Part shown: positions 1 through 64,000 of the stretch, one piece after another | Position numbering within the stretch: position 1 is the stretch's first letter | Layout of the letters: every line of letters starts with the position of its first letter | Assembly: GCF_000974805.1 (NCBI RefSeq) | Contig: NZ_BBQZ01000008.1 | Coordinates: 62,001-126,000 of the forward strand | DNA from: Demequina salsinemoris | GTDB taxonomy: Bacteria; Actinomycetota; Actinomycetes; Actinomycetales; Demequinaceae | Reading direction: 5' to 3' | DNA: 64,000 nt | Notes under the pieces: generated by a model | Seen by the model: only the letters and a program-made list of their open reading frames with translations | Database searches by the model: none | Told to the model about the DNA's origin: nothing | Program-made: the position numbers and the translations under genes

Positions 1-403
1 GTGACCCGCGGCCCTCGCGCACATGCCGGTCCACCGCGTTGTCGCATGCGTTGAGGACGCCGTCGTGGAACCAGCGGGCGACGGGCGCATCCGACCAGTC
101 GAGGATCTCGGTGAACGGCTCCTTCCACGCGAGCCGGCGCGCGGCCTCCTTCCAGTACTCGAGCCGATCGACCTCGGCCTTCTTGTACTCATAGGCGGTC
201 GCGTTGCTGTGCGCGGCGAAGGTGGCGAGCGGGGCGAAGCTGCGCCGCTCGGTGTGCAGGTTCTCGAGCGTCACGTGGTGGCGCGGGTCATGGGGCCGTT
301 CGGGCGACTGCGGTGCGCGATCGGCGGAGCCGGTAGCGCCGGCGTTCGAGCTCGGGGACTCGGGGAGGAGGGACAGCGGGGACTTATGGACGTCGTTGGC
401 CAT
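1..403 (-). CDS. acs: acetyl-CoA synthetase, N-terminal part (cut by window edge)
   Basis: About 134 N-terminal residues of an AMP-forming acetate-CoA ligase, which makes acetyl-CoA from acetate, ATP and CoA in the cytoplasm. The recognisable part is the ACAS N-terminal block: a YWKEAARRLAWKEPF stretch, then a DWSDAPVARWF stretch and a LNACDNAVDRHV stretch, the usual lead-in to the AMP-binding domain, which lies outside the window. The first 45 residues are Ser/Pro-rich and poorly conserved. The start is the ATG complementary to 401-403; it has no Shine-Dalgarno sequence but a TAGCCT box seven bases upstream, which suggests leaderless translation. It follows the beta-glucosidase on the same strand, with a strong hairpin between them, so the two are probably transcribed separately. 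Confidence 0.88.
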   Translation of the reverse strand, partial: MANDVHKSPLSLLPESPSSNAGATGSADRAPQSPERPHDPRHHVTLENLHTERRSFAPLATFAAHSNATAYEYKKAEVDRLEYWKEAARRLAWKEPFTEILDWSDAPVARWFHDGVLNACDNAVDRHVREGRGS

Positions 404-410
404 GCCCGCC

Positions 411-416
411 AGGCTA
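411..416 (-). promoter_or_regulatory. -10 box of leaderless acs promoter
   Basis: On the minus strand TAGCCT is followed by seven bases and then the acs ATG. This places the predicted transcription start at or next to the start codon. No purine-rich ribosome-binding site lies in between. Confidence 0.45.
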
Positions 417-482
417 GGTGATGCGTCAAGGCTTCGCCAGGGTTTGTTAAGGCACCTGCTAGATCAGGTCAGGATGCGTGTC

Positions 483-522
483 GGCCCGCCTCTGCGCGGG
501 AGAAGGTGCGCAGAGGCGGGCC
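483..522 (-). terminator. hairpin between beta-glucosidase and acs
   Basis: A perfect 15-bp inverted repeat (483-497 with 508-522) with a 10-base loop lies just beyond the beta-glucosidase stop codon and ahead of the acs promoter. There is no clear T tract, as is common for actinobacterial terminators. Confidence 0.7.
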
Positions 523-544
523 GAGGTTCGCTGCGGTCGTTCGG

Positions 545-1744
545 CTAGGCCTTGGCGACCTGCGCGGGCGTGGCGTGAGCCTTGATGTAGTCCCCGTACC
601 AGTGCGCGCTGGGCTTCACCGTGCGCTCGAAGGTCACCGGGTCCGAGCTGATGAGGCCGAAGGTCGGCGCGTAGCCGAGCGCCCACTCGAAGTTGTCGAT
701 CGCGGACCAGTGCAGGTATCCGCGCACATCGACTCCGTCCGCCATGGCATCGGCAAGCGAGGGGAGGGCGCGCTCGAGGTACTCGACGCGCTCCTCGTCG
801 TTCGCCGTGGGGATGCCGTTCTCCGTGACGAAGACAGGCACCTCGCCGACGATGCTCTTCGCGTGACGGACCGCCTCGCCCAGAGCCTCCGGGTAGAACT
901 CCCACAGCTGCGTCATCCGGATGTCGTCGGTGGGCTTGAGCGCCCCGCCTTCGCCGAAGCGCGACCGGGTGTACGTCTGCACTCCCACGAAGTCGTCCTC
1001 GCGCGATGCGCGCAGGTAGACGTCCTCGTGGATCTCCGAGTAGCGGGCCGCTGCCTCGGCGCCGGCCTCGTTCGTGTGGACGGGATTGATCGCCACGGAC
1101 CAGCCCGCCTTCGCGGAGGTCGTCGAGCGGATGGTGCTCACCGCCGCCCGGTGGGCGGCGATGAGCTCAGCCACCTCGGCGTCCGTCGCCTCCGGCATCG
1201 CGCCTCCGTTCCACGCATTGAGCACCTGGGGGTCCTCGGCGTGCAGGCGCGTCATCAGGGGCTGGAGGTTCGGCTCATTGATGGTGACGACCCAGTCCAC
1301 GCCCTCGTTGAGCGCGGGTGCGAGGAACGACGTGTACTCGGCGAACAGCGCCGCCGCGTCGGGGTGGCTCCAGCCGCCCATCTCGCGCAGCCACTGGGGG
1401 AGCGTGACGTGCTGGAGGGTGATGACCGGGGACAGGCCGCGCGAGAGGCAGCCGACGATCATCCGGCGGTAGTGGTCGAGATAGGCGTGCGACTTGAAGC
1501 CCTTCTCGGGCTCGATGCGGCTCCACTCGATGGAGAATCGATAGGCCGTGAGGCCGAGGCCCGACAGGATGTCGAGGTCCTCCGGCCAGCGGTGCAGGTG
1601 GTCCGCAGCGTCGAGGCTCGGCTCCTTGATGACCGAGTTGCCGTTGTGCTCGGAGGCCCACCAGTCGCTGGTGGTGTTGTTGCCCTCGACCTGGTGCGCC
1701 GCAGTCGCGGCACCCCACAGGAAGGGCGAGGTGGGAGTGGTCAT
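545..1744 (-). CDS. GH1 beta-glucosidase-like glycoside hydrolase
   Basis: A 399-residue cytoplasmic glycoside hydrolase family 1 protein that should release terminal beta-linked sugars by a retaining mechanism. The fold is recognisable throughout: FLWGAATAAHQVEG at the N-terminus, YRFSIEWSRIEP near residue 68, the acid/base motif TINEPN near residue 155, the nucleophile motif FVTENGIPT near residue 305, and a C-terminal WSAIDNFEWALGY sugar-binding block. It is shorter than the usual 430-470 residues but both catalytic glutamates are present. There is no signal peptide. It is divergent from the TetR gene, and the 107-bp gap carries a palindrome over a TATAGT box, so the TetR protein may control both. 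The natural substrate cannot be told from sequence; plant glucosides would fit the neighbouring catabolic genes. Confidence 0.9.
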   Translation of the reverse strand: MTTPTSPFLWGAATAAHQVEGNNTTSDWWASEHNGNSVIKEPSLDAADHLHRWPEDLDILSGLGLTAYRFSIEWSRIEPEKGFKSHAYLDHYRRMIVGCLSRGLSPVITLQHVTLPQWLREMGGWSHPDAAALFAEYTSFLAPALNEGVDWVVTINEPNLQPLMTRLHAEDPQVLNAWNGGAMPEATDAEVAELIAAHRAAVSTIRSTTSAKAGWSVAINPVHTNEAGAEAAARYSEIHEDVYLRASREDDFVGVQTYTRSRFGEGGALKPTDDIRMTQLWEFYPEALGEAVRHAKSIVGEVPVFVTENGIPTANDEERVEYLERALPSLADAMADGVDVRGYLHWSAIDNFEWALGYAPTFGLISSDPVTFERTVKPSAHWYGDYIKAHATPAQVAKA

Positions 1745-1832
1745 GATGTCGATCGCTCTCGTTCAATGAGTGAGGATCGATCCGCCCTGAGCCCGCACCG
1801 AAGCGGGCCACGCGCCACACGTGTGAGACGAC

Positions 1833-1842
1833 ACTATATAGT
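1833..1842. promoter_or_regulatory. palindromic -10 region of the tetR / beta-glucosidase divergent promoter
   Basis: ACTATATAGT is a perfect 10-bp palindrome. On the plus strand it contains TATAGT (1837-1842), nine bases before the tetR ATG, with no ribosome-binding site, so tetR is probably leaderless. The same palindrome can act as a -10 box leftwards. A repressor bound here would control both directions, including its own gene (inference). Confidence 0.45.
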
Positions 1843-1851
1843 CACGACGTC

Positions 1852-2514
1852 ATGAGCGAAAGCACCTCAGTCGCGAAGAGCGCCGCACGCAAGCCCGGCA
1901 AGGCCGGAGCCCCGGTGCGCCGACGCTCGCCTCGAGGCGAGGAGGCGAGGGCAAGGATCCTGCAGATCGCGATCGAGGCCTTCGCCGAGCGGGGCTACCA
2001 CGGCACCTCGATCAACGAGATCGCGAAGCTGGCCGGCATCACCATGCCGGGTCTGCTCCACCACTTCCCGAGCAAGATCGAGCTGTTCGCCGCCATGCTG
2101 CGAGAGCAGGAGAGGCGCGACAACGCGCTCTTCTCGACCTTCTTCCCCGTCGATGCAGGGGTCTTCGAGGTGCTCGACGCCTACGTCGCGATGGCAAAGG
2201 TGAATGTCGGGCGCCCGGGCGTGCTCCAGCTCTTCCACCTCATGACGGCCGAGTCCGCGGCCGGAGAGCATCCATACAGGGCGACGGCCGTGGATCACTT
2301 CCGTGCGGCCCGCTCGTACGTCGCCGAGGGTGTGCGTCATAGCATCGAGCGAGGCGAGATCGTCGCCGAAGCCGATCCCGAGCGCATCGCCGCGCAGGTG
2401 GTGGGCATGATCCAGGGTCTCGAGAACCAGTGGTTGCATGAACACGACGGGGTGCAGCTGGTCGAGGTGTTCCGTGACTTCGTCGATGCGCTCGCTGCGA
2501 GGATCCGCGCCTGA
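1852..2514 (+). CDS. TetR/AcrR family transcriptional regulator
   Basis: A 220-residue repressor-type regulator. Residues 1-30 are a basic, disordered lead; residues 31-80 form the TetR helix-turn-helix, with ARILQIAIEAFAERGYHGTSINEIAKLAGI followed by the typical LLHHFPSKIELFAAML recognition block. The rest is an all-alpha ligand domain of normal length, of the type seen in TetR proteins sensing small carbon compounds. It sits between the divergent beta-glucosidase and the rightward catabolic operon, and operator-like palindromes lie on both sides of it, so both are the natural targets. The inducer is unknown; a substrate or intermediate of the downstream pathway is the simplest guess. Confidence 0.9.
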   Translation: MSESTSVAKSAARKPGKAGAPVRRRSPRGEEARARILQIAIEAFAERGYHGTSINEIAKLAGITMPGLLHHFPSKIELFAAMLREQERRDNALFSTFFPVDAGVFEVLDAYVAMAKVNVGRPGVLQLFHLMTAESAAGEHPYRATAVDHFRAARSYVAEGVRHSIERGEIVAEADPERIAAQVVGMIQGLENQWLHEHDGVQLVEVFRDFVDALAARIRA

Positions 2515-2667
2515 CGTCGAGTGTTCGCTCGCGCGTCGGCCCCTTTGGTTCCCGGCGCTCCACTGAGATGCCTGCTACGGAACGAATTCGTGGCGGCATC
2601 ACAGATCTTCCCTTTGTTTCCGCCTTGTAAATCCGATGTAAATAGTGCCGCCATGGGTACCTCGCCG

Positions 2668-2685
2668 ACCTACTAGTAAGTAGGT
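2668..2685. promoter_or_regulatory. operator-like palindrome upstream of the ABC/catabolic operon
   Basis: ACCTACTAGTAAGTAGGT has perfect 7-bp arms (ACCTACT / AGTAGGT) around a 4-base centre, the usual size of TetR-family operators. It lies downstream of an AT-rich stretch (2610-2646, including AATAGT) that looks like the promoter, and about 80 bp before the solute-binding protein gene. The neighbouring TetR protein is the likely ligand (inference). Confidence 0.55.
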
Positions 2686-2766
2686 TTAAGGAGCCACACG
2701 ACATCTGGTGTCGCCCGACACCCGATCCGCCCCTCCACCACAGTCCCTACCTCGAGGGAGAGAACC

Positions 2767-4308
2767 ATGAACATCCGACACCTCCGCACCGCGGCCATGG
2801 TGGCCGGAATCGGCATCGCGATCGCCGGCTGCTCGGCCGCCGACCCAAGCACCGATTCGTCGAGCAGCGGCGACACCGGATCCGGCGAGAGCCTGACCCT
2901 GACGCTCGGCTCGCAGGTCGACGTCACCACCTGGAGCCCCGCCGACATCGGCAGCGGCCACTACCTCCAGTACCTCGACCCGACCTACGACGGTCTCCTC
3001 GCGATGGACGCCGAGGGCAACATCGTCGCCAACCTCGCGACCGAGTGGAGCTGGGACGACACCAACACCGTGCTGACGATGTCGCTGCGCGACGACGTCA
3101 CGTTCACCGACGGCGAGCCCTTCGACGCAGACGCGGTCGTCGCCAACATCGAGGCGGACCTCGCTGGAACCGGAACCTCGGCGAGCGACTTGGCGAAGGT
3201 CGAGTCCGTCACCGCGATCGACTCCACGACCGTCGAGTTCACCCTCAGCGAGGTCGACCCGGCCTTCGAGTACAACCTCACGCTGAGCGGCGGCAAGATG
3301 GCCAGCCCCGCGTCGATCGAGGCTGGCACGCTCGACACCGACCCCGTCGGCTCGGGTCCTTACGTCTACGACGCGGCGAGCAGCACCGTCGGCAGCGAGT
3401 ACCACTTCACGCGCAACGAGGACTACTGGAACTCCGACGCCTACCCCTACGACGAGCTCGTCATCATGCCGCTCACGGATGACACCGCGCGCGAGACCGC
3501 GGTCCTCGCCGGCACCGTCGACGCCGTGGTCGGAAGCTCGTCCTGGGTCGAGAAGACCGAGGCCGCGGGCCTCGAGACCCTCACCTACCCGCTCGACTGG
3601 ATGGGTCTGTTCCTCGACGACCGCGCGGGCGACATCGTCCCGGCCCTCGGCGACGTCCGCGTCCGCCAGGCGATCAACTACGCCTTCGACAAGGAGGCGA
3701 TCCTCGAGAGCCTCAACCTCGGTTACGGCACCGTGACATCGCAGATCTTCAGCCCGGACTCGGCCGCCTACGACGAGTCGCTCGACGACTACTACACGTA
3801 CGACCCGGAGAAGGCGAAGGAGCTGCTGGCCGAGGCCGGCTACGCCGACGGCTTCACCCTGCCGATGCCGTCCTCCGACTGGTCGGCCACCTATGACGCC
3901 GTCGTGCAGCAGCAGCTCGCCGCGGTCGGCATCACCGTCGAGTACGAGTCCATCCCCACGACCAACGTGCTGTCGCGCCTGCCTGACTTCGCGGCTCACT
4001 GGTTCACCTGGAGCGAGCCCGCCAACGCGTGGGGCTCGGTCAGCAACCTCATCTCGTCCACCGGCGTCGGCAACTACCAGGCCTACGAGGACGACGATGT
4101 GACCGCGACCCTCGAGACGATCCTCGCCACGACCGGCGACGAGCAGGATGCCGCCTACCAGGAGCTCAACAACGAGATCGTCGAGCAGGCCTGGTTCGCC
4201 CCGTGGTTCCGCGTCGACACTGTGCTCATCCACTCCGCCGACGTCGATGTGGAGCCGCTGGCCGGCAACATCGTCCCGTCGCTGGCGTTCTACACGCCGG
4301 CTTCCTAA
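2767..4308 (+). CDS. ABC transporter family-5 solute-binding lipoprotein
   Basis: A 513-residue extracellular substrate-binding protein of the peptide/nickel/opine family (SBP_bac_5). The N-terminus is a lipoprotein signal: a basic start, a hydrophobic run and the lipobox IAGC with Cys at residue 21, followed by a Ser/Asp-rich linker. The mature part carries the family hallmarks, including an LDPTYDGLL segment near residue 75, TMSLRDDVTFTDGEPFDADAV near residue 105, GSGPYVY near residue 197 and VRVRQAINYAFDKEAIL near residue 300. It is the first gene of a rightward operon, followed by a stable hairpin and then the permease genes. Family-5 proteins bind oligopeptides but also sugars, opines and heme; the catabolic genes downstream make a carbohydrate or sugar-acid conjugate as likely as a peptide. 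Confidence 0.92.
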   Translation: MNIRHLRTAAMVAGIGIAIAGCSAADPSTDSSSSGDTGSGESLTLTLGSQVDVTTWSPADIGSGHYLQYLDPTYDGLLAMDAEGNIVANLATEWSWDDTNTVLTMSLRDDVTFTDGEPFDADAVVANIEADLAGTGTSASDLAKVESVTAIDSTTVEFTLSEVDPAFEYNLTLSGGKMASPASIEAGTLDTDPVGSGPYVYDAASSTVGSEYHFTRNEDYWNSDAYPYDELVIMPLTDDTARETAVLAGTVDAVVGSSSWVEKTEAAGLETLTYPLDWMGLFLDDRAGDIVPALGDVRVRQAINYAFDKEAILESLNLGYGTVTSQIFSPDSAAYDESLDDYYTYDPEKAKELLAEAGYADGFTLPMPSSDWSATYDAVVQQQLAAVGITVEYESIPTTNVLSRLPDFAAHWFTWSEPANAWGSVSNLISSTGVGNYQAYEDDDVTATLETILATTGDEQDAAYQELNNEIVEQAWFAPWFRVDTVLIHSADVDVEPLAGNIVPSLAFYTPAS

Positions 4309-4317
4309 TCCCCGCCA

Positions 4318-4353
4318 CCCGGTGCGCCCCGTGCCCCCACGGGGCGCACCGGG
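4318..4353 (+). other. intra-operon hairpin between binding-protein and permease genes
   Basis: A perfect 16-bp inverted repeat (4318-4333 with 4338-4353) with a 4-base loop sits between the binding-protein stop and the permease start. No T tract follows. Such hairpins commonly protect the 3' end of the binding-protein message or partly terminate, giving more binding protein than membrane components. Confidence 0.65.
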
Positions 4354-4376
4354 TACAGGAACTCTCGGAGGTTCCC

Positions 4377-5318
4377 GTGCTCCGCTACACCCTCGTCAAG
4401 CTCGTCACGGCCGCGATCCTCGTCGCCGTCGTCTCGACCCTCACGTTCTTCATGCTCTACGGAGCGAACAGCGACCCCGTCACGACCATGCTCGGGGAGA
4501 CCGCGACCGCCGAGCAGATCGCCGCGCGCGAGGCCGAGCTCGGCCTCGATCGCCCGGTCGGCGAGCAGTTCGCCAGCTGGGTCACCGCAGCGCTCCACGG
4601 TGACCTCGGCACCTCGTGGTCGAACCGCCAGCCCGTCGCCGAGACCCTCGCAGCCCGCGTCCCCGTGACCCTGGGCCTCGCGATCCTCGCGATCATCGTC
4701 TCCGCAGTGATCGGGATCGCGCTCGGCGTCGCCGCCGCCCGCTTCCGTGGCTGGGTGGACGTGCTCCTCCAGGTCGTCGTGATCGTGGGCTTCGCGCTCC
4801 CCGCCTTCTGGTTCGCGACTCTGCTGTCGACGACATTCGGGCTCCAGCTCGGATGGTTCCCCGCGCTCGGCTACATCAAGCCGTCCGAGTCGATCGGCGG
4901 CTGGCTCTCGACCGTGACCCTCCCGGTCCTCGCTCTCGCCGCGGGCGTCGCGGCGGCGATCGCCCAGCAGGTCCGCAACTCCGTCATCGACGTCGAGCGC
5001 CGCGATTTCGTCCGCGCGCTCACGAGCCGCGGGATCGGCTCGCGCCGCATCCTGCTCGCGCACACCCTGCGCAACGCCGCCCCCGCCGCGCTCACCGTCA
5101 TCTCCGTGCAGTTCATCGGGCTGCTCGGTGGCGCGATCATCGTCGAGAACATCTTCGCGCTGCCGGGTCTCGGCGCGCTCGCGATCGACGCCACGACCCT
5201 CGGCGACGTGCCCGTCGTCATGGGAGTCATGCTCGTGACCGTCCTGATCGTCGTCGTCGTCAACCTCGCGCTGGACCTGATCCAGGGCGTCATCAACCCG
5301 AAGGCGCGTGTCCGATGA
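4377..5318 (+). CDS. ABC transporter permease, DppB/OppB type
   Basis: A 313-residue integral membrane protein of the binding-protein-dependent transport family. It begins with LRYTLVKLVTAAILVAVVSTLTF as the first membrane segment, has the periplasmic loop with LGLDRPVGEQF and GDLGTSW near residue 75, and carries the EAA-type cytoplasmic loop DFVRALTSRGIGSRRILLAH near residue 205, which docks on the ATPase. About six membrane segments are visible. The GTG start at 4377 is chosen because GGAGG lies five bases upstream. The stop overlaps the next start (ATGA), so the two permeases are translationally coupled and should form the heterodimeric channel. Confidence 0.92.
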   Translation: MLRYTLVKLVTAAILVAVVSTLTFFMLYGANSDPVTTMLGETATAEQIAAREAELGLDRPVGEQFASWVTAALHGDLGTSWSNRQPVAETLAARVPVTLGLAILAIIVSAVIGIALGVAAARFRGWVDVLLQVVVIVGFALPAFWFATLLSTTFGLQLGWFPALGYIKPSESIGGWLSTVTLPVLALAAGVAAAIAQQVRNSVIDVERRDFVRALTSRGIGSRRILLAHTLRNAAPAALTVISVQFIGLLGGAIIVENIFALPGLGALAIDATTLGDVPVVMGVMLVTVLIVVVVNLALDLIQGVINPKARVR

Positions 5319-7105
5319 GCGCATCCCCCTCCTCCTCGTCCGGTGGCCTCGCCAAGGCCATCCTCCGCAAGCCGCTCGTCATCGGCTCCGGCCTCGTGCT
5401 GATCGCGATCATCGTGCTCGCGATCCTCGCGCCGCTCCTGAGCCCGTATGACCCCAACGTCTCCGATCTCGCCTCGGTGCTGGCGCCTCGCAGCCCGGAG
5501 CACCTGCTCGGCGGTGATGGCTCGGGTCGCGACGTCCTCTCGCGCCTGCTCTGGGGCGCCAGGCTCAGCCTTCTTGCCGGCCTCATCGCCACGGTGACCG
5601 CGATCGTTCTCGGGGTGCCGACCGGCCTGGTCGCCGGCTACCGTCAGGGCGCTGTCGACGCGGTCGGGTCATGGATCTCCGACGTGCTGATGTCGATCCC
5701 CGGCATCGTCGCGCTCCTCGTGGTCGTCGCCGCCTTCGGCACGTCGATGCCCCCGACCATGATCGCCCTCGGCGTGCTCATGGCTCCCGGATTCTTCCGC
5801 CTCACCCGCGCCACCGTGGTGTCGGTGCGGGGCGAGCTTTACATCGACGCCGCGAAGGTCGCGGGCCTCAGCGGATTCCGCATCACGTTCAAGCACATCC
5901 TCGCGGTGGTCATCACGCCGATCCTGATCCAGGCCTCCCTGACCGCGGGCGTCGCGATCATCGTCCAGTCGGGCCTGGGCTTCCTCGGCATCGGCGATCC
6001 GCTGGTCCCTTCCTGGGGCTCGATGGTCAACGACGCCTACCGGAACAACTCGATGGCGCCCCAGCTGGTCCTGTGGCCGGGCCTCGCGATCGGCATCACC
6101 GTCGCGGCGCTCGCGCTGCTCGGCTCGGGCATCTCCGACGTGCTCAACCGCACCGGTTCGGGCGCGTCCTCGAAGGCGGCGAAGGGCGCCCGCAAGGCAG
6201 TGCTCGTCAAGGACGCCCAGCGCCCCGCGAGCGAGGCGGTCGAGTCGAGGCTCGTCGTCGAGAACCTTCGAGTGGCGTACCCGGTCGCCGATGGCCTCAA
6301 GGAGGTCGTCCACGGGGTCTCGCTCGAGGTCAAGCGCGGCGAGTGCCTGGGGATCGTCGGCGAGTCCGGCTCGGGCAAGTCGCAGTCCGCGTTCGCGGTG
6401 CTGGGCCTGCTCCCGTCGGACGCCGTGCGCACCGCTGACCGCGTGCAGCTCGAGGAGGTCGACCTGCTCAAGGTCGGCCGCCGCGCGTTCGACAAGGTCC
6501 GGGCGACCCGCATCGCCTACATCCCTCAGGACCCCATGAGCAACCTGGACCCGGCCTACACCGTCGGCGCCCAGATCGTCGAGACGATCCGCGCGCACGA
6601 GAAGGTGAGCAGGGCCGACGCGAAGGCTCGCGCCCGCGACCTGCTGGAGCAGGTCGGCATCAACGACCCCGACCGCACGCTCGCGGCGTACCCGCACGAG
6701 ATCTCGGGAGGCATGGCTCAGCGCGTCCTCATCGCGATCGCGGTGTCGTGCAACCCCGAGTACATCGTCGCCGACGAGCCCACCACGGCGCTCGACGTCA
6801 CGGTCCAGGCCGAGGTGCTCGCCTTGCTCAGAAGGCTCCAGGAGGCCCGCGACCTCGGCGTGATCCTCGTGACCCACAACCTGGGCGTCGTCGCCGACAT
6901 CTGCGATCGCGTCGCTGTGATGAAGGACGGGGAGATCATCGAGACGGCGGACGTCTTCGAGCTGTTCGCCGACCCGCAGCACCCGTACACGAAGGAGCTG
7001 CTCGGCTCGACGCTGTCGGGCAGCGAGCCGAGGTCGCGAGTCGGTGACCGCGCGCCCGCAGGGAGCGCAAGCGAGACTCCCGCCACGGAAGGAGAAGAGC
7101 GATGA
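5315..7105 (+). CDS. fused ABC transporter permease (DppC type) and ATP-binding protein (DppD type)
   Basis: A 596-residue two-domain transporter subunit. Residues 1-285 are a DppC/OppC permease with LLSPYDPNVSDL near residue 43, HLLGGDGSGRDVLSRLLWGAR near residue 62, the EAA loop around residues 170-190 and GFLGIGDPLVPSWG near residue 220. A charged linker leads to an ABC ATPase domain (about residues 310-570) with Walker A GESGSGKSQ, Q-loop YIPQDPMSNLDP, signature SGGMAQR, Walker B YIVADEPTTALD and the switch His in VTHNLG. The C-terminal HPYTKELL block is typical of oligopeptide ATPases. Permease-ATPase fusions of this kind are known in actinobacteria. It overlaps both neighbours by four bases (ATGA). 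Confidence 0.92.
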   Translation: MSASPSSSSGGLAKAILRKPLVIGSGLVLIAIIVLAILAPLLSPYDPNVSDLASVLAPRSPEHLLGGDGSGRDVLSRLLWGARLSLLAGLIATVTAIVLGVPTGLVAGYRQGAVDAVGSWISDVLMSIPGIVALLVVVAAFGTSMPPTMIALGVLMAPGFFRLTRATVVSVRGELYIDAAKVAGLSGFRITFKHILAVVITPILIQASLTAGVAIIVQSGLGFLGIGDPLVPSWGSMVNDAYRNNSMAPQLVLWPGLAIGITVAALALLGSGISDVLNRTGSGASSKAAKGARKAVLVKDAQRPASEAVESRLVVENLRVAYPVADGLKEVVHGVSLEVKRGECLGIVGESGSGKSQSAFAVLGLLPSDAVRTADRVQLEEVDLLKVGRRAFDKVRATRIAYIPQDPMSNLDPAYTVGAQIVETIRAHEKVSRADAKARARDLLEQVGINDPDRTLAAYPHEISGGMAQRVLIAIAVSCNPEYIVADEPTTALDVTVQAEVLALLRRLQEARDLGVILVTHNLGVVADICDRVAVMKDGEIIETADVFELFADPQHPYTKELLGSTLSGSEPRSRVGDRAPAGSASETPATEGEER

Positions 7106-7917
7106 CCCGTCCCGAGATCCTCCTGCAGGTGACCGACCTGCGCGTCGAGTTCGGCTCGAGGCGTTGGGGCAAGAAGCCCTTCGTCGCGGTCGACGGCATG
7201 TCGATCGAGGTGCCTCAGGGCCGCACTCTCGGCGTGGTCGGAGAGTCGGGCTCGGGCAAGTCGACGCTGGGCCGCGCGATCCTCGGCCTCGCGCCGATCG
7301 CGGGGGGCACGATCACTTTCGACGGTCGCGACATCACCCGTCCGATGCCGCGCCAGCGCAGGGCGCTGAGCTCCGAGCTGCAGGTCGTCTTCCAGGACCC
7401 GTACTCGTCACTCAATCCGGCGCTGACGATCGAGTCGATCCTCGCGGAGCCGCTCGTGGCCGGCGGGATGTCCATGTCCGACGCCCGCACGCGCATCGCC
7501 GGTCTGCTCGACCTGGTCGCGCTGCCCAAGGACTCGCTGTCACGCCTGCCGCGCGAGTTCTCGGGCGGTCAGCGTCAGCGCATCGCGATCGCCCGCGCCA
7601 TGGCGCGCGATCCGCGGCTCGTGGTGTGCGATGAGGCGACGAGCGCGCTCGACCTGTCCACGCAGGCGCGCGTGATCGATCTGCTGCTCGACATCCAGGA
7701 GCAGACGGGCGTCTCCTACCTCTTCATCACGCACGACCTCGATGTGGTGCGGCACATGAGCGACGAGATCGTCGTCGTCAACCGTGGCCGCATCGTCGAG
7801 CGAGGCGCTGCCGAGCGGGTCGTGACCGATCCGCAGGAGGAGTACACGAAGCGCCTCCTCGCAGCGTCACCCATCCCCGATCCGGTGGCCCAGCGCGCGC
7901 GCCGCGCCGCGGCCTGA
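7102..7917 (+). CDS. ABC transporter ATP-binding protein, DppF/OppF type
   Basis: A 271-residue second ATPase for the dipeptide-type importer, pairing with the ATPase domain of the upstream fusion. It has Walker A GESGSGKST, Q-loop VVFQDPYSSLNP, signature SGGQRQR, Walker B VVCDEATSALD and the His switch ITHDLD, plus the C-terminal EEYTKRLLAASP block of oligopeptide transporters. The signature motif here is canonical, whereas the partner domain reads SGGMAQR. Its ATG overlaps the preceding stop, so all transporter components after the binding protein are translated as one coupled set. Confidence 0.93.
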   Translation: MTRPEILLQVTDLRVEFGSRRWGKKPFVAVDGMSIEVPQGRTLGVVGESGSGKSTLGRAILGLAPIAGGTITFDGRDITRPMPRQRRALSSELQVVFQDPYSSLNPALTIESILAEPLVAGGMSMSDARTRIAGLLDLVALPKDSLSRLPREFSGGQRQRIAIARAMARDPRLVVCDEATSALDLSTQARVIDLLLDIQEQTGVSYLFITHDLDVVRHMSDEIVVVNRGRIVERGAAERVVTDPQEEYTKRLLAASPIPDPVAQRARRAAA

Positions 7918-7938
7918 CCTGTAGCCGAAAGGACACGT

Positions 7939-8289
7939 ATGTACACCCTCATGTTCCTCACCAAGCGCCTGCCTGAGCTTTCCGTCGAGGAGTTCCGGGA
8001 GCACTACCGCGACACGCACTACGCGCTCGCGTCCAAGATGCCCGGGCTGGTGTCGTACCAGCAGGCCGTCGTGCACGACGACAAGGACGGCTGGGGTGAG
8101 CCCGGAAGCTCGCTCGACTACGACGCGCTGTCGCTCTACACGTTCGAGACCGCAGCGGACGCCAAAGCCGGCTACGCCTCGGCCGAAGGCCTCGCGACCG
8201 ACGCCGACACCCCCACGTTCATGTCGTGGGACGACGTGCTGTGGATGCCCGTCGAGTTCACGCAGCGCTTCGACCGCGCCGACGACTGA
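7939..8289 (+). CDS. EthD-like dimeric alpha-beta barrel protein
   Basis: A 116-residue protein of the EthD/ferredoxin-like dimeric barrel type. The N-terminus MYTLMFLTKRLPELSVEEFREHY, a conserved DTHYALASKMPGL segment near residue 28, and the later FMSWDDVLWMPVEF block match the family pattern. Members act as small oxygenases, isomerases or accessory proteins in degradation of aromatic or sugar-derived compounds; function varies and cannot be assigned here. It starts 21 bases after the transporter operon with GAAAGGA as ribosome-binding site and is followed closely by the arginase-like gene, so it is part of the catabolic operon rather than the transporter itself. Confidence 0.75.
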   Translation: MYTLMFLTKRLPELSVEEFREHYRDTHYALASKMPGLVSYQQAVVHDDKDGWGEPGSSLDYDALSLYTFETAADAKAGYASAEGLATDADTPTFMSWDDVLWMPVEFTQRFDRADD

Positions 8290-8317
8290 CGAGACGATCA
8301 GGACCCGGGAGGTTCGC

Positions 8318-9208
8318 ATGACTGACAGCTCCACCACGCTCCGACTCGTCTGGCCCCAGTGGCAGGGCGCCGCGGAGGCCAGCGTCCGCCCGCTCGCCGA
8401 CGAGTTCCCCTACGAGGTCGCGCGTCGCGGCTACTCCGTCGGCTCGGCGATCCTCGAGGCCGTGCTGCCCGCACACGCCGGCCCGACCGCGAAGGCGCCG
8501 GTCTCGCTCGGCGACGAGGGTCTCGAGATGCGCGACGGCGTCGACGCCAAGACCGCCGTCGTCGGCCAGCTCGGCCAAGCGCTCGACGTCATCGCCGAGC
8601 ACGACCCCGCGCGCGTGCTGACCCTCGGCGGCGAGTGCTCCGTCTCGGTCGCCCCGTTCGCGCACCTCGCGGCGAAGTACGGCGACGACGTCGCCCTTGT
8701 CTGGATCGACTCGCATCCCGACGTCGGAACCCCTGACAGCGAGTACCCCGGCTACCACGCCATGGCGGTCACCTCGCTGCTGGGCAAGGGCGACTCCGAG
8801 GTGACGGGCCAGCTTCCCGGCACCTTCGCATCGTCCAGGGTCGCGCTCGCGGGACTCCACGTGTGGGAGGAGGACGACATCCCTCACGTCTCCCAGTGGG
8901 GCTTGGCGTCGTTCTCCCCGGAGGACCTGCGCACCTCCTCGGAGGGGCTGCTCTCATGGCTCAAGGCCACGGGCTGCTCGAAGGTCGCGATCCACCTCGA
9001 CGTCGACACCGTCGACGCGAACGAGGTCATCCTCGGCTTGGGCAAGGAGCCCGACGGTCTCACGGTCGCGCAGGTGCAGCGGGTGGTCGCGGACCTCGAA
9101 GGGGCGGCAGAGGTCGTCGGTCTGACGATCGCCGAGTTCTTCCCGCGCCAGGTGATGCATCTGCTCGGTCTGCTCGACGGCTTCCCGATGATCGGAGCGA
9201 CCCGATGA
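8318..9208 (+). CDS. arginase/agmatinase superfamily protein with altered metal motif
   Basis: A 296-residue member of the ureohydrolase (arginase/agmatinase/formiminoglutamase) superfamily. The metal-binding framework can be followed: GGECSVS near residue 105, WIDSHPDVGTPDS near residue 128, and HLDVDTVD near residue 226. In classical arginases the first motif is GGDHS; here the His is replaced by Cys, so one manganese ligand may be changed. The second Asp-His-Asp motif (DSHPD) and the Asp-Val-Asp motif remain. Superfamily members without the first His are known and may hydrolyse other C-N bonds. A GGGAGG sequence precedes the ATG, and the stop overlaps the cyclase start. Its amidohydrolase chemistry may free a nitrogen-containing group from the imported substrate (inference). 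Confidence 0.78.
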   Translation: MTDSSTTLRLVWPQWQGAAEASVRPLADEFPYEVARRGYSVGSAILEAVLPAHAGPTAKAPVSLGDEGLEMRDGVDAKTAVVGQLGQALDVIAEHDPARVLTLGGECSVSVAPFAHLAAKYGDDVALVWIDSHPDVGTPDSEYPGYHAMAVTSLLGKGDSEVTGQLPGTFASSRVALAGLHVWEEDDIPHVSQWGLASFSPEDLRTSSEGLLSWLKATGCSKVAIHLDVDTVDANEVILGLGKEPDGLTVAQVQRVVADLEGAAEVVGLTIAEFFPRQVMHLLGLLDGFPMIGATR

Positions 9209-9885
9209 CGCTGGTCGACCTGAGCCACGCGCTCGAGGAGGGCGTGGAGACCTACCCGGGCTTCCCGACCCCCACGATGAACCACTTCATCTCCTTCGAG
9301 GATTCGAAGGAGATGGCCGCCGACGGCATCGTCTTCGCCATCGACGACATCCGCCTGATCGGCGGCTCGTCGACGTACATGGACGCCCCTCGTCACTTCC
9401 TGCCCGAGGGCGGCGACGTCGCGAGCATCCCGCTCGAGAAGACCTTCGATCTGCCGCTCGTCGTGGTCTCCGCGCCCGCCGACGGACGGCGCGAGCTGCT
9501 CCCCGAGGACTTCGCGGGGCTCGAGCTCGCGGGTGCCGCGGTCCTCATCAGGACCGGTTGGGACGCGCGCTGGGCGACGCCGGAGTATGTGGTCGGCTCG
9601 CCCTTCCTCGGGGGTGCCGCGGCAGCGATGCTGGTCGAGGCCGGGGTCACGCTCGTCGGCATCGATGCGGTGCTTATCGACGATGTCGAGGACGGCCCTC
9701 TGCCCACCCGTCCCGCGCACTCGACGCTCCTGGCAGCGGGTCTCCCGATCGTGGAGAACCTCCGCGGCCTCGCCGCGCTTCCGGAGACCGGCGCGCGCTT
9801 CTTCGCGGTGCCGGCGGCGGTCAAGGGTGTGGGCTCGTTCCCGGTGCGGGCCTTCGCAGCGGTTCAGAGCGGTCCTGGGGAGTGA
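9205..9885 (+). CDS. cyclase (kynurenine-formamidase-like) family protein
   Basis: A 226-residue protein of the cyclase/kynurenine formamidase family, metal-dependent hydrolases of amide or lactone bonds. It begins MTLVDLSHALEEGVETYPGFP, a hallmark of the family. The usual metal motif HxGTHxDxPxHF is present in changed form: GGSSTYMDAPRHF near residue 53, so the two His residues of the first part are replaced (by Gly/Ser and Tyr) while Asp, Pro and the final His remain. Later segments LIRTGWDARW and VGIDAVLIDD also fit the family. The ATG overlaps the arginase-like stop codon. The motif change suggests altered metal binding or substrate. Confidence 0.75.
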   Translation: MTLVDLSHALEEGVETYPGFPTPTMNHFISFEDSKEMAADGIVFAIDDIRLIGGSSTYMDAPRHFLPEGGDVASIPLEKTFDLPLVVVSAPADGRRELLPEDFAGLELAGAAVLIRTGWDARWATPEYVVGSPFLGGAAAAMLVEAGVTLVGIDAVLIDDVEDGPLPTRPAHSTLLAAGLPIVENLRGLAALPETGARFFAVPAAVKGVGSFPVRAFAAVQSGPGE

Positions 9886-10916
9886 GCGCGGGGACGATGC
9901 GCGCCTTCGTGATCACGGCGCCGGGCCGAGGCGAGGTGCAGGAGGTCGCCACGCCCGTCGCGGAGCCGGGGACGGTCGTCGTCCGGGTGGCCCGCGTAGG
10001 CGTGTGCGGCACCGACAGCGAGTTCTTCTCGGGGCACATGGCATACCTGGACTCCGGTCACGCAAGGTACCCGATCCGGATCGGCCACGAGTGGTGCGGC
10101 GAGGTGACTCAGATCGGTGCCGGGGTCGAGGAGACGTGGCTGGGTCGGCGCGTCACAGGTGACACCATGCTTGGCTGCCGCGAGTGCGCGCGGTGCCGCT
10201 CGGGGCGGCAGCACCTGTGCGAGCGACGCAGTGAGATCGGTATCCGCAACGGCTGGCCCGGCGCGCTCGCGGAGTACCTCATGGTTCCCGAGACGAGCCT
10301 GGTCCCGCTGTCGGATGCGGTCGACGACACTCTCGGCGCACTGGTGGAGCCGGGCGGCAACGCGCTCCGCTCCGTCCGGGGCGCGAACCTGAGCCCGGGC
10401 TCGAGACTGCTCGTCATCGGCGCGGGCGCGATCGGGCTTCTCGTCGGCCAGATGGCGCGCGCCGAGCTCGCCGAGGTGCACTTCCTCGCACGCTCCGAGC
10501 GATCGGCCGCCTTCGCACGAAGCCTGGGCTTCGCGCACGTGTTCCATGCGGACGCCCTCGCGGAGCAGCCTCTCTTCGACGCCGTGGTCGACGCGTCCAA
10601 CGACGCAGGTGCGCCCGCATTGGCCGCAAGCCTCGTCGAGCCAGGAGGCAGGCTGGTGTTCGTGGGCCTGGCAGGCACACCGAGCGTGTTGGACACGCGC
10701 ACCATCGCGCTCAACGACGTGACGGCTGTGGGGGTGCTGTCGGCTTCGGGAGGGCTCGAGGGCACTGCGGATCTCTACGCCTCCGGCGCGGTCGACCCGC
10801 GTCCGCTCGTGGCGGCCACGGTGGGACTTGACGACGTCGCGGCCGTGCTCCACGGGGAGCGGCCCGACGGCGCGGGCGCTGGACCGAAGATCCACGTCGA
10901 CCCGCAACGGCTGTAG
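9882..10916 (+). CDS. zinc-dependent medium-chain alcohol/sorbitol dehydrogenase
   Basis: A 339-344-residue NAD(P)-dependent MDR dehydrogenase, likely oxidising a polyol, sugar or alcohol. The catalytic zinc site is seen in VCGTDSEFFSGH and GHEWCGE, the four structural-zinc cysteines in GCRECARCRSGRQHLC, and the Rossmann motif in VIGAGAIGLLVG near residue 170. Two starts are possible: GTG at 9882, overlapping the previous stop in the same GTGA fashion as the other operon genes, or ATG at 9897, giving the conventional MRAFVIT N-terminus. That ATG lies inside a copy of the dispersed GGGACGATGC motif. In the pathway suggested by the next genes, this enzyme would make the sugar lactone. Confidence 0.85.
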   Translation: MSAGTMRAFVITAPGRGEVQEVATPVAEPGTVVVRVARVGVCGTDSEFFSGHMAYLDSGHARYPIRIGHEWCGEVTQIGAGVEETWLGRRVTGDTMLGCRECARCRSGRQHLCERRSEIGIRNGWPGALAEYLMVPETSLVPLSDAVDDTLGALVEPGGNALRSVRGANLSPGSRLLVIGAGAIGLLVGQMARAELAEVHFLARSERSAAFARSLGFAHVFHADALAEQPLFDAVVDASNDAGAPALAASLVEPGGRLVFVGLAGTPSVLDTRTIALNDVTAVGVLSASGGLEGTADLYASGAVDPRPLVAATVGLDDVAAVLHGERPDGAGAGPKIHVDPQRL

Positions 10917-10998
10917 AAGCAGGGGCTCCGACGCGACCGGTGGCACGATGAACGTGTCCCCGCCTTCGCGTAGAAGCACGCAAGGAATTGGATGACGT

Positions 10999-12714
10999 AT
11001 GACCACGCTACGAAGCGATGCCTGGTACTCGGGTGATGACAGGAACGCCTACATCCATCGTGCCTGGATGCGGCGTGGAGTGCCCTCCAGCGCGTTCGAG
11101 GGCCGCCCGCAGATCGCGATCGCGAACACCGCGTCCGACCTGACGCCGTGCAACATGCATCTCACCGAGGTCGCGAAGTCGGTGCGCGATGGCGTCTACG
11201 AGGCGGGCGGCATTCCGTTGGAGCTCCCCGTGGTCTCCCTGGGCGAGACGCAGGTCCGTCCTACCGCGATGCTGTGGCGCAACATGGCTGCGATGGCGAC
11301 CGAGGAGATGCTGCGCGCCAATCCGATCGACGGTGTCGTGCTGCTCGGGGGCTGCGACAAGACGATCCCGTCGCTGCTCATGGCGGCCGCCTCCGTCGAC
11401 ATTCCTGCGGTCGTGATCCCCGGCGGCCCGATGCTCACAGGCACGTTCCGTGGGCGGCCGCTCGGCTGTGGCACTGATGTGTGGAGGCTCTCCGAAGAGG
11501 TCCGTGCTGGCACGCTGAGCCAGGAGGACTTCGTGACGAGCGAGTCCGCCACCATCCGCAGCAAGGGCCATTGCAACACGATGGGCACCGCCTCGACCAT
11601 GGGCCTGCTCGCGGAGGCGCTCGGCATGGTGATCCCTGGCACGGCTGGGACCCCCGCGCCTGACGCTCGCCTCCTCGAGGCCTCCCATGCGGCGGGTGGG
11701 TTGGCTGTCGATCTCGTCGCGTCCGCGCGTCGGCCAAGCGAGGTCCTCACGAAGGCCTCGTTCCACAACGCGATCGTCGCGCTCGGCGCGATCGGCGGCT
11801 CGACGAACGCGGTCGTGCACCTGCTTGCGATCGCTGGGCGGCTCGGCATCGACCTCACGCTCGAAGACTTCGACCGCATCGGCTCGCGCGTCCCGCTGCT
11901 GGTGGACCTGGCGCCGGCGGGGCGGTTCCTGATGGACGACCTGTACCGCGCGGGCGGGCTGCTTGCGGTGCTCCGCGAGGTGCGCGACCTGCTCGATCCG
12001 TCGGCGATGACCGTGACGGGCCGACCGCTCGTCGACTACCTCGACGACGCGGCGATCTGGGACGAGGAGGTCATCCGCAGGCGTGAGGCGCCTCTCCTCG
12101 ACGAGGGCGGCGTCGCGGTGCTGCGAGGCAATCTCGCACCCGCCGGCGCGGTGATCAAGCCCGCCGCAGCGTCTCCCCATCTACTCAAGCACCGTGGAAG
12201 AGCGGTCGTGTTCGAGTCCATCGAGGACTTTCACGCCAGGGTCGACGATCCCGATCTGGACATCGACGCCGAGTCTGTGATGGTGCTGAGGGGCTGCGGT
12301 CCGAAGGGCTACCCGGGTATGCCCGAGGTCTCCAACATGCCCCTGCCGAAGAAGCTTCTCGCCGCCGGAGTGCGCGATGTCGTGAGGGTCTGCGATGGGC
12401 GCATGAGCGGCACCGCGTACGGCACCGTGATCCTGCACGTCGCCCCCGAGGCGGCTGCCGGCGGGCCGCTGGCGCTCGTGCGCGATGGCGATTGGATCGA
12501 ACTGGATGTCGAGGCGCGCACGCTGACACTCGACGTTCCGGAGGCTGAGCTCGAGGCGCGCCCGTCGAGCCCGGAGGCGGCGGCCGCGTATGCGGCGCCT
12601 CGGCGAGGCTGGGAACGTCTGTACGTGGACCACGTCCTGCAGGCCGACACCGGAGCGGATCTCGACTTCCTGGTCGGCTCGAGCGGATCGGAGGTCTCCC
12701 GTGAGTCCCACTGA
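10999..12714 (+). CDS. IlvD/Edd family dehydratase (sugar-acid type)
   Basis: A 571-residue iron-sulfur dehydratase of the IlvD/Edd family. The cluster cysteines are visible in LTPCNMH near residue 50, LLGGCDKTIPS near residue 115 and KGHCNTMGTAST near residue 187. The family includes dihydroxy-acid dehydratase, phosphogluconate dehydratase and the pentonate/hexonate dehydratases; the sequence around DAWYSGDDRNAYIHRAWMRRG and the neighbours favour a sugar-acid dehydratase making a 2-keto-3-deoxy acid over a biosynthetic IlvD. An AAGGAATTGG ribosome-binding region precedes the ATG after an 82-bp gap. Its last 14 bases overlap the lactonase gene. Confidence 0.87.
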   Translation: MTTLRSDAWYSGDDRNAYIHRAWMRRGVPSSAFEGRPQIAIANTASDLTPCNMHLTEVAKSVRDGVYEAGGIPLELPVVSLGETQVRPTAMLWRNMAAMATEEMLRANPIDGVVLLGGCDKTIPSLLMAAASVDIPAVVIPGGPMLTGTFRGRPLGCGTDVWRLSEEVRAGTLSQEDFVTSESATIRSKGHCNTMGTASTMGLLAEALGMVIPGTAGTPAPDARLLEASHAAGGLAVDLVASARRPSEVLTKASFHNAIVALGAIGGSTNAVVHLLAIAGRLGIDLTLEDFDRIGSRVPLLVDLAPAGRFLMDDLYRAGGLLAVLREVRDLLDPSAMTVTGRPLVDYLDDAAIWDEEVIRRREAPLLDEGGVAVLRGNLAPAGAVIKPAAASPHLLKHRGRAVVFESIEDFHARVDDPDLDIDAESVMVLRGCGPKGYPGMPEVSNMPLPKKLLAAGVRDVVRVCDGRMSGTAYGTVILHVAPEAAAGGPLALVRDGDWIELDVEARTLTLDVPEAELEARPSSPEAAAAYAAPRRGWERLYVDHVLQADTGADLDFLVGSSGSEVSRESH

Positions 12715-13603
12715 GGGCGCGGTCGACGTGCAGATCCTCGCCGATGTCAGCTGCGCGCTCGGCGAGGGGCCGGTCTGGGACGCGCCGAACGGGCGGGTGC
12801 TGTGGGTGGACATCGACCGCGGTCATCTCTGGACGGCCGCATTCGAGGGGGGAGTCGCCGGGGCCCCGGTGCGTGCGGTCGAGGTCGCGGGGACTCTGGG
12901 CGCCGCCGCGCCTGCTGCTGACGGCGGGCTGCTGCTCGCCCGGGCGAAGCATCTCGAGCACCGCACCTCGGATGGCACGGTGAGGGGTGCTGTCGAGGTG
13001 ATCCCCGCGCGTACACCGAGCCGCCTGAACGATGGCTGCTGCGATCCGGCGGGTCGGTTCGTGGTGGGAAGCCTCGCCCTCGACGGGGAGCCAGGGCAGG
13101 AGTGCTTCTGGCGGCTCGAGCCCGACGGCAGCCTCACGGTGCTCGACGACGACGTGTCCCTCGCCAACGGGATCGCCTGGAGCCCGGACGGCGGCACGAT
13201 GTACACGGTCGACACCTTCAGGAACTGCGTCTACGCGCGAGACTACGACGCGGCGACGGGGCGAACCGGGGCCCGACACGTGGTCGTGTCCACGCCGGAC
13301 GCGCTTCCTGACGGCCTCGCGGTCGACGTTGAGGGCCACTTCTGGGTGGCGTTCTGGGGGGCAGGCGAGCTGAGACGGTTCGATCCGACGGGCCGCCAGG
13401 TCGACACGCTCCGCACCGGGGCGCCCCTGACCACCAGCTGCGCCTTCGCCGGCGATGCGATGCAGACGCTTGTGGTGACGACAGCCGGCAAGCGGGTGTC
13501 GGGACACGAGCACTCGGAGCATGCGGGAGCAGTGCTCAGCGCCGCCGTCGACGTGCCCGGCGCGAGCGTCGCGCAGTGGGAGCCCGTCGCTCTCGACGGA
13601 TGA
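12701..13603 (+). CDS. SMP-30/gluconolactonase family lactonase
   Basis: A 300-residue six-bladed beta-propeller of the SMP-30/gluconolaconase/LRE family, which hydrolyses sugar lactones using a divalent metal. Expected residues are present: the Glu in LGEGPVWD near residue 19 and its WVDIDRGHLW follow-up, PSRLNDGCCDPAGRFVVG near residue 107, LANGIAWSPDGGTMYTVDTF near residue 155 and LPDGLAVDVEGHFWVAFWG near residue 205. The GTG start at 12701 overlaps the dehydratase stop by 14 bases and has GGAGG six bases upstream. Placed between the dehydrogenase/dehydratase and aldolase genes, it should open the lactone to the acid used by the dehydratase. Confidence 0.9.
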   Translation: MSPTEGAVDVQILADVSCALGEGPVWDAPNGRVLWVDIDRGHLWTAAFEGGVAGAPVRAVEVAGTLGAAAPAADGGLLLARAKHLEHRTSDGTVRGAVEVIPARTPSRLNDGCCDPAGRFVVGSLALDGEPGQECFWRLEPDGSLTVLDDDVSLANGIAWSPDGGTMYTVDTFRNCVYARDYDAATGRTGARHVVVSTPDALPDGLAVDVEGHFWVAFWGAGELRRFDPTGRQVDTLRTGAPLTTSCAFAGDAMQTLVVTTAGKRVSGHEHSEHAGAVLSAAVDVPGASVAQWEPVALDG

Positions 13604-13660
13604 GCGCGGCGCCGCGGACGGCCGTCGCGCGGCAGAGAAGGACGACGAGAGGAGACATCG

Positions 13661-14482
13661 ATGGGACCGAATCACGGGATCGTCGCGCGCAACGCTGAGG
13701 CGCTGCGCGCAGCCTGGGATCTCGAGGCGGCGTACGGGATCTGGAGTTCCATTCCGGACCTGTCGGTCGCGGAGCTGGTCGCGGGACTGCCGTATGACTA
13801 TGTGTGCATCGACCTGCAGCACGGGGTGGCTACCTTCTCGGAGCTGCCGGGCATGCTGCAGGCGATGCGGGCTGCGGGCCGTGCCCCCGTCGTCCGCGTG
13901 CCGTGGAACGAGCCGGCGTCGATCATGCGCGCGCTCGACACTGGTGCCGTCGGGGTGGTCGTGCCCATGGTCAACAGCGCGGAGGAGGCGGCCGCGGCCG
14001 TCTCTGCGTGCCGCTTCCCGTCGACAGGCAAGCGCAGCTGGGGCCCCATGTGGGGCTACGTGCGCTCGGATGGCGCGCTGCCCCCTGCGGAGCAGGACGC
14101 CCAGGCACTGTGCCTCGTGATGATCGAGACCGCGAACGGTGTCGACGCGCTCGAGGAGATCGTCGCGACGCCCGGACTCGACGGCGTCTACATCGGGCCC
14201 AACGACCTCGCGCTTGCGTGCGGCTACGGCCGCAGCACGTACCGCGAGGACCCCGATCTAGAGGCATTGATCCAGCGCATCGTGACCGCCTGCCGCGAAG
14301 CGGGAATCGCCGCTGGTCTTCACTGCTCAGATCCCGAGATGGCCCAGCATTGGGCCGAGCGTGGCGCGACGATGCTCACGATCGCGCAGGACACGGGCCT
14401 TCTCATGGACGCGGGCATCGAGGCGCTCCTGCAGGTGCGCGGCGGAGGCACCGACGCGGCGGAGCCGGCGCGACCCTACTGA
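13661..14482 (+). CDS. HpcH/HpaI class II aldolase
   Basis: A 273-residue metal-dependent class II pyruvate aldolase of the HpcH/HpaI type. The segments IWSSIPDLSVAELVAGL, YVCIDLQHG near residue 47, VPWNEP near residue 83, MIETANGVDALEEI near residue 151 and YIGPNDLALACGYG near residue 175 follow the family; Glu in MIETANG and Asp in GPNDLA are the metal ligands. Such enzymes split 2-keto-3-deoxy acids into pyruvate and an aldehyde, the last step expected after the dehydratase. It is the last gene of the island and converges on the phosphatase gene with a gap of only 15 bases and no obvious terminator. Confidence 0.9.
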   Translation: MGPNHGIVARNAEALRAAWDLEAAYGIWSSIPDLSVAELVAGLPYDYVCIDLQHGVATFSELPGMLQAMRAAGRAPVVRVPWNEPASIMRALDTGAVGVVVPMVNSAEEAAAAVSACRFPSTGKRSWGPMWGYVRSDGALPPAEQDAQALCLVMIETANGVDALEEIVATPGLDGVYIGPNDLALACGYGRSTYREDPDLEALIQRIVTACREAGIAAGLHCSDPEMAQHWAERGATMLTIAQDTGLLMDAGIEALLQVRGGGTDAAEPARPY

Positions 14483-14497
14483 GGTTGGTGAGGGAGC

Positions 14498-15331
14498 TCA
14501 GTCCTCGTCGGGCTCGACGGCGCGCCTGGCCGCGCGATACATCCACGCGCCGACGCACACGCTCGCCGCGACGACGACCAGGGTGAGGAGCACGGACTTC
14601 TGCGCCGCATCGTCCCTGAGGGCGACGGGCTTGTGGAAGCGCAGCATGCCCCAGCCGTTGTCGATCGCGGCGCGGCGCAGCGCGCGGTCGGGGTTGACCG
14701 CGAAGCCATGGCCGACCGCGGAGAGCATCGGAACGTCGGTGATCGAGTCCGAGTACGCGTAACTGCCGGGCAGGTGGTATCCGCGCCGATCCGCGAGCTC
14801 CTTGATCGCGTCCGCCTTCGCCTGCCCGTACATGTAGCTCGTGATGCCGCCCGTGTACTTGCCGTCGGCCACCTCGAGCGTCGAGGCGAGGATCCCGTCG
14901 GCGCCGAGCAGGTCGGCGATGGGCTGCACCACGTCCTCGACGGACGCGCTCACGATGATGACGTCGCGGCCGTTGAGCTGATGGCGGCGGATGAGGTCGA
15001 GCGCCTCGGCGTAGACCACCGGGTCGATGTGCGCGTGGACGGTCTCCTCGACGATGCTGCGGACCTTTGCGACCTCCCACCCGGCGATGAGCTCGCTCAG
15101 CGCGTCGCGCAGACGGCTGGTCTGACGCTCGTCGGCGCCGCCGATCTGGAACAGCAGCTGCGCGTAGGCGGCTCTCACGGCATCGGTCCTGGTGAGGAGG
15201 CCCTCGGACAGGAATGACCGGCCGAACGCTGACGACGAGCTTGTCGCGATGATCGTCTTGTCCAGGTCGAAGAACGCGGCCGTGCGCACGGGCGTCCGCG
15301 GTGCGTGCTTGGAGCGGTATCTACCGGCCAT
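14498..15331 (-). CDS. HAD-IB family phosphatase with C-terminal membrane anchor
   Basis: A 277-residue HAD superfamily subfamily IB (SerB-like) hydrolase. Motif I is FFDLDKTII near residue 20, motif II is IIVSASVEDVVQPIA near residue 125, and motif III/IV is AYSDSITDVPML near residue 195, all with intact aspartates. Residues about 243-265 form a hydrophobic membrane segment followed by a basic tail, as in actinobacterial proteins of this position. The ATG is chosen because GGAGG lies just upstream. In many actinobacteria this gene borders the Tad pilus locus, as here, usually with an ssd/CpaE-like gene between; none is visible in the 263-bp divergent gap. The substrate is unknown. Confidence 0.85.
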   Translation of the reverse strand: MAGRYRSKHAPRTPVRTAAFFDLDKTIIATSSSSAFGRSFLSEGLLTRTDAVRAAYAQLLFQIGGADERQTSRLRDALSELIAGWEVAKVRSIVEETVHAHIDPVVYAEALDLIRRHQLNGRDVIIVSASVEDVVQPIADLLGADGILASTLEVADGKYTGGITSYMYGQAKADAIKELADRRGYHLPGSYAYSDSITDVPMLSAVGHGFAVNPDRALRRAAIDNGWGMLRFHKPVALRDDAAQKSVLLTLVVVAASVCVGAWMYRAARRAVEPDED

Positions 15332-15594
15332 GGGAAGCCTCCTTCGATGCACACAGCGTATCCGGGACGGAGGCGAACGGGCCCGACCGGCGGGGTGTCC
15401 ACATCCCTCCGGGCGGGCCCGCCCACGAATAAGCGTACGGGCAGGGTCCGATGGGTGGCGAGAGCCTTGGTCCCGGTGGCCTCGCAGGGGGCGCAGTCCC
15501 CGGGCGTCGTCCACCGGACGATGCCGAGGCCGGGTTCTCCACCGATCATTCCTGGACGATGCATTGCCCGGGCGTGGTCGGGAAGCCTTGCCTC

Positions 15595-16620
15595 GTGCCC
15601 GCCGTTCCCGATCCCTCGTTGCCGGACGACTCGCCCGGCTGGGCGGGCGCTCTTGGGCCGCTGCTCGCGCTTCCCGGGGTGACGGACGTGCTCGTCAACG
15701 GGCCCGCCGATGTGTGGGTGGATCGCGGCGAGGGCCTCGAGCGCGCGGACCTCGGGATACGGGCCGGCCTCGCGACGCCCCGGGCGGTCCGGGATCTCGC
15801 GGTGCGGCTCGCGTCGCTCGCGGGACGGCGCCTGGACGATGCGGCGCCGTGCGTGGACGGGCGGCTGCCGGACGGGTCGCGCCTCCACGCAGTGCTTCCT
15901 CCCGTCGCGGACGGCTGCGCGGCGCTGTCGATCCGGCGCCTGCGAGCGGGAGCGCTCGACCCCCGCGAGCTGATCGCGACCGGCATGGTCTCCGACTCCG
16001 GCATGGCAGAGTTGAGAGCCCTCGTGCGAGCGCGGGCGTCGCTGCTCATCTCAGGGGCCACGGGTTCGGGCAAGACGACCCTGCTGACCGCGCTGCTGTC
16101 GCTCGCGGCCCCGACCGAGCGCATCGTCGTGATCGAGGAGGCGGGCGAGGTCGCTCCGGACCATCCCCACGTGGTGCGGCTCGTCGAGAGGCGGGCCAAC
16201 GTCGATGGTGCGGGAGCCGTGCCGCTGTCCGCCCTCGTGCGCGAGGCGCTCAGGATGCGACCCGATCGCGTGGTCCTCGGCGAGTGCCGCGGGGCCGAGC
16301 TGCGCGAGGTCCTGCTCGCCTTCAACACCGGGCATCGCGGCGGGCTCGTGACCATGCACGCCAACTCCGCCGCGGACGTGCCCGCGCGCCTCACCGCGCT
16401 GGGCGCGCTCGCGGGCATGGGGGCCGACGCCGTCGCCCTTCACGCCGCCGCGGCCTTCGATGCGGTGATCCACCTGGAGAGAGGCAAGGACGGGGTGCGG
16501 CGGGTGGTCGAGGTGACGCGGCTCGTGCTCGACGACGGGCGGCTCGTCGTGGGGACCGCCTCCGTGCGCGAGCCGGCGCGCGAGCGTGGTCCCGCCGCGA
16601 CCCCCGGGGGCGGGGCGTGA
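15595..16620 (+). CDS. tadA: Tad pilus assembly ATPase
   Basis: A CpaF/TadA-type secretion ATPase of about 341 residues that powers assembly of tight-adherence (Flp-like) pili at the inner face of the membrane. It shows LPGVTDVLVNGPADVWVDRGEGLERA near residue 22, the Walker A motif ISGATGSGKTTLL near residue 150, IVVIEEAGEV, the LREALRMRPDRVVLGECRG Walker B/Asp box region (here VREALRMRPDRVVLGECRG) and GLVTMHANSAADV His box. The start is uncertain: GTG at 15595 (GGGAAG upstream) begins just before the conserved part; ATG at 15559 lies inside a dispersed GGACGATGC motif, and ATG at 15451 would add a non-conserved 48 residues. It overlaps the next gene by GTGA. Confidence 0.88.
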   Translation: MPAVPDPSLPDDSPGWAGALGPLLALPGVTDVLVNGPADVWVDRGEGLERADLGIRAGLATPRAVRDLAVRLASLAGRRLDDAAPCVDGRLPDGSRLHAVLPPVADGCAALSIRRLRAGALDPRELIATGMVSDSGMAELRALVRARASLLISGATGSGKTTLLTALLSLAAPTERIVVIEEAGEVAPDHPHVVRLVERRANVDGAGAVPLSALVREALRMRPDRVVLGECRGAELREVLLAFNTGHRGGLVTMHANSAADVPARLTALGALAGMGADAVALHAAAAFDAVIHLERGKDGVRRVVEVTRLVLDDGRLVVGTASVREPARERGPAATPGGGA

Positions 16621-17564
16621 GGCGGCGCGGCGCGCCTCCGCCGTGGAGCGTGGCGGCACCGGTCCAGGCGAGCGCGCCCGCGCTCGCGACCGCGGCCGGC
16701 CTGCTGCGGGCGGGTGCGCCCCCGGCGACCGCCTGGGCCGCGGCCGGGCTCGGCGCACCTGGACCCGACGGGGTGCCGGGAGGCGCAAGCCGCGAGCTCG
16801 CGGCCGCGGCGCTCCTGGCCCACACCGCCGGCTGCCCGCTCGCTCCCACGGTCGAGGCGCTCGCCGAGCGGCTCGCCGACTCCGAGGATGCGGTCGCCCG
16901 AGCGGAGGCCGGGGCCGCCGGGGCTCGGCTCTCGGCGCGGATCCTCGGGTTCCTGCCGGTCGTGGGTGTGGTGTTCGCAGCGATCATCGACCCCGGGGCC
17001 GTGGGGTGGCTCGTTGGCGGCCCCTTCGGGCTGTCATGCCTGGCCGGGGGGCTCTTGCTGACGCTCACCGGGCGGCGGTGGCTGACCGTGATGGTGCGGC
17101 GAGCGACCTCACCGCCCACGCCCGAGGACGCGGCGGTGCCGTTCGCCCTCATGCTCACGGAGGTCGCCGTCGGCGCTGGGGTGGACGTCCGCGGGGCGCT
17201 CGCGGGCGTGGGTGGCGCGCTCGAGTCCATGGCTCCCGAGGCGTCCGCGGCGTTGCTCGATGCCGCCGACCGGCTCGCCGACGGCGAGCGGTGGGATGAC
17301 GCGTGGGAGGGCGCGCCCGAGCGGCTCGAACCGCTGCGCGAGGCCCTGCGCTGGTGCTGGGTCGCGGGCGGATCGCCCGGGCCCGCGCTGCGGTCGGCCC
17401 GGGTCGCGCTCGAGCGATCCGAGGCGTCGGCACGCGAGGGACGCGTGGCGGAGCTCGGCGTGAAGGTCGCGCTGCCGTTGTCGCTGTGCCTCCTGCCCGC
17501 CTTCGTGCTCGTCGGTGTCGTGCCGATGCTCGCGGCGGTCGCGTCCGGGGCGGGGCTCGGCTGA
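16617..17564 (+). CDS. Tad pilus inner-membrane platform protein, TadB-TadC-like fusion
   Basis: A 315-residue membrane protein with two type II secretion F-like halves. Residues about 20-160 (ALATAAGLLRAGAPP..., then a pair of hydrophobic segments near 110-155) look like TadB, and residues about 175-315 (FALMLTEVAVGAGVDVRGAL..., ending in a hydrophobic hairpin) look like TadC. In most actinobacteria these are separate genes. Each half is shorter than a full partner, so this may be a fusion that replaces both. The GTG start overlaps the TadA stop (GTGA). It should form the membrane platform on which the ATPase acts. Confidence 0.78.
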   Translation: MRRRGAPPPWSVAAPVQASAPALATAAGLLRAGAPPATAWAAAGLGAPGPDGVPGGASRELAAAALLAHTAGCPLAPTVEALAERLADSEDAVARAEAGAAGARLSARILGFLPVVGVVFAAIIDPGAVGWLVGGPFGLSCLAGGLLLTLTGRRWLTVMVRRATSPPTPEDAAVPFALMLTEVAVGAGVDVRGALAGVGGALESMAPEASAALLDAADRLADGERWDDAWEGAPERLEPLREALRWCWVAGGSPGPALRSARVALERSEASAREGRVAELGVKVALPLSLCLLPAFVLVGVVPMLAAVASGAGLG

Positions 17565-17717
17565 TGAGAAGCGCGAGCCCGCGTGGTCCGCTCGCCAGTG
17601 CGTCGTGCGGTCTCCACAGGCCTCGCGCGACGCGTGCGCATCCACCGATTCTCATCTCGCCAGGGTTGGCCCCCGCGCGTCGGGCGAGTCTGGAGGCGCC
17701 AACAGAGAGGAGCCGAC

Positions 17718-17930
17718 ATGGCTGGCGACGAAGTGCAGGCGGGAGCCCCGGAACAGGCGTCCGAGGAGTCGACGGGAGGGCGGTGGAGAGACGACGGCAT
17801 GGCCACCGTCGAGTACGCGATGGTGACGGTCGCCGCGGCGGCCTTCGCGGGCGTGCTCGCGGTGCTCGTGAGGTCCGACGAGGTGCGCGAACTGCTCGCC
17901 GGTGTCATCAGGGGAGCGTTCGGGGGGTGA
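17718..17930 (+). CDS. DUF4244-type Flp pilin-like protein
   Basis: A 70-residue small protein with a hydrophilic 27-residue leader, a Gly-Met-Ala-Thr-Val-Glu-Tyr junction (DGMATVEYAM) and one hydrophobic helix. This matches type IV/Flp prepilins, which are cut after Gly, with Glu at +5 of the mature chain, and the DUF4244 family found next to TadBC genes in actinobacteria. It should be the main pilus subunit. A strong GAGAGGAG ribosome-binding site precedes the ATG, consistent with high expression. It lies 153 bp after the platform gene and overlaps the TadE-like gene. Confidence 0.8.
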   Translation: MAGDEVQAGAPEQASEESTGGRWRDDGMATVEYAMVTVAAAAFAGVLAVLVRSDEVRELLAGVIRGAFGG

Positions 17931-18256
17931 GGGGTTCCCGTCGCGACGACGGGTCGGCGGCCGTCGAGCTGGCGGCCGCCATGCCCGCCGTCGTCATGCT
18001 GCTCGGCGCGGTCGCGTCCGCCGGGGTCTGGGGAGCCAGCCAGGTGGCGGCGCAGCAGGCCGCGGGAGCGGCCGCCCGCGCGGTGCTCGTGGGCGACGCG
18101 GGTCAGGCGGCGACCGAGGCGGCCGGTGCGGTCGGTGGTGGCGCATCGGTCTCGGTCTCCGACAGCGGCGGTCGCGTGGTCATCACGGTGACCGTCCCTG
18201 CGGGAGGCTGGCTGCCCGACGCTGTCGCGAGCGTGACCCTTACGGACGCGCCGTGA
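17927..18256 (+). CDS. TadE-like pseudopilin
   Basis: A 109-residue TadE-like protein: short basic N-terminus, then GSAAVELAAAMPAVVMLLGAVASAG, the classic TadE start in which a Glu precedes a single membrane helix. The outer part is short and Gly/Ala/Val-rich. TadE proteins are minor pseudopilins of the Tad system. The GTG start overlaps the pilin stop (GTGA) and the stop overlaps the next GTG, so the last three pilus genes are coupled. Confidence 0.82.
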   Translation: MRGSRRDDGSAAVELAAAMPAVVMLLGAVASAGVWGASQVAAQQAAGAAARAVLVGDAGQAATEAAGAVGGGASVSVSDSGGRVVITVTVPAGGWLPDAVASVTLTDAP

Positions 18257-18600
18257 GCGGGAGGACGCCGCGCGATGAGGGCTCCGCGGTGCCGCTCGTC
18301 GTCGGGCTGGTCGCGGTGGGTGTCGCGCTCGCGCTCGCCGTCGCGGGCCTCGCGGGGGAGGCGGCGCGCGACGCTCGCGCGCAGTCCATCGCCGATGTCA
18401 TCGCGCTCAAGGGTGCCTTCGCTGAACGCCGAGAGGGGAGCGGATGCGCGGTCGCTGGCGAGGCGGCGGCGGCGAACGGCGCGCACCTGATCGGGTGCAG
18501 CGCCGACGCGGACGGGGACGTGACCGTCACGGTTGAGCTCGACGCGGGGCTGCTCGGGGTGCGCGCGGTCTCGCGCGCGGGTCCCGCCTTCGCCCCCTGA
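18253..18600 (+). CDS. Rv3654c-family TadE-like protein
   Basis: A 115-residue protein with a short charged N-terminus, GSAVPLVVGLVAVGVALALAVAGLAGEAARDARAQSIAD and two cysteines (near residues 61 and 76). This is the helicase/secretion-neighbourhood TadE-like family that closes Tad loci in actinobacteria. The role is probably minor pseudopilin or assembly factor. It ends the operon; a weak hairpin follows. Confidence 0.8.
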   Translation: MSGRTPRDEGSAVPLVVGLVAVGVALALAVAGLAGEAARDARAQSIADVIALKGAFAERREGSGCAVAGEAAAANGAHLIGCSADADGDVTVTVELDAGLLGVRAVSRAGPAFAP

Positions 18601-18602
18601 AG

Positions 18603-18630
18603 CGCCTCGTGCCTCCCTCAGCGCGAGGCG
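18603..18630 (+). terminator. possible terminator after the Tad operon
   Basis: A 7-bp inverted repeat (CGCCTCG at 18603-18609, CGAGGCG at 18624-18630) with a 14-base loop lies right after the last pilus gene. No T tract; weak. Confidence 0.3.
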
Positions 18631-18720
18631 AGCCGCGCCCGCCTGGGCGCATGAGCCCGAGCATCGTCCATCTCGCAGGCGACCAGGGCCGACGGCCCGG
18701 CACCCGGCGACGCGTTGCTC

Positions 18721-18726
18721 TAGGCT
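18721..18726 (+). promoter_or_regulatory. -10 box of leaderless ClC-like gene
   Basis: TAGGCT is followed by seven bases and the GTG start at 18734. The same TAGGCTCGCG arrangement precedes the gene at 28394. Confidence 0.45.
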
Positions 18727-18733
18727 CGCGAGG

Positions 18734-20062
18734 GTGACCACCTCAGAGCATCCGAGCCCGCGTCAGCTCGCGGCCCTGTCCGGGCCCGCCCTCCTGGTGG
18801 GCGTGCTGTCCGGCCTGCTCCTCGCGGGTATCGACATCGTCGCCGAGGAGTTCGAGCATGTGTTCTGGGACCTCATCCCGTCCGCGCTCGGCGTCGCCGA
18901 GGACGCCCGTTGGTGGGCCCTCGTCGTGCTCACGGTCATCGGCGCGGCCGTCGGGCTCCTCATCTGGAAGATTCCCGGCAACGGAGGTCACGACTCCGCG
19001 ACCGTCGAGCTGTTCGCCCCCGTCCTGCGGCTGAGCGCCCTGCCCGGCGTCGCGATCGTGCTGATCCTCGGGCTCGCCGGCGGCGTGAGCCTCGGCCCCG
19101 AGAGTCCGATCATCGCGATCGACGTCGCCCTGACGGTATGGCTGCTCGGCAAGATCGCGCCGAGGATCGGACCGCAGGGCGCGTTCATGCTCGCCGCCGC
19201 GGGCATGCTCGGCGCGATGTTCGGCACGCCCGTGGCCGCCGCATTGCTCATGACCGAGCTCGTCGCGGCAGCCAAGCGCGGGGGACTGCTGTGGGACCGC
19301 CTCTTCGGGCCGCTGATCGCGGCGGGCGCGGCGACGATCACAATGCAGCTGCTGCACGCGCAGTCCTTCCACCTCGGTCTGCCGCATTACACCGACCCGA
19401 CGCTGATCGATCTCGTCACGGCCTCGGCGGTCGCGCTGATCGCCGCGTTCTTCGGGCTCGCGGCCTCGATCGCGATGCCCCCGCTTCACGCCCTGTTCCG
19501 CAGGCTCAAGCACCCCGTCGCGTACGCGACCGTCGGCGGCGTGGTCCTCGGGCTCCTCGGCTGGCTCGGCGGGCCGCTCACCCTGTTCAAGGGGGCGGCG
19601 GAGACCGGCGAGCTGATCACGCGGATCGACGAGTTCAGCGCCTGGCAGCTGCTCGGCCTCGCCCTGATCAAGACGGTCGCGCTCGTCGTCGCGGCCGCGG
19701 CCGGCTTCCGCGGCGGCCGCATCTTCCCGGCAGTGTTCATCGGCTCGGCGGCGGGACTCTTCGGCTACGCGCTCATGCCCGACATGCCCATCTCGCTCGC
19801 GGTCGCCGCGGGCGTGCTCGGCGCCGTGCTCGCGATCGGACGCAACGGCTGGCTCGCGCTGTTCATGGCCGCGATCTTCGCGGGCTCGATGGCGGTGGTC
19901 TCGGTCCTCACGATCGCCCTGCTGCCCGTATGGCTGCTCGTCGCGCGCGCGCCCGAGATGCTCGTCGGTCACGGCGAGCCCGAGTCGATGGACGAACGCG
20001 ACGCGTCGTACATGAACCCCGAGGAGCAGGCCTCCGCTGAGGCGGATCCCGCACGCGGCTAG
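18734..20062 (+). CDS. ClC-type ion channel/transporter family protein
   Basis: A 442-residue membrane protein of the ClC chloride channel/antiporter superfamily with about ten hydrophobic segments. The selectivity region reads GGVSLGPESPII near residue 118, which corresponds to the GREGP motif with the gating Glu kept; later AAAAGFRGGRIFPAVFIGSAAG near residue 320 corresponds to the GxFxP motif. The GSGIP motif is not seen, so ion selectivity may differ from Cl-. The C-terminus is a short acidic tail. The GTG start has TAGGCT seven bases upstream and no good ribosome-binding site. It converges with the exoprotein gene at 20082; a perfect 14-bp palindrome (20054-20067) spans its stop codon. 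Confidence 0.82.
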   Translation: MTTSEHPSPRQLAALSGPALLVGVLSGLLLAGIDIVAEEFEHVFWDLIPSALGVAEDARWWALVVLTVIGAAVGLLIWKIPGNGGHDSATVELFAPVLRLSALPGVAIVLILGLAGGVSLGPESPIIAIDVALTVWLLGKIAPRIGPQGAFMLAAAGMLGAMFGTPVAAALLMTELVAAAKRGGLLWDRLFGPLIAAGAATITMQLLHAQSFHLGLPHYTDPTLIDLVTASAVALIAAFFGLAASIAMPPLHALFRRLKHPVAYATVGGVVLGLLGWLGGPLTLFKGAAETGELITRIDEFSAWQLLGLALIKTVALVVAAAAGFRGGRIFPAVFIGSAAGLFGYALMPDMPISLAVAAGVLGAVLAIGRNGWLALFMAAIFAGSMAVVSVLTIALLPVWLLVARAPEMLVGHGEPESMDERDASYMNPEEQASAEADPARG

Positions 20063-20081
20063 CCGCGCGAGCCTCAGACCT

Positions 20082-21959
20082 TCAGCGCGTCGTGACCTGG
20101 ACCTCACCGAGCGAGGTCCACACCGTCAGCTCGAGCCAGTCGTAGTCGTACTCGCTGGCGTCGGGCCCGACCGCATCGGCGGAGCCGACGCTCACCCCCG
20201 CGTCGGAGTCCGAGCCGCCTCCCGAGCCGCTATCCGTGGAATCCTCGGACCACGTCTCCTCGACCATGTCTTCGACGGCGGGCTCGTCGTAGCCGTACGA
20301 AGTCCCGGAGTCCAGGTAGATCGAGCGCTGGTCGAGCACCGTGTAGGTGCCCGCGCGCAGCGCCGACGTGTAGTCGCAGGTGTCGACGTCGCGCCACAGG
20401 TAGTCGCCATCCACGGAAGCGCCCGCCTCCAGGTACTCGCTGGAGTACACGGGCATGATCTCGATGGACGATGCGGTGTCGCCCGACTCGGTCGCCACTG
20501 CCGCCTCCTCGGCGTCCGTCGCGGCCATCCACGTCTCGTCGTACCGGTTGACGTCCGCGGGGTAGGCCTGCGCGACGACGCGGCCGTCCTGCACGAGCAG
20601 CAGGTTCGGCTGCGCGTCCGACCAGTACGGCAGCGTCCAGTCGGAGACGTTCGTCACCTGAGCCGAGACCTCGGGGTTGCCCTCGACGACCCACCCGTAA
20701 CTGACCTCGACGGGCGATGGCATCGAGACGCTCACGTCGAGCAGGTCGATCTCGGCCGACTTCGCGGGGAAGGTCGACTCCTCGCCGTCGTACGAGCAGC
20801 CGTACCAGGAGCGTTCCCACAAGGTGCTGTCGGAGTCCTCGCTGTCGCTGGTCAGGACGACGCGCTGGGTCCCGGCCGCCATGTCCCACGCCCCGGCGAG
20901 ACCGTCCTCGTAGAGCGACCGCGCGGTGTCGGGGGTGAGCAGGTCGTCGTAGGCCACGCTCGGCTCGACGGTCGGGTCGCCGGTGCCGAGGTAGTCGGCG
21001 AAGGGCTCGGCGACCGCGTCGCCCGCGATCGTGAACGCCATCGCGTCGGACACGACGCGGAAGCCCTGGTCGGCGGCGATCCCGCTCGAGGCCGTGGCGT
21101 CGTCGGAGGTCGCCGCGTCGTCGGGCTCGAGCGTGGGCTCGACCGGGTCGGTCGAGGCGCCCTCCTCGGAGTCCTTCTCGTTAGGATCCGTCTCCCCAGG
21201 GACGATGCTCGTGTCGGGCGAGGTCGTCGCCGTCGCCTCGGGCGTCGCTGACCCGCTCGCCGAGAGGTCCGGCTCGGGAACGGGCCCGGTGGCCCAGTAC
21301 TCCTGGGCGAGCACCACCTCGTAGTCGCCGGCCGGCAGCGGCTCGCCGTCCCAGCAGTTCACGAGCGCGACCGACGCCGAGTCGGTCGTCGACTCGCCCG
21401 CGGCGAGCTCGATGACCACCAGGTCGGAGGTGAACGCATCGTCGGGGCCGGGGTAGGTGCCGACGACGATCCCGTCCCACAGCACGTAGGCGTAGGTGAG
21501 CGGCCGCCCCGTCTGGAGCGACACGTCCTCGAGCGCGGTGGTGGTGGCCTCGAACCCGAGCGAGCCTCCCGACTCGCCCGCGTCGGATGCCAGGGAGCCG
21601 GACAGCGACACCGTCGGCGTCCCGTACTCGAGCCCGTCAAGCGTCGATCCGCACCCGCCCACGGCGAGCATCGTCCCGGAGGCGTCCGACTCCGCGAGCG
21701 ACTCGTCGCCGGCGATCGCGGAATCTGCCGACGCGGCCGTGTCGGCCGCGCCCGAGGACGCCATCCCTCCCAGGTGAGGCGCGATCTGCACAGCACCCAA
21801 CCCCAGCAGCCCGACGCCGAGGACGGCCGCGGCCGTGAAACCCGAGGTCCGCATCGTCCTGCGTCGCTGCACCCGTCGCGCGGCCTCGACCGCCGAGACG
21901 TGCAAGCCATCCACGGGGGCGTCGTCAGCCGCGCCGTGCAAGGAATCCGAAAGCCTCAT
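20082..21959 (-). CDS. large membrane-anchored exoprotein paired with ECF sigma factor
   Basis: A 625-residue protein with a short cytoplasmic N-terminus (about 37 residues, including RRVQRRR), one membrane segment (FTAAAVLGVGLLGLGAVQ) and a very long acidic Ser/Thr/Asp/Glu-rich outer part. Repeated short segments with a single Cys (for example GGCGSTLDGLEYG, LVNCWDGEPLPAGDYEVVLA, DTCDYTSALRAGTYTVLD) suggest beta-sandwich domains with disulfides. No HxxxCxxC zinc anti-sigma motif is visible in the short N-terminus. It starts two bases after the sigma gene stop, so it probably acts as regulator or sensor of that sigma factor (inference). A second pair of the same layout is at 37866-39832. Confidence 0.7.
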   Translation of the reverse strand: MRLSDSLHGAADDAPVDGLHVSAVEAARRVQRRRTMRTSGFTAAAVLGVGLLGLGAVQIAPHLGGMASSGAADTAASADSAIAGDESLAESDASGTMLAVGGCGSTLDGLEYGTPTVSLSGSLASDAGESGGSLGFEATTTALEDVSLQTGRPLTYAYVLWDGIVVGTYPGPDDAFTSDLVVIELAAGESTTDSASVALVNCWDGEPLPAGDYEVVLAQEYWATGPVPEPDLSASGSATPEATATTSPDTSIVPGETDPNEKDSEEGASTDPVEPTLEPDDAATSDDATASSGIAADQGFRVVSDAMAFTIAGDAVAEPFADYLGTGDPTVEPSVAYDDLLTPDTARSLYEDGLAGAWDMAAGTQRVVLTSDSEDSDSTLWERSWYGCSYDGEESTFPAKSAEIDLLDVSVSMPSPVEVSYGWVVEGNPEVSAQVTNVSDWTLPYWSDAQPNLLLVQDGRVVAQAYPADVNRYDETWMAATDAEEAAVATESGDTASSIEIMPVYSSEYLEAGASVDGDYLWRDVDTCDYTSALRAGTYTVLDQRSIYLDSGTSYGYDEPAVEDMVEETWSEDSTDSGSGGGSDSDAGVSVGSADAVGPDASEYDYDWLELTVWTSLGEVQVTTR

Positions 21960-21961
21960 GA

Positions 21962-22507
21962 TCAGCTCCTTCCCGACCGGCCGGAGACCACGACGGTCTC
22001 GCTCGGCCGTTCCGCATCGTCGAGAGCCCCCAACGTTCCTTCCAGATGGTCCAGGCCATCGCTGAGGTACCGCTTCACGGTCCCCTCCGCGATCCCGAGC
22101 TCGGCCGCGATGGCCGGCACGGTGAGGTCGTCGAAGTACCTCAGGACCACGCACGCCCGCACCCGTGGTGGAAGGGAGCGGATCGCCACGTCCACCTCCG
22201 CCCCGACATCGATGGGGGCGAACTCGTCCTCCCCGACCTCGTCCGACTGGAAGAGGTGGCGGACCTTCTGCCACCGCTGGCCCCGTCGGTACTGGTCGAT
22301 GAAGACCGTGGTGATGGCGCGTCGTACGTATCCCTCGGCCTTCTCGATCTCCAGGCCCGGCCGAGGCTTGGAGAACGTCTTGACCAAGGCGTCCTGCACG
22401 AGGTCCTGCGACTGCACGGGATCGCCGCAGACCAGGTAGGCGTAGCCCAACAGGGCGCGCTCGCGCTCGCGCACGAGCTGCTCCATCGTGCTCCGCCAGT
22501 CGGTCAT
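21962..22507 (-). CDS. ECF (SigE-like, sigma-70 family) RNA polymerase sigma factor
   Basis: A 181-residue extracytoplasmic-function sigma factor. Region 2 is seen in LLGYAYLVCGDPVQSQDLVQDALVKTF and EGYVRRAITTVFIDQYRR (about residues 19-78), and region 4 in SLPPRVRACVVLRYFDDLTVPAIAAELGIAEGTVKRYLSDG (about residues 112-155). The ATG at 22507 has GAGGGG seven bases upstream. A candidate autoregulated ECF promoter, AAC-N17-CGTC, lies about 50-70 bp upstream. It is co-transcribed with the exoprotein gene, two bases apart. Confidence 0.9.
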   Translation of the reverse strand: MTDWRSTMEQLVRERERALLGYAYLVCGDPVQSQDLVQDALVKTFSKPRPGLEIEKAEGYVRRAITTVFIDQYRRGQRWQKVRHLFQSDEVGEDEFAPIDVGAEVDVAIRSLPPRVRACVVLRYFDDLTVPAIAAELGIAEGTVKRYLSDGLDHLEGTLGALDDAERPSETVVVSGRSGRS

Positions 22508-22552
22508 CGTCGATCCCCTCGCATGGCTGTCGGAAGGTGCTCTCGCAATGGT

Positions 22553-22576
22553 GACGCGTCCCGGGCCGAAAACGTT
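22553..22576 (-). promoter_or_regulatory. candidate ECF sigma promoter
   Basis: On the minus strand AAC (22576-22574) and CGTC (22556-22553) are separated by exactly 17 bases, the classic ECF -35/-10 arrangement. It is placed about 45 bp before the sigma start codon, as expected for autoregulation. Confidence 0.4.
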
Positions 22577-22682
22577 GGGGGCGCGCGTCAACGCATGCGC
22601 CTAGGGGCATCCTCCCCTACAGTCGGGATACCGGCCCCGCGGTGACAACGGAGTTCCTGCGGGAAGTCCCCAGGAGAGCGTC

Positions 22683-24974
22683 ATGCACCTCGCCGCCGCC
22701 GAAGCCGTCGAGCTCGGAACGTCAAGCCTTGTCATCGTGGTCGTGATCGGGGCGATCGCCGCCGCCGCCCTGCTGCTGTCGTGGACGCTGCGACAACAGG
22801 TGCTGAAGGCGCGCGAGGGCACGCCGAAGATGCAGGAGATCGCGGGCGCGGTCCAAGAGGGCGCGTCCGCGTACCTCAACCGGCAGCTGCGCACGCTCGC
22901 CGTGTTCGCCGCGGTCGTGTTCGCCCTGCTGTTCCTGCTGCCGGGGGACGCGGGCGTGCGCGTGGGACGCTCGCTGTTCTTCCTGCTCGGCGCGGGCTGC
23001 TCGGCGACGATCGGCTACATGGGCATGTGGCTCGCGGTGCGAGCGAACGTGCGCGTCGCGTCCGCGGCGACCGAGCCCGACGGGCGTTCGAAGGGTGCGA
23101 AGATCGCGTTCCGCACCGGCGGGGCCGTCGGCATGGGCGTCGTGGGTCAGGGGCTTGCTGGCGCCGCGGCCGTCGTGTTCCTGTTCCGCGAGGACGCGCC
23201 CGCGGTGCTCGAGGGCTTCGGCTTCGGCGCCGCGCTGCTCGCGATGTTCATGCGCGTGGGCGGCGGCATCTTCACCAAGGCGGCCGACGTCGGCGCCGAC
23301 CTGGTGGGCAAGGTCGAGCAGCACATCCCCGAGGACGACCCCCGCAACGCCGCGACCATCGCCGACAACGTGGGCGACAACGTCGGCGACTGCGCCGGCA
23401 TGGCGGCCGACCTCTTCGAGTCCTACGCCGTCACGCTCGTCGCCGCGCTCATCCTGGGCAAGGCGGCCTTCGGCGAGGACGGGCTCGTGTTCCCGCTGAT
23501 CATCACGGCGGTCGGCGCGCTCGTCGCGACGGTCGGGATCTTCCTGACCCGGGTGCGCCAGGGTGAGTCGGGGCTCAAGGCGATCAACCGAGGCTTCTAC
23601 CTCTCCGCCGTGGTCGGCGCGGTGCTGTCCGCGATCGCGGCGTACGTCTACCTGCCCGGTTCGTTCGGTGAGCTGACGGGGTCTCGGCTGAGCGACCTCG
23701 AGGGCGACCCCCGGCTCATGGCCACGACCGCGGTGTTCGTCGGCATCGGGCTCGCGGGCCTCATCCTGTGGCTCACCGGCTACTTCACCGACACCGCCGC
23801 GACCCCGACCAGGCGCGTGGCCCGCACGTCCCTGACCGGTGCCGCGACCGTGGTCCTGTCGGGCATCGGGCTGGGGCTCACATCGGCGGTCTACACCGCG
23901 ACGGTGATCGCCGGCGCCGTCGTCATCCTGTTCTTCGTCGCGGGATCCTCGATCCCGCTCGCGCTGTTCCTCGTGTCCTTGGCCGGCTGTGGGCTGCTCA
24001 CGACGGTCGGCGTGATCGTTGCCATGGACACCTTCGGCCCGGTCAGCGACAACGCGCAGGGCATCGCCGAGATGTCCGGCGAGGTCGACGAGGAGGCCGC
24101 GCAGACCCTGACCGACCTCGACGCCGTCGGCAACACCACCAAGGCCATCACCAAGGGCATCGCGATCGCGACCGCGGTGCTCGCCGCGACCGCGCTCTTC
24201 GGCTCGTACTCGGATGCGGTCGAGACGGCGCTGGCCTCGGCGGCGGCCGCGGCCGACTCCGTGGACTTCGCGATCATCAGCCCCATGACGCTCGTGGGCG
24301 TGATCATCGGCGGCGCGACGGTGTTCCTGTTCTCCGGCCTCGCGATCGACGCGGTGACCCGGGCGGCCTCCGCGATCGTCTTCGAGGTCCGCCGCCAGTT
24401 CCGCGAGATGCCGGGCATCATGACCGGCCAGCAGCGCCCCGAGTACGGGCGCGTCGTGGACATCTGCACGCGCGACTCGCTGCGCGAGCTCGCGACGCCG
24501 GGGTTGCTGGCAGCGATGGCGCCGATCTTCGTGGGCTTCGGGCTCGGCGTCGGCGCGCTCGCGGGCTTCCTGGCCGGCGCGATCGGCACGGGCGTGCTCA
24601 TGGCCGTGTTCCTCGCGAACTCGGGCGGCGCGTGGGACAACGCGAAGAAGATCGTCGAGGACGGCCACCACGGCGGCAAGTACTCGCCCGCTCACGAGGC
24701 GACGGTCATCGGCGACACGATCGGCGACCCCTTCAAGGACACCGCGGGTCCCGCGATCAACCCGCTCATCAAGGTCATGAACCTCGTCGCGCTGCTCATC
24801 GCTCCCGCCGTCGTGATGCTCAGCTACGGTTCCGGCGAGAACCCCTGGATGCGGTGGGGGATCGCGCTCGTCGCGGCCGCGCTCGCGGTGGTCGCCGTGA
24901 TGGCAGCCGGACGCCGCGCCCACGCGGGCGACGTGGAGCACGAGGCCGACAAGGCGGCCGTCGCGGCCGACTGA
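22683..24974 (+). CDS. hppA: membrane-bound H+-translocating pyrophosphatase
   Basis: A 763-residue integral membrane proton pump that uses pyrophosphate hydrolysis to export H+. About 16 membrane segments are visible. The catalytic loops are intact: GGGIFTKAADVGADLVGKVE near residue 194, IADNVGDNVGDCAGMAADLFE near residue 223, DTFGPVSDNAQGIAEM near residue 449 and DTIGDPFKDTAGPAINPLIK near residue 679. The sequence GNTTKAITKG near residue 482 carries Lys where K+-dependent enzymes carry Ala, indicating a K+-independent H+ pump. An AGGAGA site precedes the ATG. The gene is divergent from the ECF sigma gene; TACAGT at 22618-22623 could be its -10 box. Confidence 0.96.
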   Translation: MHLAAAEAVELGTSSLVIVVVIGAIAAAALLLSWTLRQQVLKAREGTPKMQEIAGAVQEGASAYLNRQLRTLAVFAAVVFALLFLLPGDAGVRVGRSLFFLLGAGCSATIGYMGMWLAVRANVRVASAATEPDGRSKGAKIAFRTGGAVGMGVVGQGLAGAAAVVFLFREDAPAVLEGFGFGAALLAMFMRVGGGIFTKAADVGADLVGKVEQHIPEDDPRNAATIADNVGDNVGDCAGMAADLFESYAVTLVAALILGKAAFGEDGLVFPLIITAVGALVATVGIFLTRVRQGESGLKAINRGFYLSAVVGAVLSAIAAYVYLPGSFGELTGSRLSDLEGDPRLMATTAVFVGIGLAGLILWLTGYFTDTAATPTRRVARTSLTGAATVVLSGIGLGLTSAVYTATVIAGAVVILFFVAGSSIPLALFLVSLAGCGLLTTVGVIVAMDTFGPVSDNAQGIAEMSGEVDEEAAQTLTDLDAVGNTTKAITKGIAIATAVLAATALFGSYSDAVETALASAAAAADSVDFAIISPMTLVGVIIGGATVFLFSGLAIDAVTRAASAIVFEVRRQFREMPGIMTGQQRPEYGRVVDICTRDSLRELATPGLLAAMAPIFVGFGLGVGALAGFLAGAIGTGVLMAVFLANSGGAWDNAKKIVEDGHHGGKYSPAHEATVIGDTIGDPFKDTAGPAINPLIKVMNLVALLIAPAVVMLSYGSGENPWMRWGIALVAAALAVVAVMAAGRRAHAGDVEHEADKAAVAAD

Positions 24975-24980
24975 ACCGCC

Positions 24981-25023
24981 GCATCGTCCTGACCCACGCA
25001 TCGTCCTGACCCACGCATCGTCC
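24981..25023. repeat. three tandem copies of GCATCGTCC in a 17-bp period
   Basis: GCATCGTCC occurs at 24981, 24998 and 25015, separated by the same spacer TGACCCAC. It is the tightest cluster of the dispersed motif, right after the pyrophosphatase stop codon. Another copy, inverted, lies at 25191-25200. No gene is seen in 24975-25285; the stretch holds these repeats, a long palindrome and the MFS promoter region. Confidence 0.85.
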
Positions 25024-25043
25024 CGCTCCGCACGGGTTCGCAT

Positions 25044-25133
25044 CGACACTCTCTGACACAACGCGAGGCGGTACGCCGGCGTGTTGCGCGCGACACGCCT
25101 GAGGCACTCGCGGTCCTGTGTCAGAAAGTGTCG
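25044..25133. repeat. intergenic long-arm palindrome A
   Basis: CGACACTCTCTGACACA (25044-25060) pairs with 25117-25133 with 16 of 17 matches, and an inner GCGAG/CTCGC pair adds to the arms. Total span about 90 bp in the hppA-MFS gap. It could be a terminator-like RNA structure or a small palindromic element. Confidence 0.7.
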
Positions 25134-25285
25134 GAGCCCGGCGCTGCGGGAGCAGGGGAGTGCCTGGGTGGGGAACGACGATGCTGGGCCGGGACGATGC
25201 GGGAGACCGGTTCGCGCGTCCCGATCCTCCGACATTCCCAAAGTTTGGACACACGTCCGAAATGGTGCGGTGAGAGGATGCGCGC

Positions 25286-26893
25286 ATGTCCCGCTCACGC
25301 GCACCCCTCGCAGGAGTCGTCGGCGCCCTCGTGGTGGTCGAGGCGACGTCCGGAGTCCTCCAGGGCTTCTACACGCCCCTGCTTCCCGACGTCGCCCGCA
25401 ACCTCGGCATCCACGACGCCGACATCAACTGGTTCGAGGCGGCGCAGCTGCTGCTGAGCGCGATCGTCGTGCCCCTGCTCGCCCGCCTGGGCGACATGAT
25501 CGGCCACCGCAAGATCCTCATCGGCTCGCTCATCGTCACCGCGCTCGCATCGTGGGGCATCGCGTTCTCCGGCAACTTCGTGCTGTTCACGATCATGTGG
25601 GCCTTCCAGGGCTTCTACGTGGTGTGGCTGCCCATGAACGTGTCGATCATCCATGCGCGCGCCCGCAAGCACCCCAACACCGCAGAGCTCACGGGCAAGG
25701 GCGCGGGTCTCATCGTGATGGCGCTCGAGGGCGGCGCGATCGCCGGTGCGCTCGTCGCGGGTCAGCTGGGCGGCGTGCTGCCGCTGCACGTGACCCTCGC
25801 CGTGCCCGCGGCGCTCGTCACCATCGCCCTGCTCGTGGTGATCTTCAAGGTCGAGGACCCGGGCGACCGCGCGGGCGGACGGATCGACTCGACCGGAACC
25901 GTCCTGCTGTCCCTGTCGCTGCTGTCGATCACGGGTGGGCTGTCGCTCGTGCGCGTCAACGGCTTCACGCTCTGGGTGTGGGCGATGATCGCGATCGGCC
26001 TCGCCCTCATGTGGTGGTTCGTGCGCGTCGAGAAGCGCAAGGACGATCCGGTCATCGACATGCACCTCATCTCGCGCCCGACCGTGTGGCCCGTGGTGCT
26101 CACCTCGGCGCTGTTCGGCGTCTCGATCCTCGGCGCGCAGGGACCCCTGTCGACGTTCGCGGGCACCGACCCCGCCGAGGTCGGCTACGGGCTCGGCCTG
26201 GACTCCGCGAGCCGCTCCTACCTGATCGGCGCCTACGTGTTCTCGCTGCTGATCGGCGCGGGCCTGTACTCGCGGATCTCGCGGGCGTTCGCTCCGCGCT
26301 TCGTGCTCATCGGCGCGTCGGTCATGGTCGCCACCGGGTATCTGGCGCTCGTCCCGTTCCATTCGGGCGCGGCGGTCGTGACGGCGCTCATGGTCTTCGC
26401 GGGCCTCGGCTCAGGAGGCCTCATGGCGGCGCTGCCGGCAACCGCGGCGGCTGCGGCGCCCCCGCACCAGACGGGCGTCGCGACCGGTCTCACGAACACC
26501 ACGAAGACGCTCGGCGGAGCCTTCGCGTCGGCGATCTTCGCGATCGCGCTCGCCGCCGGGGCCGACGACTCGACCACCGCCGCACCGCTGTCCGGGTATC
26601 AGACCGTGTGGGCCATCTGCGGTGTCACCGCGCTCGTGGCGGTCGGCGCGCTGCTGACGGTGCCGAAGGTCGCGTTCACCGCCGCCGACCCCGAGGCGCA
26701 GGGGCTCGAGGGAACGTCGGACGCGCTCGCGCTCGAGGCCGTCGGCTCCGACGTCGTCGTCTCCCAGACGCGCGGCGGCGCCGGGACGTCCCCCGCCCCC
26801 GCATCGTCCCCGTCCCGTGCATCGTCTCCGGCCCCCGCATCGTCCCCGGCCACGCCCGCGTCCCCCTCGGATTCCCCGGAGGACCAGGCATGA
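25286..26893 (+). CDS. MFS transporter with low-complexity C-terminal tail
   Basis: A 535-residue major facilitator superfamily protein with 12-14 membrane segments, of the drug:H+ antiporter (DHA) type: FYTPLLPDVARNLG near residue 30, the motif A-like RLGDMIGHRKILI near residue 68, and a mid-protein cytoplasmic loop with EDPGDRAGGRID. The last ~30 residues are a Ser/Pro/Ala repeat (TSPAPASSPS...) encoded by copies of the dispersed GCATCGTCC motif (26801, a variant at 26819, 26837), so the tail looks acquired rather than conserved. A GAGAGG site precedes the ATG; an imperfect TTTGGAC-ACAC-GTCCGAAA palindrome at about 25245-25265 may be an operator. It overlaps the peptidase gene by four bases. 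Confidence 0.88.
   Translation: MSRSRAPLAGVVGALVVVEATSGVLQGFYTPLLPDVARNLGIHDADINWFEAAQLLLSAIVVPLLARLGDMIGHRKILIGSLIVTALASWGIAFSGNFVLFTIMWAFQGFYVVWLPMNVSIIHARARKHPNTAELTGKGAGLIVMALEGGAIAGALVAGQLGGVLPLHVTLAVPAALVTIALLVVIFKVEDPGDRAGGRIDSTGTVLLSLSLLSITGGLSLVRVNGFTLWVWAMIAIGLALMWWFVRVEKRKDDPVIDMHLISRPTVWPVVLTSALFGVSILGAQGPLSTFAGTDPAEVGYGLGLDSASRSYLIGAYVFSLLIGAGLYSRISRAFAPRFVLIGASVMVATGYLALVPFHSGAAVVTALMVFAGLGSGGLMAALPATAAAAAPPHQTGVATGLTNTTKTLGGAFASAIFAIALAAGADDSTTAAPLSGYQTVWAICGVTALVAVGALLTVPKVAFTAADPEAQGLEGTSDALALEAVGSDVVVSQTRGGAGTSPAPASSPSRASSPAPASSPATPASPSDSPEDQA
26801..26845. repeat. dispersed-motif cluster inside the MFS gene tail
   Basis: Exact GCATCGTCC copies at 26801-26809 and 26837-26845 flank a one-base variant at 26819-26827, 18 bases apart. 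They encode alternating Pro-Ala-Ser-Ser-Pro residues at the end of the transporter. Confidence 0.8.
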
Positions 26894-28236
26894 CGCCCGA
26901 CGCCGAGGCCATCGCTCAGCGCCTGTCCGCGCTCGTGCAGATCCCGACCGTCACCCCGCAGGACGCCGGGCCGCACAGCCCCGAGCTCGCCGACATCTTC
27001 CTGAGGTTCCACGACACTCTCGAGGACTTCTACCCGCACGTGTGCGGGCACGAGGTCGAGGAGATCGGTCGCGCAGGCCTGCTCATCACCATCCCGGGCG
27101 CCGCCTCGGACCGCCCCGTCGTCCTCATGGCCCACCAGGACGTCGTCCCGATCCCTGAGGACTGGGAGGCCGAGGGCTGGGAGCACCCGCCGTTCGCGGG
27201 CGTCATCCATGACGGCTGGGTCTACGGCCGCGGCACGCTCGACGACAAGGGCGCGCTCGTGGTGCTGCTCGAGGCCGTCGAGTCGCTGCTCGCCGAGGGC
27301 TGGACGCCCGCGCAGGACCTCTACCTCATGATGGGCGCCGACGAGGAGTCGTACGGCAGCTGCGTGATCGAGGGGACCAAGGTGCTCGAGTCGCGCGGCA
27401 TCGCGCCGTGGCTCGTGCTCGACGAGGGCGGCGCCGTGACGCTCGGCGCGTTCCCCGGGCTCGAGAGCGAGGCCGCGGTGATCGGCGTGTCCGAGAAGGG
27501 CATCACGTCGCTCAGACTCGTCGTCGAGTCCGGTGGCGGCCACGCCTCGACGCCGCCGAAGGAGTCCGCGCCCGGGCTCCTCGCGCGGGCGCTGCACCGC
27601 ATCGAGACGCACCCGCATCCGTCGTCCATGAACGACGTGTCGGTCGAGATGTTCGAGACCGTCGGGCCCCTGGTGACCGGGCCGCTCGGTCGCGTGCTCG
27701 CCCGCGCGGGCGCGCTACGTCCGCTGCTCACCCGCCTGCTGCCGCGCGTGAGCCCCGAGATGGCCGCGATGGTCCGCACGACCGCCGCGATCACGATGCT
27801 TCAGGGCAGCCCCGGCCACAACGTCCTCGCGACGAGCGCCTCGGCGATGATCAACATGCGCGTCGCCGTCGGCTCCTCCGTGGACGAGGCGGTCGCGCAT
27901 ATCCGGCGCGTCATCAAGGACGAACGCGTGCGGCTCGAGATCGTCGAGGCGTACGAGCCCTCGCCCGTGTCCCCGTCGGGCACCGACGAGCGCTGGACGC
28001 TGCTGCGCGAGTCGGTCGCCGCGTCGTATCCGGACGCCGTGACGCTGCCCTACGTGATGCTCGCCGCGTCGGATGCCAGGCATGTCGCGCGGATCGCCCC
28101 GGCGACGTACCGCTTCGCGCCGCTCAGGATGGATGCGGCGCAGCGCAAGGCGGTGCACGGGCCCAACGAGAAGGTCGAGGTCGAGTCGCTCGGCCGCGGC
28201 GTCGCCTTCTACCGGGCGCTGCTCGGCGGGATCTGA
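26890..28236 (+). CDS. M20 family zinc metallopeptidase
   Basis: A 448-residue M20/M25/M40 peptidase, cytoplasmic, probably a dipeptidase or amino-acid deacylase. Metal and catalytic residues can be placed: LMAHQDVVP near residue 80 (His, Asp), YGRGTLDDKGAL near residue 115 (bridging Asp), GADEESYGS near residue 148 (Glu pair), LVLDEGGAV near residue 177 and the late His in KAVHGPNEKV near residue 418. A dimerisation domain with GGHASTPP lies between. The gene overlaps the MFS gene by four bases, so the transporter and peptidase are coupled; the exporter could move the peptidase's substrate or product. Confidence 0.9.
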   Translation: MTPDAEAIAQRLSALVQIPTVTPQDAGPHSPELADIFLRFHDTLEDFYPHVCGHEVEEIGRAGLLITIPGAASDRPVVLMAHQDVVPIPEDWEAEGWEHPPFAGVIHDGWVYGRGTLDDKGALVVLLEAVESLLAEGWTPAQDLYLMMGADEESYGSCVIEGTKVLESRGIAPWLVLDEGGAVTLGAFPGLESEAAVIGVSEKGITSLRLVVESGGGHASTPPKESAPGLLARALHRIETHPHPSSMNDVSVEMFETVGPLVTGPLGRVLARAGALRPLLTRLLPRVSPEMAAMVRTTAAITMLQGSPGHNVLATSASAMINMRVAVGSSVDEAVAHIRRVIKDERVRLEIVEAYEPSPVSPSGTDERWTLLRESVAASYPDAVTLPYVMLAASDARHVARIAPATYRFAPLRMDAAQRKAVHGPNEKVEVESLGRGVAFYRALLGGI

Positions 28237-28259
28237 GCGGTCTGGCTTCCGCTCGCGCC

Positions 28260-28353
28260 GACAGTTCGAACCAATCTGAGCGGCGACACCCCGTGGGGGC
28301 CGTGATCGGGGCCATTAGGGCGGCGTGTCGACCTGAGATTGGTTCACACTGTC
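28260..28353. repeat. intergenic long-arm palindrome B
   Basis: GACAGTTCGAACCAATCT (28260-28277) pairs with 28336-28353 with 16 of 18 matches, and inner CGACAC/GTGTCG segments extend the arms. It fills most of the gap between the peptidase and methyltransferase genes. Confidence 0.7.
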
Positions 28354-28380
28354 AGGGAGCGGGAAGGAAAGACCCGCGGG

Positions 28381-28386
28381 TAGGCT
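28381..28386 (+). promoter_or_regulatory. -10 box of leaderless methyltransferase gene
   Basis: TAGGCT lies seven bases before the GTG start at 28394, with no Shine-Dalgarno sequence. Confidence 0.45.
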
Positions 28387-28393
28387 CGCGCGG

Positions 28394-29959
28394 GTGAGCT
28401 CCAGCGACCGCAGCACCCCCGTCACCCTCGCCGCGGAGGATGTCGACGCCCTCCGCGCAGCGCTCGAGCCCTGGACGGTCGACGCGGTGAACGACGCCCT
28501 CGGCGATCGCGCCATCCGCGCCTTCGCGCGCGAGCAGATCGTGCCGGGCCTGCTCGCCTCGCGCGCCCTGGGGTCCGCGCCGATCGCCACGCTGACCAGG
28601 CTGTTCATGCTCGGCGACGCGGTGTCCCGCGCCGACGTGGACGATGCGTTGGGCGCCTTCGGCGTGGACCGCGCGGTCGCGTCGGGCCTGGTCGTCGCGG
28701 CCGGAGCGGGACGGGACGATGCGGTGCGCGCCTTGGTCGACCTGCGCCCCACGGCGGCGGCCGGCGCCGACGGCGAGACGACCGCGAACTGGTGGGTCGC
28801 GTCGGATCAGGGCGAGGTCGTGACCGGTGCTCGCCTCGCCGACGACCACGTGCTCGGCATCGGGGGCGCCTCGAACACGCTCGCGGGCGCGACGATGCGG
28901 ACCCAGGTCGGCCGCGTGCTCGACCTCGGCACGGGCTGCGGCATCCAGGCGCTGCACGCGTCGACCCACGCGCGCGAGATCGTCGCGACCGACATCAGCC
29001 GCCGCGCGCTCGCGTTCGCCGCCTTCAACCGCGCGCTGAACGCGCCGCCCGCCGCGTGGGACCTGCGCCTGGGCTCGATGCTCGAGCCGGTCGAGGGCGA
29101 GGCGTTCGACCTGGTCGTGTCCAACCCGCCGTTCGTCATCACCCCGCCCGGCACCCCGAGCTTCGAGTACCGCGACGGCCATGTCGGCGGCGACGGGCTC
29201 GTCGGCGCGCTCATGCGCGAGGTCGGCTCGGTGCTCGCGCCCGGAGGTGTCGCGCAGCACCTGGGCAACTGGGAGATCCCGCGCGGCGCGTCGTGGGAGG
29301 ACCGGGTCGGCGGCTGGCTCGACGCCTCCGAGATCCCTCTCGACGCGTGGATCATCCAGCGCGACATGCTCGACGCCGCCGAGTACGCGGAGACGTGGCT
29401 GCGCGACGCCGGGGTCACCCCCGAGCGCGATCCCGAGGGCTTCCGCGCCGCCTACGAGGCCTACCTCGCCGATTTCGACGCGCGCGGCGTCGAGGCGATC
29501 GGCTTCGGCGTCGTGACGCTGCGGCGGCCCGCGTCCGGGGTGCCGACCCTGCGCCGCCTCGAGGAGCACGAGGGCGCGGTGACCGGGCCGCTCGGCGCGA
29601 CCCTCGCGTCGTCCCTGGCCGTCCACGACTGGGTCTCCGCGCGCACGGACGATGCGCTGCTCGCCGAGCGCTACCTCGTCGCCCCGGACGTCACGAAGGA
29701 GACGTACGGGCGGGCGACCGAGCATGAGCCCGAGCACATCCTCATCCGACAGGGAGGCGGGCTCGGACGGGCCGTGCGCGCGGACACCGCGCTCGCGGGC
29801 TTCGTGTCGACGTGCGACGGAGAGCTCGCGGCCGGTCAGATCTCCGCGGCCCTCGCGGCGCTGCTCGACGTGCCCACGGCGACCATGGCCTCGGGACTGA
29901 CGGAGGCGGTCCGAGGGCTCGTCATCGACGGCTTCCTGACGCCCCTGGGGGATGGCTGA
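28394..29959 (+). CDS. class I SAM-dependent methyltransferase with NPPF motif
   Basis: A 521-residue protein with an N-terminal domain of about 140 residues, a central Rossmann methyltransferase domain and a C-terminal extension. The SAM site is VLDLGTGCGIQALHAS near residue 176, followed by EIVATDISRRALAFAAFNR, and the active-site motif is LVVSNPPFVIT near residue 240. NPPF/Y marks N-methyltransferases acting on glutamine, adenine or guanine, as in PrmC, HemK and RlmG; the rRNA or protein target is not clear. The length and N-terminal domain match an actinobacterial family often annotated simply as a methyltransferase. The GTG start is preceded by TAGGCT at seven bases. Confidence 0.85.
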   Translation: MSSSDRSTPVTLAAEDVDALRAALEPWTVDAVNDALGDRAIRAFAREQIVPGLLASRALGSAPIATLTRLFMLGDAVSRADVDDALGAFGVDRAVASGLVVAAGAGRDDAVRALVDLRPTAAAGADGETTANWWVASDQGEVVTGARLADDHVLGIGGASNTLAGATMRTQVGRVLDLGTGCGIQALHASTHAREIVATDISRRALAFAAFNRALNAPPAAWDLRLGSMLEPVEGEAFDLVVSNPPFVITPPGTPSFEYRDGHVGGDGLVGALMREVGSVLAPGGVAQHLGNWEIPRGASWEDRVGGWLDASEIPLDAWIIQRDMLDAAEYAETWLRDAGVTPERDPEGFRAAYEAYLADFDARGVEAIGFGVVTLRRPASGVPTLRRLEEHEGAVTGPLGATLASSLAVHDWVSARTDDALLAERYLVAPDVTKETYGRATEHEPEHILIRQGGGLGRAVRADTALAGFVSTCDGELAAGQISAALAALLDVPTATMASGLTEAVRGLVIDGFLTPLGDG

Positions 29960-30111
29960 AGATAGGTCCGACTGCCCAGGTGGATGGCGCATCACCGACT
30001 GAGAATGGGGAGGCCGGGCGCCCTCGCGCCGGGTGTCCGACCGATCTCGCGGCGAGGTGTCGCGAGGCTGCCCGCTCCGCGTCCCCCGACGCCGTCGCCC
30101 AGGAGTCCCCC

Positions 30112-31152
30112 ATGACGCTCGACGCTCAGCCCTCAGCCCCGTCCCGCTCCGACGTCCCGGAGGACACCGTCCGCGAGCGTCCGCTCCACCGCCCCGTGTT
30201 CACGTCGGGCTGGAGCGGTCCTGTCGCCACGGGCGATCTCACGATCGACGAGGTGTGCGCGAAGGCCCGCGAGGAGGCCGAGCCGGTGGCGGAGCCGGCT
30301 GGCGAAATGGCGGCCGAGCCCGTGACCGGGGGCGCCGAGCCCGCGGCCCCGACGCCCGTGGAGGCCACGCCCGCGCCGCTGCCCCCGACCCCTCAGGCCC
30401 GCGCGCGGGCCGGCAGGCTTCAGCTCAACTCGACCGATGCGGCGTTCCTCGGCGTCGAGGGCACCTTCGACCCGAAGTACCTGTCGATCGCCGCGCTCAC
30501 CGCGCCGGGCACCGAGGACTGGCCCGGGCATGTGGCCGCGACCGTGCTGCTGCAGGGCTGCCCGTGGCGCTGCACCTACTGCTTCAGCCCCGAGCTTCAG
30601 GACGCGCGCGCGGGCGGGGTCATCCCGTGGTCCCGTGTCGAGGACGAGCTGCGCGCGCGGCGACCCGAGATGGACGCCGTCCTGTTCTCGGGCGGAGAGC
30701 CGACCCGCCAGGGCGCGCTGCCCGAGGCGATGAGGATCGTGCGCGACATGGGATACAAGGTCGGGCTTCAGACTGCGGGAGGGTTCCCCGGTCGCCTGGA
30801 GAAGGCGGTCGCGCAGGCCGACTGGGTGGCCTTCGACATCAAGGCGACGCCCGAGGGCTACGACGCGATCACCCGGACCGGCGGGGGAGGCCGGCGCGCC
30901 TACGCGTCGCTCGACATGCTCGTCGAGTCGGGCGTCGACTACGAGGTGCGGCTCACCGTCGACCCCGTCACCCACTCGCAGGAGGACGTGCTCGCGACCG
31001 TGGCGGAGATCGAGCGCCGCACGGGTCGGTCGCCCGTGCTCCAGCAGGTCCGAGCTGAGGGCGTGAAGCCGCTGTATGCCGAGGCGCTCGGATCGCTGTG
31101 CCTCGCGGACGTGCTGCCCGACGACGTCCGCCCGGACCTCGTCCGCCACTGA
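30112..31152 (+). CDS. nrdG: anaerobic ribonucleotide reductase activase-type radical SAM protein
   Basis: A 346-residue radical SAM protein. The cluster motif CxxxCxxC is in QGCPWRCTYCFSP near residue 147, followed by a glycine-rich FSGGEPTRQGAL SAM-binding motif near residue 188. The order, with LSIAALTAPGTEDWPGHVAATVLLQGC before the cluster, matches NrdG-type activases that install the glycyl radical on the anaerobic class III reductase NrdD. The first ~105 residues are a Pro/Glu/Ala-rich, low-complexity extension not expected in the family. No nrdD gene is visible in the window. GGAG lies six bases before the ATG. Confidence 0.8.
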   Translation: MTLDAQPSAPSRSDVPEDTVRERPLHRPVFTSGWSGPVATGDLTIDEVCAKAREEAEPVAEPAGEMAAEPVTGGAEPAAPTPVEATPAPLPPTPQARARAGRLQLNSTDAAFLGVEGTFDPKYLSIAALTAPGTEDWPGHVAATVLLQGCPWRCTYCFSPELQDARAGGVIPWSRVEDELRARRPEMDAVLFSGGEPTRQGALPEAMRIVRDMGYKVGLQTAGGFPGRLEKAVAQADWVAFDIKATPEGYDAITRTGGGGRRAYASLDMLVESGVDYEVRLTVDPVTHSQEDVLATVAEIERRTGRSPVLQQVRAEGVKPLYAEALGSLCLADVLPDDVRPDLVRH

Positions 31153-31412
31153 GGTTCGGTCTCCACTCCCGCGCCACCTCGCCACCTGGCCGCGCGCCTG
31201 CCCGCGCCTGCGTCGCCGCACGCCCGCGCGCACCGTGACCACATCGTGACCTGCGTCGGGACCTCTGTCCTGTGACGCATCGTCCCTGGTACCAAGGTCC
31301 TGTTGGACGCTCGTAAAGTTGGGCACTTGGTCCTTAGTAGACGTATCAACCAAGTGGAACTGTGGGGATCACAAGGCACTACACACCCCCCCGGAAGGAA
31401 CCACTGATCATC

Positions 31413-32114
31413 ATGGTCAAGAAGCTCAACATCCTCGGCGCGTTCCTCGCGCTGGTCGGCGCGGGATTCCTCGCAGCCGGCGTCTTCGCCTACTCGCAGG
31501 TCGCGGCCGGCCAGAACTCGCTCGACGCGTTCGCCACCGCCGAGAACGTCCAGCTCTCGTACGACGACGACGGCAACCTGCTCAACCACGGCGACACCAC
31601 CGAGGGCCAGGACGTCCTCGACCTGCTCGAGAACGACTGGGGCTACGCGGTCGTCGCCTCCGACCTCGACCCCAACGACCCGATCGTCAACACCCCCACC
31701 GAGTACATGGTCCAGATGGCCGCGATCGCCTACGACGTGCTCAACATGACCATCACCGTCACGCCCAGCGCCGACACCGAGTACGACGGCCAGACCCTCA
31801 CCGCCGGTGAGAGCTACGACATCCCGGTCGACGGCCGCTACTGGGCCGACTTCGACTACACCAACGAGATCGACCAGCAGGTCCGCGCCGGTGCCTGGAG
31901 CGGCACCGCTCACGCGTTGATCGCCGAGCTCGGCGTCGGCTCCGTGACCGCCTCGACCCTGCAGCTCGGCACGGGCGTCGCGGCCTTCATCGGCGGCCTC
32001 GGCCTGGTGTTCATCGTCCTCGGCGCCGCGGCCCTGTGGATCGCCTCGGGCCTCAAGAAGGAGTCGGTGGCGGAGGCTGTCGCCGCCGACGACAAGGAGC
32101 TGGTGGCCGCGTAA
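31413..32114 (+). CDS. two-pass membrane protein of the actinobacterial 'LigA-like' annotated family
   Basis: A 233-residue protein with an N-terminal membrane segment (LNILGAFLALVGAGFLAAGVFAY), an outer domain of about 150 residues rich in Asp/Thr, and a second membrane segment (VAAFIGGLGLVFIVLGAAALWIASG) before a short acidic cytoplasmic tail. Databases often mislabel such proteins as aromatic ring-opening dioxygenase LigA; nothing enzymatic is visible. The closest GGAAGG site is about 15 bases before the ATG, which is long. The 260-bp gap upstream holds no gene; it has ACCAAG/CTTGGT inverted segments around 31291-31331 and a copy of the dispersed motif at 31277. A strong terminator follows. 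Confidence 0.7.
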   Translation: MVKKLNILGAFLALVGAGFLAAGVFAYSQVAAGQNSLDAFATAENVQLSYDDDGNLLNHGDTTEGQDVLDLLENDWGYAVVASDLDPNDPIVNTPTEYMVQMAAIAYDVLNMTITVTPSADTEYDGQTLTAGESYDIPVDGRYWADFDYTNEIDQQVRAGAWSGTAHALIAELGVGSVTASTLQLGTGVAAFIGGLGLVFIVLGAAALWIASGLKKESVAEAVAADDKELVAA

Positions 32115-32132
32115 GCGCCAGCGCTCTCTCCC

Positions 32133-32168
32133 GGAGGGGTCCCGCTTCGGCGGGGCCCCTCCTTCTTC
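32133..32168 (+). terminator. rho-independent terminator
   Basis: GGAGGGGTCCCGC (32133-32145), loop TTCG, then GCGGGGCCCCTCC (32150-32162) followed by TTCTTCG. One G-U pair in a 13-bp stem, with a T-rich tail. The remainder of 32169-32361 holds no gene, one dispersed-motif copy at 32283-32292 and short direct repeats of CAGGTACCC. Confidence 0.85.
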
Positions 32169-32361
32169 GTGTCAGAGGGACGGCGCAGGCCTCAATGGCC
32201 TAGAGGTGACAGTTGAGGGCGTGGAGCAGGCATGAGCGGCCCACAGGTGACATGCGGCCGAGACGTGGGGCTGGGCCGCGCAGGGACGATGCGGGGGCGG
32301 GAAAGAGGCGACCACCAGGTACCCGGTGGGCGTCAGCCAGGTACCCGCTTGGGGCGGGCGC

Positions 32362-33192
32362 TCAGCCGCGCAGCGCGGTCGCGACCCTGTCCCACACCGA
32401 CGGGTGCGCCGTGAGGATGCCGGACTGCACGTCGCCGCCGGGGAGGTACTCCTCGCCGTTGGGGCGCGCCGCCTTGAGACCGGCCTCCTGGCAGATCAGC
32501 GCGCCGGGTGCGTGGTCCCACGGCAGGGTGCGCGTGAACTTGACGAAGTCCGTGACGCCCGTGACGACGTCCAGGTAGTCCCACGCCGCGCAGAAGCGGA
32601 TGGGCTTCGCGGGCCCGAGGCGGCTCGCCCGCGCGAACAGCTCGTCCGGGCCGTCGGGGTGGTACTTGCCGCTCACGGCTCCCGCGAGCGCCGCGGGATC
32701 CTTCGGCGCCGACGCGGTGAGGCGCTCGCCGTCGAGGAACGCCCCGACGCCGCGCGCGGCATGCGCCTCGCGCCCCACGGCGGGATACGTGATCCACGAG
32801 GCGACCGTGCGGCCGTCGTCGATCAGCGCGACCATGCATCCGAACGCCTCGGTGCCGGCCACGAAGTTGCGCGTGCCGTCCACGGGGTCCACGACCCAGA
32901 CCGCTCCTTGGCCGTCGACGAGGTCGAGCAGCGACTTGTCCTGCGCCGTCGCCTCCTCTCCGACCACGGGCACGTCGACGAGCTCGCGCAGCGCGACCGT
33001 GAGCATCCGCTCGGCCGCCTCGTCCGCGTCGGTCACGAGGTCCCACTCGGAGGACTTGGTGCGGATCTCGTGGTCCTCGAGAGCGCGCCAGCGAGGCATG
33101 ACCTCGGTCGCGGTGGCGTCGTTCATCGCGGCCAGGACGGCCTCGGACAGCTGCTGCGAGATGGTGTCGGCGGGAAGGCTCACGTGTCCCAT
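32362..33192 (-). CDS. inositol monophosphatase family protein (histidinol-phosphatase-like)
   Basis: A 276-residue metal-dependent phosphatase of the inositol-monophosphatase superfamily. The metal sites are seen in WDLVTDADEAAE near residue 47, GEEAT near residue 75, VVDPVDGTRNF near residue 95 and the C-terminal WDHAPGALICQEAGL near residue 220. In actinobacteria such proteins can be histidinol-phosphate phosphatase (HisN), inositol or nucleotide phosphatases; which one is not decided by sequence alone. The ATG at 33192 lacks a clear ribosome-binding site; a longer form starting further upstream is possible. It is divergent from topA. Confidence 0.85.
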   Translation of the reverse strand: MGHVSLPADTISQQLSEAVLAAMNDATATEVMPRWRALEDHEIRTKSSEWDLVTDADEAAERMLTVALRELVDVPVVGEEATAQDKSLLDLVDGQGAVWVVDPVDGTRNFVAGTEAFGCMVALIDDGRTVASWITYPAVGREAHAARGVGAFLDGERLTASAPKDPAALAGAVSGKYHPDGPDELFARASRLGPAKPIRFCAAWDYLDVVTGVTDFVKFTRTLPWDHAPGALICQEAGLKAARPNGEEYLPGGDVQSGILTAHPSVWDRVATALRG

Positions 33193-33425
33193 CGTGACAC
33201 GAACCACCGACACGACCCCAGGACCTCCCGACCGTTCACGGGACGGCCGCCGGCGCATCGTCCATGAGGGCGCCCGCGGCGTCCTCCCCAGGCGCGTCGA
33301 GAATCTCGCCCCTACGGGGCGGGCCCTCCGGCTGGTCGCGCTGTCTGACTCCGTATGTATATTGAGTGCGAATCCGGCCGCTCAGGCCGCACCGCACATC
33401 TCATCTCCAAGGCAAGGCAGGTCCG

Positions 33426-36122
33426 ATGCCCCGCAAGCTCGTCATCGTCGAGTCGCCGACCAAGTCGAAGACCATCGGCGGCTTCCTCGGCGCCGACTAC
33501 GACGTCCTCTCCAGCATCGGGCACATCCGCGACCTCGCCGAGAAGTCCGAGCTGCCCGAGGAGATCAAGAAGTCGCCCGTCGGCGAGTTCTCGATCGACA
33601 TCGACGGCGGCTTCGTGCCGTACTACCGCGTGGACCCGGGCAAGAAGAAGGTCGTCGCGGACATGAAGCGGCACCTCAAGGACGCCGACGAGCTCTACCT
33701 GGCAACTGATGAGGACCGCGAGGGGGAGGCCATCGCATGGCACCTGCTCGAGGTGCTCAAGCCGAAGATCCCGGTGAAGCGCCTCGCGTTCCACGAGATC
33801 ACCAAGGAGGGCATCGCGCGTGCCCTCGAGGCGCCGCGGCAGGTCGACATGGAGCTGGTCGAGGCCCAGGAGGCCCGCCGCATCCTCGACCGCCTGTACG
33901 GCTACTCGGTCTCGCCCGTGATGTGGCGCAAGATCCAGTCCGGCACGTCGGCGGGCCGCGTGCAGTCCGTGACGCTGCGCCTCGTGGTGGACCGCGAGCG
34001 GGAGCGCATGGCGTTCAGCTCGGCCGAGTACTGGGACCTGCAGGCGACCTTCACGGCGAAGGAGGGCCCCGACGCGGGCCGCTCGTTCGTCGCGCGCCTC
34101 ACCACCCTGGACGGCAAGCGCGTCGCGACGGGCAAGGACTTCGACGACCGCGGCTCGCTGTCCAACGCCAAGGCAGTGCACGTCACCGCCGCGACCGCGG
34201 GAGCGCTCGCCTCGGGCCTCGCGAACGCGACCTTCACCGTGGCGGGCGTCGACTCCAAGCCGTACAAGCGTCGTCCCGCGGCCCCGTTCATCACGTCGAC
34301 CCTGATCCAGGAGTCGAGCCGCAAGCTCCGGCTGGGCGCGCGCCAGGCGATGAACGTCGCCCAGGCGCTCTACCAGAAGGGCTACATCACCTATATGCGC
34401 TCCGACTCGCCGGGCCTGTCCGGCGAGGCGACCCGCGCGGCCCGCTCGCAGGCGCTCGAGCTGTTCGGGGCGGACAACGTCTCGCCCACGGCCCGTGTCT
34501 ACGCGTCGAAGGACTCGAACGCGCAGGAGGCGCACGAGGCGATCCGCCCCGCGGGCGACCGCTTCCGCACCCCGGACTCGCTGCGCACCGAGCTGTCGGG
34601 CGAAGAGTTCCGCATGTACGAGATGATCTGGAAGCGCACCATCGCGTCCCAGATGGCCGACGCTGTCGGCACCACCTCGACCGTCCGCCTCGCGGCGACC
34701 ACCGCCGAGCACCACGCGGTCGAGTTCACCAAGTCCGGCACGATCATCACGCAGCCCGGCTTCATGGCGGTCTACGAGGAGACTCGAGAGAAGGCCCGCT
34801 ACGCGGAGGACGATGAGTCGGTCGCCTCGGGCGCGAAGGGCGACGACGATCGCCTGCCCCAGCTGGCCCAGGGCCAGGGCGTCGACGTCGCCGACCTCGA
34901 GCCGCTCACGCACTCCACGACCCCGCCGCCGCGCTACACGCAGGGCGCGATGATCAAGGAGCTCGAGGACCGCAAGCTCGGGCGACCGTCGACGTACGCG
35001 CAGATGGTGGACGTCATCATCGACAAGGGCTACGTCAACGTGATCAAGCAGGCGCTCGTGCCCACGTGGCTCGCGTTCGCGATGATCCGCCTGCTCGAGG
35101 AGCACTTCGGCAGGCTCGTCGACTACGGCTTCACCGCCGACATGGAGGAGGGCCTCGACCGCATCGCCTCGGGCGAGATGGCGCGCGTCGACTGGCTGTC
35201 CGAGTTCTACTTCGGCTCCGGCGAGGGAAGCGATCTCGGGGCCGAGGGGCTCAAGAACCTCGTCGACAACCTCGGCGACATCGACGCCAGGGCGAACTCG
35301 ACGTTCGAGATCGGCGACGGCATCGTCCTGCGCGTCGGCCGCTACGGCCCGTACATCCAGCGTCCCAAGGCCGGTGGCGAGGAGGGTGAGCTCGACACGG
35401 CGTCGATCCCCGAGGACCTCGCACCCGACGAGCTCACCGTGGCGAAGGCCAACGAGCTGTTCGAGAACCAGGGCGGCGACGAGCGCGAGCTCGGCACCCA
35501 CCCGACGCTCGGCACGCCCATCGTCGCGAAGGCCGGCCGCTTCGGCCCGTACGTTACCGAGGTGCTGCCCGAGGGCTCCAAGGCCAAGCCGAAGACCGCG
35601 TCGCTGTTCAAGACGATGGACCTCGCGACGGTCACGCTCGAGGATGCCGTGAAGCTCATGGAGCTGCCGCGCGTCGTCGGAGTGGACCCCGGCACCAACG
35701 AGGAGATCACCGCGCAGAACGGCCGCTACGGCCCGTACCTCAAGAAGGGCACGGACTCGCGCACGATCGAGTCCGAGGACCAGCTGCTCTCGATCACGCT
35801 CGAGGAGGCGCTCGCGATCTACGCGCAGCCCAAGCGCGGACGCGGCCGCACCGCCAAGCCGCCGCTCAAGGAGCTCGGCACGGACCCCGTCTCCGAGAAG
35901 CCCATCGTGATCAAGGAGGGACGCTTCGGCGAGTACATCACCGACGGCGTCACCAACGTCACGATCCCGCGCGGCTCGACCGTGGAGGAGATGACGCACG
36001 AGCGTGCCGTCGAGCTGCTCCAGGAGAAGCGCGAGAAGGCTCCCGCCAAGAAGAAGGCGACCGCCCGCAAGCCCGCCGCGAAGAAGACCACCACTCGCAA
36101 GGCGGCGCCCAAGAAGAAGTAG
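33426..36122 (+). CDS. topA: DNA topoisomerase I
   Basis: An 898-residue type IA topoisomerase that relaxes negative supercoils. The TOPRIM domain starts at KLVIVESPTKSKTIGGFLG (residues 4-22) and has the acidic YLATDEDREGEAIAWHLL near residue 95; the active-site Tyr is in KGYITYMRSDSPGLS near residue 320. Instead of zinc fingers, the C-terminus carries repeated GRYGPYI/GRFGPYV units (starting near residues 638, 705, 765 and 836), typical of actinobacterial TopA, and ends in a Lys/Ala/Pro-rich tail that should hold DNA. GGCAGG precedes the ATG. A TATATT-like element near 33357 may belong to its promoter. Confidence 0.97.
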   Translation: MPRKLVIVESPTKSKTIGGFLGADYDVLSSIGHIRDLAEKSELPEEIKKSPVGEFSIDIDGGFVPYYRVDPGKKKVVADMKRHLKDADELYLATDEDREGEAIAWHLLEVLKPKIPVKRLAFHEITKEGIARALEAPRQVDMELVEAQEARRILDRLYGYSVSPVMWRKIQSGTSAGRVQSVTLRLVVDRERERMAFSSAEYWDLQATFTAKEGPDAGRSFVARLTTLDGKRVATGKDFDDRGSLSNAKAVHVTAATAGALASGLANATFTVAGVDSKPYKRRPAAPFITSTLIQESSRKLRLGARQAMNVAQALYQKGYITYMRSDSPGLSGEATRAARSQALELFGADNVSPTARVYASKDSNAQEAHEAIRPAGDRFRTPDSLRTELSGEEFRMYEMIWKRTIASQMADAVGTTSTVRLAATTAEHHAVEFTKSGTIITQPGFMAVYEETREKARYAEDDESVASGAKGDDDRLPQLAQGQGVDVADLEPLTHSTTPPPRYTQGAMIKELEDRKLGRPSTYAQMVDVIIDKGYVNVIKQALVPTWLAFAMIRLLEEHFGRLVDYGFTADMEEGLDRIASGEMARVDWLSEFYFGSGEGSDLGAEGLKNLVDNLGDIDARANSTFEIGDGIVLRVGRYGPYIQRPKAGGEEGELDTASIPEDLAPDELTVAKANELFENQGGDERELGTHPTLGTPIVAKAGRFGPYVTEVLPEGSKAKPKTASLFKTMDLATVTLEDAVKLMELPRVVGVDPGTNEEITAQNGRYGPYLKKGTDSRTIESEDQLLSITLEEALAIYAQPKRGRGRTAKPPLKELGTDPVSEKPIVIKEGRFGEYITDGVTNVTIPRGSTVEEMTHERAVELLQEKREKAPAKKKATARKPAAKKTTTRKAAPKKK

Positions 36123-36210
36123 GGGCCGCATCGTCCCTGCGCGTCGGGGCTACCACCGAGAAACCACCGCGCCGCCACGCCCCTGCACCGTCCTTGGCCA
36201 CCCCTTCCCG

Positions 36211-36309
36211 CCGCACGTCCTGCACACGCTTCGTCCTGCGCACGGCGTGTCGTGCGGTTGTGGGCTCGGACACGCCGTCTGCAGAGCCAGGTGTGTGCAG
36301 GACGTGCGG
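36211..36309. repeat. intergenic long-arm palindrome C
   Basis: CCGCACGTCCTGCACAC (36211-36227) and its perfect complement (36293-36309) enclose a second perfect pair, ACGGCGTGTC (36242-36251) and GACACGCCGT (36269-36278). The whole could fold into a two-tier cruciform. It lies between topA and the small membrane protein; a dispersed motif copy is at 36128. Confidence 0.75.
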
Positions 36310-36337
36310 CGGCGCCCCCGCTCCGGTGTCGCGCCGG

Positions 36338-36343
36338 TAGCAT
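36338..36343 (+). promoter_or_regulatory. -10 box of leaderless small membrane protein gene
   Basis: TAGCAT lies eight bases before the ATG at 36352, with no ribosome-binding site. Confidence 0.35.
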
Positions 36344-36351
36344 CCGGTGTC

Positions 36352-36606
36352 ATGAAGAGCTGGATGCGGTGGGCGATGGGGGTCGCGGCCGTCGGGGGGA
36401 TCGCGCTGGTCTGGATCCTCGACGCGGTGAACACCTGCTACCCCTACGACGACGAGGGCAACTACACGGATGCCTGCGACCCGAACGTTGTGACGGTGAG
36501 CCCGTGGGCGATAGTGGCGACCCTGGCGCTGACGCTCGTGCTCGCGATCGCGGTGTTCGGGGGCCGCCTGTCCGACCCGTCGCTCGAGGTCCGCACGCGC
36601 TCCTGA
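36352..36606 (+). CDS. small two-pass membrane protein
   Basis: An 84-residue protein of unknown function. Residues 4-25 (WMRWAMGVAAVGGIALVWILDAV) and 51-71 (PWAIVATLALTLVLAIAVFGG) are hydrophobic helices around an outer loop with two cysteines (NTCYPYDDEGNYTDACDP) that could form a disulfide. No family is recognised. The ATG has a TAGCAT box eight bases upstream rather than a Shine-Dalgarno sequence. Confidence 0.6.
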   Translation: MKSWMRWAMGVAAVGGIALVWILDAVNTCYPYDDEGNYTDACDPNVVTVSPWAIVATLALTLVLAIAVFGGRLSDPSLEVRTRS

Positions 36607-36733
36607 GCTGCCCCGGTGTGACCTAGGACTCGGCGCCTTCCGTCATGGTCCCGGTGATGCCATGATTCTCCACGTCGCCCGCGACGGTCGATCCCCGGCG
36701 ACGACGCGCGCCGCGCCAGTTGAGGAGGCCCCC

Positions 36734-37732
36734 ATGACCCGCTCCCTGTGCACCGTCGATGAGGCGGCCGCGCGGATCGAGGCGGGGGAGGCGCTGCTGA
36801 TCGCCGGCGATGAGTCTCTGCTGAGCCGGCTCCCCGAGGGACGCTGGATCGGCGGCACGATCCCTTACTTCATGACGGACAGCGGCGGCCGCACGACTCG
36901 AGAGCTCCTGCACGTCGACGCGCTCCCGAGCGAGGTGGAGGACGTCGCGATCCGCCGCTACACCGCAGACGACCTGGACCTCATCGCGGGAGACGCGTTC
37001 GACAACGGCTTCTCCGTGATCATCGTCCCGAGCGGAAGCGTCGTGCAGACCTCGTTCGCGGTGGGGGCGGTCGACCGCCGCGATGCGTTCCCGGGACCGC
37101 TGATCGGGTGGGTCGCGGGCGTGCACCTGGACGACTACGGCCACGTGAGGCCGAAGACGTTCGCCGGCTCGGGCGCGTCGGCGAGCCCCGCGGTCGCCGT
37201 GGTGATGCATGCGCGGCTGGCTGATGGCGTCCACGCCACCGCCGAGACGGTGACGCTCTTCTCCCAGGGAGGCGGCCCGGCGCTGCGGTTCGAGCACACG
37301 GGCTTCGAGCAGGACACCGTGCTCGTCGACGGCGAGCCGCGGGACTTCGCGGCCTACCTGGCCGAGCTGGGTCACGACACCCGCCTGCCGCTCGTCGCCG
37401 ACCTCGGCGGCGCGAGCGTCAACGTGTCGATCCAGAACAGCCCCGCCGCGAGCGGCATGGTCCAGCTCTACGCGCCTGTCTTCAGCGGCGTCGAGTACCG
37501 CCTGGCGTGCCCGCTCGGCGACTACCGGGAGGCGTTCGAGGCGGCGCTTCCCGTGGGGGCGGCGGACCCGGCCTTCGCGTTCAACTGCGTCCTCAACTAC
37601 ACGTACTCGAACCTCGAAGGGCGGAAGGTGGGAGACATCGTCGGCCCCGCGACCTTCGGCGAGATCGCCTACCAGCTGCACAACCAGACCCTCGTGTACC
37701 TCACGCTGCACGCGCGGGATCACGGCTGCTGA
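36734..37732 (+). CDS. hypothetical cytoplasmic protein, 332 residues
   Basis: I do not recognise a family with confidence. The protein has no signal peptide or membrane segment. It reads as an alpha/beta enzyme-like chain: DEAAARIEAGEALLIAGDESLLSRLPEGRWIGGTIPYFM at the N-terminus, FSVIIVPSGSVVQTSFAV near residue 95, GWVAGVHLDDYG near residue 125 and LVADLGGASVNVSIQN near residue 225. The C-terminal part keeps CVLNYTYSNLEGRK and ATFGEIAYQLHNQTLVYL. The start is chosen because GAGGAGG lies seven bases before the ATG. It stands alone between the small membrane protein and the second ECF sigma gene. Confidence 0.7.
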   Translation: MTRSLCTVDEAAARIEAGEALLIAGDESLLSRLPEGRWIGGTIPYFMTDSGGRTTRELLHVDALPSEVEDVAIRRYTADDLDLIAGDAFDNGFSVIIVPSGSVVQTSFAVGAVDRRDAFPGPLIGWVAGVHLDDYGHVRPKTFAGSGASASPAVAVVMHARLADGVHATAETVTLFSQGGGPALRFEHTGFEQDTVLVDGEPRDFAAYLAELGHDTRLPLVADLGGASVNVSIQNSPAASGMVQLYAPVFSGVEYRLACPLGDYREAFEAALPVGAADPAFAFNCVLNYTYSNLEGRKVGDIVGPATFGEIAYQLHNQTLVYLTLHARDHGC

Positions 37733-37865
37733 CCCGACTCTCCCGCTCGCGGCGCGACTCGGTGACCCTGCCCACAGTCCCGACCCCACCTGGTGACGGG
37801 GTTGTACGTTCCTCCTGCAGAGGTGCCGCCGGCCGAGGGGCCGCGGCCGACTTTCCGGGGGATCG

Positions 37866-38399
37866 ATGAGGGACTCAGAGGCGCTCGTGGAGCAGCTGTT
37901 CGCGGGCAGCCTGCCACGCCTGGGAGCGTACGGGTACGCGCTGACGGGCTCCTACTCGGCGTCCGAGGAGCTCGTGCAGGATGCGATGGTCAAGGTGTTC
38001 TCGCGCACGCGCACGATCCCGGACGTCGCCGCCGCCGAGGGCTACGTGCGGGCGACGATGCGCACCCTCCACCTCGACTCGCTGCGGCGACGCACGCGGT
38101 GGCTGTCCGTGGTCCCGCGCCTCGCGGCGGGCGGTGACGAGCATCCCGATCACGCTCCCGAGGTGGACCTGCGGGACGACGTCGCGCGGGCGATCGCGCA
38201 GCTGCCGCCGCGCGTGCGGACCGCGGTCGCGCTGCATTACCTCGACGACCTCGCGATCAGGCGGGTCGCGGACGCGATGGGCATCTCGGAGGGCACCGTG
38301 AAGGGCTACCTCAAGGACGGGCGCGCGGCCCTGGCCGACGCGCTCGGGGCCGACCTCTCCGAAGGCGACGTGACCGACGTGAAGGAGGTGCGGCGATGA
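37866..38399 (+). CDS. ECF (SigE-like) RNA polymerase sigma factor, second copy
   Basis: A 177-residue extracytoplasmic-function sigma factor. Region 2 is visible in YGYALTGSYSASEELVQDAMVKVFSR and EGYVRATMRTLHLDSLRRR (about residues 22-78), region 4 in QLPPRVRTAVALHYLDDLAIRRVADAMGISEGTVKGYLKDGRAAL (about residues 109-155). It is similar in style to the factor at 21962. No clear ECF promoter is seen upstream. The ATGA overlap with the exoprotein gene shows coupled translation. Confidence 0.9.
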   Translation: MRDSEALVEQLFAGSLPRLGAYGYALTGSYSASEELVQDAMVKVFSRTRTIPDVAAAEGYVRATMRTLHLDSLRRRTRWLSVVPRLAAGGDEHPDHAPEVDLRDDVARAIAQLPPRVRTAVALHYLDDLAIRRVADAMGISEGTVKGYLKDGRAALADALGADLSEGDVTDVKEVRR

Positions 38400-39832
38400 C
38401 CGACGCACGACGGAAGCTCTCCGAGAGCCTCGAGGCGGGAGCGGGAGCCCGCGTCGCATCGTCCCTGAGCAGGAAGGGCGCGGCGACGGTGAACACGCGG
38501 GTCGCGAAGGCCCGGCGCACGCGGACGGCGTGGCAGGCGGGGGTCGCCGCGGCCGCGGTGGTCGCGATCGGCGGCGCGGCGGCGGCGTGGGCGGGACCGT
38601 CCCGCGACTCGGGGCCCGCGGCCCCGTCGCCGACGTCGAGCGCGACGCGGGTCGTCTCCTCGATGGACGATGCGCCGGTTGAGGACGTCGCCGCGCTCGC
38701 CGACACCTCGTGGGTGTGCGGGGCGGCGTGGACGCTCGACGCGGGTGTCTCCGTCACCGCGGAGACGGCTCGCGATGCCGGCCAGGTCTCGGCGGAGCTC
38801 GTCGACGGCGGCGGGCAGGCAGGGGTGACCGCGATCGGCGACGGCGAGACCTCGGACGCGCTGTGGAGCGTCACGGTCGCGGGTCACGGCGCGGATCTGG
38901 TGTCGGTGACGACGCGCTCGATCGTGACGCTGGGCGACAGGATCGTCGGGGTGTCCGACATGGACGAGTCGCTGGTCGTCGGGGGGCCCGCGTCGGGCAC
39001 CGGCACCTACGTGGATCTCGACACCGAGGGCGTCGAGTCGCTCGTGCCGTACCCGGGCGACTGCGGACGCAGCACCTACCTGTGGGACGACGGCGCGTAC
39101 GACGTCCACCTGGTCGTGCAGCTGACCATGGCCGACGGGTCGGTCGCCCAGGTCGTCGACCCGGCGGGCTCGCCCTCGGTCGAGTTCTCGGGGATGCTCG
39201 ACCGCCTCGAGCTGCTCGCGGAGCCGTCGGAGGCCGACCCGCTGACGCCGCCCGCGGAGTGGTCGGAGCCGGTCGAGACGGTCACGGTCGACGCCTCGAC
39301 CACGGCGGCCGATGCGGTTCTGCGGGTGGAGGGCCAGCCAGGCTTCGTGTGCGGCGAGGAGTGGGACCTCGAGGCCGGCGCGTACCTCAACGACACGTCC
39401 TACGGCGGGGACGGCGCGAGCATCGTCGCGGCTCCCATCGTGATCCCTGAGGAGGAGTACCTCGCGGAGGAGGGCGACATCTCGACGCTGCTGAAGTGGC
39501 AGTTCACGGTGACGACGAGCGAGGACGACGGCACCGACACGTGGGCGCAGGCCGTGGCCGTGCGCGACGGCGTCGTGGTGGGGGCCAGCGACGTGTACCA
39601 GGCCGCGACGGGCGTCGGCGGCGACACCTCGGTCCGCTTGGGCGACGCGTATCTGCCCCGCTCCGGCTGGTGCAGGAGCGACACGGCCCAGAAGTGGGCG
39701 TCGGCCTCCGACGACGAGCTCGCGCGCACCGAGATCCACCTCATCGTGGTCCAGGTCGAGATGGGCGAGACCTACGCGACCTGGGTGGACCCGGGCGGCA
39801 CCGTGACGGAGGCCGACGCCTTCGCGGACTGA
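38396..39832 (+). CDS. membrane-anchored exoprotein paired with the second ECF sigma factor
   Basis: A 478-residue protein with a basic cytoplasmic N-terminus (about 42 residues), one membrane helix (WQAGVAAAAVVAIGGAAAAWAG) and an extended acidic outer part. Two similar blocks are seen, WVCGAAWTLDAGVSV near residue 105 and FVCGEEWDLEAGAYL near residue 317, each followed later by DCGRSTYLWDDGAYDVHLVVQL or WCRSD...EIHLIVVQVEM, pointing to a duplicated domain with Cys pairs. No zinc-binding anti-sigma motif is seen. Together with the sigma gene it repeats the layout at 20082-22507, and the two exoproteins share the style of Cys-containing beta segments. Confidence 0.7.
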   Translation: MTDARRKLSESLEAGAGARVASSLSRKGAATVNTRVAKARRTRTAWQAGVAAAAVVAIGGAAAAWAGPSRDSGPAAPSPTSSATRVVSSMDDAPVEDVAALADTSWVCGAAWTLDAGVSVTAETARDAGQVSAELVDGGGQAGVTAIGDGETSDALWSVTVAGHGADLVSVTTRSIVTLGDRIVGVSDMDESLVVGGPASGTGTYVDLDTEGVESLVPYPGDCGRSTYLWDDGAYDVHLVVQLTMADGSVAQVVDPAGSPSVEFSGMLDRLELLAEPSEADPLTPPAEWSEPVETVTVDASTTAADAVLRVEGQPGFVCGEEWDLEAGAYLNDTSYGGDGASIVAAPIVIPEEEYLAEEGDISTLLKWQFTVTTSEDDGTDTWAQAVAVRDGVVVGASDVYQAATGVGGDTSVRLGDAYLPRSGWCRSDTAQKWASASDDELARTEIHLIVVQVEMGETYATWVDPGGTVTEADAFAD

Positions 39833-39892
39833 CCCGAGAATCGGCGACGACGAACGCCCAAGGAAGGCGGTGCATCGTCCCCGTGCGCGGGC

Positions 39893-39898
39893 TAGGGT
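39893..39898 (+). promoter_or_regulatory. -10 box of leaderless Gfo/Idh oxidoreductase gene
   Basis: TAGGGT lies seven bases before the ATG at 39906; no ribosome-binding site intervenes. A dispersed-motif copy is 12 bases further upstream (39872-39881). Confidence 0.45.
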
Positions 39899-39905
39899 GA
39901 GACCC

Positions 39906-40928
39906 ATGAGTGCACCGCTGCCCATGTCCGCCCCCGCCTTCACCTGGGGCATCCTCGGCGCGGGCGGCATCGCCCACAAGCTGGCCGAGGCCGTCAACCA
40001 GTACACGCAGTCCGAGGTCGTCGCGGTCGCGGCCGCCTCGGGGCTGGATCGGGCGCAGGCCTTCGCCGACGAGATGGACGTCCCGAAGGCGTACGGCAGC
40101 TACGAGGAGCTCGTCGCCGACGACGCGATCGACATCGTCTATGTCGCGACGACGCACAACAACCACCACAACCCCGCGCTGCTCGCGATCGAGGCGGGCA
40201 AGAACGTCATGGTGGAGAAGGCGTTCACGCAGAACGAGATGCAGGCCAGGCAGGTCGTCGATGCGGCGCGCGCCAAGGGCGTGTTCGTGATGGAGGCCAT
40301 GTGGGCCCGCCACCTGCCTCACATGTACGCGGTGCGCGAGCTGATCGAGCGCGGCGAGATCGGTCAGATCGTCTCGGTCCAGGCCGACCATGGGCAACCG
40401 ATCGCGCACATCGAGCGCATGCGCAACCCCGCTCTAGCGGGCGGCGCGCTCCTGGACCTCGGCGTCTACCCGATCGCGTTCGCGCACGACATCCTGGGTG
40501 TTCCGGACTCGATCACGTCGGTCGGCCGCCTCACGGACACCGGGGTCGACGGCCAGGTGTCGATGGTCTTCGACTACGCGAGCCTCGGAGCGCAGGCCTC
40601 CCTCACGACGACGATGGAGGGCCGCACCCCGTGCATGGCGCTCATCGGCGGCACCGAGGGCTTCATCCAGATCGACCGCACGTTCTACAACCCCACGTCG
40701 TTCACCGTCACCCGGTACGACGGCACCTCCACGTTCTTCGACGGGGACGTTCCCAACGGCTTCCAGTACGAGGCCGCGGAGGTGGCCCGCTGCGTCGATC
40801 TCGGCCTCACCGAGTCGCCGATCCACACGCTCGACGAGTCGCTCGAGATCATGCGGATCATGGACGAGGTCCGCAACCAGATCGGCCTCATCTACCCGGG
40901 CGAGCACGGAGGTCCGGGGGAGCGGTAG
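39906..40928 (+). CDS. Gfo/Idh/MocA family NAD(P)-dependent oxidoreductase
   Basis: A 340-residue oxidoreductase. The N-terminal Rossmann motif is GILGAGGIAHKLAEAV near residue 15; the family's EKP-type motif reads VMVEKAFTQNE near residue 102, and the C-terminal GALLDLGVYPIAFAHDILG near residue 182 matches the conserved substrate-domain block. Relatives include dihydrodiol dehydrogenase and sugar dehydrogenases; the sequence around EAMWARHLPHMYAVRELI is typical of the dihydrodiol-dehydrogenase-like branch. No operon partners are obvious, since tmk has its own promoter. Substrate unknown. Confidence 0.9.
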   Translation: MSAPLPMSAPAFTWGILGAGGIAHKLAEAVNQYTQSEVVAVAAASGLDRAQAFADEMDVPKAYGSYEELVADDAIDIVYVATTHNNHHNPALLAIEAGKNVMVEKAFTQNEMQARQVVDAARAKGVFVMEAMWARHLPHMYAVRELIERGEIGQIVSVQADHGQPIAHIERMRNPALAGGALLDLGVYPIAFAHDILGVPDSITSVGRLTDTGVDGQVSMVFDYASLGAQASLTTTMEGRTPCMALIGGTEGFIQIDRTFYNPTSFTVTRYDGTSTFFDGDVPNGFQYEAAEVARCVDLGLTESPIHTLDESLEIMRIMDEVRNQIGLIYPGEHGGPGER

Positions 40929-40937
40929 CCGGCTCCC

Positions 40938-40957
40938 GCATCGTCCCTGGACGATGC
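40938..40957. repeat. head-to-head pair of the dispersed motif forming a hairpin
   Basis: GCATCGTCCCTGGACGATGC: two complete inverted copies separated by two bases, between the oxidoreductase and tmk. The arms are 9 bp and perfect. It may act as terminator-like structure or as a paired protein-binding site. Confidence 0.75.
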
Positions 40958-41053
40958 TGCTCCTCCTGGGGCGCTTCGGCGTCCCCAGGGCGCGCGCTTC
41001 CTCGGGTTCTCCCTACCGCCTTGCCGCGCGCCCGTCGCGTCAGTCCCTCCGGG

Positions 41054-41059
41054 TAGGTT
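41054..41059 (+). promoter_or_regulatory. -10 box of leaderless tmk promoter
   Basis: TAGGTT is seven bases before the tmk ATG at 41067. Confidence 0.45.
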
Positions 41060-41066
41060 TGTCCCC

Positions 41067-41738
41067 ATGAGTGCGGGCCTGTTCGTGGTGTTCGAGGGTG
41101 GTGACGGCGTCGGCAAGACGACGCAGCTGAAGCGGCTGTCCGACGCGCTGCAATCCGCGGGGCGCGAGGTCGTCGTGACGCGCGAGCCCGGCGGGACGGC
41201 CCTGGGTCATCAGCTGCGCCAGCTCATCCTCCACGGCGACCACGTCGCGCCGCGCGCCGAGGCGCTGCTGTACGCCGCCGACCGCGCGCACCACATCGAG
41301 ACGCTCGTGAGGCCCGCGCTGGCTCGGGGCGCTGTCGTCCTTCAGGACCGCTACATCGACTCGTCGATCGTGTACCAGGGCGGCGCGCGGGGGCTCGGAG
41401 ACCAGGTCGAGCGGATCTCGCGGTGGGCCACCGGCGACCTGCTGCCCGACGTCACGATCGTGCTCGACATGGAGCCCGACCCCAGCCGCATGGCGAGGGA
41501 CCTGGACCGTGTCGAGGGCGAGACCTCCCGGCAGGCCGACAAGATCCGCCGCGGCTTCCTCATGCTCGCGCAGCGCGACCCGGCCCGCTACGCCGTGGTC
41601 GACGCGGCGCGTCCCGAGGGCGAGGTCTTCCACGACGTCTTCTCGGCGGTGCGCGACGCGATCCGTCGCGCACGCGAGGCCGGCGCGAGCCAGGGCGCGC
41701 CGACGTCGCCCACCCCGCCCTCCCCGGTGACGCCGTGA
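41067..41738 (+). CDS. tmk: thymidylate kinase (dTMP kinase)
   Basis: A 223-residue kinase that phosphorylates dTMP to dTDP for DNA synthesis. The P-loop is FEGGDGVGKTTQLKRL at residues 9-24, the substrate motif TREPGGTALG near residue 38, the DRY-type motif VLQDRYIDSSIVYQGGARG near residue 92 and the lid region DLDRVEGETSRQADKIRRGF near residue 140. It ends in a short Pro/Thr-rich tail. Its stop overlaps the holB start (GTGA), the usual tmk-holB pairing in bacteria. Confidence 0.96.
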   Translation: MSAGLFVVFEGGDGVGKTTQLKRLSDALQSAGREVVVTREPGGTALGHQLRQLILHGDHVAPRAEALLYAADRAHHIETLVRPALARGAVVLQDRYIDSSIVYQGGARGLGDQVERISRWATGDLLPDVTIVLDMEPDPSRMARDLDRVEGETSRQADKIRRGFLMLAQRDPARYAVVDAARPEGEVFHDVFSAVRDAIRRAREAGASQGAPTSPTPPSPVTP

Positions 41739-42958
41739 GCCCCGAGGCGAGAAGCGCCGACGCCTCGGAGGACCTGGGCACCGCGCTCGCCGACCCGAGC
41801 CACGCGCCCGCGGTGACGGGCGTGTGGACCGAGCTCGTCGGCCAGGAGGACGCGACCGCGCCGCTGCGCGCCGCCTCCGTCCACGCGTCCGCGATGACCC
41901 ACGCCTGGCTCATCACGGGACCTCCGGGGTCGGGGCGCTCGCAGGCCGCACGCGCGTTCGCGGCGGCGCTCCAGTGCCCGAACGGTGGCTGCGGCCAGTG
42001 CCGCGAGTGCACGACGGCGCTCAGCGGCGCCCACGCGGACGTCACCGTCGTCGCGACGGAGAAGGTGACGATCGCGATCGACGAGGTGCGCTCGCTCGTC
42101 TCCGTCGCGCAGACCGCGCCCAGCCAGGGTCGATGGCGCGTGATCATCGTCGAGGACGCCGACCGCATGGTCGAGCGCACCTCCAACCTGCTGCTCAAGT
42201 CCATCGAGGAGCCGCCGCCGCGCACCGTGTGGCTGCTGTGCGCCCCATCGGCGGACGATGTGGTGGTCACCATCCGGTCCAGGTGCCGGGTCGTGGGGCT
42301 TCGGGTGCCGGACCCTCAGGTGGTCGCGGACCTGCTGGTGAGCCGCGACGGCATCGACCCCGATCTCGCGCTCGAGTGCGCGCACGCCGCGCAGAGCCAC
42401 ATCGGGATCGCGCGTCGCCTGGCGCGGGACCCGGGCGCGCGCGCCCGGCGCGACCAGGTGCTCGCCCTCGCCACGGACATCCGGGGGGTCGGGGACGCGG
42501 TGCTCGCAGCGGCGGACCTGGTCAAGGTGGCAGAGGACGATGCGAAGGCGGCCACCGAGGAGCGTGACGCCGACGAGCGCAACCAGCTGCTCCGCACCCT
42601 CGGCGCGGACGACGGGGGGCGGCTGCCCCCCGCGCTGCGCTCGCAGGTCAAGCAGCTCGAGGAGGACCAGAAGCGGCGCGCGACCCGGCACAAGCGCGAC
42701 GTCCTGGACCGGGCGATCGTCGACCTCATGAGCCTGTACCGCGACGTCGCGGTCGTGCAGGTCGGATCGGGCGTGCCGCTCGTGAACGCGTCCCATCGGG
42801 GGCACATCGAGCAGCTCGCCGCGCGCGGGACGATGCAGGACACCGTGAGGGTGCTCGACGCGCTCGCGCTCACCCGCGAGCGGCTCGCGGGCAACGTCGC
42901 GCCGCTGCTCGCAGTCGAGGCGATGCTGCTCGCGCTGCGACCCATGCCTGTGGAGTGA
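41735..42958 (+). CDS. holB: DNA polymerase III delta' subunit
   Basis: A 407-residue clamp-loader subunit of the AAA+ family. It has ELVGQEDATAPLRAA near residue 29, a P-loop-like TGPPGSGRSQAARAF near residue 56 in which Lys is replaced by Arg, as expected for a delta' subunit that does not hydrolyse ATP, the zinc-binding cysteines in CPNGGCGQCREC near residue 77, VIIVEDADRMVERTSNLLLKSIEEPPPRTVWLL near residue 134 and the SRC-type motif RSRCRVV near residue 180. The first 25 residues are a poorly conserved lead. The C-terminal part forms the clamp-loader collar. Two dispersed-motif copies lie in its less conserved 3' half (42535, 42827). Confidence 0.93.
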   Translation: MSPEARSADASEDLGTALADPSHAPAVTGVWTELVGQEDATAPLRAASVHASAMTHAWLITGPPGSGRSQAARAFAAALQCPNGGCGQCRECTTALSGAHADVTVVATEKVTIAIDEVRSLVSVAQTAPSQGRWRVIIVEDADRMVERTSNLLLKSIEEPPPRTVWLLCAPSADDVVVTIRSRCRVVGLRVPDPQVVADLLVSRDGIDPDLALECAHAAQSHIGIARRLARDPGARARRDQVLALATDIRGVGDAVLAAADLVKVAEDDAKAATEERDADERNQLLRTLGADDGGRLPPALRSQVKQLEEDQKRRATRHKRDVLDRAIVDLMSLYRDVAVVQVGSGVPLVNASHRGHIEQLAARGTMQDTVRVLDALALTRERLAGNVAPLLAVEAMLLALRPMPVE

Positions 42959-42993
42959 GCCACTCCGTGTCAGGAACGGTGGCCTCGGTCGGT

Positions 42994-42999
42994 TAGTTT
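42994..42999 (+). promoter_or_regulatory. -10 box of leaderless secreted peptidase gene
   Basis: TAGTTT lies seven bases before the ATG at 43007. Confidence 0.4.
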
Positions 43000-43006
43000 G
43001 AACGTC

Positions 43007-44572
43007 ATGACCTCACGCCCGACCCGCTCCATCGCGCTCGCCGCCGTCTACGTCCTCGCGCTGTCGGCGTGCACGTCCGGGACGTCCGACGCGACCGACG
43101 AGGAGGGTGGCTCGTCAGGCGCCGACGCATCGTCCGCCCCCGTCGCGACGTCGGCCGAGGTGCCAACGGGCTTCGAGTCGTACTACGACCAGGAGCTGTC
43201 CTGGGAGGACTGCGGCGACTACGAGTGCGCGACGGTCGAGGTGCCGCTCGACTGGACCGATCCGTCGAGCGACGCGATCGAGATCGCGATCAACCGCGCC
43301 GCGGCCACGGACCAGGACAGCAAGGTCGGCTCGCTGCTGATCAACCCCGGCGGGCCGGGGGGCTCCGGGCTCGACTTCCTCGACTACTTCGTGTCGTACG
43401 CAGGCGACGCGGTCGCCGAGTCCTACGACGTCATCGGCTTCGACCCGCGCGGCGTGGGCGAGTCGACCGCGGTCGACTGCGGCGACGGCCAGACCCTCGA
43501 CGACTTCTACATCCCCGACTACCCGTCCGCGACCCAGGCCGATCTGGATGAGGCGGATCAGCGCGTCGCCGACTTCGCGGCCGGCTGCGAGGAGATCTCG
43601 GGAGACCTCATGGCCAACGTCGACACGGTGTCCGCGGCGCGCGACATGGACGTGATCCGCGCGGCGCTCGGCGACGACGAGCTCAACTACCTCGGCTCGA
43701 GCTACGGCACCCAGCTCGGCGCGACCTACGCGCAGCTCTACCCCGACACCGTGGGGCACATGGTCCTCGACGGCGCGGTCGACTTCCTGCTGTCCGACGA
43801 GGAGCAGGGCGTGGGCCAGGCCGAGGGCTTCGAGCAGGCGCTCACCTCGTTCATCGAGTACTGCCAGGGCACCGGCACGTGCCCGCTGTCGTCGGACGTC
43901 GAGACCGCGCGTGAGCAGATCGGCGACCTGGCCACGAGCGCGCTCGAGAACCCCCTCCCGAGCGGCTACGACGACTACGACGTCAACGGCAACCTCATGG
44001 TCTACGGCATCGTCGTCACGCTGTACTCCGAGGACAGCTGGGACTACCTGATCCAGGCGATCGAGGAGGTCTACTCTCAGGGCACCGCGTCGATCTTCTA
44101 TCAGCTCGCGGGCTTCTACCTGGACCGCGACGCGGACTCCGGCGAGTGGACGTCGAACTCGAGCGTCGCCTTCACCGCGATCGGCTGCACCGACGGCAGC
44201 GCGGGCGAGGACTGGACGATCGACGACCAGGAGGAACTGACCGCCGCGATGGAGGAGGCCTCGCCGACCTTCGGCTGGTGGTTCGCGACCGGAGCCGGAT
44301 GCTCGGCCTGGCCGTGGCCCGCGCACCAGACGATCGACGAGCTCGACTACCCGGACGACGCGAACACCATCCTGGTGGTCGGCACGACCGGCGACCCGGC
44401 CACCCCGTACGAGTGGGCGGAGAACCTCACGGACGAGCTCGGCAACGCCGAGCTGCTCACCTACGACGGCGAGGGTCACACGGCGTACGGGCGCTCCAAC
44501 TCGTGCATCAACGACGCCGTGGACGCCTTCCTGGTGGACGGCACGGTGCCGGATTCGGGAACTGTCTGCTGA
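43007..44572 (+). CDS. secreted alpha/beta-hydrolase lipoprotein, tripeptidyl-aminopeptidase type
   Basis: A 521-residue exported serine hydrolase. The signal peptide ends in the lipobox LSAC (Cys near residue 22) followed by a Thr/Ser/Ala-rich linker containing a dispersed-motif copy (43127). The fold is that of actinobacterial tripeptidyl aminopeptidases: LLINPGGPGGSGLDFL near residue 110, GFDPRGVGESTAVDC near residue 145, nucleophile Ser in LGSSYGTQLGATYA near residue 230, Asp in VVGTTGDPATPYEWA near residue 463 and His in GEGHTAYGRSNSCI near residue 487. It should remove N-terminal tripeptides from peptides outside the cell. Confidence 0.9.
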   Translation: MTSRPTRSIALAAVYVLALSACTSGTSDATDEEGGSSGADASSAPVATSAEVPTGFESYYDQELSWEDCGDYECATVEVPLDWTDPSSDAIEIAINRAAATDQDSKVGSLLINPGGPGGSGLDFLDYFVSYAGDAVAESYDVIGFDPRGVGESTAVDCGDGQTLDDFYIPDYPSATQADLDEADQRVADFAAGCEEISGDLMANVDTVSAARDMDVIRAALGDDELNYLGSSYGTQLGATYAQLYPDTVGHMVLDGAVDFLLSDEEQGVGQAEGFEQALTSFIEYCQGTGTCPLSSDVETAREQIGDLATSALENPLPSGYDDYDVNGNLMVYGIVVTLYSEDSWDYLIQAIEEVYSQGTASIFYQLAGFYLDRDADSGEWTSNSSVAFTAIGCTDGSAGEDWTIDDQEELTAAMEEASPTFGWWFATGAGCSAWPWPAHQTIDELDYPDDANTILVVGTTGDPATPYEWAENLTDELGNAELLTYDGEGHTAYGRSNSCINDAVDAFLVDGTVPDSGTVC

Positions 44573-44577
44573 CACGC

Positions 44578-44583
44578 TATGAT
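44578..44583 (+). promoter_or_regulatory. -10 box of the tRNA-Thr promoter
   Basis: TATGAT lies about 26 bases before the tRNA 5' end and right after the peptidase stop codon. The -35 region is poorly defined. Confidence 0.4.
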
Positions 44584-44608
44584 TGCTACCCGCACCCCTG
44601 TGGTGCAC

Positions 44609-44684
44609 GCCGCCTTAGCTCAGTCGGCAGAGCGATTCACTCGTAATGAATAGGTCAAGGGTTCGATTCCCTTAGGCGGCTCCA
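44609..44684 (+). tRNA. tRNA-Thr (anticodon CGT)
   Basis: A complete cloverleaf of 76 bases with CCA encoded. The acceptor stem pairs GCCGCCT (44609-44615) with AGGCGGC (44674-44680); the D arm contains AGCTCAGTCGGCAGAGC; the anticodon stem ATTCA/TGAAT encloses the loop CTCGTAA, giving anticodon CGT for ACG codons; the T arm contains GGTTCGATTCC. A strong terminator follows at once. Confidence 0.96.
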
Positions 44685-44689
44685 TCGAG

Positions 44690-44721
44690 AAGGCCCCGGT
44701 CCGTGAGGATCGGGGCCTTTC
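44690..44721 (+). terminator. terminator after tRNA-Thr
   Basis: AAGGCCCCG (44690-44698) pairs perfectly with CGGGGCCTT (44711-44719) around a 12-base loop and runs into TTC. Confidence 0.8.
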
Positions 44722-44762
44722 GCATGTCGGGGCGCATCCGCGCGACGTGGGTCGTGCGGTTC

Positions 44763-44768
44763 TATGCT
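44763..44768 (+). promoter_or_regulatory. -10 box of leaderless PH-domain-like gene
   Basis: TATGCT is six bases before the GTG start at 44775; there is no ribosome-binding site. Confidence 0.4.
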
Positions 44769-44774
44769 TCCGGC

Positions 44775-45632
44775 GTGAGCAACGGCGAGAGTGGGACACG
44801 CGTCTGGCGCGTGCGATGGTGGATCAGGATCGGCCTCATCGCGTTCTGGGTGCTTCTGGCCTGGCAGTTGTATCTCAACTACGGCTTCGTGTCCGCCGGT
44901 GAGTTGGACCCGGTCGAGATTCGCAATGGGTGGATCTTTCAGGTCGGGTTCGCGCTAGTGATCTGGTCCGTGACGTTCCGTCCATACATCGCAGTCGGTG
45001 CGGATGAGGTGGTCGTGCAGGGGGTGACCCGGCGTCGGGTGTTCGCGAAGGACGCGCTGGTCGAGGTCGAGCCGACGGCGTGGGGCCTGCGTTTCGTGGA
45101 CTCCGACGGCGGCCGTCTCACGAGCCTCGTTTGCCAGAACACCTGGGCACGCGAGGAGCCGCGGTGGTGCGATGTCGCGGAGGCGGCGCTCGGCGAGCGG
45201 TCCCGGCCCTGGCGAGGTCGCGACACGCCTCCGAGTCAGTTCGCCGATGTTGCGTTCCGGGCTCGGCTTCTCGACGCGTCTCCTGGCCTTGAGGAGATCG
45301 GTATCGATGCGGATGCTTCGGTCTGGCGCCTGCTGCGTGCGGCCACCGGGACGGAGCTCGAGCTTGAGGACTGGGCCGGTTCGGTCCTTGTGACGTTCGG
45401 CGAGGGCGACCACGTGACCGAGGTCATCGATGACGGATCGCTGGCACGGCTCTTGATGGTGTTCGGTCGTGGCGAGCTGATCGCGCGGCACTGGCGCTGG
45501 CGGTGGATGAGCGGCTGCTTCCTTGTGGACGCGGAGGGCGCGTCGCCCGACCGTCCACGCGTTGAGACGCGGTTTGACCGTTGGATCGTGCGTCGCGCCG
45601 CATACGAGGTTGAGTCGGTACCCGTCCTATGA
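44775..45632 (+). CDS. PH-like-domain membrane protein
   Basis: A 285-residue protein with two N-terminal membrane helices (IRIGLIAFWVLLAWQLYLNYGFV and IFQVGFALVIWSVTF) followed by a domain reading YIAVGADEVVVQGVTRRRVFAKDALVEVEPTAWGLRFVDSDGG, the usual pattern of bacterial PH-like domain proteins. The remaining C-terminal part (about 150 residues) is not recognised. Codon use is a little more AT-rich than in neighbours. The GTG start is supported by TATGCT six bases upstream. Function unknown; such proteins often sit near the membrane without known enzymatic activity. Confidence 0.65.
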   Translation: MSNGESGTRVWRVRWWIRIGLIAFWVLLAWQLYLNYGFVSAGELDPVEIRNGWIFQVGFALVIWSVTFRPYIAVGADEVVVQGVTRRRVFAKDALVEVEPTAWGLRFVDSDGGRLTSLVCQNTWAREEPRWCDVAEAALGERSRPWRGRDTPPSQFADVAFRARLLDASPGLEEIGIDADASVWRLLRAATGTELELEDWAGSVLVTFGEGDHVTEVIDDGSLARLLMVFGRGELIARHWRWRWMSGCFLVDAEGASPDRPRVETRFDRWIVRRAAYEVESVPVL

Positions 45633-45790
45633 CGAGCTCGTTGCCTGAGTCGAACGTGAGCACGTTGGTGTCGAGGAGCCGGCCACGGGTGTCGATGTCG
45701 CGCCGGTAGCGCCGTCGTCGCCTGGCCACGGAGGTCGTCAGGCATGCCCCGACCGCAGCGACGACGCAGCCCCGCCCGAACGTCCGCTCG
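45633..45790 (-). pseudogene. possible remnant of a membrane protein gene
   Basis: On the minus strand one frame reads a hydrophobic segment (GCVVAAVGACLTTSVA), a basic run (RRRRRYRRDIDTRG) and RLLDTNVLTFDSGNELV, which looks like the end of a membrane helix and its cytoplasmic flank. There is no start codon, the upstream end runs into the terminator hairpin, and the downstream end runs into the 3' end of the PH-domain gene. It may be a truncated relic; the coding look could also be chance. Confidence 0.25.
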
Positions 45791-45807
45791 AGCGGGGCTG
45801 CGTCGTC
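45760..45807. terminator. bidirectional terminator between convergent genes
   Basis: A perfect 16-bp inverted repeat (GACGACGCAGCCCCGC at 45760-45775 with 45792-45807) and a 16-base loop lies between the 3' ends of the PH-domain gene and the repeat-protein gene. Confidence 0.8.
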
Positions 45808-45819
45808 CCTACGTGGGCC

Positions 45820-48267
45820 CTAGTGGATACGCACCGCCCGCGAGGTCTTGGTCGTCGACCAGTAGCCGGACTTCTTGCCGGTGACCTTCACGGTGATCTT
45901 GTCGCCCTTGTCGGACTTCTTGAGCCGGTAGTACTGGCCGGTGGCGCCCTTGATCTTGTGACCGTTGTTGTACCACTGGTACGTGATCTTCGTGCCCGAG
46001 GTCCACGTGCCCTTGGCGGCCTTGAGCCTCTTGCCGACCTTCGTCGTGCCCTTGATGACCGGCTTCGAGGCCGACAGCACGCGCTTGATGTACTTGCTCG
46101 CCGAGGTCTTGGTCACCGTCGTGTATCCCGACTTCTTGCCGGTGACCTTCACCGTGATCTTGTGACCACGGTCAGCCGTCGTGAGCTTGTACGTCCGCGC
46201 CGTGGCACCGGAAATCTTGCTGCCGTCCCGATACCACTGGTACTTCAGCGTCGCCCCGGACGTCCACGCGCCCGCCTTCGCCGTCAGCGTGTATCCCGAC
46301 TTCAGCGTGCCCGAGAACGTCGGCGTTGCCGCCGTGAGCGCCGCCAGGGGCACCGTCACGGACGCGCTGCTCTTTGTCGCCGTCGTGTACCCCGACTTCG
46401 AGCCGGTGATCTTCACCGTGATCTTGTGGCCGCGGTCAGCGGCCGTCAGTGTGTACGTGCTCGACGTCGCACCGGAAATCTTGCTGCCGTCGCGGAGCCA
46501 CTGGTAGGTGAGCGCCACCCCGTCCGTCCACACGCCCGGGTTCGCGGTGAGGGTGGACCCGGCCTTCAGCGTGCCCGAGATGGTCGGTGTTGACGCGGTG
46601 AGGTTCGCGCCGGGGACCGTCACGGCCGCGCTGGTGACCGTCTTGGTCTCCCAGCCTTGGAGCGTGCTCGTCATCGAGAAGGTGATCGTCGTGCCGATGT
46701 CCGCCGACGTGAGCTTGTAGGCCGCATACTCGGCACCGTCGATGGCCTCCCCGTCGCGATACCACTGGTACGTGAACGAGTACGTCGACGGCGTCCACGC
46801 GTTGATGGTCGCCACAAGGTAGGAGCCGACGGTCAGCGTCCCGTAGCTGACGGTCGGGGCCGGAGTGGACGAGTAGACGCCCGCTCCGAGCGTGACGTCG
46901 GCGCCGGTGACGACCTCGGGAACCTCGAGGGTCACCCTTGTCGCCTCCGACCAGCTCACCGTGTCGCCGTAGTATTCGGCGCCGAGGTCGCTGGTCGTCA
47001 CCCCGGAGAGCCAATCGCCCGTGTAGAAGTAGAGGATGTAGGTGCCCGAGTCGAGACCCTCGATCGTGTACGTGCCGTCGGCGTTCACCTCGGTGGGCTG
47101 CTGATCGGACGAGCCTCCTGTGCCGTCCTCATCGAGCAGCCATGCGGTGACCAGGACGTCGTCGAGAAGGTCGGCGTCGGCGGCAGCCTCGACGGACACG
47201 GTGCCGGAGATCATCGACGCGACCTGAAGTGTCGCGTCGATGCCGGTGACATCCTCATCGTCGCCGACCGTGACGCGCTCCGCGTCGACGTACTCGGTCG
47301 CGTCGCCGTAGTACTGGTCGAGGACGTTCGCACCCCACAGGGGCCAGAAGTGGGCGGCGTAGTCGCCGGCCGGGAGCCCGTCGATGTACCAGTACCCGTC
47401 GGCACGGATGTCGTCGGTGTACGCGACGCACATGTTCTCACCGTCGGTCGATGCGGGGCACGTCTCGGAGTAGACCTGGATTCGCATCCCGCTACGCCAC
47501 GCGCCGTCGATCTTCTCCGACGTCTCCAACGTGCCGGACATGCTCCCCAGGCTGTCGTCCGCGTCGAGTCCAACGTCGATGCCGCTTGTGGTGGCGCCCG
47601 CGGTCACGATTGCGACGCTCGCGTCGTCGGCGTCCTGCGTGTCACCGTAGAAGACGGTCGCCAGGCCGGACCCGGCACCGGCTCGGATCTGCACGAGGTA
47701 GGTGCCAGCGGGCAGCCCGGTGACCGTGTAGGTGCCGTCGGTGCTGATCGCGCCGAGCTTCCAGTAGTCGCCGTCCTCGACGTACACGGTCACGTCCTCG
47801 TACCAGGTGTCGGAGGCTCCGGCGGGCGGGTCGATCGTGCCGGTGATCGTTCCGGCGAGTTCGAGGTCCGCGCTGATGCCGGTGACGGCCTCGCCGGTGG
47901 CGACGGGCACCGTCTCGAAGGTGTCGTGGCCGGACCAGTAGAAGACGTCGTCGTAGTACTCGGACAGCAGGCCGGATGCGGTGGCCGCATAGAACACGAC
48001 CGTGTAGTCGCCTTCGGGCAGTCCGGTGGCCGAGTAGGTGCCGTCCGCGTTGACGTTGACGCTGGTGTCGTAGTCGTCGCTGTAGAGCTCGACGGTCACG
48101 TAGCTGTACCAGTACGTCGTCGCGCCGCTGGGCACGGTGACTGTTCCGGAGATGGATCCTGTCTCAGTCGCGGAGGCTGGGACGGTGACGGCGGCGGTGA
48201 GGCCGAGCGAGAGCGCGAGTGCGGCGAGAAGCGCGGCGGCGCGAGATGCGATTGGTGTGGCGGTCAT
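45820..48267 (-). CDS. secreted repeat protein: carboxypeptidase-regulatory-like and Ig-like repeats
   Basis: An 815-residue exported protein. The Sec signal is residues 1-34, ending ASA-TE. Then come about four Cna_B/carboxypeptidase-regulatory-like domains, each with a GTYTVTGLPAGTY-type strand pair, up to about residue 450. The C-terminal half consists of four Ig-like repeats of about 83 residues with the pattern GTLKxGxxLTA, TYQWYRDGxxIxGAT, YxLTxADxGxxITVKVTGxKSGY. The domains grow more Lys-rich toward the C-terminus, so the chain may bind anionic wall polymers; there is no LPXTG motif or membrane helix. GAGGGGG precedes the ATG. Likely an adhesive or wall-associated surface protein. Confidence 0.8.
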   Translation of the reverse strand: MTATPIASRAAALLAALALSLGLTAAVTVPASATETGSISGTVTVPSGATTYWYSYVTVELYSDDYDTSVNVNADGTYSATGLPEGDYTVVFYAATASGLLSEYYDDVFYWSGHDTFETVPVATGEAVTGISADLELAGTITGTIDPPAGASDTWYEDVTVYVEDGDYWKLGAISTDGTYTVTGLPAGTYLVQIRAGAGSGLATVFYGDTQDADDASVAIVTAGATTSGIDVGLDADDSLGSMSGTLETSEKIDGAWRSGMRIQVYSETCPASTDGENMCVAYTDDIRADGYWYIDGLPAGDYAAHFWPLWGANVLDQYYGDATEYVDAERVTVGDDEDVTGIDATLQVASMISGTVSVEAAADADLLDDVLVTAWLLDEDGTGGSSDQQPTEVNADGTYTIEGLDSGTYILYFYTGDWLSGVTTSDLGAEYYGDTVSWSEATRVTLEVPEVVTGADVTLGAGVYSSTPAPTVSYGTLTVGSYLVATINAWTPSTYSFTYQWYRDGEAIDGAEYAAYKLTSADIGTTITFSMTSTLQGWETKTVTSAAVTVPGANLTASTPTISGTLKAGSTLTANPGVWTDGVALTYQWLRDGSKISGATSSTYTLTAADRGHKITVKITGSKSGYTTATKSSASVTVPLAALTAATPTFSGTLKSGYTLTAKAGAWTSGATLKYQWYRDGSKISGATARTYKLTTADRGHKITVKVTGKKSGYTTVTKTSASKYIKRVLSASKPVIKGTTKVGKRLKAAKGTWTSGTKITYQWYNNGHKIKGATGQYYRLKKSDKGDKITVKVTGKKSGYWSTTKTSRAVRIH

Positions 48268-48727
48268 GATCCCCCTCGAACATGCGGTGGTTTCCCCTTC
48301 GCGAACCATTATGGCGGCATCGAGTGACACGCGATAGGACGTGTGTCATGCCCGTCTATAGACGCGCGTTGAGGTCGCGGGAATCGACGGTGCCATTCTT
48401 GCCACCGAGCTCGTAGAGAATTCCCGATCCGATCAGGGCCAGGTACTGCTGACCGAGGAGTCCCGCGAGAAGCTCCTCCCGCCTCCCGCCTCACGGATGA
48501 AGGGAGGAAGCCATGCGCACGGCGTGGGAGGCACCGCAAGGCGCATGGTCCGCGGTCTACGAGACTCGACACGTCGGCGGGGAGGCGGCGATCGCTGCAG
48601 CCTCCCTCACCATCGGCGAAGCTGCGGCCCTGATGCGCGTGGCCGTGGTGGACGTCGTGGCCCGAATCGACGTGCATGAGCTGCTCACAGCCCCTCTGTG
48701 GGGCGATGCATTCACGCTCGCTCCGCG
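48268..48727. other. 460-bp region without a convincing gene; possible gene remnants
   Basis: Two weak plus-strand pieces are visible. One reads VEVAGIDGAILATELVENS and GQVLLTEESREKLL (about 48369-48499), with no usable start. The other starts at ATG 48513 behind a strong GGGAGGAAG site and reads MRTAWEAPQGAWSAVYETRH, then a Val/Ala-rich helix, but after about 75 residues it runs into the antisense of the S4 gene. They may be the end and start of damaged genes. The upstream part also carries the promoter of the leftward repeat-protein gene. Confidence 0.35.
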
Positions 48728-48955
48728 CTATTCGCTGACGCGTGCCTTCCGTCCACCGAGCTCCACGATGTCGCCCACCTGGAGCTGCCGTCCACGGCGC
48801 TCGTCGACCTCGCCGTTGACGAGCACGTCGCCCTCGCGGATCGCTTCCTTCGCTTCGCCGCCGGAGTCGACGAGCCCCGCGAGCTGGAGGAATTGGCCCA
48901 GGCGGATGACCCCGCCGTGGGTGGGGACGTCGTCGATCGGAGCAGGTCGAGCCAT
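48728..48955 (-). CDS. small S4-domain RNA-binding protein (YaaA/YbcJ type)
   Basis: A 75-residue protein consisting of one S4 domain: IRLGQFLQLAGLVDSGGEAKEAIREGDVLVNGEVDERRGRQLQVGDIVEL. This matches the stand-alone S4 proteins (YaaA/YbcJ-like) that bind RNA, some involved in ribosome function or DNA replication control. The ATG is preceded by TAGCAT at six bases and by no Shine-Dalgarno sequence, so the message is likely leaderless. Confidence 0.85.
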   Translation of the reverse strand: MARPAPIDDVPTHGGVIRLGQFLQLAGLVDSGGEAKEAIREGDVLVNGEVDERRGRQLQVGDIVELGGRKARVSE

Positions 48956-48961
48956 ACCCGC

Positions 48962-48967
48962 ATGCTA
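48962..48967 (-). promoter_or_regulatory. -10 box of leaderless S4-protein gene
   Basis: On the minus strand TAGCAT is six bases before the ATG at 48955. Confidence 0.4.
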
Positions 48968-48999
48968 TCCGGGCGCGCCGCAGCCCACCCGCAGCCGCG

Positions 49000-49069
49000 A
49001 TGCGCCCCAGTAGGTCCTGGGTGCTGAGATCGGCGCGCTTCTCGACACTGATGACCTACTGGGGCGCAT
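49000..49069. repeat. intergenic long-arm palindrome D
   Basis: ATGCGCCCCAGTAGGT (49000-49015) pairs perfectly over 16 bp with 49054-49069, with a 38-base interior. It lies downstream of pobA and upstream of the S4 gene, so it may end the pobA transcript. Confidence 0.75.
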
Positions 49070-49130
49070 GGCCGGGCGGCCCGGGAGGAGGATCCGGGCC
49101 GCCCGGGCTTGCGGCAGGGAGGGAGGCGGT

Positions 49131-50372
49131 TCAGGACGCCCGACGAGTCAGCAGATCGGCCGCGGACGATGCGGGAGCGGCCGAGCCGATCGCCGCGCCC
49201 AGATCCATCGGCCAGCCCGTGTAGGCCTCGGCCAGGTAGGCGCGGCCGTGCTCGGAGTCGACGACGGAGCGCAGCTCGCCGAGCTGGCGCAGGCGGTCGT
49301 ACTCCGACGCGTCGGGGATCTGGTGCAGCATGCTCGTCATCCACCACGAGAAGTGCTGCGCCTTCCAGATGCGCTTGCGTGCCTCGTCGGCGAAGGAGTC
49401 GATCGGCCCGGAGTCCGAGCGGCCCAGCAGCGCCTCCAGGGCACGCGCCAGCACGACGACGTCCGCGACCGCGAGGTTCATGCCCTTCGCCCCGGTCGGG
49501 GGCACGGTGTGGGCGGCGTCGCCGACGATCGCGATCCGCCCGCGCTGCAGGTCCCGCGCGACGAAAGAGCGGAACGGCACCACGCCCTTCTGGAAGATCG
49601 GGCCCTTCTTCAGCTCGACCCCCGGCACGCGCCGGTCGAGCGTCTCCCAGATCTGCTGGTCGTTCATCGAGTCCGCGTCCATGTGCGGGTCGCACTGGAA
49701 GTACATGCGCTGGACGGTCTCGGACCGCTGGCTGATGAGCGCGAAGCCGTCGGGCGAGTTCGAGTAGATGAGCTCGTCGGCGCTCGGCGGGGCCTCGGTC
49801 AGGATGCCGAACCACCCGAACGGGTACTCGCGGAAGTAGCCCGCGTGCGACCCGGACAGGGCGGAGCGCACCACGGACCGCGACCCGTCGGCACCGACGA
49901 CGAAATCCGCCTCGACGTCGAGCTCGGCCCCCGCATCGTCCCTGGCGACGATCCTGGGCCGCTCGGAGTCGATGTCCTCGACCGCGTGCGCGGTGGCGCG
50001 GAACCGGATGTCCTGCCCGGCGGCGAGGCGCGCGGCGAGCAGGTCCTTGAGGGCCTCGTGCTGCGGGTAGAGCCACACGGACCGGCTGACGAGCCCGGCG
50101 AAGTCGATGCGGTGGCCGACGCCGTCGAAGCGCAGCTCGATGCCGTCGTGGCGGCTGCCGACGGTGTGCGCCCGCGAGCCGGGGATCGAGGCGAGGAGGT
50201 CGACGGTGTCCTGCTCGAGGATGCCGGCACGGATCGTCGACTCGATCTCCTCGCGCGAGCGGCGGTCGAGGATGACCGACTCGATGCCGGACTGGGCGAG
50301 CAGGTGGGAGAGGATCAGGCCCGCGGGGCCGGCGCCGACGATGGCGACCTGGGTGCGAACTGTCGAGGTCAC
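49131..50372 (-). CDS. pobA: 4-hydroxybenzoate 3-monooxygenase
   Basis: A 413-residue FAD-dependent aromatic hydroxylase that converts 4-hydroxybenzoate to protocatechuate with NAD(P)H and O2. The dinucleotide motif is VAIVGAGPAGLILSHLL (residues 9-25); ILDRRSREEIESTIRAGILEQ near residue 35 is characteristic of PobA; VGADGSRSVVRSA near residue 158 is the DG motif; and IVGDAAHTVPPTGAKGMNLAVADV near residue 280 is the FAD ribityl motif. The GTG start is supported by AAAGGAGA just upstream. The IclR gene lies immediately upstream on the same strand, with a palindromic operator between them. The product feeds the protocatechuate 4,5-cleavage genes at 53-57 kb. Confidence 0.94.
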   Translation of the reverse strand: MTSTVRTQVAIVGAGPAGLILSHLLAQSGIESVILDRRSREEIESTIRAGILEQDTVDLLASIPGSRAHTVGSRHDGIELRFDGVGHRIDFAGLVSRSVWLYPQHEALKDLLAARLAAGQDIRFRATAHAVEDIDSERPRIVARDDAGAELDVEADFVVGADGSRSVVRSALSGSHAGYFREYPFGWFGILTEAPPSADELIYSNSPDGFALISQRSETVQRMYFQCDPHMDADSMNDQQIWETLDRRVPGVELKKGPIFQKGVVPFRSFVARDLQRGRIAIVGDAAHTVPPTGAKGMNLAVADVVVLARALEALLGRSDSGPIDSFADEARKRIWKAQHFSWWMTSMLHQIPDASEYDRLRQLGELRSVVDSEHGRAYLAEAYTGWPMDLGAAIGSAAPASSAADLLTRRAS

Positions 50373-50469
50373 GGTGTCTCCTTTGACGCGGTGTCTCTGC
50401 TGGCGCCGCGTCCTCGTTGACACCGCGCTTCGCCATTGTGGGCATGCGCGTCGACGGAATGGTTGACAA

Positions 50470-50486
50470 TTCCCGTTGAACGGGAA
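50470..50486. promoter_or_regulatory. operator-like palindrome upstream of pobA
   Basis: TTCCCGTTGAACGGGAA is a perfect 8-bp inverted repeat around one central base, in the 123-bp gap between the IclR gene and pobA. A second, outer pair GTTGAC (50462-50467) and GTCAAC (50495-50500) surrounds it. The IclR protein is the expected ligand. Confidence 0.6.
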
Positions 50487-50495
50487 GCGGATTCG

Positions 50496-51248
50496 TCAAC
50501 TATCTCCGGCGAGCGCGGCCTCCACCTCGCGGGCGGCGCGGTGGAGCTCTTCGAGCGCGAGGGCCGTGGGGGCCTCACGCGGCAGCACCACGGACAGCGC
50601 GGCGGTCGCCCCGCTGATGCGGTCGCGCACGGGAACCGCGACGCCGGTCGACACCTCCTCGATGTACCCCGGCGCGATCGCGTGCCCGAGGCTGCGCACC
50701 TCCGCGAGCTTGCGCCGCACGGTGGCGGGGTCCGTGGGGGTCGCGGAGGTGAGGCGCCGCAGCGGTCGCGCGAGGACGCGCTCCTGCACGTCGGAGTCGG
50801 CGAAGGCCAGCAGTACCAGGCCGGACGATGTGGCGTGCAGCGGGAGACGGCCCGCGATCCGCGTGATGTTCGCGCCGGCGTCGGGGTCGCTGAGGCGCTC
50901 GAGGAACAGCGCCTCGTCCTGCTCGAGGATCGCGAGCTGCGTGTGCTCGCGCACGCGCGCCTGCACCCTCTCCATCGCGGGCATCGCGGCCTGCCTCACC
51001 CTCAGGGCGTGCGACGAGCGCGTCGCGAGCTCCCACAGCCGCAGCCCGACGCTGAGCCGCCCCTCGCCGTCGCGGTCCAGCAGTCCTGCGGATACCAGGT
51101 CGCTCACCACGCGGTGCGCGGTCGAAGACGGCAGCCCTGCGCGCCGTCCGACCTCGGACGCGGTCTGCACCGTCCGCGTCGGGGTGAACGTCTCGAGCAC
51201 CCGGACGATGCGGTCGGTCACCGAGTCGCCGGAGGGGGAGTTGGCCAC
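50496..51248 (-). CDS. IclR family regulator, PobR/PcaR-like
   Basis: A 250-residue IclR regulator. The N-terminal winged helix-turn-helix is DRIVRVLETFTPTRTVQTASEVGRRAGLPSSTAHRVVSDL (about residues 11-50). The C-terminal effector domain (from about residue 75) shows ILEQDEALFLERLSDP, LPLHATSSGLVLLAFA and GYIEEVSTGVAVPVRD, matching the IclR sensor fold. It should bind an aromatic acid such as 4-hydroxybenzoate or protocatechuate and control pobA; activation or repression cannot be told. The start codon is uncertain (GTG 51248 or an in-frame GTG six codons upstream), as no ribosome-binding site is clear. Confidence 0.85.
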   Translation of the reverse strand: MANSPSGDSVTDRIVRVLETFTPTRTVQTASEVGRRAGLPSSTAHRVVSDLVSAGLLDRDGEGRLSVGLRLWELATRSSHALRVRQAAMPAMERVQARVREHTQLAILEQDEALFLERLSDPDAGANITRIAGRLPLHATSSGLVLLAFADSDVQERVLARPLRRLTSATPTDPATVRRKLAEVRSLGHAIAPGYIEEVSTGVAVPVRDRISGATAALSVVLPREAPTALALEELHRAAREVEAALAGDS

Positions 51249-51314
51249 GTCGGCAGGATGCCACACGACGATGCGGGGGTCGGGTGTCGCTGTCGGCGTT
51301 GGTGGCCCGAGCGG

Positions 51315-51320
51315 TAGCCT
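51315..51320 (+). promoter_or_regulatory. -10 box of leaderless nucleotidyltransferase-like gene
   Basis: TAGCCT lies six bases before the ATG at 51327. Confidence 0.4.
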
Positions 51321-51326
51321 CGTGCC

Positions 51327-51977
51327 ATGTCGACGACGACGCCGTCGCCCTCCCTGAGATGGGCGCCCCTCACCGCCGAGCAGGTCGCGGACCTCCTCGC
51401 TCCGAGCGATGCTCGCTGGTGGCTGTCGGGCGGAGCTGCCCTGGACCGCTGGCTCGGCTCGCCGATCCGCGAGCGCGAGAACGTCGACGTCAGCACGATC
51501 CCGAGCGACCTCGGCGCGCTCGTCGAGGCGCTCCCGCCGGCGTACAGCGCGTGGGTTCCGGACGGCGACGGGTACATGCCGATCGCCGACGCCGCGGAGG
51601 ACGCCGACCTTCAGCCGGTCCTGATCAGGGACGATGCCGCCGAGGCATGGGTCCTGCGCGTGAACGTCGAGGACGGGGGCGCGAAGGCCTGGATGTACCG
51701 CCGCGACGCGCGGCTTCAGCTGCCGTGGGACCGCGTCGTGCTCGACATCGACGGGATCCCGACAGGGGCGCCCGAGGTGCAGCTGCTGTGGAAGTGCTTC
51801 AGTCCCCGGCCCGAGGACGACGCCGACAAGGAGGCGGTCGTGCCGAAGCTGTCTGACGAGGCGCGCCAGTGGTGGGAGCAGCAGCTGCTCCGGATCCACC
51901 CGCACTCGTCATGGACCATCCCCGTGCGGTCCCCGATGTTCCCGGCGCGCGCGAGCTGGAACAGGCCGCAGCGGTGA
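51327..51977 (+). CDS. nucleotidyltransferase-like protein (aminoglycoside adenylyltransferase-related)
   Basis: A 216-residue protein with the N-terminal pattern WWLSGGAALDRWLGSPIRERENVDVSTI (about residues 31-58), which resembles the GG...D.D core of the ANT(2'')/LinB-like nucleotidyltransferase group. The second acidic residue of the usual DxD is replaced (VDVS), so activity is uncertain. The remainder (RVNVEDGGAKAWMYRRD, LLWKCFSPRPEDDADKEAVVPKLSDEARQWWEQQL) matches the C-terminal helices of such proteins. It stands alone between the IclR and LysR genes, transcribed in the opposite direction to both, and is unlikely to belong to the aromatic pathway. Confidence 0.6.
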   Translation: MSTTTPSPSLRWAPLTAEQVADLLAPSDARWWLSGGAALDRWLGSPIRERENVDVSTIPSDLGALVEALPPAYSAWVPDGDGYMPIADAAEDADLQPVLIRDDAAEAWVLRVNVEDGGAKAWMYRRDARLQLPWDRVVLDIDGIPTGAPEVQLLWKCFSPRPEDDADKEAVVPKLSDEARQWWEQQLLRIHPHSSWTIPVRSPMFPARASWNRPQR

Positions 51978-52019
51978 GGGATGTGGTGGGCAAGCCTGGC
52001 GTCGAGGGGTGCGGCGCGG

Positions 52020-52937
52020 CTAGCGCTGAGCGTCGTCGGTGAACTCGCCGCTGCTGACCGCGCGGAGCACGAGGCGCCGGAACCACCGCTGCGCGGGCGA
52101 GAGGTTCATCTCGCGGCGCGAGTAGAGGGCGACGGGTGAGCTCGTCCCCGGCCACGGCAGGTCCGTGACACGGAGGTCGGGGAACCAGCCGCAGAACACG
52201 TCGGCCACGTGACGCGGGAGCAGGGCCACGAGGTCGGTCGTGTCGAGCACCGCGGGGACGGTCGAGTACTCCTCGACGGTGAGTGCGACCTGCGGGGTCA
52301 GGCCGTGCTCGATGAGCGCCTGCCTGGGGAACACGTGGCCACCGCGAGCGGAGACCCTGATGAAGCGACGCCCCTGGAACATGTCGGGGCCGGTGGGCGG
52401 GAGCGGATGTGAGCGCGAGGAAAGGGCGACGTACTCGACGCCTCGCACGGGGGTCCGCCACAGTCGCGACGTGTCGAGCAGGGACACGGTGATGGCGGCG
52501 TCGATCGTGCCGCGCACGAGCTCCTCCTCCGCAGCCTGGGCGTCGAGGCGCTTCACGACGAGGTGGGGCGACGCGCCGAGGTCGGTGAGCGCGGCCATGA
52601 TCGGCGGCAGGAAGGTCTGCTCGCCGATCGAGGTGAGCCCCAGGGCGAGCTCGCCGTCGAAGTCGCCTGGATCGAACTCGGCGCTGTCCGTCACGGTCGC
52701 GTCGATCTGGGCGAGCGCCTCGTGCAGCGGTCCGAACAGCTGCGTCGCGCGGGGCGTGGGAACCATGACGTTGCCCTCGCGGCGGAACAGGTCGTCACCG
52801 AAGCGCTTGCGAAGCCTTGCGAGGGTGTAGCTCACGGTCGGCTGGGTGACGTGGAGGCGGTCCGCGGTCGCGGTCAGGCTGCGCACCTCGTACAGCACGA
52901 CGAAGGTGCGGAGCTGGTTGAGGTCGGCGAGTGACAC
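52020..52937 (-). CDS. LysR family transcriptional regulator
   Basis: A 305-residue LysR-type regulator. The N-terminal helix-turn-helix is LNQLRTFVVLYEVRSLTATADRLHVTQPTVSYTLARLRKRFGDDLF (about residues 6-51); the rest is the two-lobed effector-binding domain. It is divergent from the lig gene cluster, the classic arrangement for a LysR activator of the adjacent operon, so it probably responds to protocatechuate or a ring-cleavage product. The GTG start at 52937 faces the lig promoter region. Confidence 0.93.
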   Translation of the reverse strand: MSLADLNQLRTFVVLYEVRSLTATADRLHVTQPTVSYTLARLRKRFGDDLFRREGNVMVPTPRATQLFGPLHEALAQIDATVTDSAEFDPGDFDGELALGLTSIGEQTFLPPIMAALTDLGASPHLVVKRLDAQAAEEELVRGTIDAAITVSLLDTSRLWRTPVRGVEYVALSSRSHPLPPTGPDMFQGRRFIRVSARGGHVFPRQALIEHGLTPQVALTVEEYSTVPAVLDTTDLVALLPRHVADVFCGWFPDLRVTDLPWPGTSSPVALYSRREMNLSPAQRWFRRLVLRAVSSGEFTDDAQR

Positions 52938-53022
52938 TATCGATTCTCTCTATGAGGCGCCCTTGCAGAATCTATTGGACCACAGTCGTCGCCGGGAATA
53001 GAGTCGGAATCGAGAACCGCTA
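52938..53022. promoter_or_regulatory. LysR-lig divergent control region
   Basis: The gap holds GATTCT (52942-52947) and AGAATC (52967-52972) as an inverted pair and a second CGGAATCGAGAA segment near 53005, suitable for LysR contacts. TAGAGT at 52999-53004 may be the -10 box for the lig operon. Confidence 0.4.
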
Positions 53023-53040
53023 GTGACAAGGACGCCACTC

Positions 53041-53229
53041 GTGATCACCGATATCCCCGGTCGTGACACGCTCGCCCCGCAAGGCCGATGCGACTCGTGC
53101 GCTCTGCACGACGCGTGCCCCTCGGAGTCGAAGCGGGAAGCAGGCCCCACCGCGGACCAGGCGAGCGGCGCGCTCGCCGCCCGTCGCATCGTCCCCCTCC
53201 CTGAGCCCCGTCTCGCGGAGGCCTCCTGA
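53041..53229 (+). CDS. small Cys-containing protein at the head of the lig operon
   Basis: A possible 62-residue protein. The N-terminal half has CDSCALHDAC (a CxxCxxxxxC pattern, residues 18-27), suitable for metal or disulfide; the C-terminal half is Ala/Arg/Pro-rich and includes a dispersed-motif copy (53186). It starts with GTG behind AAGGA and its TGA overlaps the ligI ATG by one base, so it could be translated as a leader or partner of LigI. No family is recognised, and it may simply be a leader ORF. Confidence 0.4.
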   Translation: MITDIPGRDTLAPQGRCDSCALHDACPSESKREAGPTADQASGALAARRIVPLPEPRLAEAS

Positions 53230-54182
53230 TGAGCGACACCGCGACCACGCGCCACGGCGAGACGACGGGCGGCTTCGAGAAGACCCCCGGCTGGCTCGAC
53301 TGGTACGACGGCCCGACGAAGCCGACCTTCCAGCTCCCCGAGGGGGCGGTCGACGCGCACTGCCACGTCTTCGGCCCCGGCGAGCAGTTCCCGTTCGCCC
53401 CCGAGCGCAAGTACACGCCGTGCGACGCGAGCGCCGACCAGCTCTTCGCGTTGCGCGACCGCCTCGGCTTCGAGCGCAACGTGATCGTCCAGGCGACGTG
53501 CCACGGCGCCGACAACCGTGCGCTCGTCGACGCGCTGAAGCGGGCCGGGGGCCGCGCAAGAGGCGTCGCGACCGTCCGGCGCGACGTCACGGAGGCCCAG
53601 CTGAGAGAGCTCCACGAGGCCGGCGTGCGAGGCGTGCGCTTCAACTTCGTCAAGCGCCTCGTGGACCGGGTTCCCACGGACTCGCTCGAGGAGATCGTCG
53701 CCAAGATCAAGCCCTGGGGCTGGCATGTCGTCATCTACTTCGAGGCCGAGGACCTGCCGGACCTCTACGACTTCTTCTCCGCCATCCCCACTGACGTCGT
53801 CGTCGACCACATGGGCCGCCCCGACGTCACGAAGGATCCCGAGGGGGAGGAGTTCGGCCTCTTCCTGCGCTTCATGCGCGAGAACCCGAACGTGTGGACC
53901 AAGGTGTCGTGCCCCGAGCGGCTCAGCGTCACCGGCCCGCGCGCTCTCGACGGCGAGCAGCACGCCTACACCGACGTGGTGCCGTTCGCCCGACGCGTGG
54001 TCGAGGAGTTCCCCGACCGCGTGCTGTGGGGCACCGACTGGCCCCACCCCAACCTCAAGGACCACATGCCCGACGACGGGCTGCTGGTCGACTACCTCCC
54101 CCAGATCGCTACCACGCCCGAGCTGCAGAAGAAGCTGCTGGTCGACAACCCGGGCCGCCTCTACTGGCCGAAAGGATCATGA
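53229..54182 (+). CDS. ligI: 2-pyrone-4,6-dicarboxylate hydrolase
   Basis: A 317-residue amidohydrolase-superfamily lactonase that opens 2-pyrone-4,6-dicarboxylate to 4-oxalomesaconate in the protocatechuate 4,5-cleavage pathway. The metal-region motif is AVDAHCHVFGPGEQFPFAPERKYTPCDA near residues 40-67, characteristic of LigI. RNVIVQATCHGADNRALVDAL, GVRGVRFNFVKRLV near residue 134, VVDHMGRPDV near residue 195 and VLWGTDWPHPNLKDHMPDDG near residue 265 complete the fold. It is followed one base later by the dioxygenase gene. Confidence 0.93.
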   Translation: MSDTATTRHGETTGGFEKTPGWLDWYDGPTKPTFQLPEGAVDAHCHVFGPGEQFPFAPERKYTPCDASADQLFALRDRLGFERNVIVQATCHGADNRALVDALKRAGGRARGVATVRRDVTEAQLRELHEAGVRGVRFNFVKRLVDRVPTDSLEEIVAKIKPWGWHVVIYFEAEDLPDLYDFFSAIPTDVVVDHMGRPDVTKDPEGEEFGLFLRFMRENPNVWTKVSCPERLSVTGPRALDGEQHAYTDVVPFARRVVEEFPDRVLWGTDWPHPNLKDHMPDDGLLVDYLPQIATTPELQKKLLVDNPGRLYWPKGS

Positions 54183-54183
54183 C

Positions 54184-55527
54184 ATGTCTCTCGACAAGCC
54201 GTACAAGGACATCCCCGGCACGATCATCTTCGACGCGGAGCAGGCCCGGAAGGGCTTCCACCTCAACCAGTTCTCGATGTCGCTCATGAAGCCTGAGAAC
54301 CGCGAGCGCTACCTCGCCGACCGCGAGGCGTACCTGGATGAGTGGCCGCTCACCTCCGCCGCGCGTCAGGCCGTGCTCGACATGGATCTCAACGCGATGA
54401 TGGCCGAGGGCGGCAACATCTACTTCCTGTCCAAGATCGGCGCGACCCACGGCCTGAGCTTCCAGCAGATGGCGGGCTCGATGACCGGCATGAGCGAGGC
54501 CGCGTACCGCGACATGATGGTCGGCGGCGGGCGCCGTCCCGAGGGGGTGCGCCTCAAGGACCTCGATGGCTGGACGCCGCCGTCCAACGAGAAGGCGACC
54601 GTGATGCGGGTCAACCCGCCCGCGCGCTACACGTCGGCGCTGTTCACCTCGCACGTGCCCGCGATCGGCGCCGCGATGGACCTCGGCAAGACCGAGGAGC
54701 CGTACTGGAAGAAGCTGTTCGCGGGCTACGAGTGGACCCACAAGTGGGTCGAGGAGAACACGCCCGACGTCATCATCCTGGTCTACAACGACCACGCGAC
54801 GGCCTTCGACGCGACGATCGTGCCGACGTTCGTGCTCGGCACGGGCTCGCACTACCCGGTCGCTGACGAGGGCTACGGCCCGCGCCCCGTGCCGGACGTC
54901 TACGGGCACCCGGAGCTCGCGGCGCACATCGCGCAGTCGGTGATCCAGGACGACTTCGACCTCACGCTGGTCAACGAGATGGTCGTCGATCACGGCCTGA
55001 CGGTGCCGCTCTCGCTCGTCTTCGGCGACGTCGAGGAGTGGCCGTGCAAGGTCATCCCGCTCCCGGTCAACGTGGTCCAGTATCCGGTCCCCTCGGGTCG
55101 TCGCTGCTACGAGCTCGGCAAGGCGATCAGGCGCGCGCTCGACAAGTGGGACGGCGAGCCCCTCAACGTGCAGATCTGGGGCACGGGCGGCATGAGCCAC
55201 CAGCTCCAGGGACCGCGTGCGGGCCTCATCAACGAGGAGTGGGACAACGCGTTCCTCGACCACCTCATCGCGGACCCGCTGGGCCTCACCGAGTGGCCGC
55301 ACATGGAGTACGTCGACGAGGCCGGTTCCGAGGGCATCGAGCTCGTCGACTGGCTGATCGCCCGCGGCGCGATGGATGATCAGTTCGAGGGAGGCTCCCC
55401 GAGCGTCGACCACCGCTTCTACCACGTGCCCGCTTCCAACACGGCGGTCGGTCACCTGGTGCTGAGCAACCCGGTCGGCCCCGCGCCGGCCCCGACGACG
55501 GAGGTCCAGGAGGAAGTGCACGCATGA
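54184..55527 (+). CDS. ligAB: protocatechuate 4,5-dioxygenase, fused alpha and beta subunits
   Basis: A 447-residue extradiol dioxygenase in which the LigA-like alpha part (residues about 10-120; FHLNQFSMSLMKPENRERYLADREAYLDEW and NIYFLSKIGATHGLSFQQMAGSMTGMS) precedes the LigB-like catalytic part. Iron ligands can be placed at the His in TSHVPAIG near residue 156, the His in YNDHATAF near residue 203 and the Glu in INEEWDNAFLDHL near residue 352; the catalytic His is in GGMSHQLQG near residue 337. The enzyme cleaves protocatechuate to 4-carboxy-2-hydroxymuconate-6-semialdehyde. As I recall, gallate dioxygenases of the DesB type carry these parts in the opposite order. It overlaps ligC by ATGA. 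Confidence 0.92.
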   Translation: MSLDKPYKDIPGTIIFDAEQARKGFHLNQFSMSLMKPENRERYLADREAYLDEWPLTSAARQAVLDMDLNAMMAEGGNIYFLSKIGATHGLSFQQMAGSMTGMSEAAYRDMMVGGGRRPEGVRLKDLDGWTPPSNEKATVMRVNPPARYTSALFTSHVPAIGAAMDLGKTEEPYWKKLFAGYEWTHKWVEENTPDVIILVYNDHATAFDATIVPTFVLGTGSHYPVADEGYGPRPVPDVYGHPELAAHIAQSVIQDDFDLTLVNEMVVDHGLTVPLSLVFGDVEEWPCKVIPLPVNVVQYPVPSGRRCYELGKAIRRALDKWDGEPLNVQIWGTGGMSHQLQGPRAGLINEEWDNAFLDHLIADPLGLTEWPHMEYVDEAGSEGIELVDWLIARGAMDDQFEGGSPSVDHRFYHVPASNTAVGHLVLSNPVGPAPAPTTEVQEEVHA

Positions 55528-56480
55528 CATCAGGCAGGACCCGCGTCGCGGTCGTCGGCGCCGCCGGCGCCTTCGGCATGAAGCACCTTGACGGACTCGC
55601 GAACATCCCCGACGCCGAGGTGACGGTGGTCGTCGGCACCAGGGAAGGGCCGACGCAGGCGGTCGCCGACAGGTACGGCGTCCCCCACGTCGTCCTCAGC
55701 TATGAGGAGGTCCTGACCAGGGACGATGTGGATGCCGTCATCCTTGCGACGCCGACCGGTCTTCACGCGGGTCAGACGCGGGCCGCGCTCGCGGCCGGCA
55801 AGCACGTCCAGGTCGAGATCCCTCTCGCGGACTCGCTCGCTGACGCCGAGGCGGCGCTCGCCGCTGCCGAGGCCTCGGATCGCGTCGCGATGGTCGGGCA
55901 CACGCGGCGGTTCAACCCGTCGCATCAGTGGGTCCACCAGCGGATCGCGGCGGGCGAGTTCGGGATCCAGCAGATGGACGTGCAGACGTACTTCTTCCGG
56001 CGCACCAACACGAACGCCAAGGGTGAGCCGCGCTCGTGGACCGACCACCTCCTGTGGCACCACGCCGCCCACACCGTGGACCTGTTCGCCTACCAGGCGG
56101 GACGCATCGTCCAGGCGAACGCACTCCAAGGCCCGATCCATCCGGACCTCGGCATCGCGATGGACATGTCGATCCAGCTGAAGGCCGAATCGGGCGCCAT
56201 CTGCACGCTGTCGCTGTCGTTCAACAACGACGGGCCGTTCGGCACGTTCTTCCGCTACATCGGCGACACCGGCACCTACATCGCCCGGTACGACGACCTC
56301 GTGAACGGCAAGGAGGAGCCGATCGACGTGTCGCAGGTCGCCGTCAGTATGAATGGGATCGAGCTCCAGGACCGCGAGTTCATCGCGGCGATCCGCGAGG
56401 GCCGCGAGCCGAACTCGTCCCTCGCCCAGGTGATCGACTGCTACCGCGTGCTCGGCTCGCTGGAGGAGCAGCTGGCGTGA
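55524..56480 (+). CDS. ligC: 4-carboxy-2-hydroxymuconate-6-semialdehyde dehydrogenase
   Basis: A 318-residue Gfo/Idh/MocA-fold dehydrogenase that oxidises the hemiacetal of the ring-cleavage product to 2-pyrone-4,6-dicarboxylate with NADP. The Rossmann start is VAVVGAAGAFGMKHLDGL (residues 8-25); VQVEIPLADS near residue 93 replaces the usual EKP motif, as in LigC; MVGHTRRFNPSHQWVHQRI and SWTDHLLWHHAAHTVDLF near residue 172 are typical. The gene lies between the dioxygenase and aldo/keto reductase genes with four-base overlaps on both sides, so the whole set is one operon. Confidence 0.92.
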   Translation: MTSGRTRVAVVGAAGAFGMKHLDGLANIPDAEVTVVVGTREGPTQAVADRYGVPHVVLSYEEVLTRDDVDAVILATPTGLHAGQTRAALAAGKHVQVEIPLADSLADAEAALAAAEASDRVAMVGHTRRFNPSHQWVHQRIAAGEFGIQQMDVQTYFFRRTNTNAKGEPRSWTDHLLWHHAAHTVDLFAYQAGRIVQANALQGPIHPDLGIAMDMSIQLKAESGAICTLSLSFNNDGPFGTFFRYIGDTGTYIARYDDLVNGKEEPIDVSQVAVSMNGIELQDREFIAAIREGREPNSSLAQVIDCYRVLGSLEEQLA

Positions 56481-57541
56481 CGGTGGTCGGGGAGGACGAG
56501 CCCAGGGACGATGCGGGGGCGGCGCCCGGTTTCACGGAGACGGCGCCGGTCCTCGCCCTTCCTCGCGTCGGCCTTGGGTGCATGTCGCTCAGCCACGCGT
56601 ACGGCGTCGCGCCGCCGCCCGAGGAGGGCGAGCGGATGCTGCGCGCCGCGCTCGACGCGGGCGCGCGCCTCCTTGACACCGCAACGCTGTACGGAGGAGG
56701 CCGCAACGAGGAGCTCGTCGGCCGTGCCATCCGCGGGCGCCGCGACGAGGTTGTGCTCGCGAGCAAGGGCGGGATGGCGATGGTCGACGGCGTGCGCACG
56801 ATCGACGGCCGCCCCGAGACGCTGCGCGCCCAGGTCGACGCCTCGCTGACGAGGCTCGGCGTCGACCGCATCGACCTGTACTACCTGCACCGATGGGACA
56901 GGAAGGTGCCCGTCGCGGAGAGCGTCGGCGCGCTCGCCGAGGCTGTCGCCGCCGGCAAGATCGGCGCGATCGGGCTGTCCGAGGTGGGCGTGGAACGCCT
57001 GAAGCAGGCGCTCGCGGAGGCGCCGATCGCGGCGGTCCAGAACGAGTACTCGCTGTGGAGCCGCAACCCCGAGCTCGGCATGCTCGAGGCGACCCGCGCG
57101 GCGGGCGTCGCGCTCGTCGCGTTCTCGCCTGTGGCCAGGGGCTTCCTCGCCGACGCGATCCACGACCCCGCGGCTCTCGCGGAGAAGGACATCCGCCGCC
57201 CGATGCCGCGCTTCCAGCCCGAGCACTGGCCCGCGAACGCCGCGCTGCTGCCGGCCTGGCGCGCGCTCGCCGCCGAGGCCGGCTGCACGCCCGCGCAGCT
57301 CGCGCTGGCCTGGGTGATCTCGCGCGGCCCGCACGTCACCGCGATCCCCGGCACCACGAGCATCGTCCATGTGCGCGAGAACCTGGCCGCCGAGAGACTG
57401 GCGGCCTCGGGGCTCGCCGTCGACGCGGTCCTCCTCGTGAGGGCCGGGGAGCTGATCGACACCGCCACGGTGTCGGGGCCGAGATATCCCGCGCAGCAGT
57501 CGGCGGAGGTCGACGCGGAGGCGTTCGAGCCCGTCGCGTGA
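56477..57541 (+). CDS. aldo/keto reductase at the end of the lig operon
   Basis: A 354-residue aldo/keto reductase. The catalytic residues are seen as Asp and Tyr in RLLDTATLYGGGRNEELVG near residue 64, Lys in VVLASKGGMAM near residue 94 and His in LYYLHRWDRKVP near residue 138; the NADPH pocket is seen in AIPGTTSIVHVRENLAA near residue 292. The GTG start overlaps the ligC stop; the first 25 residues (including EDEPRDDAGAAPG) are encoded by a dispersed-motif copy and are not conserved. It is probably an accessory reductase acting on aldehydes or quinones of the pathway; no step of the standard 4,5-cleavage route needs it. Confidence 0.88.
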   Translation: MTVVGEDEPRDDAGAAPGFTETAPVLALPRVGLGCMSLSHAYGVAPPPEEGERMLRAALDAGARLLDTATLYGGGRNEELVGRAIRGRRDEVVLASKGGMAMVDGVRTIDGRPETLRAQVDASLTRLGVDRIDLYYLHRWDRKVPVAESVGALAEAVAAGKIGAIGLSEVGVERLKQALAEAPIAAVQNEYSLWSRNPELGMLEATRAAGVALVAFSPVARGFLADAIHDPAALAEKDIRRPMPRFQPEHWPANAALLPAWRALAAEAGCTPAQLALAWVISRGPHVTAIPGTTSIVHVRENLAAERLAASGLAVDAVLLVRAGELIDTATVSGPRYPAQQSAEVDAEAFEPVA

Positions 57542-57557
57542 GGGGTGATCCGACGCG

Positions 57558-58034
57558 TCAGTCGGTCACGGTGAGGCCCGCGCCGAACCAGACTTGCAGC
57601 GGCTCGCTGTAGGTGCATGCGATCGCGTAGAGGCCGGGTTCGAGCTTGCCGTCCCATTCGTAGACTGCGCCTGGAGCGGTCGGGTAGTAGGTGCCCTTCT
57701 CGAAGGTCCACTCCGGGTGGTGACTCCTGCCCGGCTCGGGTCCGATGTCGTCGATGACGTCCTGGATCGTGTAGCCCTCATCGAGGCCCACGAGGTTCGT
57801 CGCGCCATAGGCGTCGCCGTCGTTGTGGAACGTCAGGTGGGCCGGCCCGGCTGGGAGCTCCGCGGGGCCGTCGTACACGCAGTCCGCGCCGTCGAACGTG
57901 ACGTCGAGCTGGACGACGCCGTCGATCGTGTAGTCCTCCGCCGAGATGCCGTCACCCGGCCCGCACCCCGCGAGTGCGGCTGCGACGAGGGCGACCAGCG
58001 GGAGCGGTCGCCATGGTCGAAATGTGACGTCCAT
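57558..58034 (-). CDS. small secreted lipoprotein
   Basis: A 158-residue exported protein with a lipobox (LVALVAAALAGCG, Cys near residue 21). The mature part is acidic, with DGADCVYDGPAELPAGPAHLTFHNDGDAYGATN near residue 44 and a late GLYAIACTYSEPLQVWFGAGLTV, a beta-sandwich-like, cupredoxin-reminiscent layout with two further Cys residues. No copper-site set is clear. GGAG precedes the ATG. It converges with the lig operon end, 16 bp apart. Function unknown; a similar fold is common in small periplasmic-type binding proteins. Confidence 0.7.
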   Translation of the reverse strand: MDVTFRPWRPLPLVALVAAALAGCGPGDGISAEDYTIDGVVQLDVTFDGADCVYDGPAELPAGPAHLTFHNDGDAYGATNLVGLDEGYTIQDVIDDIGPEPGRSHHPEWTFEKGTYYPTAPGAVYEWDGKLEPGLYAIACTYSEPLQVWFGAGLTVTD

Positions 58035-58273
58035 GATCCATCTCCGTGCCGCTTCCATTCTAGAACTTGGAGCGCCGTGAAGCACGGAGTTGGGAGCGCT
58101 CACATATACACCAGGGAAGATGAATCTTCTAGGACCTTCGTGCTGGATGCTCGGCGTGTCGCATCACAATCGTGCACCGGGTGTGGCGAATCTCACATCA
58201 CAGGGGTACCGTCCGAAGTGGGACGTACACACAAAGACGTGTGACGGAGTGCACTGCTGAGGGAGTGGTGATC
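58035..58273. other. 239-bp divergent gap upstream of the giant surface protein
   Basis: No gene is seen. The stretch is more AT-rich than the surroundings and has several CACA/TGTG clusters, including a CACAC-AAAGAC-GTGTG inverted pair near 58228-58243. It should contain the promoters of the lipoprotein and of the surface protein gene, but no clear -10 box is identified. It carries no copy of the dispersed motif. Confidence 0.5.
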
Positions 58274-61200
58274 ATGGCCGCATGGGGACATCTGTCCGTA
58301 TTCTCGTCCGGGGCTGAGGGGTCTCGACACGTCGCGATGAGGCGACAGCATCCAGGCGCGGCGGCGCTCGTCATCACCGCGCTCGTCGCGGCGATGGGGG
58401 TCGTGATGGTCGCGACGCCGGCGGCGGCGACCAACTCGCTTGTGCCTTGGACGAACTTCGAGATCGACGGCAACAAGACGGCGAGCACCGGCGTCGACTG
58501 GGACACGCTCGCCGCCTCCAACGGAGGCCCAGCCACCTACGGCTACGGCGATGCGACGGACGTGTGCAACGTCGCGAAGAAGGACAGGGACCCGGACCTG
58601 ACCTACCCGGACGACGTCGTTGACGACATCGCCGACAGTGGGCCCCTCGCGAAGCTGGATGCCGGACCTACCTGGAAGACGATGGATGGCAAGGCCACGC
58701 CGTCCAAGAGCGACCTCTCCACCATGTACATCGCCGCCGAGAAGGTGCCGGTCGCGAATGGCGGAATCGATGACATCATCTACGTCGCCTACGAGCGATG
58801 CAACGACGACTCGGGGTCCATGATCGCGACTCTGTTCATCGACAACGGCGACGGCAAGGTCCCGAGCGGGCCCGGTAGCGACGGGGTGGGTGACTTCCTG
58901 CTCGAGTTCGAGTTCAACCCCGGCAACAACGGAGCGACGGCGCGAGTCATGAAGTACTCCGCGGGCCTCGCGTGGGTGGAGCAGGCTACGGCCATCGGCG
59001 GCATCTTCGACCTGTCATCGAGCCAGACCTTCGGCGAGGCTGCGGTGAACCTCACCAAGCTCCGCGCTCAGTACGACCCCTCATCCGTAGGCTCGTGCTT
59101 CAAGTCGGACATCGGCGGCCAGAGCGCGACAGTGGCCGGCTACAACGACAACTCCTCGCTCATCGACATCATCGCCGGGCCCAAGGTCACGGTCACGAAC
59201 TGTGGCACGCTCGACGTGAAGAAGGAGTCGAATGTCGAGGACACGACGACGACGTTCGACTACAAGGTCAAGCGGCTGAACAACGGCTACGTCGGCGCCG
59301 GCCAGAAGGAGTTCACTGGCGACCTCAAGATCGAAGAGACGGACTCCTATCCGTCGACTCCGGCGACCGCAGAGTTCCCGGCGCCGATCCAGGGCACCGA
59401 CTACCTGGTCAAGGAGGCCAAGGACGCGCTTGGCGAGGGATGGTCTCTCGAGACGGTCAAGTGCACCTACAACGACATCTTCACCTCGGGGCACCCTGAG
59501 ACCACGGTGACGCTGTATGACCGCAGCAACGGCGGCGATCAGTACAACTACAAGGATGGCGTCAAGACGACGCTCAAGACGGCCTTGGTCGCGCCGGGCG
59601 CCAACACGTCGTGCGTGATCACCAACGCCTACACGGGCATACAGGTCATCAAGGACGGCAAGGGCGACAAGACCGACCTGTTCAAGTTCGACGTCAAGGA
59701 GGACTGCCCCGAGGGTCAACTGCCCAACGATCAGAAGCTGTCGCTCGGCGCGGGTGAGACCGCCGGCTTCAGCACGAAGCTCAAGCTCAAGGAGTCCTTC
59801 ACGATCCCCGTGGAGCTCGGCAACAAGTACACGATCACCGAGTCCCTCACGACTGACGCCTTCGCCACGGGTGACCCTGACTGGATGTTCAAGGGGGTCG
59901 TGTGCGAGGGCCCTGACGGCGAGGGTGGAACGAAGACGGTGGGAACGGCCTTCGGTGACAACGGCATCATCGTCACCCCTGAGTACGCGGGCCTGATCGT
60001 CTGCACCTTCACGAACGAGCAGAAGGGCAAGCTGATCGTCGAGAAGAAGTCGGTCGGTGGCACGGGCGAGTTCGCCATCGGCGGCACGCTCAGCGGCACG
60101 ATCGAGACGGCCGAGGACGGCGTGGTCGCGGACAAGAAGCTCTCCGGCGAGTTCGTCGCGGGCAGCGACTTCATGGTGACCGAGGATGTTCCGGACGGCT
60201 GGAGCAAGGTCACGGAGTGCGTCAGCGACGACAAGACTCGCGACCCGTTCTACCCGGACAACGACACGAAGTTCTCGATCGCTGAGGGCGAGACTGTCAC
60301 CTGTACGGTGATCAACACCAAGCTGGGCGATCTCACGTTGACCAAGTCGGTTGACGGCGTCGCCGACGCCTATGCCTGGGAGTTCGGCTTCCAGTTGTGG
60401 CTCGACGGTGAGAAGGAAGGCGCCGCGCAGTACACGGGGAAGACTGGAGATGGCGCCGCCGCGGACCTGACGTGGGACGACCTCACGCCGGGCGAGACCT
60501 ACGTGCTCACCGAGCTCGACGGCATGGACCCGGCCACCTCCACGGGCGACTTCACGACGACGTGGAAGTGCTACGACGCCGACGATCAGGAGAAGACCCC
60601 GTTCAAGGACGCCAACGGTGATGCCGCGGGCTTCGGCATCACGGTGACGCCCGGCCTCGAGATCGTGTGCGAGGTGATGAACACCGCGAAGCCGTCGGAT
60701 CTCGACCTGACCAAGACGGTCGAGGGGCTCGGCCCGCTCTTCGGATGGGACTTCGCCTTCACGCTCACGCCGACCGGCGAGGACGCGATGCCGTGGACCG
60801 CGATGGGCGACCCCGGCGACACCATGGACAGCAAGCTCTGGGCGCTGACCCCCGGCATGGAGTACACGATCGCCGAGGCCTCGGACGAGGACTACTCCTC
60901 GACGCTCACCTGCTACTACGGTGACGACCCGGAGACCGATGCGGCGGTGGTCGACACGAAGCCGAACGACCCCGGCATCACCTTCACGGCCGGCTTCGAC
61001 GAGCACATCTCGTGCTTCGCCGTGAACACCGCAAGCCCCTCGGAGCTCGAGCTGACCAAGAAGGTCGAGGGCCTCGGTCCCCTCTTCGGATGGGACTTCG
61101 ACTTCACGCTCACCGCAGCCGGTGAGGACCCGATGGAGTGGAAGGCCATGGGCAACCCGGGTGACACCATGGACAGCAAGGTCTGGTCGCTGACCCCGGG

Positions 61201-64000
61201 CACGAAGTACACGATCGCCGAGGCCGATCACGACGACTACACCTCGACGCTCGCGTGCACCTACGACGGAAACCCGGAGACCCCGGTCGTCGACACCGAT
61301 CCGGTGGCGGACGGCATCACCTTCGTCGCGGGCTTCAGCCAGAGCATCGAGTGCGAGGCGGCCAACACCGCCAAGCCCTCGGAGCTGGATCTCACCAAGA
61401 CCGTGGTCGGCCTCGGCGACACTCTCGGTTGGGACTTCGACTTCACGCTCACGCCTACCGGCGAGGACGCGATGGAGTGGACCGCGACGGGTGAGCCCGG
61501 CGACACCATGGACAGCAAGGTGTGGGCCCTGACCCCCGGCACGGAGTACACGATCGCCGAGGAGACTGACGACGACTACGACCAGACCCTCGCGTGCTAC
61601 TACGACGAGGAGAAGGAGGAGGCCGTCGAGGACGATGAGCCGGACGAGGACGGCATCACCTTCACCGCCGGCTTCGACGAGCACATCTACTGCTTCGCGG
61701 TGAACACCGTGAAGCCCGCGGGTGTGGACCTCACCAAGACGGTCACGGGAGTCGCGGACGACTTCCCGTGGGGTGGCTTCGACTTCTTCCTCGTGCCCGG
61801 CGACGGCACGGAGAAGACCGTTGCGATCAAGCGGACGATCGACGGTGAGGGCAACGACACCTCGACGGCCGTGAGCTGGGAAGGCCTGACGCCCGGCGAC
61901 ACCTACACCGTGGTCGAGCAGCCCAAGGAGGGCTACACGACGACGCTCGACTGCAAGGTCGACGGGCAGTCGCTCGACGACTGGCTGGACAACAAGGTGA
62001 CCTTCGTCGCCGAGGCGAACACCCGCGTGACCTGCTCGGCGGTCAACACCGCCGACCAGGTGCCGTTCTCGCTCACCAAGGACGTCACCGGCGTCGCCGA
62101 CGGCTTCGACTGGGGCTCGTTCGGCTTCACCCTGACGCCGGTGGACTCGGAGGGTGAGCCGCTCGAGCCCGCCGCCGACCCGATCCCGCTGACGGTCGAG
62201 TACGGCGAGGGAGCCGCGACCACGACGCTCGTCCCGGGCCAGTGGTACACGCTCGAGGAGCTGCCCAACGATGACTACGAGTTCATGGGCTTCGAGTGCG
62301 GCGTGCTCGGGACACCCGTGATCCAGGAGGGCCCGGCGCTGTTCGCGGCGGTGCCTGTGGAGCTGCCGACGGTGTTCACCTTCCAGGCGGGCCTGGCGAC
62401 GAGCATCTCGTGCGAGGCGACCAATGCCGCCAAGCCGACCACGCTGAACCTGGACAAGACCGTGTCCGGCGTGGATCCGGAGTTCACGTGGAGCTTCGCC
62501 TTCACGCTCGATCCGCCTGCCGATCCGATGGCGGAGCAGATCGTCTCCGGCAAGGGTGCGGTGCAGGATGAGGGTCTCACCTGGACGGGCTTGATCCCCG
62601 GCCAGGAGTACACGATCACGGAGAGTCAGGTCGACGGCTACGAGTCGCTGGTGTCCTGCTACGGCGTCGACGAGGGCGAGGACGATGAGGACCCGACCTC
62701 GGTCACCTTCACCGCCGGCGTCAACGACACGATCGAGTGCGACGCGACCAACGCCGCTGAGGCGTCGGAGCTCAGCCTCACCAAGAGGGTCGAGGGCGTG
62801 GCCGACGGCTTCGGTCAGACCTTCACCTTCCTGCTGCAGGACAGCGCGGAGGACCCGGGCGTCGAGCGTGAGCTCTACGCCGAGGGTGGCTCCGAGTCCG
62901 GTTCCGTCAGCTGGGACGAGCTGGTCCCCGGTCACGAGTACACCGTGAGGGAGGTGCCCGCCGACGGCTACGAGACGGTGCTCACCTGCTACGTCGTCGA
63001 CGACTCCGATGAGGGTGAGGGTGAGGGCATGGTCCTCGTGAAGGACTGGGACGGCGAGGACGACGGCTCGGTGACCTTCATCGCCGGCGTCGCCCAGAGC
63101 ATCGAGTGCGAGGCGGTGAACACGGGCATCAAGTCCGACCTGACGCTGACCAAGTACGTCGATGGCGTCGCCGACGGGTTCGGAGGGGAGTTCTCCTTCC
63201 TGCTCATCAACGACCCGATGGAGACCGGAGTGAGGACGGTGTCCGCCGCGGGCGGCGCCCCCTCGGAGCCGATCCTCTGGGAGGGCCTGGTTCCCGGCGA
63301 GACCTACACGGTGGTCGAGCAGGCCGTGGAGGGCTACGACACGATGCTGACGTGCTGGATCGTGGAGGAGGGTGAGGACGACGTCCTCGTCGCCGACTAC
63401 GACTCGGCGCCCGACGCCGTGGAGTTCATCGCCGGCCTCGACCAGCACATCGTCTGCGACGCGGTCAACACGGCGATCCCCGTGGACATCGACCTCACCA
63501 AGTCCGTCGAGGGGGTGGCCGACGGCTTCGAGTGGTCGTTCGACTTCACCCTCGAGGGCGTCGAGCCCGAGCCTGAGCCCGAGCAGAGCGACGGCCCCGT
63601 GGCCGCCGTGGCCCTCGCGGCCGAGCTGGTCGAGGAGGATCCCGAGCCGACGGTGGGCGACATGCAGACCGTCTCCGGCATGGGCAGCGGCTCGGCCGAC
63701 CCGATCACCTGGGTCGGGCTGATCCCCGGCGAGACCTACAAGGTCAGCGAGACCCCGGTCGACGGCTACTCGACGGTGCTGACCTGCGCGGTCAGCAACG
63801 GCGAGGGCATGGACGCGGTCGAGGACCTCGACGAGGACGACACCTCGGTGACCTTCGTCGCCGGGCTGATCGACACCATCGTCTGCGACGCGGTCAACAC
63901 GGCCGAGTCGGCGAGCCTCGAGCTCACCAAGGCGGTCGCCAATGTGGACGCCGGCCTCGAGTGGTCGTTCGACTTCGCTCTCGATCCCGAGGCGATGCCG
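58274..64000 (+). CDS. giant secreted surface protein with tandem CnaB-like repeats (runs off the window)
   Basis: At least 1909 residues, open at the right edge. The signal peptide lies between residues 22 and 52 (MRRQHPGAAALVITALVAAM..., cut at AAA-TNS); the first 21 residues are an extension, and ATG 58337 is an alternative start, although the ribosome-binding site GGGAG favours 58274. A non-repeat domain (about residues 53-310) is followed by about 14 CnaB/SpaA-like domains of 109-144 residues. Each contains xLTK, YTIAE-type and AVNT-type strands plus two Cys residues. The chain is strongly acidic. The C-terminus, where a wall anchor would be, is beyond the window. Probably a fibrous adhesin. 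Confidence 0.85.
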   Translation, partial: MAAWGHLSVFSSGAEGSRHVAMRRQHPGAAALVITALVAAMGVVMVATPAAATNSLVPWTNFEIDGNKTASTGVDWDTLAASNGGPATYGYGDATDVCNVAKKDRDPDLTYPDDVVDDIADSGPLAKLDAGPTWKTMDGKATPSKSDLSTMYIAAEKVPVANGGIDDIIYVAYERCNDDSGSMIATLFIDNGDGKVPSGPGSDGVGDFLLEFEFNPGNNGATARVMKYSAGLAWVEQATAIGGIFDLSSSQTFGEAAVNLTKLRAQYDPSSVGSCFKSDIGGQSATVAGYNDNSSLIDIIAGPKVTVTNCGTLDVKKESNVEDTTTTFDYKVKRLNNGYVGAGQKEFTGDLKIEETDSYPSTPATAEFPAPIQGTDYLVKEAKDALGEGWSLETVKCTYNDIFTSGHPETTVTLYDRSNGGDQYNYKDGVKTTLKTALVAPGANTSCVITNAYTGIQVIKDGKGDKTDLFKFDVKEDCPEGQLPNDQKLSLGAGETAGFSTKLKLKESFTIPVELGNKYTITESLTTDAFATGDPDWMFKGVVCEGPDGEGGTKTVGTAFGDNGIIVTPEYAGLIVCTFTNEQKGKLIVEKKSVGGTGEFAIGGTLSGTIETAEDGVVADKKLSGEFVAGSDFMVTEDVPDGWSKVTECVSDDKTRDPFYPDNDTKFSIAEGETVTCTVINTKLGDLTLTKSVDGVADAYAWEFGFQLWLDGEKEGAAQYTGKTGDGAAADLTWDDLTPGETYVLTELDGMDPATSTGDFTTTWKCYDADDQEKTPFKDANGDAAGFGITVTPGLEIVCEVMNTAKPSDLDLTKTVEGLGPLFGWDFAFTLTPTGEDAMPWTAMGDPGDTMDSKLWALTPGMEYTIAEASDEDYSSTLTCYYGDDPETDAAVVDTKPNDPGITFTAGFDEHISCFAVNTASPSELELTKKVEGLGPLFGWDFDFTLTAAGEDPMEWKAMGNPGDTMDSKVWSLTPGTKYTIAEADHDDYTSTLACTYDGNPETPVVDTDPVADGITFVAGFSQSIECEAANTAKPSELDLTKTVVGLGDTLGWDFDFTLTPTGEDAMEWTATGEPGDTMDSKVWALTPGTEYTIAEETDDDYDQTLACYYDEEKEEAVEDDEPDEDGITFTAGFDEHIYCFAVNTVKPAGVDLTKTVTGVADDFPWGGFDFFLVPGDGTEKTVAIKRTIDGEGNDTSTAVSWEGLTPGDTYTVVEQPKEGYTTTLDCKVDGQSLDDWLDNKVTFVAEANTRVTCSAVNTADQVPFSLTKDVTGVADGFDWGSFGFTLTPVDSEGEPLEPAADPIPLTVEYGEGAATTTLVPGQWYTLEELPNDDYEFMGFECGVLGTPVIQEGPALFAAVPVELPTVFTFQAGLATSISCEATNAAKPTTLNLDKTVSGVDPEFTWSFAFTLDPPADPMAEQIVSGKGAVQDEGLTWTGLIPGQEYTITESQVDGYESLVSCYGVDEGEDDEDPTSVTFTAGVNDTIECDATNAAEASELSLTKRVEGVADGFGQTFTFLLQDSAEDPGVERELYAEGGSESGSVSWDELVPGHEYTVREVPADGYETVLTCYVVDDSDEGEGEGMVLVKDWDGEDDGSVTFIAGVAQSIECEAVNTGIKSDLTLTKYVDGVADGFGGEFSFLLINDPMETGVRTVSAAGGAPSEPILWEGLVPGETYTVVEQAVEGYDTMLTCWIVEEGEDDVLVADYDSAPDAVEFIAGLDQHIVCDAVNTAIPVDIDLTKSVEGVADGFEWSFDFTLEGVEPEPEPEQSDGPVAAVALAAELVEEDPEPTVGDMQTVSGMGSGSADPITWVGLIPGETYKVSETPVDGYSTVLTCAVSNGEGMDAVEDLDEDDTSVTFVAGLIDTIVCDAVNTAESASLELTKAVANVDAGLEWSFDFALDPEAMP
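60334..64000 (+). repeat. tandem coding repeats of the surface protein
   Basis: Repeat starts (the strand ending LTK/LDK) lie near 60334, 60703, 61048, 61384, 61726, 62068, 62443, 62770, 63139, 63487 and 63919, giving units of 327-432 bp. The units starting near 60703, 61048 and 61384 are almost identical at DNA level over stretches such as GGCGACACCATGGACAGCAA, suggesting recent duplication or gene conversion. Confidence 0.85.

What the first reader, a model, noticed from the sequence alone, without database searches (positions are those of the whole stretch)
9891..57368. Dispersed short motif GGACGATGC/GCATCGTCC, strongly over-represented
By eye I count 37 exact copies of this 9-mer (both orientations, 18 and 19), starting at 9892, 15554, 15834, 18661, 20466, 21200, 21668, 21851, 24981, 24998, 25015, 25192, 26801, 26837, 28639, 28714, 29647, 31277, 32284, 33255, 36128, 38456, 38665, 39872, 40938, 40949, 42535, 42828, 43127, 49164, 49933, 51203, 51629, 53186, 56104, 56506 and 57360. 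Base composition (about 70% GC) predicts roughly one. Many extend to GGGACGATGC or GGGACGATGCGGG. Roughly a third lie between genes, far more than the intergenic share. Orientation is even, unlike Chi or KOPS. Copies are absent from 1-9.8 kb, 43.2-49.1 kb and 57.4-64 kb, so it tracks some regions and not others. Possible roles: DNA uptake signal, binding site for an architectural protein, or a tiny mobile element.
Basis: seen in the sequence. Interest (0 to 1): 0.82.

Follow-up and report, generated by a model that had tools for sequence, protein, structure and literature searches.

The report
Probable DNA-uptake signal in Demequina
A nine-letter DNA word is scattered about 1,860 times through the genome of this Demequina bacterium, relatives carry variants of the same word, and it is probably a tag by which these bacteria recognise and import DNA of their own kind, something known to me only from two families of Gram-negative bacteria.

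Summary
Observation confirmed: 41 exact GGACGATGC in the window (not 37), 2.2-2.4 expected. The genome, a Demequina (high-GC Gram-positive), holds 931+933 copies against 9+14 of the reversed word. Codons do not explain it: 191 in genes against 29.9 under synonymous shuffling, 73 between genes against 0.9. Strands are locally even; flanks add little.

Relatives show 'dialects' that follow the tree: GGACGATGC is strong in 16 of 47 family genomes, GGCCGATGC in 18, CCGACGCTG in one; three close sisters have few copies of any. This is the signature of DNA uptake sequences (DUS/USS). The genus has ComEA, ComEC, DprA and Tad/Flp pilus loci (one in the window), the transformation machinery of Micrococcus luteus. 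In 7 of 43 tad-2 loci a serine-integrase element lies inside a pilus gene (one less sure), and such elements lack the motif (2 seen, 19.2 expected; flanks 22 against 19.2).

Best reading: a DUS-like self-DNA tag of a Tad-pilus transformation system (0.75). Transformability, preference and receptor are inferred. Against: the machinery is equally present in motif-poor genomes. Two other Micrococcales genera show dispersed words of their own.

The parts
8828..8836 (-). motif copy, coding
9892..9900 (+). motif copy, straddles a gene start
14607..14615 (-). motif copy, coding
15516..15524 (+). motif copy, between genes, upstream of tad-1
15554..15562 (+). motif copy, between genes, upstream of tad-1
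15834..15842 (+). motif copy, inside tadA
18661..18669 (-). motif copy, between genes, after tad-1
20466..20474 (+). motif copy, coding
21200..21208 (+). motif copy, coding
21668..21676 (-). motif copy, coding
21851..21859 (-). motif copy, straddles a gene start
24981..25023 (-). three tandem motif copies, 17-bp pitch (24981, 24998, 25015), between genes
25192..25200 (+). motif copy, between genes
26801..26809 (-). motif copy, coding
26837..26845 (-). motif copy, coding
28639..28647 (+). motif copy, coding
28714..28722 (+). motif copy, coding
29647..29655 (+). motif copy, coding
31277..31285 (-). motif copy, between genes
32284..32292 (+). motif copy, between genes
33255..33263 (-). motif copy, between genes
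35320..35328 (-). motif copy, inside topA
36128..36136 (-). motif copy, between genes
38456..38464 (-). motif copy, coding
38665..38673 (+). motif copy, coding
39872..39880 (-). motif copy, between genes
40938..40957 (.). inverted pair of motif copies (40938-, 40949+): 9-bp complementary arms with 2 bases between, between genes
42535..42543 (+). motif copy, coding
42828..42836 (+). motif copy, coding
43127..43135 (-). motif copy, coding
49164..49172 (+). motif copy, coding
49933..49941 (-). motif copy, coding
51203..51211 (+). motif copy, coding
51629..51637 (+). motif copy, coding
53186..53194 (-). motif copy, between genes
56104..56112 (-). motif copy, coding
56506..56514 (+). motif copy, coding
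57360..57368 (-). motif copy, coding
15679..16620 (+). tad-1 TadA/CpaF-type pilus ATPase (start uncertain)
   Evidence: Pfam T2SSE 8.8e-49
16650..17564 (+). tad-1 TadB/C-type platform protein
   Evidence: Pfam T2SSF 1.7e-9
17583..17930 (+). tad-1 Flp-like pilin (DUF4244; start uncertain)
   Evidence: Pfam PF14029 2.7e-20
17927..18256 (+). tad-1 TadE-like minor pilin, candidate reader
   Evidence: Pfam TadE 8.7e-5
18250..18600 (+). tad-1 TadF-like protein, candidate reader (no Pfam match; named by place and look)

Best explanation
GGACGATGC (extended form in this genome about CMRG-GACGATGC-GG) is a DNA uptake sequence: a tag on the bacterium's own DNA. A DNA-binding component at the cell surface, probably a minor pilin of the Tad/Flp pilus or ComEA, prefers DNA that carries it; the Tad pilus and ComEA bring that DNA to ComEC, which imports one strand; DprA and RecA recombine it. 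Because tagged alleles enter and replace untagged ones more often, copies build up wherever the sequence can bear them, most densely between genes. When the receptor's preference drifts, the genome follows, which gives dialects between clades. Shown here: the excess, its independence of codon usage, strand evenness, dialects on the tree, hairpin pairs, scarcity in integrated elements, presence of the machinery. Inferred: that Demequina is transformable, that uptake prefers the motif, and which protein reads it.
For: 81-fold over the reversed word genome-wide; 191 in genes against 29.9 by synonymous shuffling and 73 between genes against 0.92; 8.2% of GAT and 5.2% of GCA codons in the 445-kb sample lie in the motif. 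Strands near even in the longer contiguous stretches. Dialects: GGCCGATGC up to 2018 copies (G031, control 110); CCGACGCTG 1062 in G037 (control 50); dialects follow a 40-genome tree, with a genome of both words (G018: 1294 and 664) at the base of the A clade. Inverted pairs 11 bp apart: 3 seen, mean 0.08 in 2000 random placements (largest 3); such pairs are also known for DUS (recalled). Elements inside tad-2: 2 copies against 19.2 expected, host DNA beside them 22 against 19.2. ComEC, DprA and the Flp-like pilin each in 46 of 47 family genomes. M. luteus, same order, needs both its tad clusters for transformation (PMC4322843, passages). Serine-integrase elements inside tadA or tadC of tad-2 in 7 of 43 loci, a pattern that PMC4774983 (passages) ties to transformation genes.
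Against: No experiment shows transformation or uptake preference in Demequina; the search for Demequina with competence found no such paper (listing). The machinery is present in motif-poor genomes too (G004 and G043, close sisters of this one; G026 has no tad-2 ATPase match), so presence does not track the motif. One-mismatch copies are hardly in excess except at the first base and for T at the last (408 against 369 in all). Site positions are little conserved: 13 of 80 alignable cells (41 sites by 14 loci) exact within the A clade, and C-dialect loci carry the C form at only 2 of 45 alignable window sites, the A form at none. Motif density is also low in the genes with the most typical codon usage (0.27 per kb). 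This genome's own tad-2 ATPase gene is interrupted. Tandem 17-18-bp arrays are not a feature I recall for DUS/USS.
Confidence: 0.75

Rival explanations
1. Binding site of an abundant cytoplasmic DNA-binding protein (nucleoid-organising, replication, repair or segregation) that selects for thousands of sites, as KOPS, matS or Chi do.
For: Even spread; 3-fold higher density between genes; same-strand pairs at 17-18-bp pitch, 12 against 0.17 expected, would suit arrays of bound protein.
Against: Chi and KOPS are oriented with replication (recalled); here strands are near even in the longer stretches. Close sisters G004 and G043 do with few copies. Genome-wide dialect shifts and scarcity in mobile elements fit a self/non-self tag better. 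No preference for promoters.
Confidence: 0.13
2. Mutation- or repair-driven word, as proposed for the cyanobacterial HIP1 octamer (recalled): a methyltransferase or biased repair keeps generating the sequence without a role.
For: Similar density to HIP1 (recalled); dialects could reflect a changed methyltransferase; 4-kb bins with low GC have fewer.
Against: HIP1 is a palindrome (recalled), this word is not; one-mismatch neighbours are hardly in excess, while a mutational bias should leave a trail (inference).
Confidence: 0.08
3. Ordinary codon-pair or compositional effect of a 70% GC genome.
For: The Asp-Asp-Ala frame is the commonest (83 of 191 coding copies).
Against: Synonymous shuffles give 8.4 in that frame and 29.9 in all; intergenic copies are 80-fold above a Markov-2 model; relatives of similar GC have few.
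Confidence: 0.01
4. Remnants or copies of a tiny mobile element.
For: Some tandem arrays share the bases between the copies.
Against: Flank information falls to background within about 4 bases upstream and 16 downstream; no boundary was seen; copies lie in all six reading frames of genes.
Confidence: 0.02

Closest known systems
DNA uptake sequence (DUS) dialects of Neisseriaceae (Frye et al. 2013, PMC3630211)
   Same: Short non-palindromic word, 943-5918 copies per genome, variants of few letters, dialects that follow the species tree, a genome with two dialects, family members without any (abstract and section 'DUS dialects' read).
   Different: Other phylum and cell envelope, unrelated sequence; type IV pilus and ComP there, Tad/Flp pilus here and no receptor known; uptake preference untested here.
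Uptake signal sequence (USS) of Pasteurellaceae
   Same: Nine-base core, dispersed in coding and non-coding DNA at about this density (recalled; core length also in the abstract of PMC1626085, listing).
   Different: Sequence and phylum; the extension here is G-rich, not the A/T tracts that I recall for USS. The USS receptor is itself only predicted (ComN; PMC12616744, start of abstract and two passages).
Tad/Flp-pilus-dependent natural transformation of Micrococcus luteus (PMC4322843)
   Same: Same order; two tad loci plus comEA/comEC.
   Different: That paper does not use the term 'uptake sequence' (0 occurrences).
HIP1 octamer of cyanobacteria (recalled)
   Same: Genome-wide dispersed word at similar density.
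   Different: HIP1 is a palindrome; no dialects of this kind recalled.

Membership tests
DNA uptake sequence (DUS/USS) | Short word in hundreds to thousands of copies, far above codon and Markov expectation | tested here: met
   1864 copies, reversed word 23; coding 191 vs 29.9, intergenic 73 vs 0.92
DNA uptake sequence (DUS/USS) | Both strands alike, coding and non-coding | tested here: met
   931/933; near even in the longer stretches, 14/7 in the 37-kb one of contig 12
DNA uptake sequence (DUS/USS) | Dialects in relatives that follow phylogeny | tested here: met
DNA uptake sequence (DUS/USS) | Depleted in recently acquired mobile DNA | tested here: met
   2 vs 19.2 in 6 elements, flanks of 5 of these loci 22 vs 19.2; three elements were seen in part only
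DNA uptake sequence (DUS/USS) | Host has competence machinery (pilus, ComEA, ComEC, DprA) | tested here: met
   but equally in motif-poor genomes
DNA uptake sequence (DUS/USS) | Copies one base off also in excess | tested here: inconclusive
   408 vs 369; clear excess only at base 1 and for T at base 9
DNA uptake sequence (DUS/USS) | One orientation favoured in reading frames, copies towards gene ends (abstract of PMC2346458) | tested here: inconclusive
   same strand 104, opposite 87; fifths of gene length 26-20-22-14-22 and 24-13-9-20-21
DNA uptake sequence (DUS/USS) | DNA with the motif is taken up or transforms better | not testable with these tools
   needs an experiment
DNA uptake sequence (DUS/USS) | Cognate surface receptor | not tested
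   candidates only: tad minor pilins, ComEA
Chi / KOPS | Orientation bias along replication | tested here: not met
   window 19/22, contig 14 (126 kb) 38/46
HIP1 | Palindromic octamer (recalled) | tested here: not met
   the word is not its own complement (direct)
Dispersed mobile repeat (REP/MITE) | Conserved unit with boundaries beyond the core | tested here: not met

The most novel reading that the evidence does not exclude
Sequence-tagged self-DNA uptake is not confined to two proteobacterial families: it also arose in high-GC Gram-positive bacteria on a Tad/Flp pilus, with dialects in Demequina and unrelated tags in at least two other Micrococcales genera, and mobile elements counter it by lodging inside the tad-2 pilus genes.
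Probability: 0.5. Interest if true: 0.92.

Novelty: new variant of a known kind. Interest (0 to 1): 0.83.

Why it matters
If true, recognition of self DNA by an uptake sequence evolved independently in Gram-positive bacteria with another kind of pilus. That makes the debate on why uptake sequences exist (drive, mate choice, side effect of a receptor) testable by comparison, gives a set of species (not known to me as pathogens) with natural dialect switches and losses in which to find the receptor, and suggests a practical aid (add the tag) for transforming actinobacteria that are hard to modify. The elements inside tad-2 are an independent sign that this pilus imports DNA.

Tried and rejected
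1. Loss of tad genes as the cause of motif loss: I first read G043 as lacking its tad-1 pilin genes; one search found the pilin gene about 1.1 kb outside the stretch that I had fetched, and (L260) shows pilin, TadE and TadF there. Retracted. G026 has no tad-2 ATPase match and G004 has an element in TadC, but motif-bearing G000, G010, G016, G017, G021 and G025 are interrupted too, so no association is claimed.
2. ComEC in two pieces in G037: holA is in two pieces there as well, so sequencing error is as likely; not used.
3. In-place conversion of A sites to C sites between clades: not supported (C form at 2 of 45 aligned cells).
4. Promoter or terminator role: density is alike in divergent, convergent and co-directional gaps (1.85, 1.85, 1.53 per kb).
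5. CGTCGGTGA, promising in one 20-kb sample of f17, is at a like level in G000 (316 copies; 379-689 in 13 f17 genomes): background.
6. Structure prediction was not run: without a DNA complex it would not have named a reader.
7. Samples of other families: three of 20 contigs (G050, G055, G060) were too short and were dropped before the k-mer scan. Other words with z of about 9 or more in that scan (f8, f13, f4) were not followed.
8. Tree: 40 of 47 genomes; G035, G036, G039, G040, G041, G045 and G046 had no stretch fetched around comEC.
9. Of the 80 loci (Demequina and two near relatives) were used; 45 of other bacteria were not. L264 (around dprA of G000) was fetched and not analysed.
Full report
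What was checked. The whole genome (3.21 Mb, 20 contigs; window = contig 13, 62001-126000) holds 931 forward and 933 reverse copies, the reversed word 9 and 14; the ten-mer GGGACGATGC 349 and 340 against 4 and 3. The organism is a Demequina: the window's topoisomerase I matches Demequina records best, and contigs of several genomes that genome-search runs the same genus have exactly the lengths of named Demequina contigs.

Not codon usage. In a 445-kb sample of this genome (the window and 20 stretches) genes were called with a simple codon-usage caller of my own (starts are approximate). Genes hold 191 copies; shuffling synonymous codons within each gene gives 29.9 (40 shuffles). Between genes there are 73 in 49 kb against 0.92 by a Markov-2 model, three times the density in genes. 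Copies occur in all six frames, one of them only once; 8.2% of GAT and 5.2% of GCA codons lie inside the motif. In the window 15 of 41 lie between genes, 24 in genes, 2 straddle.

Anatomy. The hard core is GACGATGC: single-base variants are not clearly in excess except at the first base and for T at the last (408 against 369 over all 27 variants). Flanks add a weak CMRG before and GG after, fading within about 16 bases. Strands are near even in the longer contiguous stretches (window 19/22, contig 14 38/46; the 37-kb stretch of contig 12 has 14/7), which speaks against Chi and KOPS. Spacing is near exponential apart from two excesses: same-strand pairs at 17-18 bp (12; uniform placement mean 0.17, largest 3 of 2000) and head-to-head pairs at 11 bp (3; mean 0.08, largest 3). 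Gaps between divergent, convergent and co-directional genes are alike. Density is lowest in genes of low GC3 (0.26 per kb, against 0.64 in the fourth quintile) but also low in those with the most typical codon usage (0.27), so it is not a simple marker of foreign genes. Two of the longest motif-free stretches hold, by eye, nitrate-assimilation and transporter/hydantoinase-like genes.

Dialects. In 47 Demequinaceae genomes GGACGATGC is strong (929-1864 copies) in 16 and 13-275 in the other 31. Pooled loci from poorer species showed another word, GGCCGATGC, 190 against 15.5; genome-wide it has 584-2018 copies in 18 of the others (reversed word 44-110). A third form, CCGACGCTG, in G037 within about GNCCGACGCTG, has 1062 copies there (control 50), and weaker counts of 404 in G034 (67), 363 in G026 (103) and 245 in G033 (49) (logos). 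The three align as G-N-[A/C]-CGA-[T/C]-GC. Ten genomes fall below my thresholds for all three words, though some of these (G012, G013: 409 and 472 GGCCGATGC) are still well above control. On a tree of LeuS, HolA, RpsT and LepA for 40 genomes the dialects fall into clades; G018, at the base of the A clade, has both words (1294 and 664); G000 and G028 have the A word while their sisters G043, G004 and G026 have 156, 245 and 96 copies of it.

Outside the family. Among 273 other genomes of the order (both words together) none reaches the density of the strong Demequina genomes (about 0.4-0.8 per kb); the highest are in family f20 (G278 454 copies in 1.9 Mb, 0.24 per kb; G098 599 against 57 of the reversed word), so f20 may hold something related that I did not follow.

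Machinery. The window itself carries a Tad/Flp pilus locus at 15.6-18.6 kb (T2SSE, T2SSF, DUF4244 pilin, TadE). A second locus (tad-2) and leuS-degV-degV-comEA-comEC-holA lie elsewhere (ComEA and ComEC by Pfam, the rest named by eye). ComEC, DprA and the pilin are each found in 46 of 47 genomes. In Micrococcus luteus, of the same order, both tad clusters are needed for transformation (PMC4322843, passages). The machinery does not separate motif-rich from motif-poor genomes.

Mobile elements. In this genome tadA of tad-2 is split by 8.2 kb with a large serine integrase gene at one edge (Resolvase and Recombinase domains). Of tad-2 loci from 43 genomes (one search lists no TadA-2 match for G011, G026, G033 and G046) seven hold such an integrase at or near a break: TadA at about residue 84 (G010), 129-131 (G025, G000), 222 (G017), 294-324 (G021), TadC at about 242 (G016; integrase 7 kb from the break and cut by the stretch, so less sure) and 281 (G004). 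Several loci were cut by contig or stretch ends, so more may exist. In the six whose host has a strong or fair motif, the element stretches hold 2 copies against 19.2 expected at host density (Poisson 9e-7), the host DNA beside five of them 22 against 19.2; the far ends of three elements (G010, G016, G025) were not seen and the end of the stretch was used. Insertion of unlike elements into competence genes at several sites is described, and ascribed to escape from transformation, in PMC4774983 (passages).

Interpretation. The set of properties is that of DNA uptake sequences: Frye et al. list eight dialects in Neisseriaceae with 943-5918 copies, a genome with two dialects and family members without any (PMC3630211, abstract and one section). 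I therefore take the word as an uptake sequence of a Tad-pilus transformation system at 0.75. The strongest points against are that the machinery is also present where the motif is scarce, that single-mismatch copies are hardly in excess, and that site positions are poorly conserved (13 of 80 aligned cells exact within the A clade), although fast turnover is also what a drive would give (inference).

Wider. A 13-20-kb sample from each of 17 other genomes of the order suggested several words; I followed three. CCGAGGCGG reaches 2081 copies in one genome of a genus (f7/g9, control 144; but 145 in another of its genomes, and 417 against 145 in G000; in 140 kb of G153 73 in genes against 18.1 and 6 between genes against 0.8). 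CGGATGCCT has 1215 and 1420 copies in two genomes of f19/g23 against 6 and 11 of the reversed word. The third (f17) is background. These are leads.

In print. Searches of the held open-licence library for Demequina with competence, uptake signal sequence with Actinobacteria and natural transformation (one review, not opened), DNA uptake sequence with Actinomyces (two papers, not opened), with Micrococcus and others, Flp pili with Actinobacteria and uptake sequences (PMC6370729, passages only) and DNA uptake sequence with Actinomycetota (none) listed no report of such a motif in this phylum; the listed papers were judged by title and abstract unless said otherwise, and subscription journals and preprints are mostly not held.

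Noticed in passing
L214:1014-9244 (G000:C16); L263, L287, L259, L262 with L300, L215, L288: Large serine integrases with their elements sit inside tad-2 pilus genes in seven Demequina genomes (G016 less sure), at about six different places in tadA and tadC.
   Followed up: partly
unnamed genus f7/g9 (G052, G153, G166, G218, G260; L224, L241-L250): CCGAGGCGG (about CGCCGAGGYGG) is dispersed in up to 2081 copies in some genomes and near control in others of the genus, possibly a second uptake-sequence-like word.
   Followed up: partly
unnamed genus f19/g23 (G066, G267, G189): CGGATGCCT has 841-1420 copies against 6-12 of the reversed word in these three genomes, possibly a third such word; some copies stand 9 or 18 bp apart.
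   Followed up: partly
unnamed family f20 (G098, G278, G238): GGMCGATGC is 8-10-fold above the reversed word, the nearest thing to the Demequina motif outside its family.
   Followed up: no
L159:3702-6742 compared with the same genes: ComEA and ComEC differ far more than their neighbours (G000 to G028: 72% and 69% identity, LeuS part 96%, HolA 94%).
   Followed up: no
window 58337-64000: A surface protein of more than 1,800 residues with SpaA-type prealbumin-like folds runs off the window; no motif copy lies in it.
   Followed up: no
G034 samples L142-L144 and L116: Besides GCCGACGC, the stretch ATCAAGCCATT recurs about 7 times in 64 kb.
   Followed up: no
L260 (G043), L201 (G004), L207-L209: The gap between tadB and the pilin gene in tad-1 holds unrelated genes in several species (ABC transporter, membrane protein, ClC channel).
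   Followed up: no
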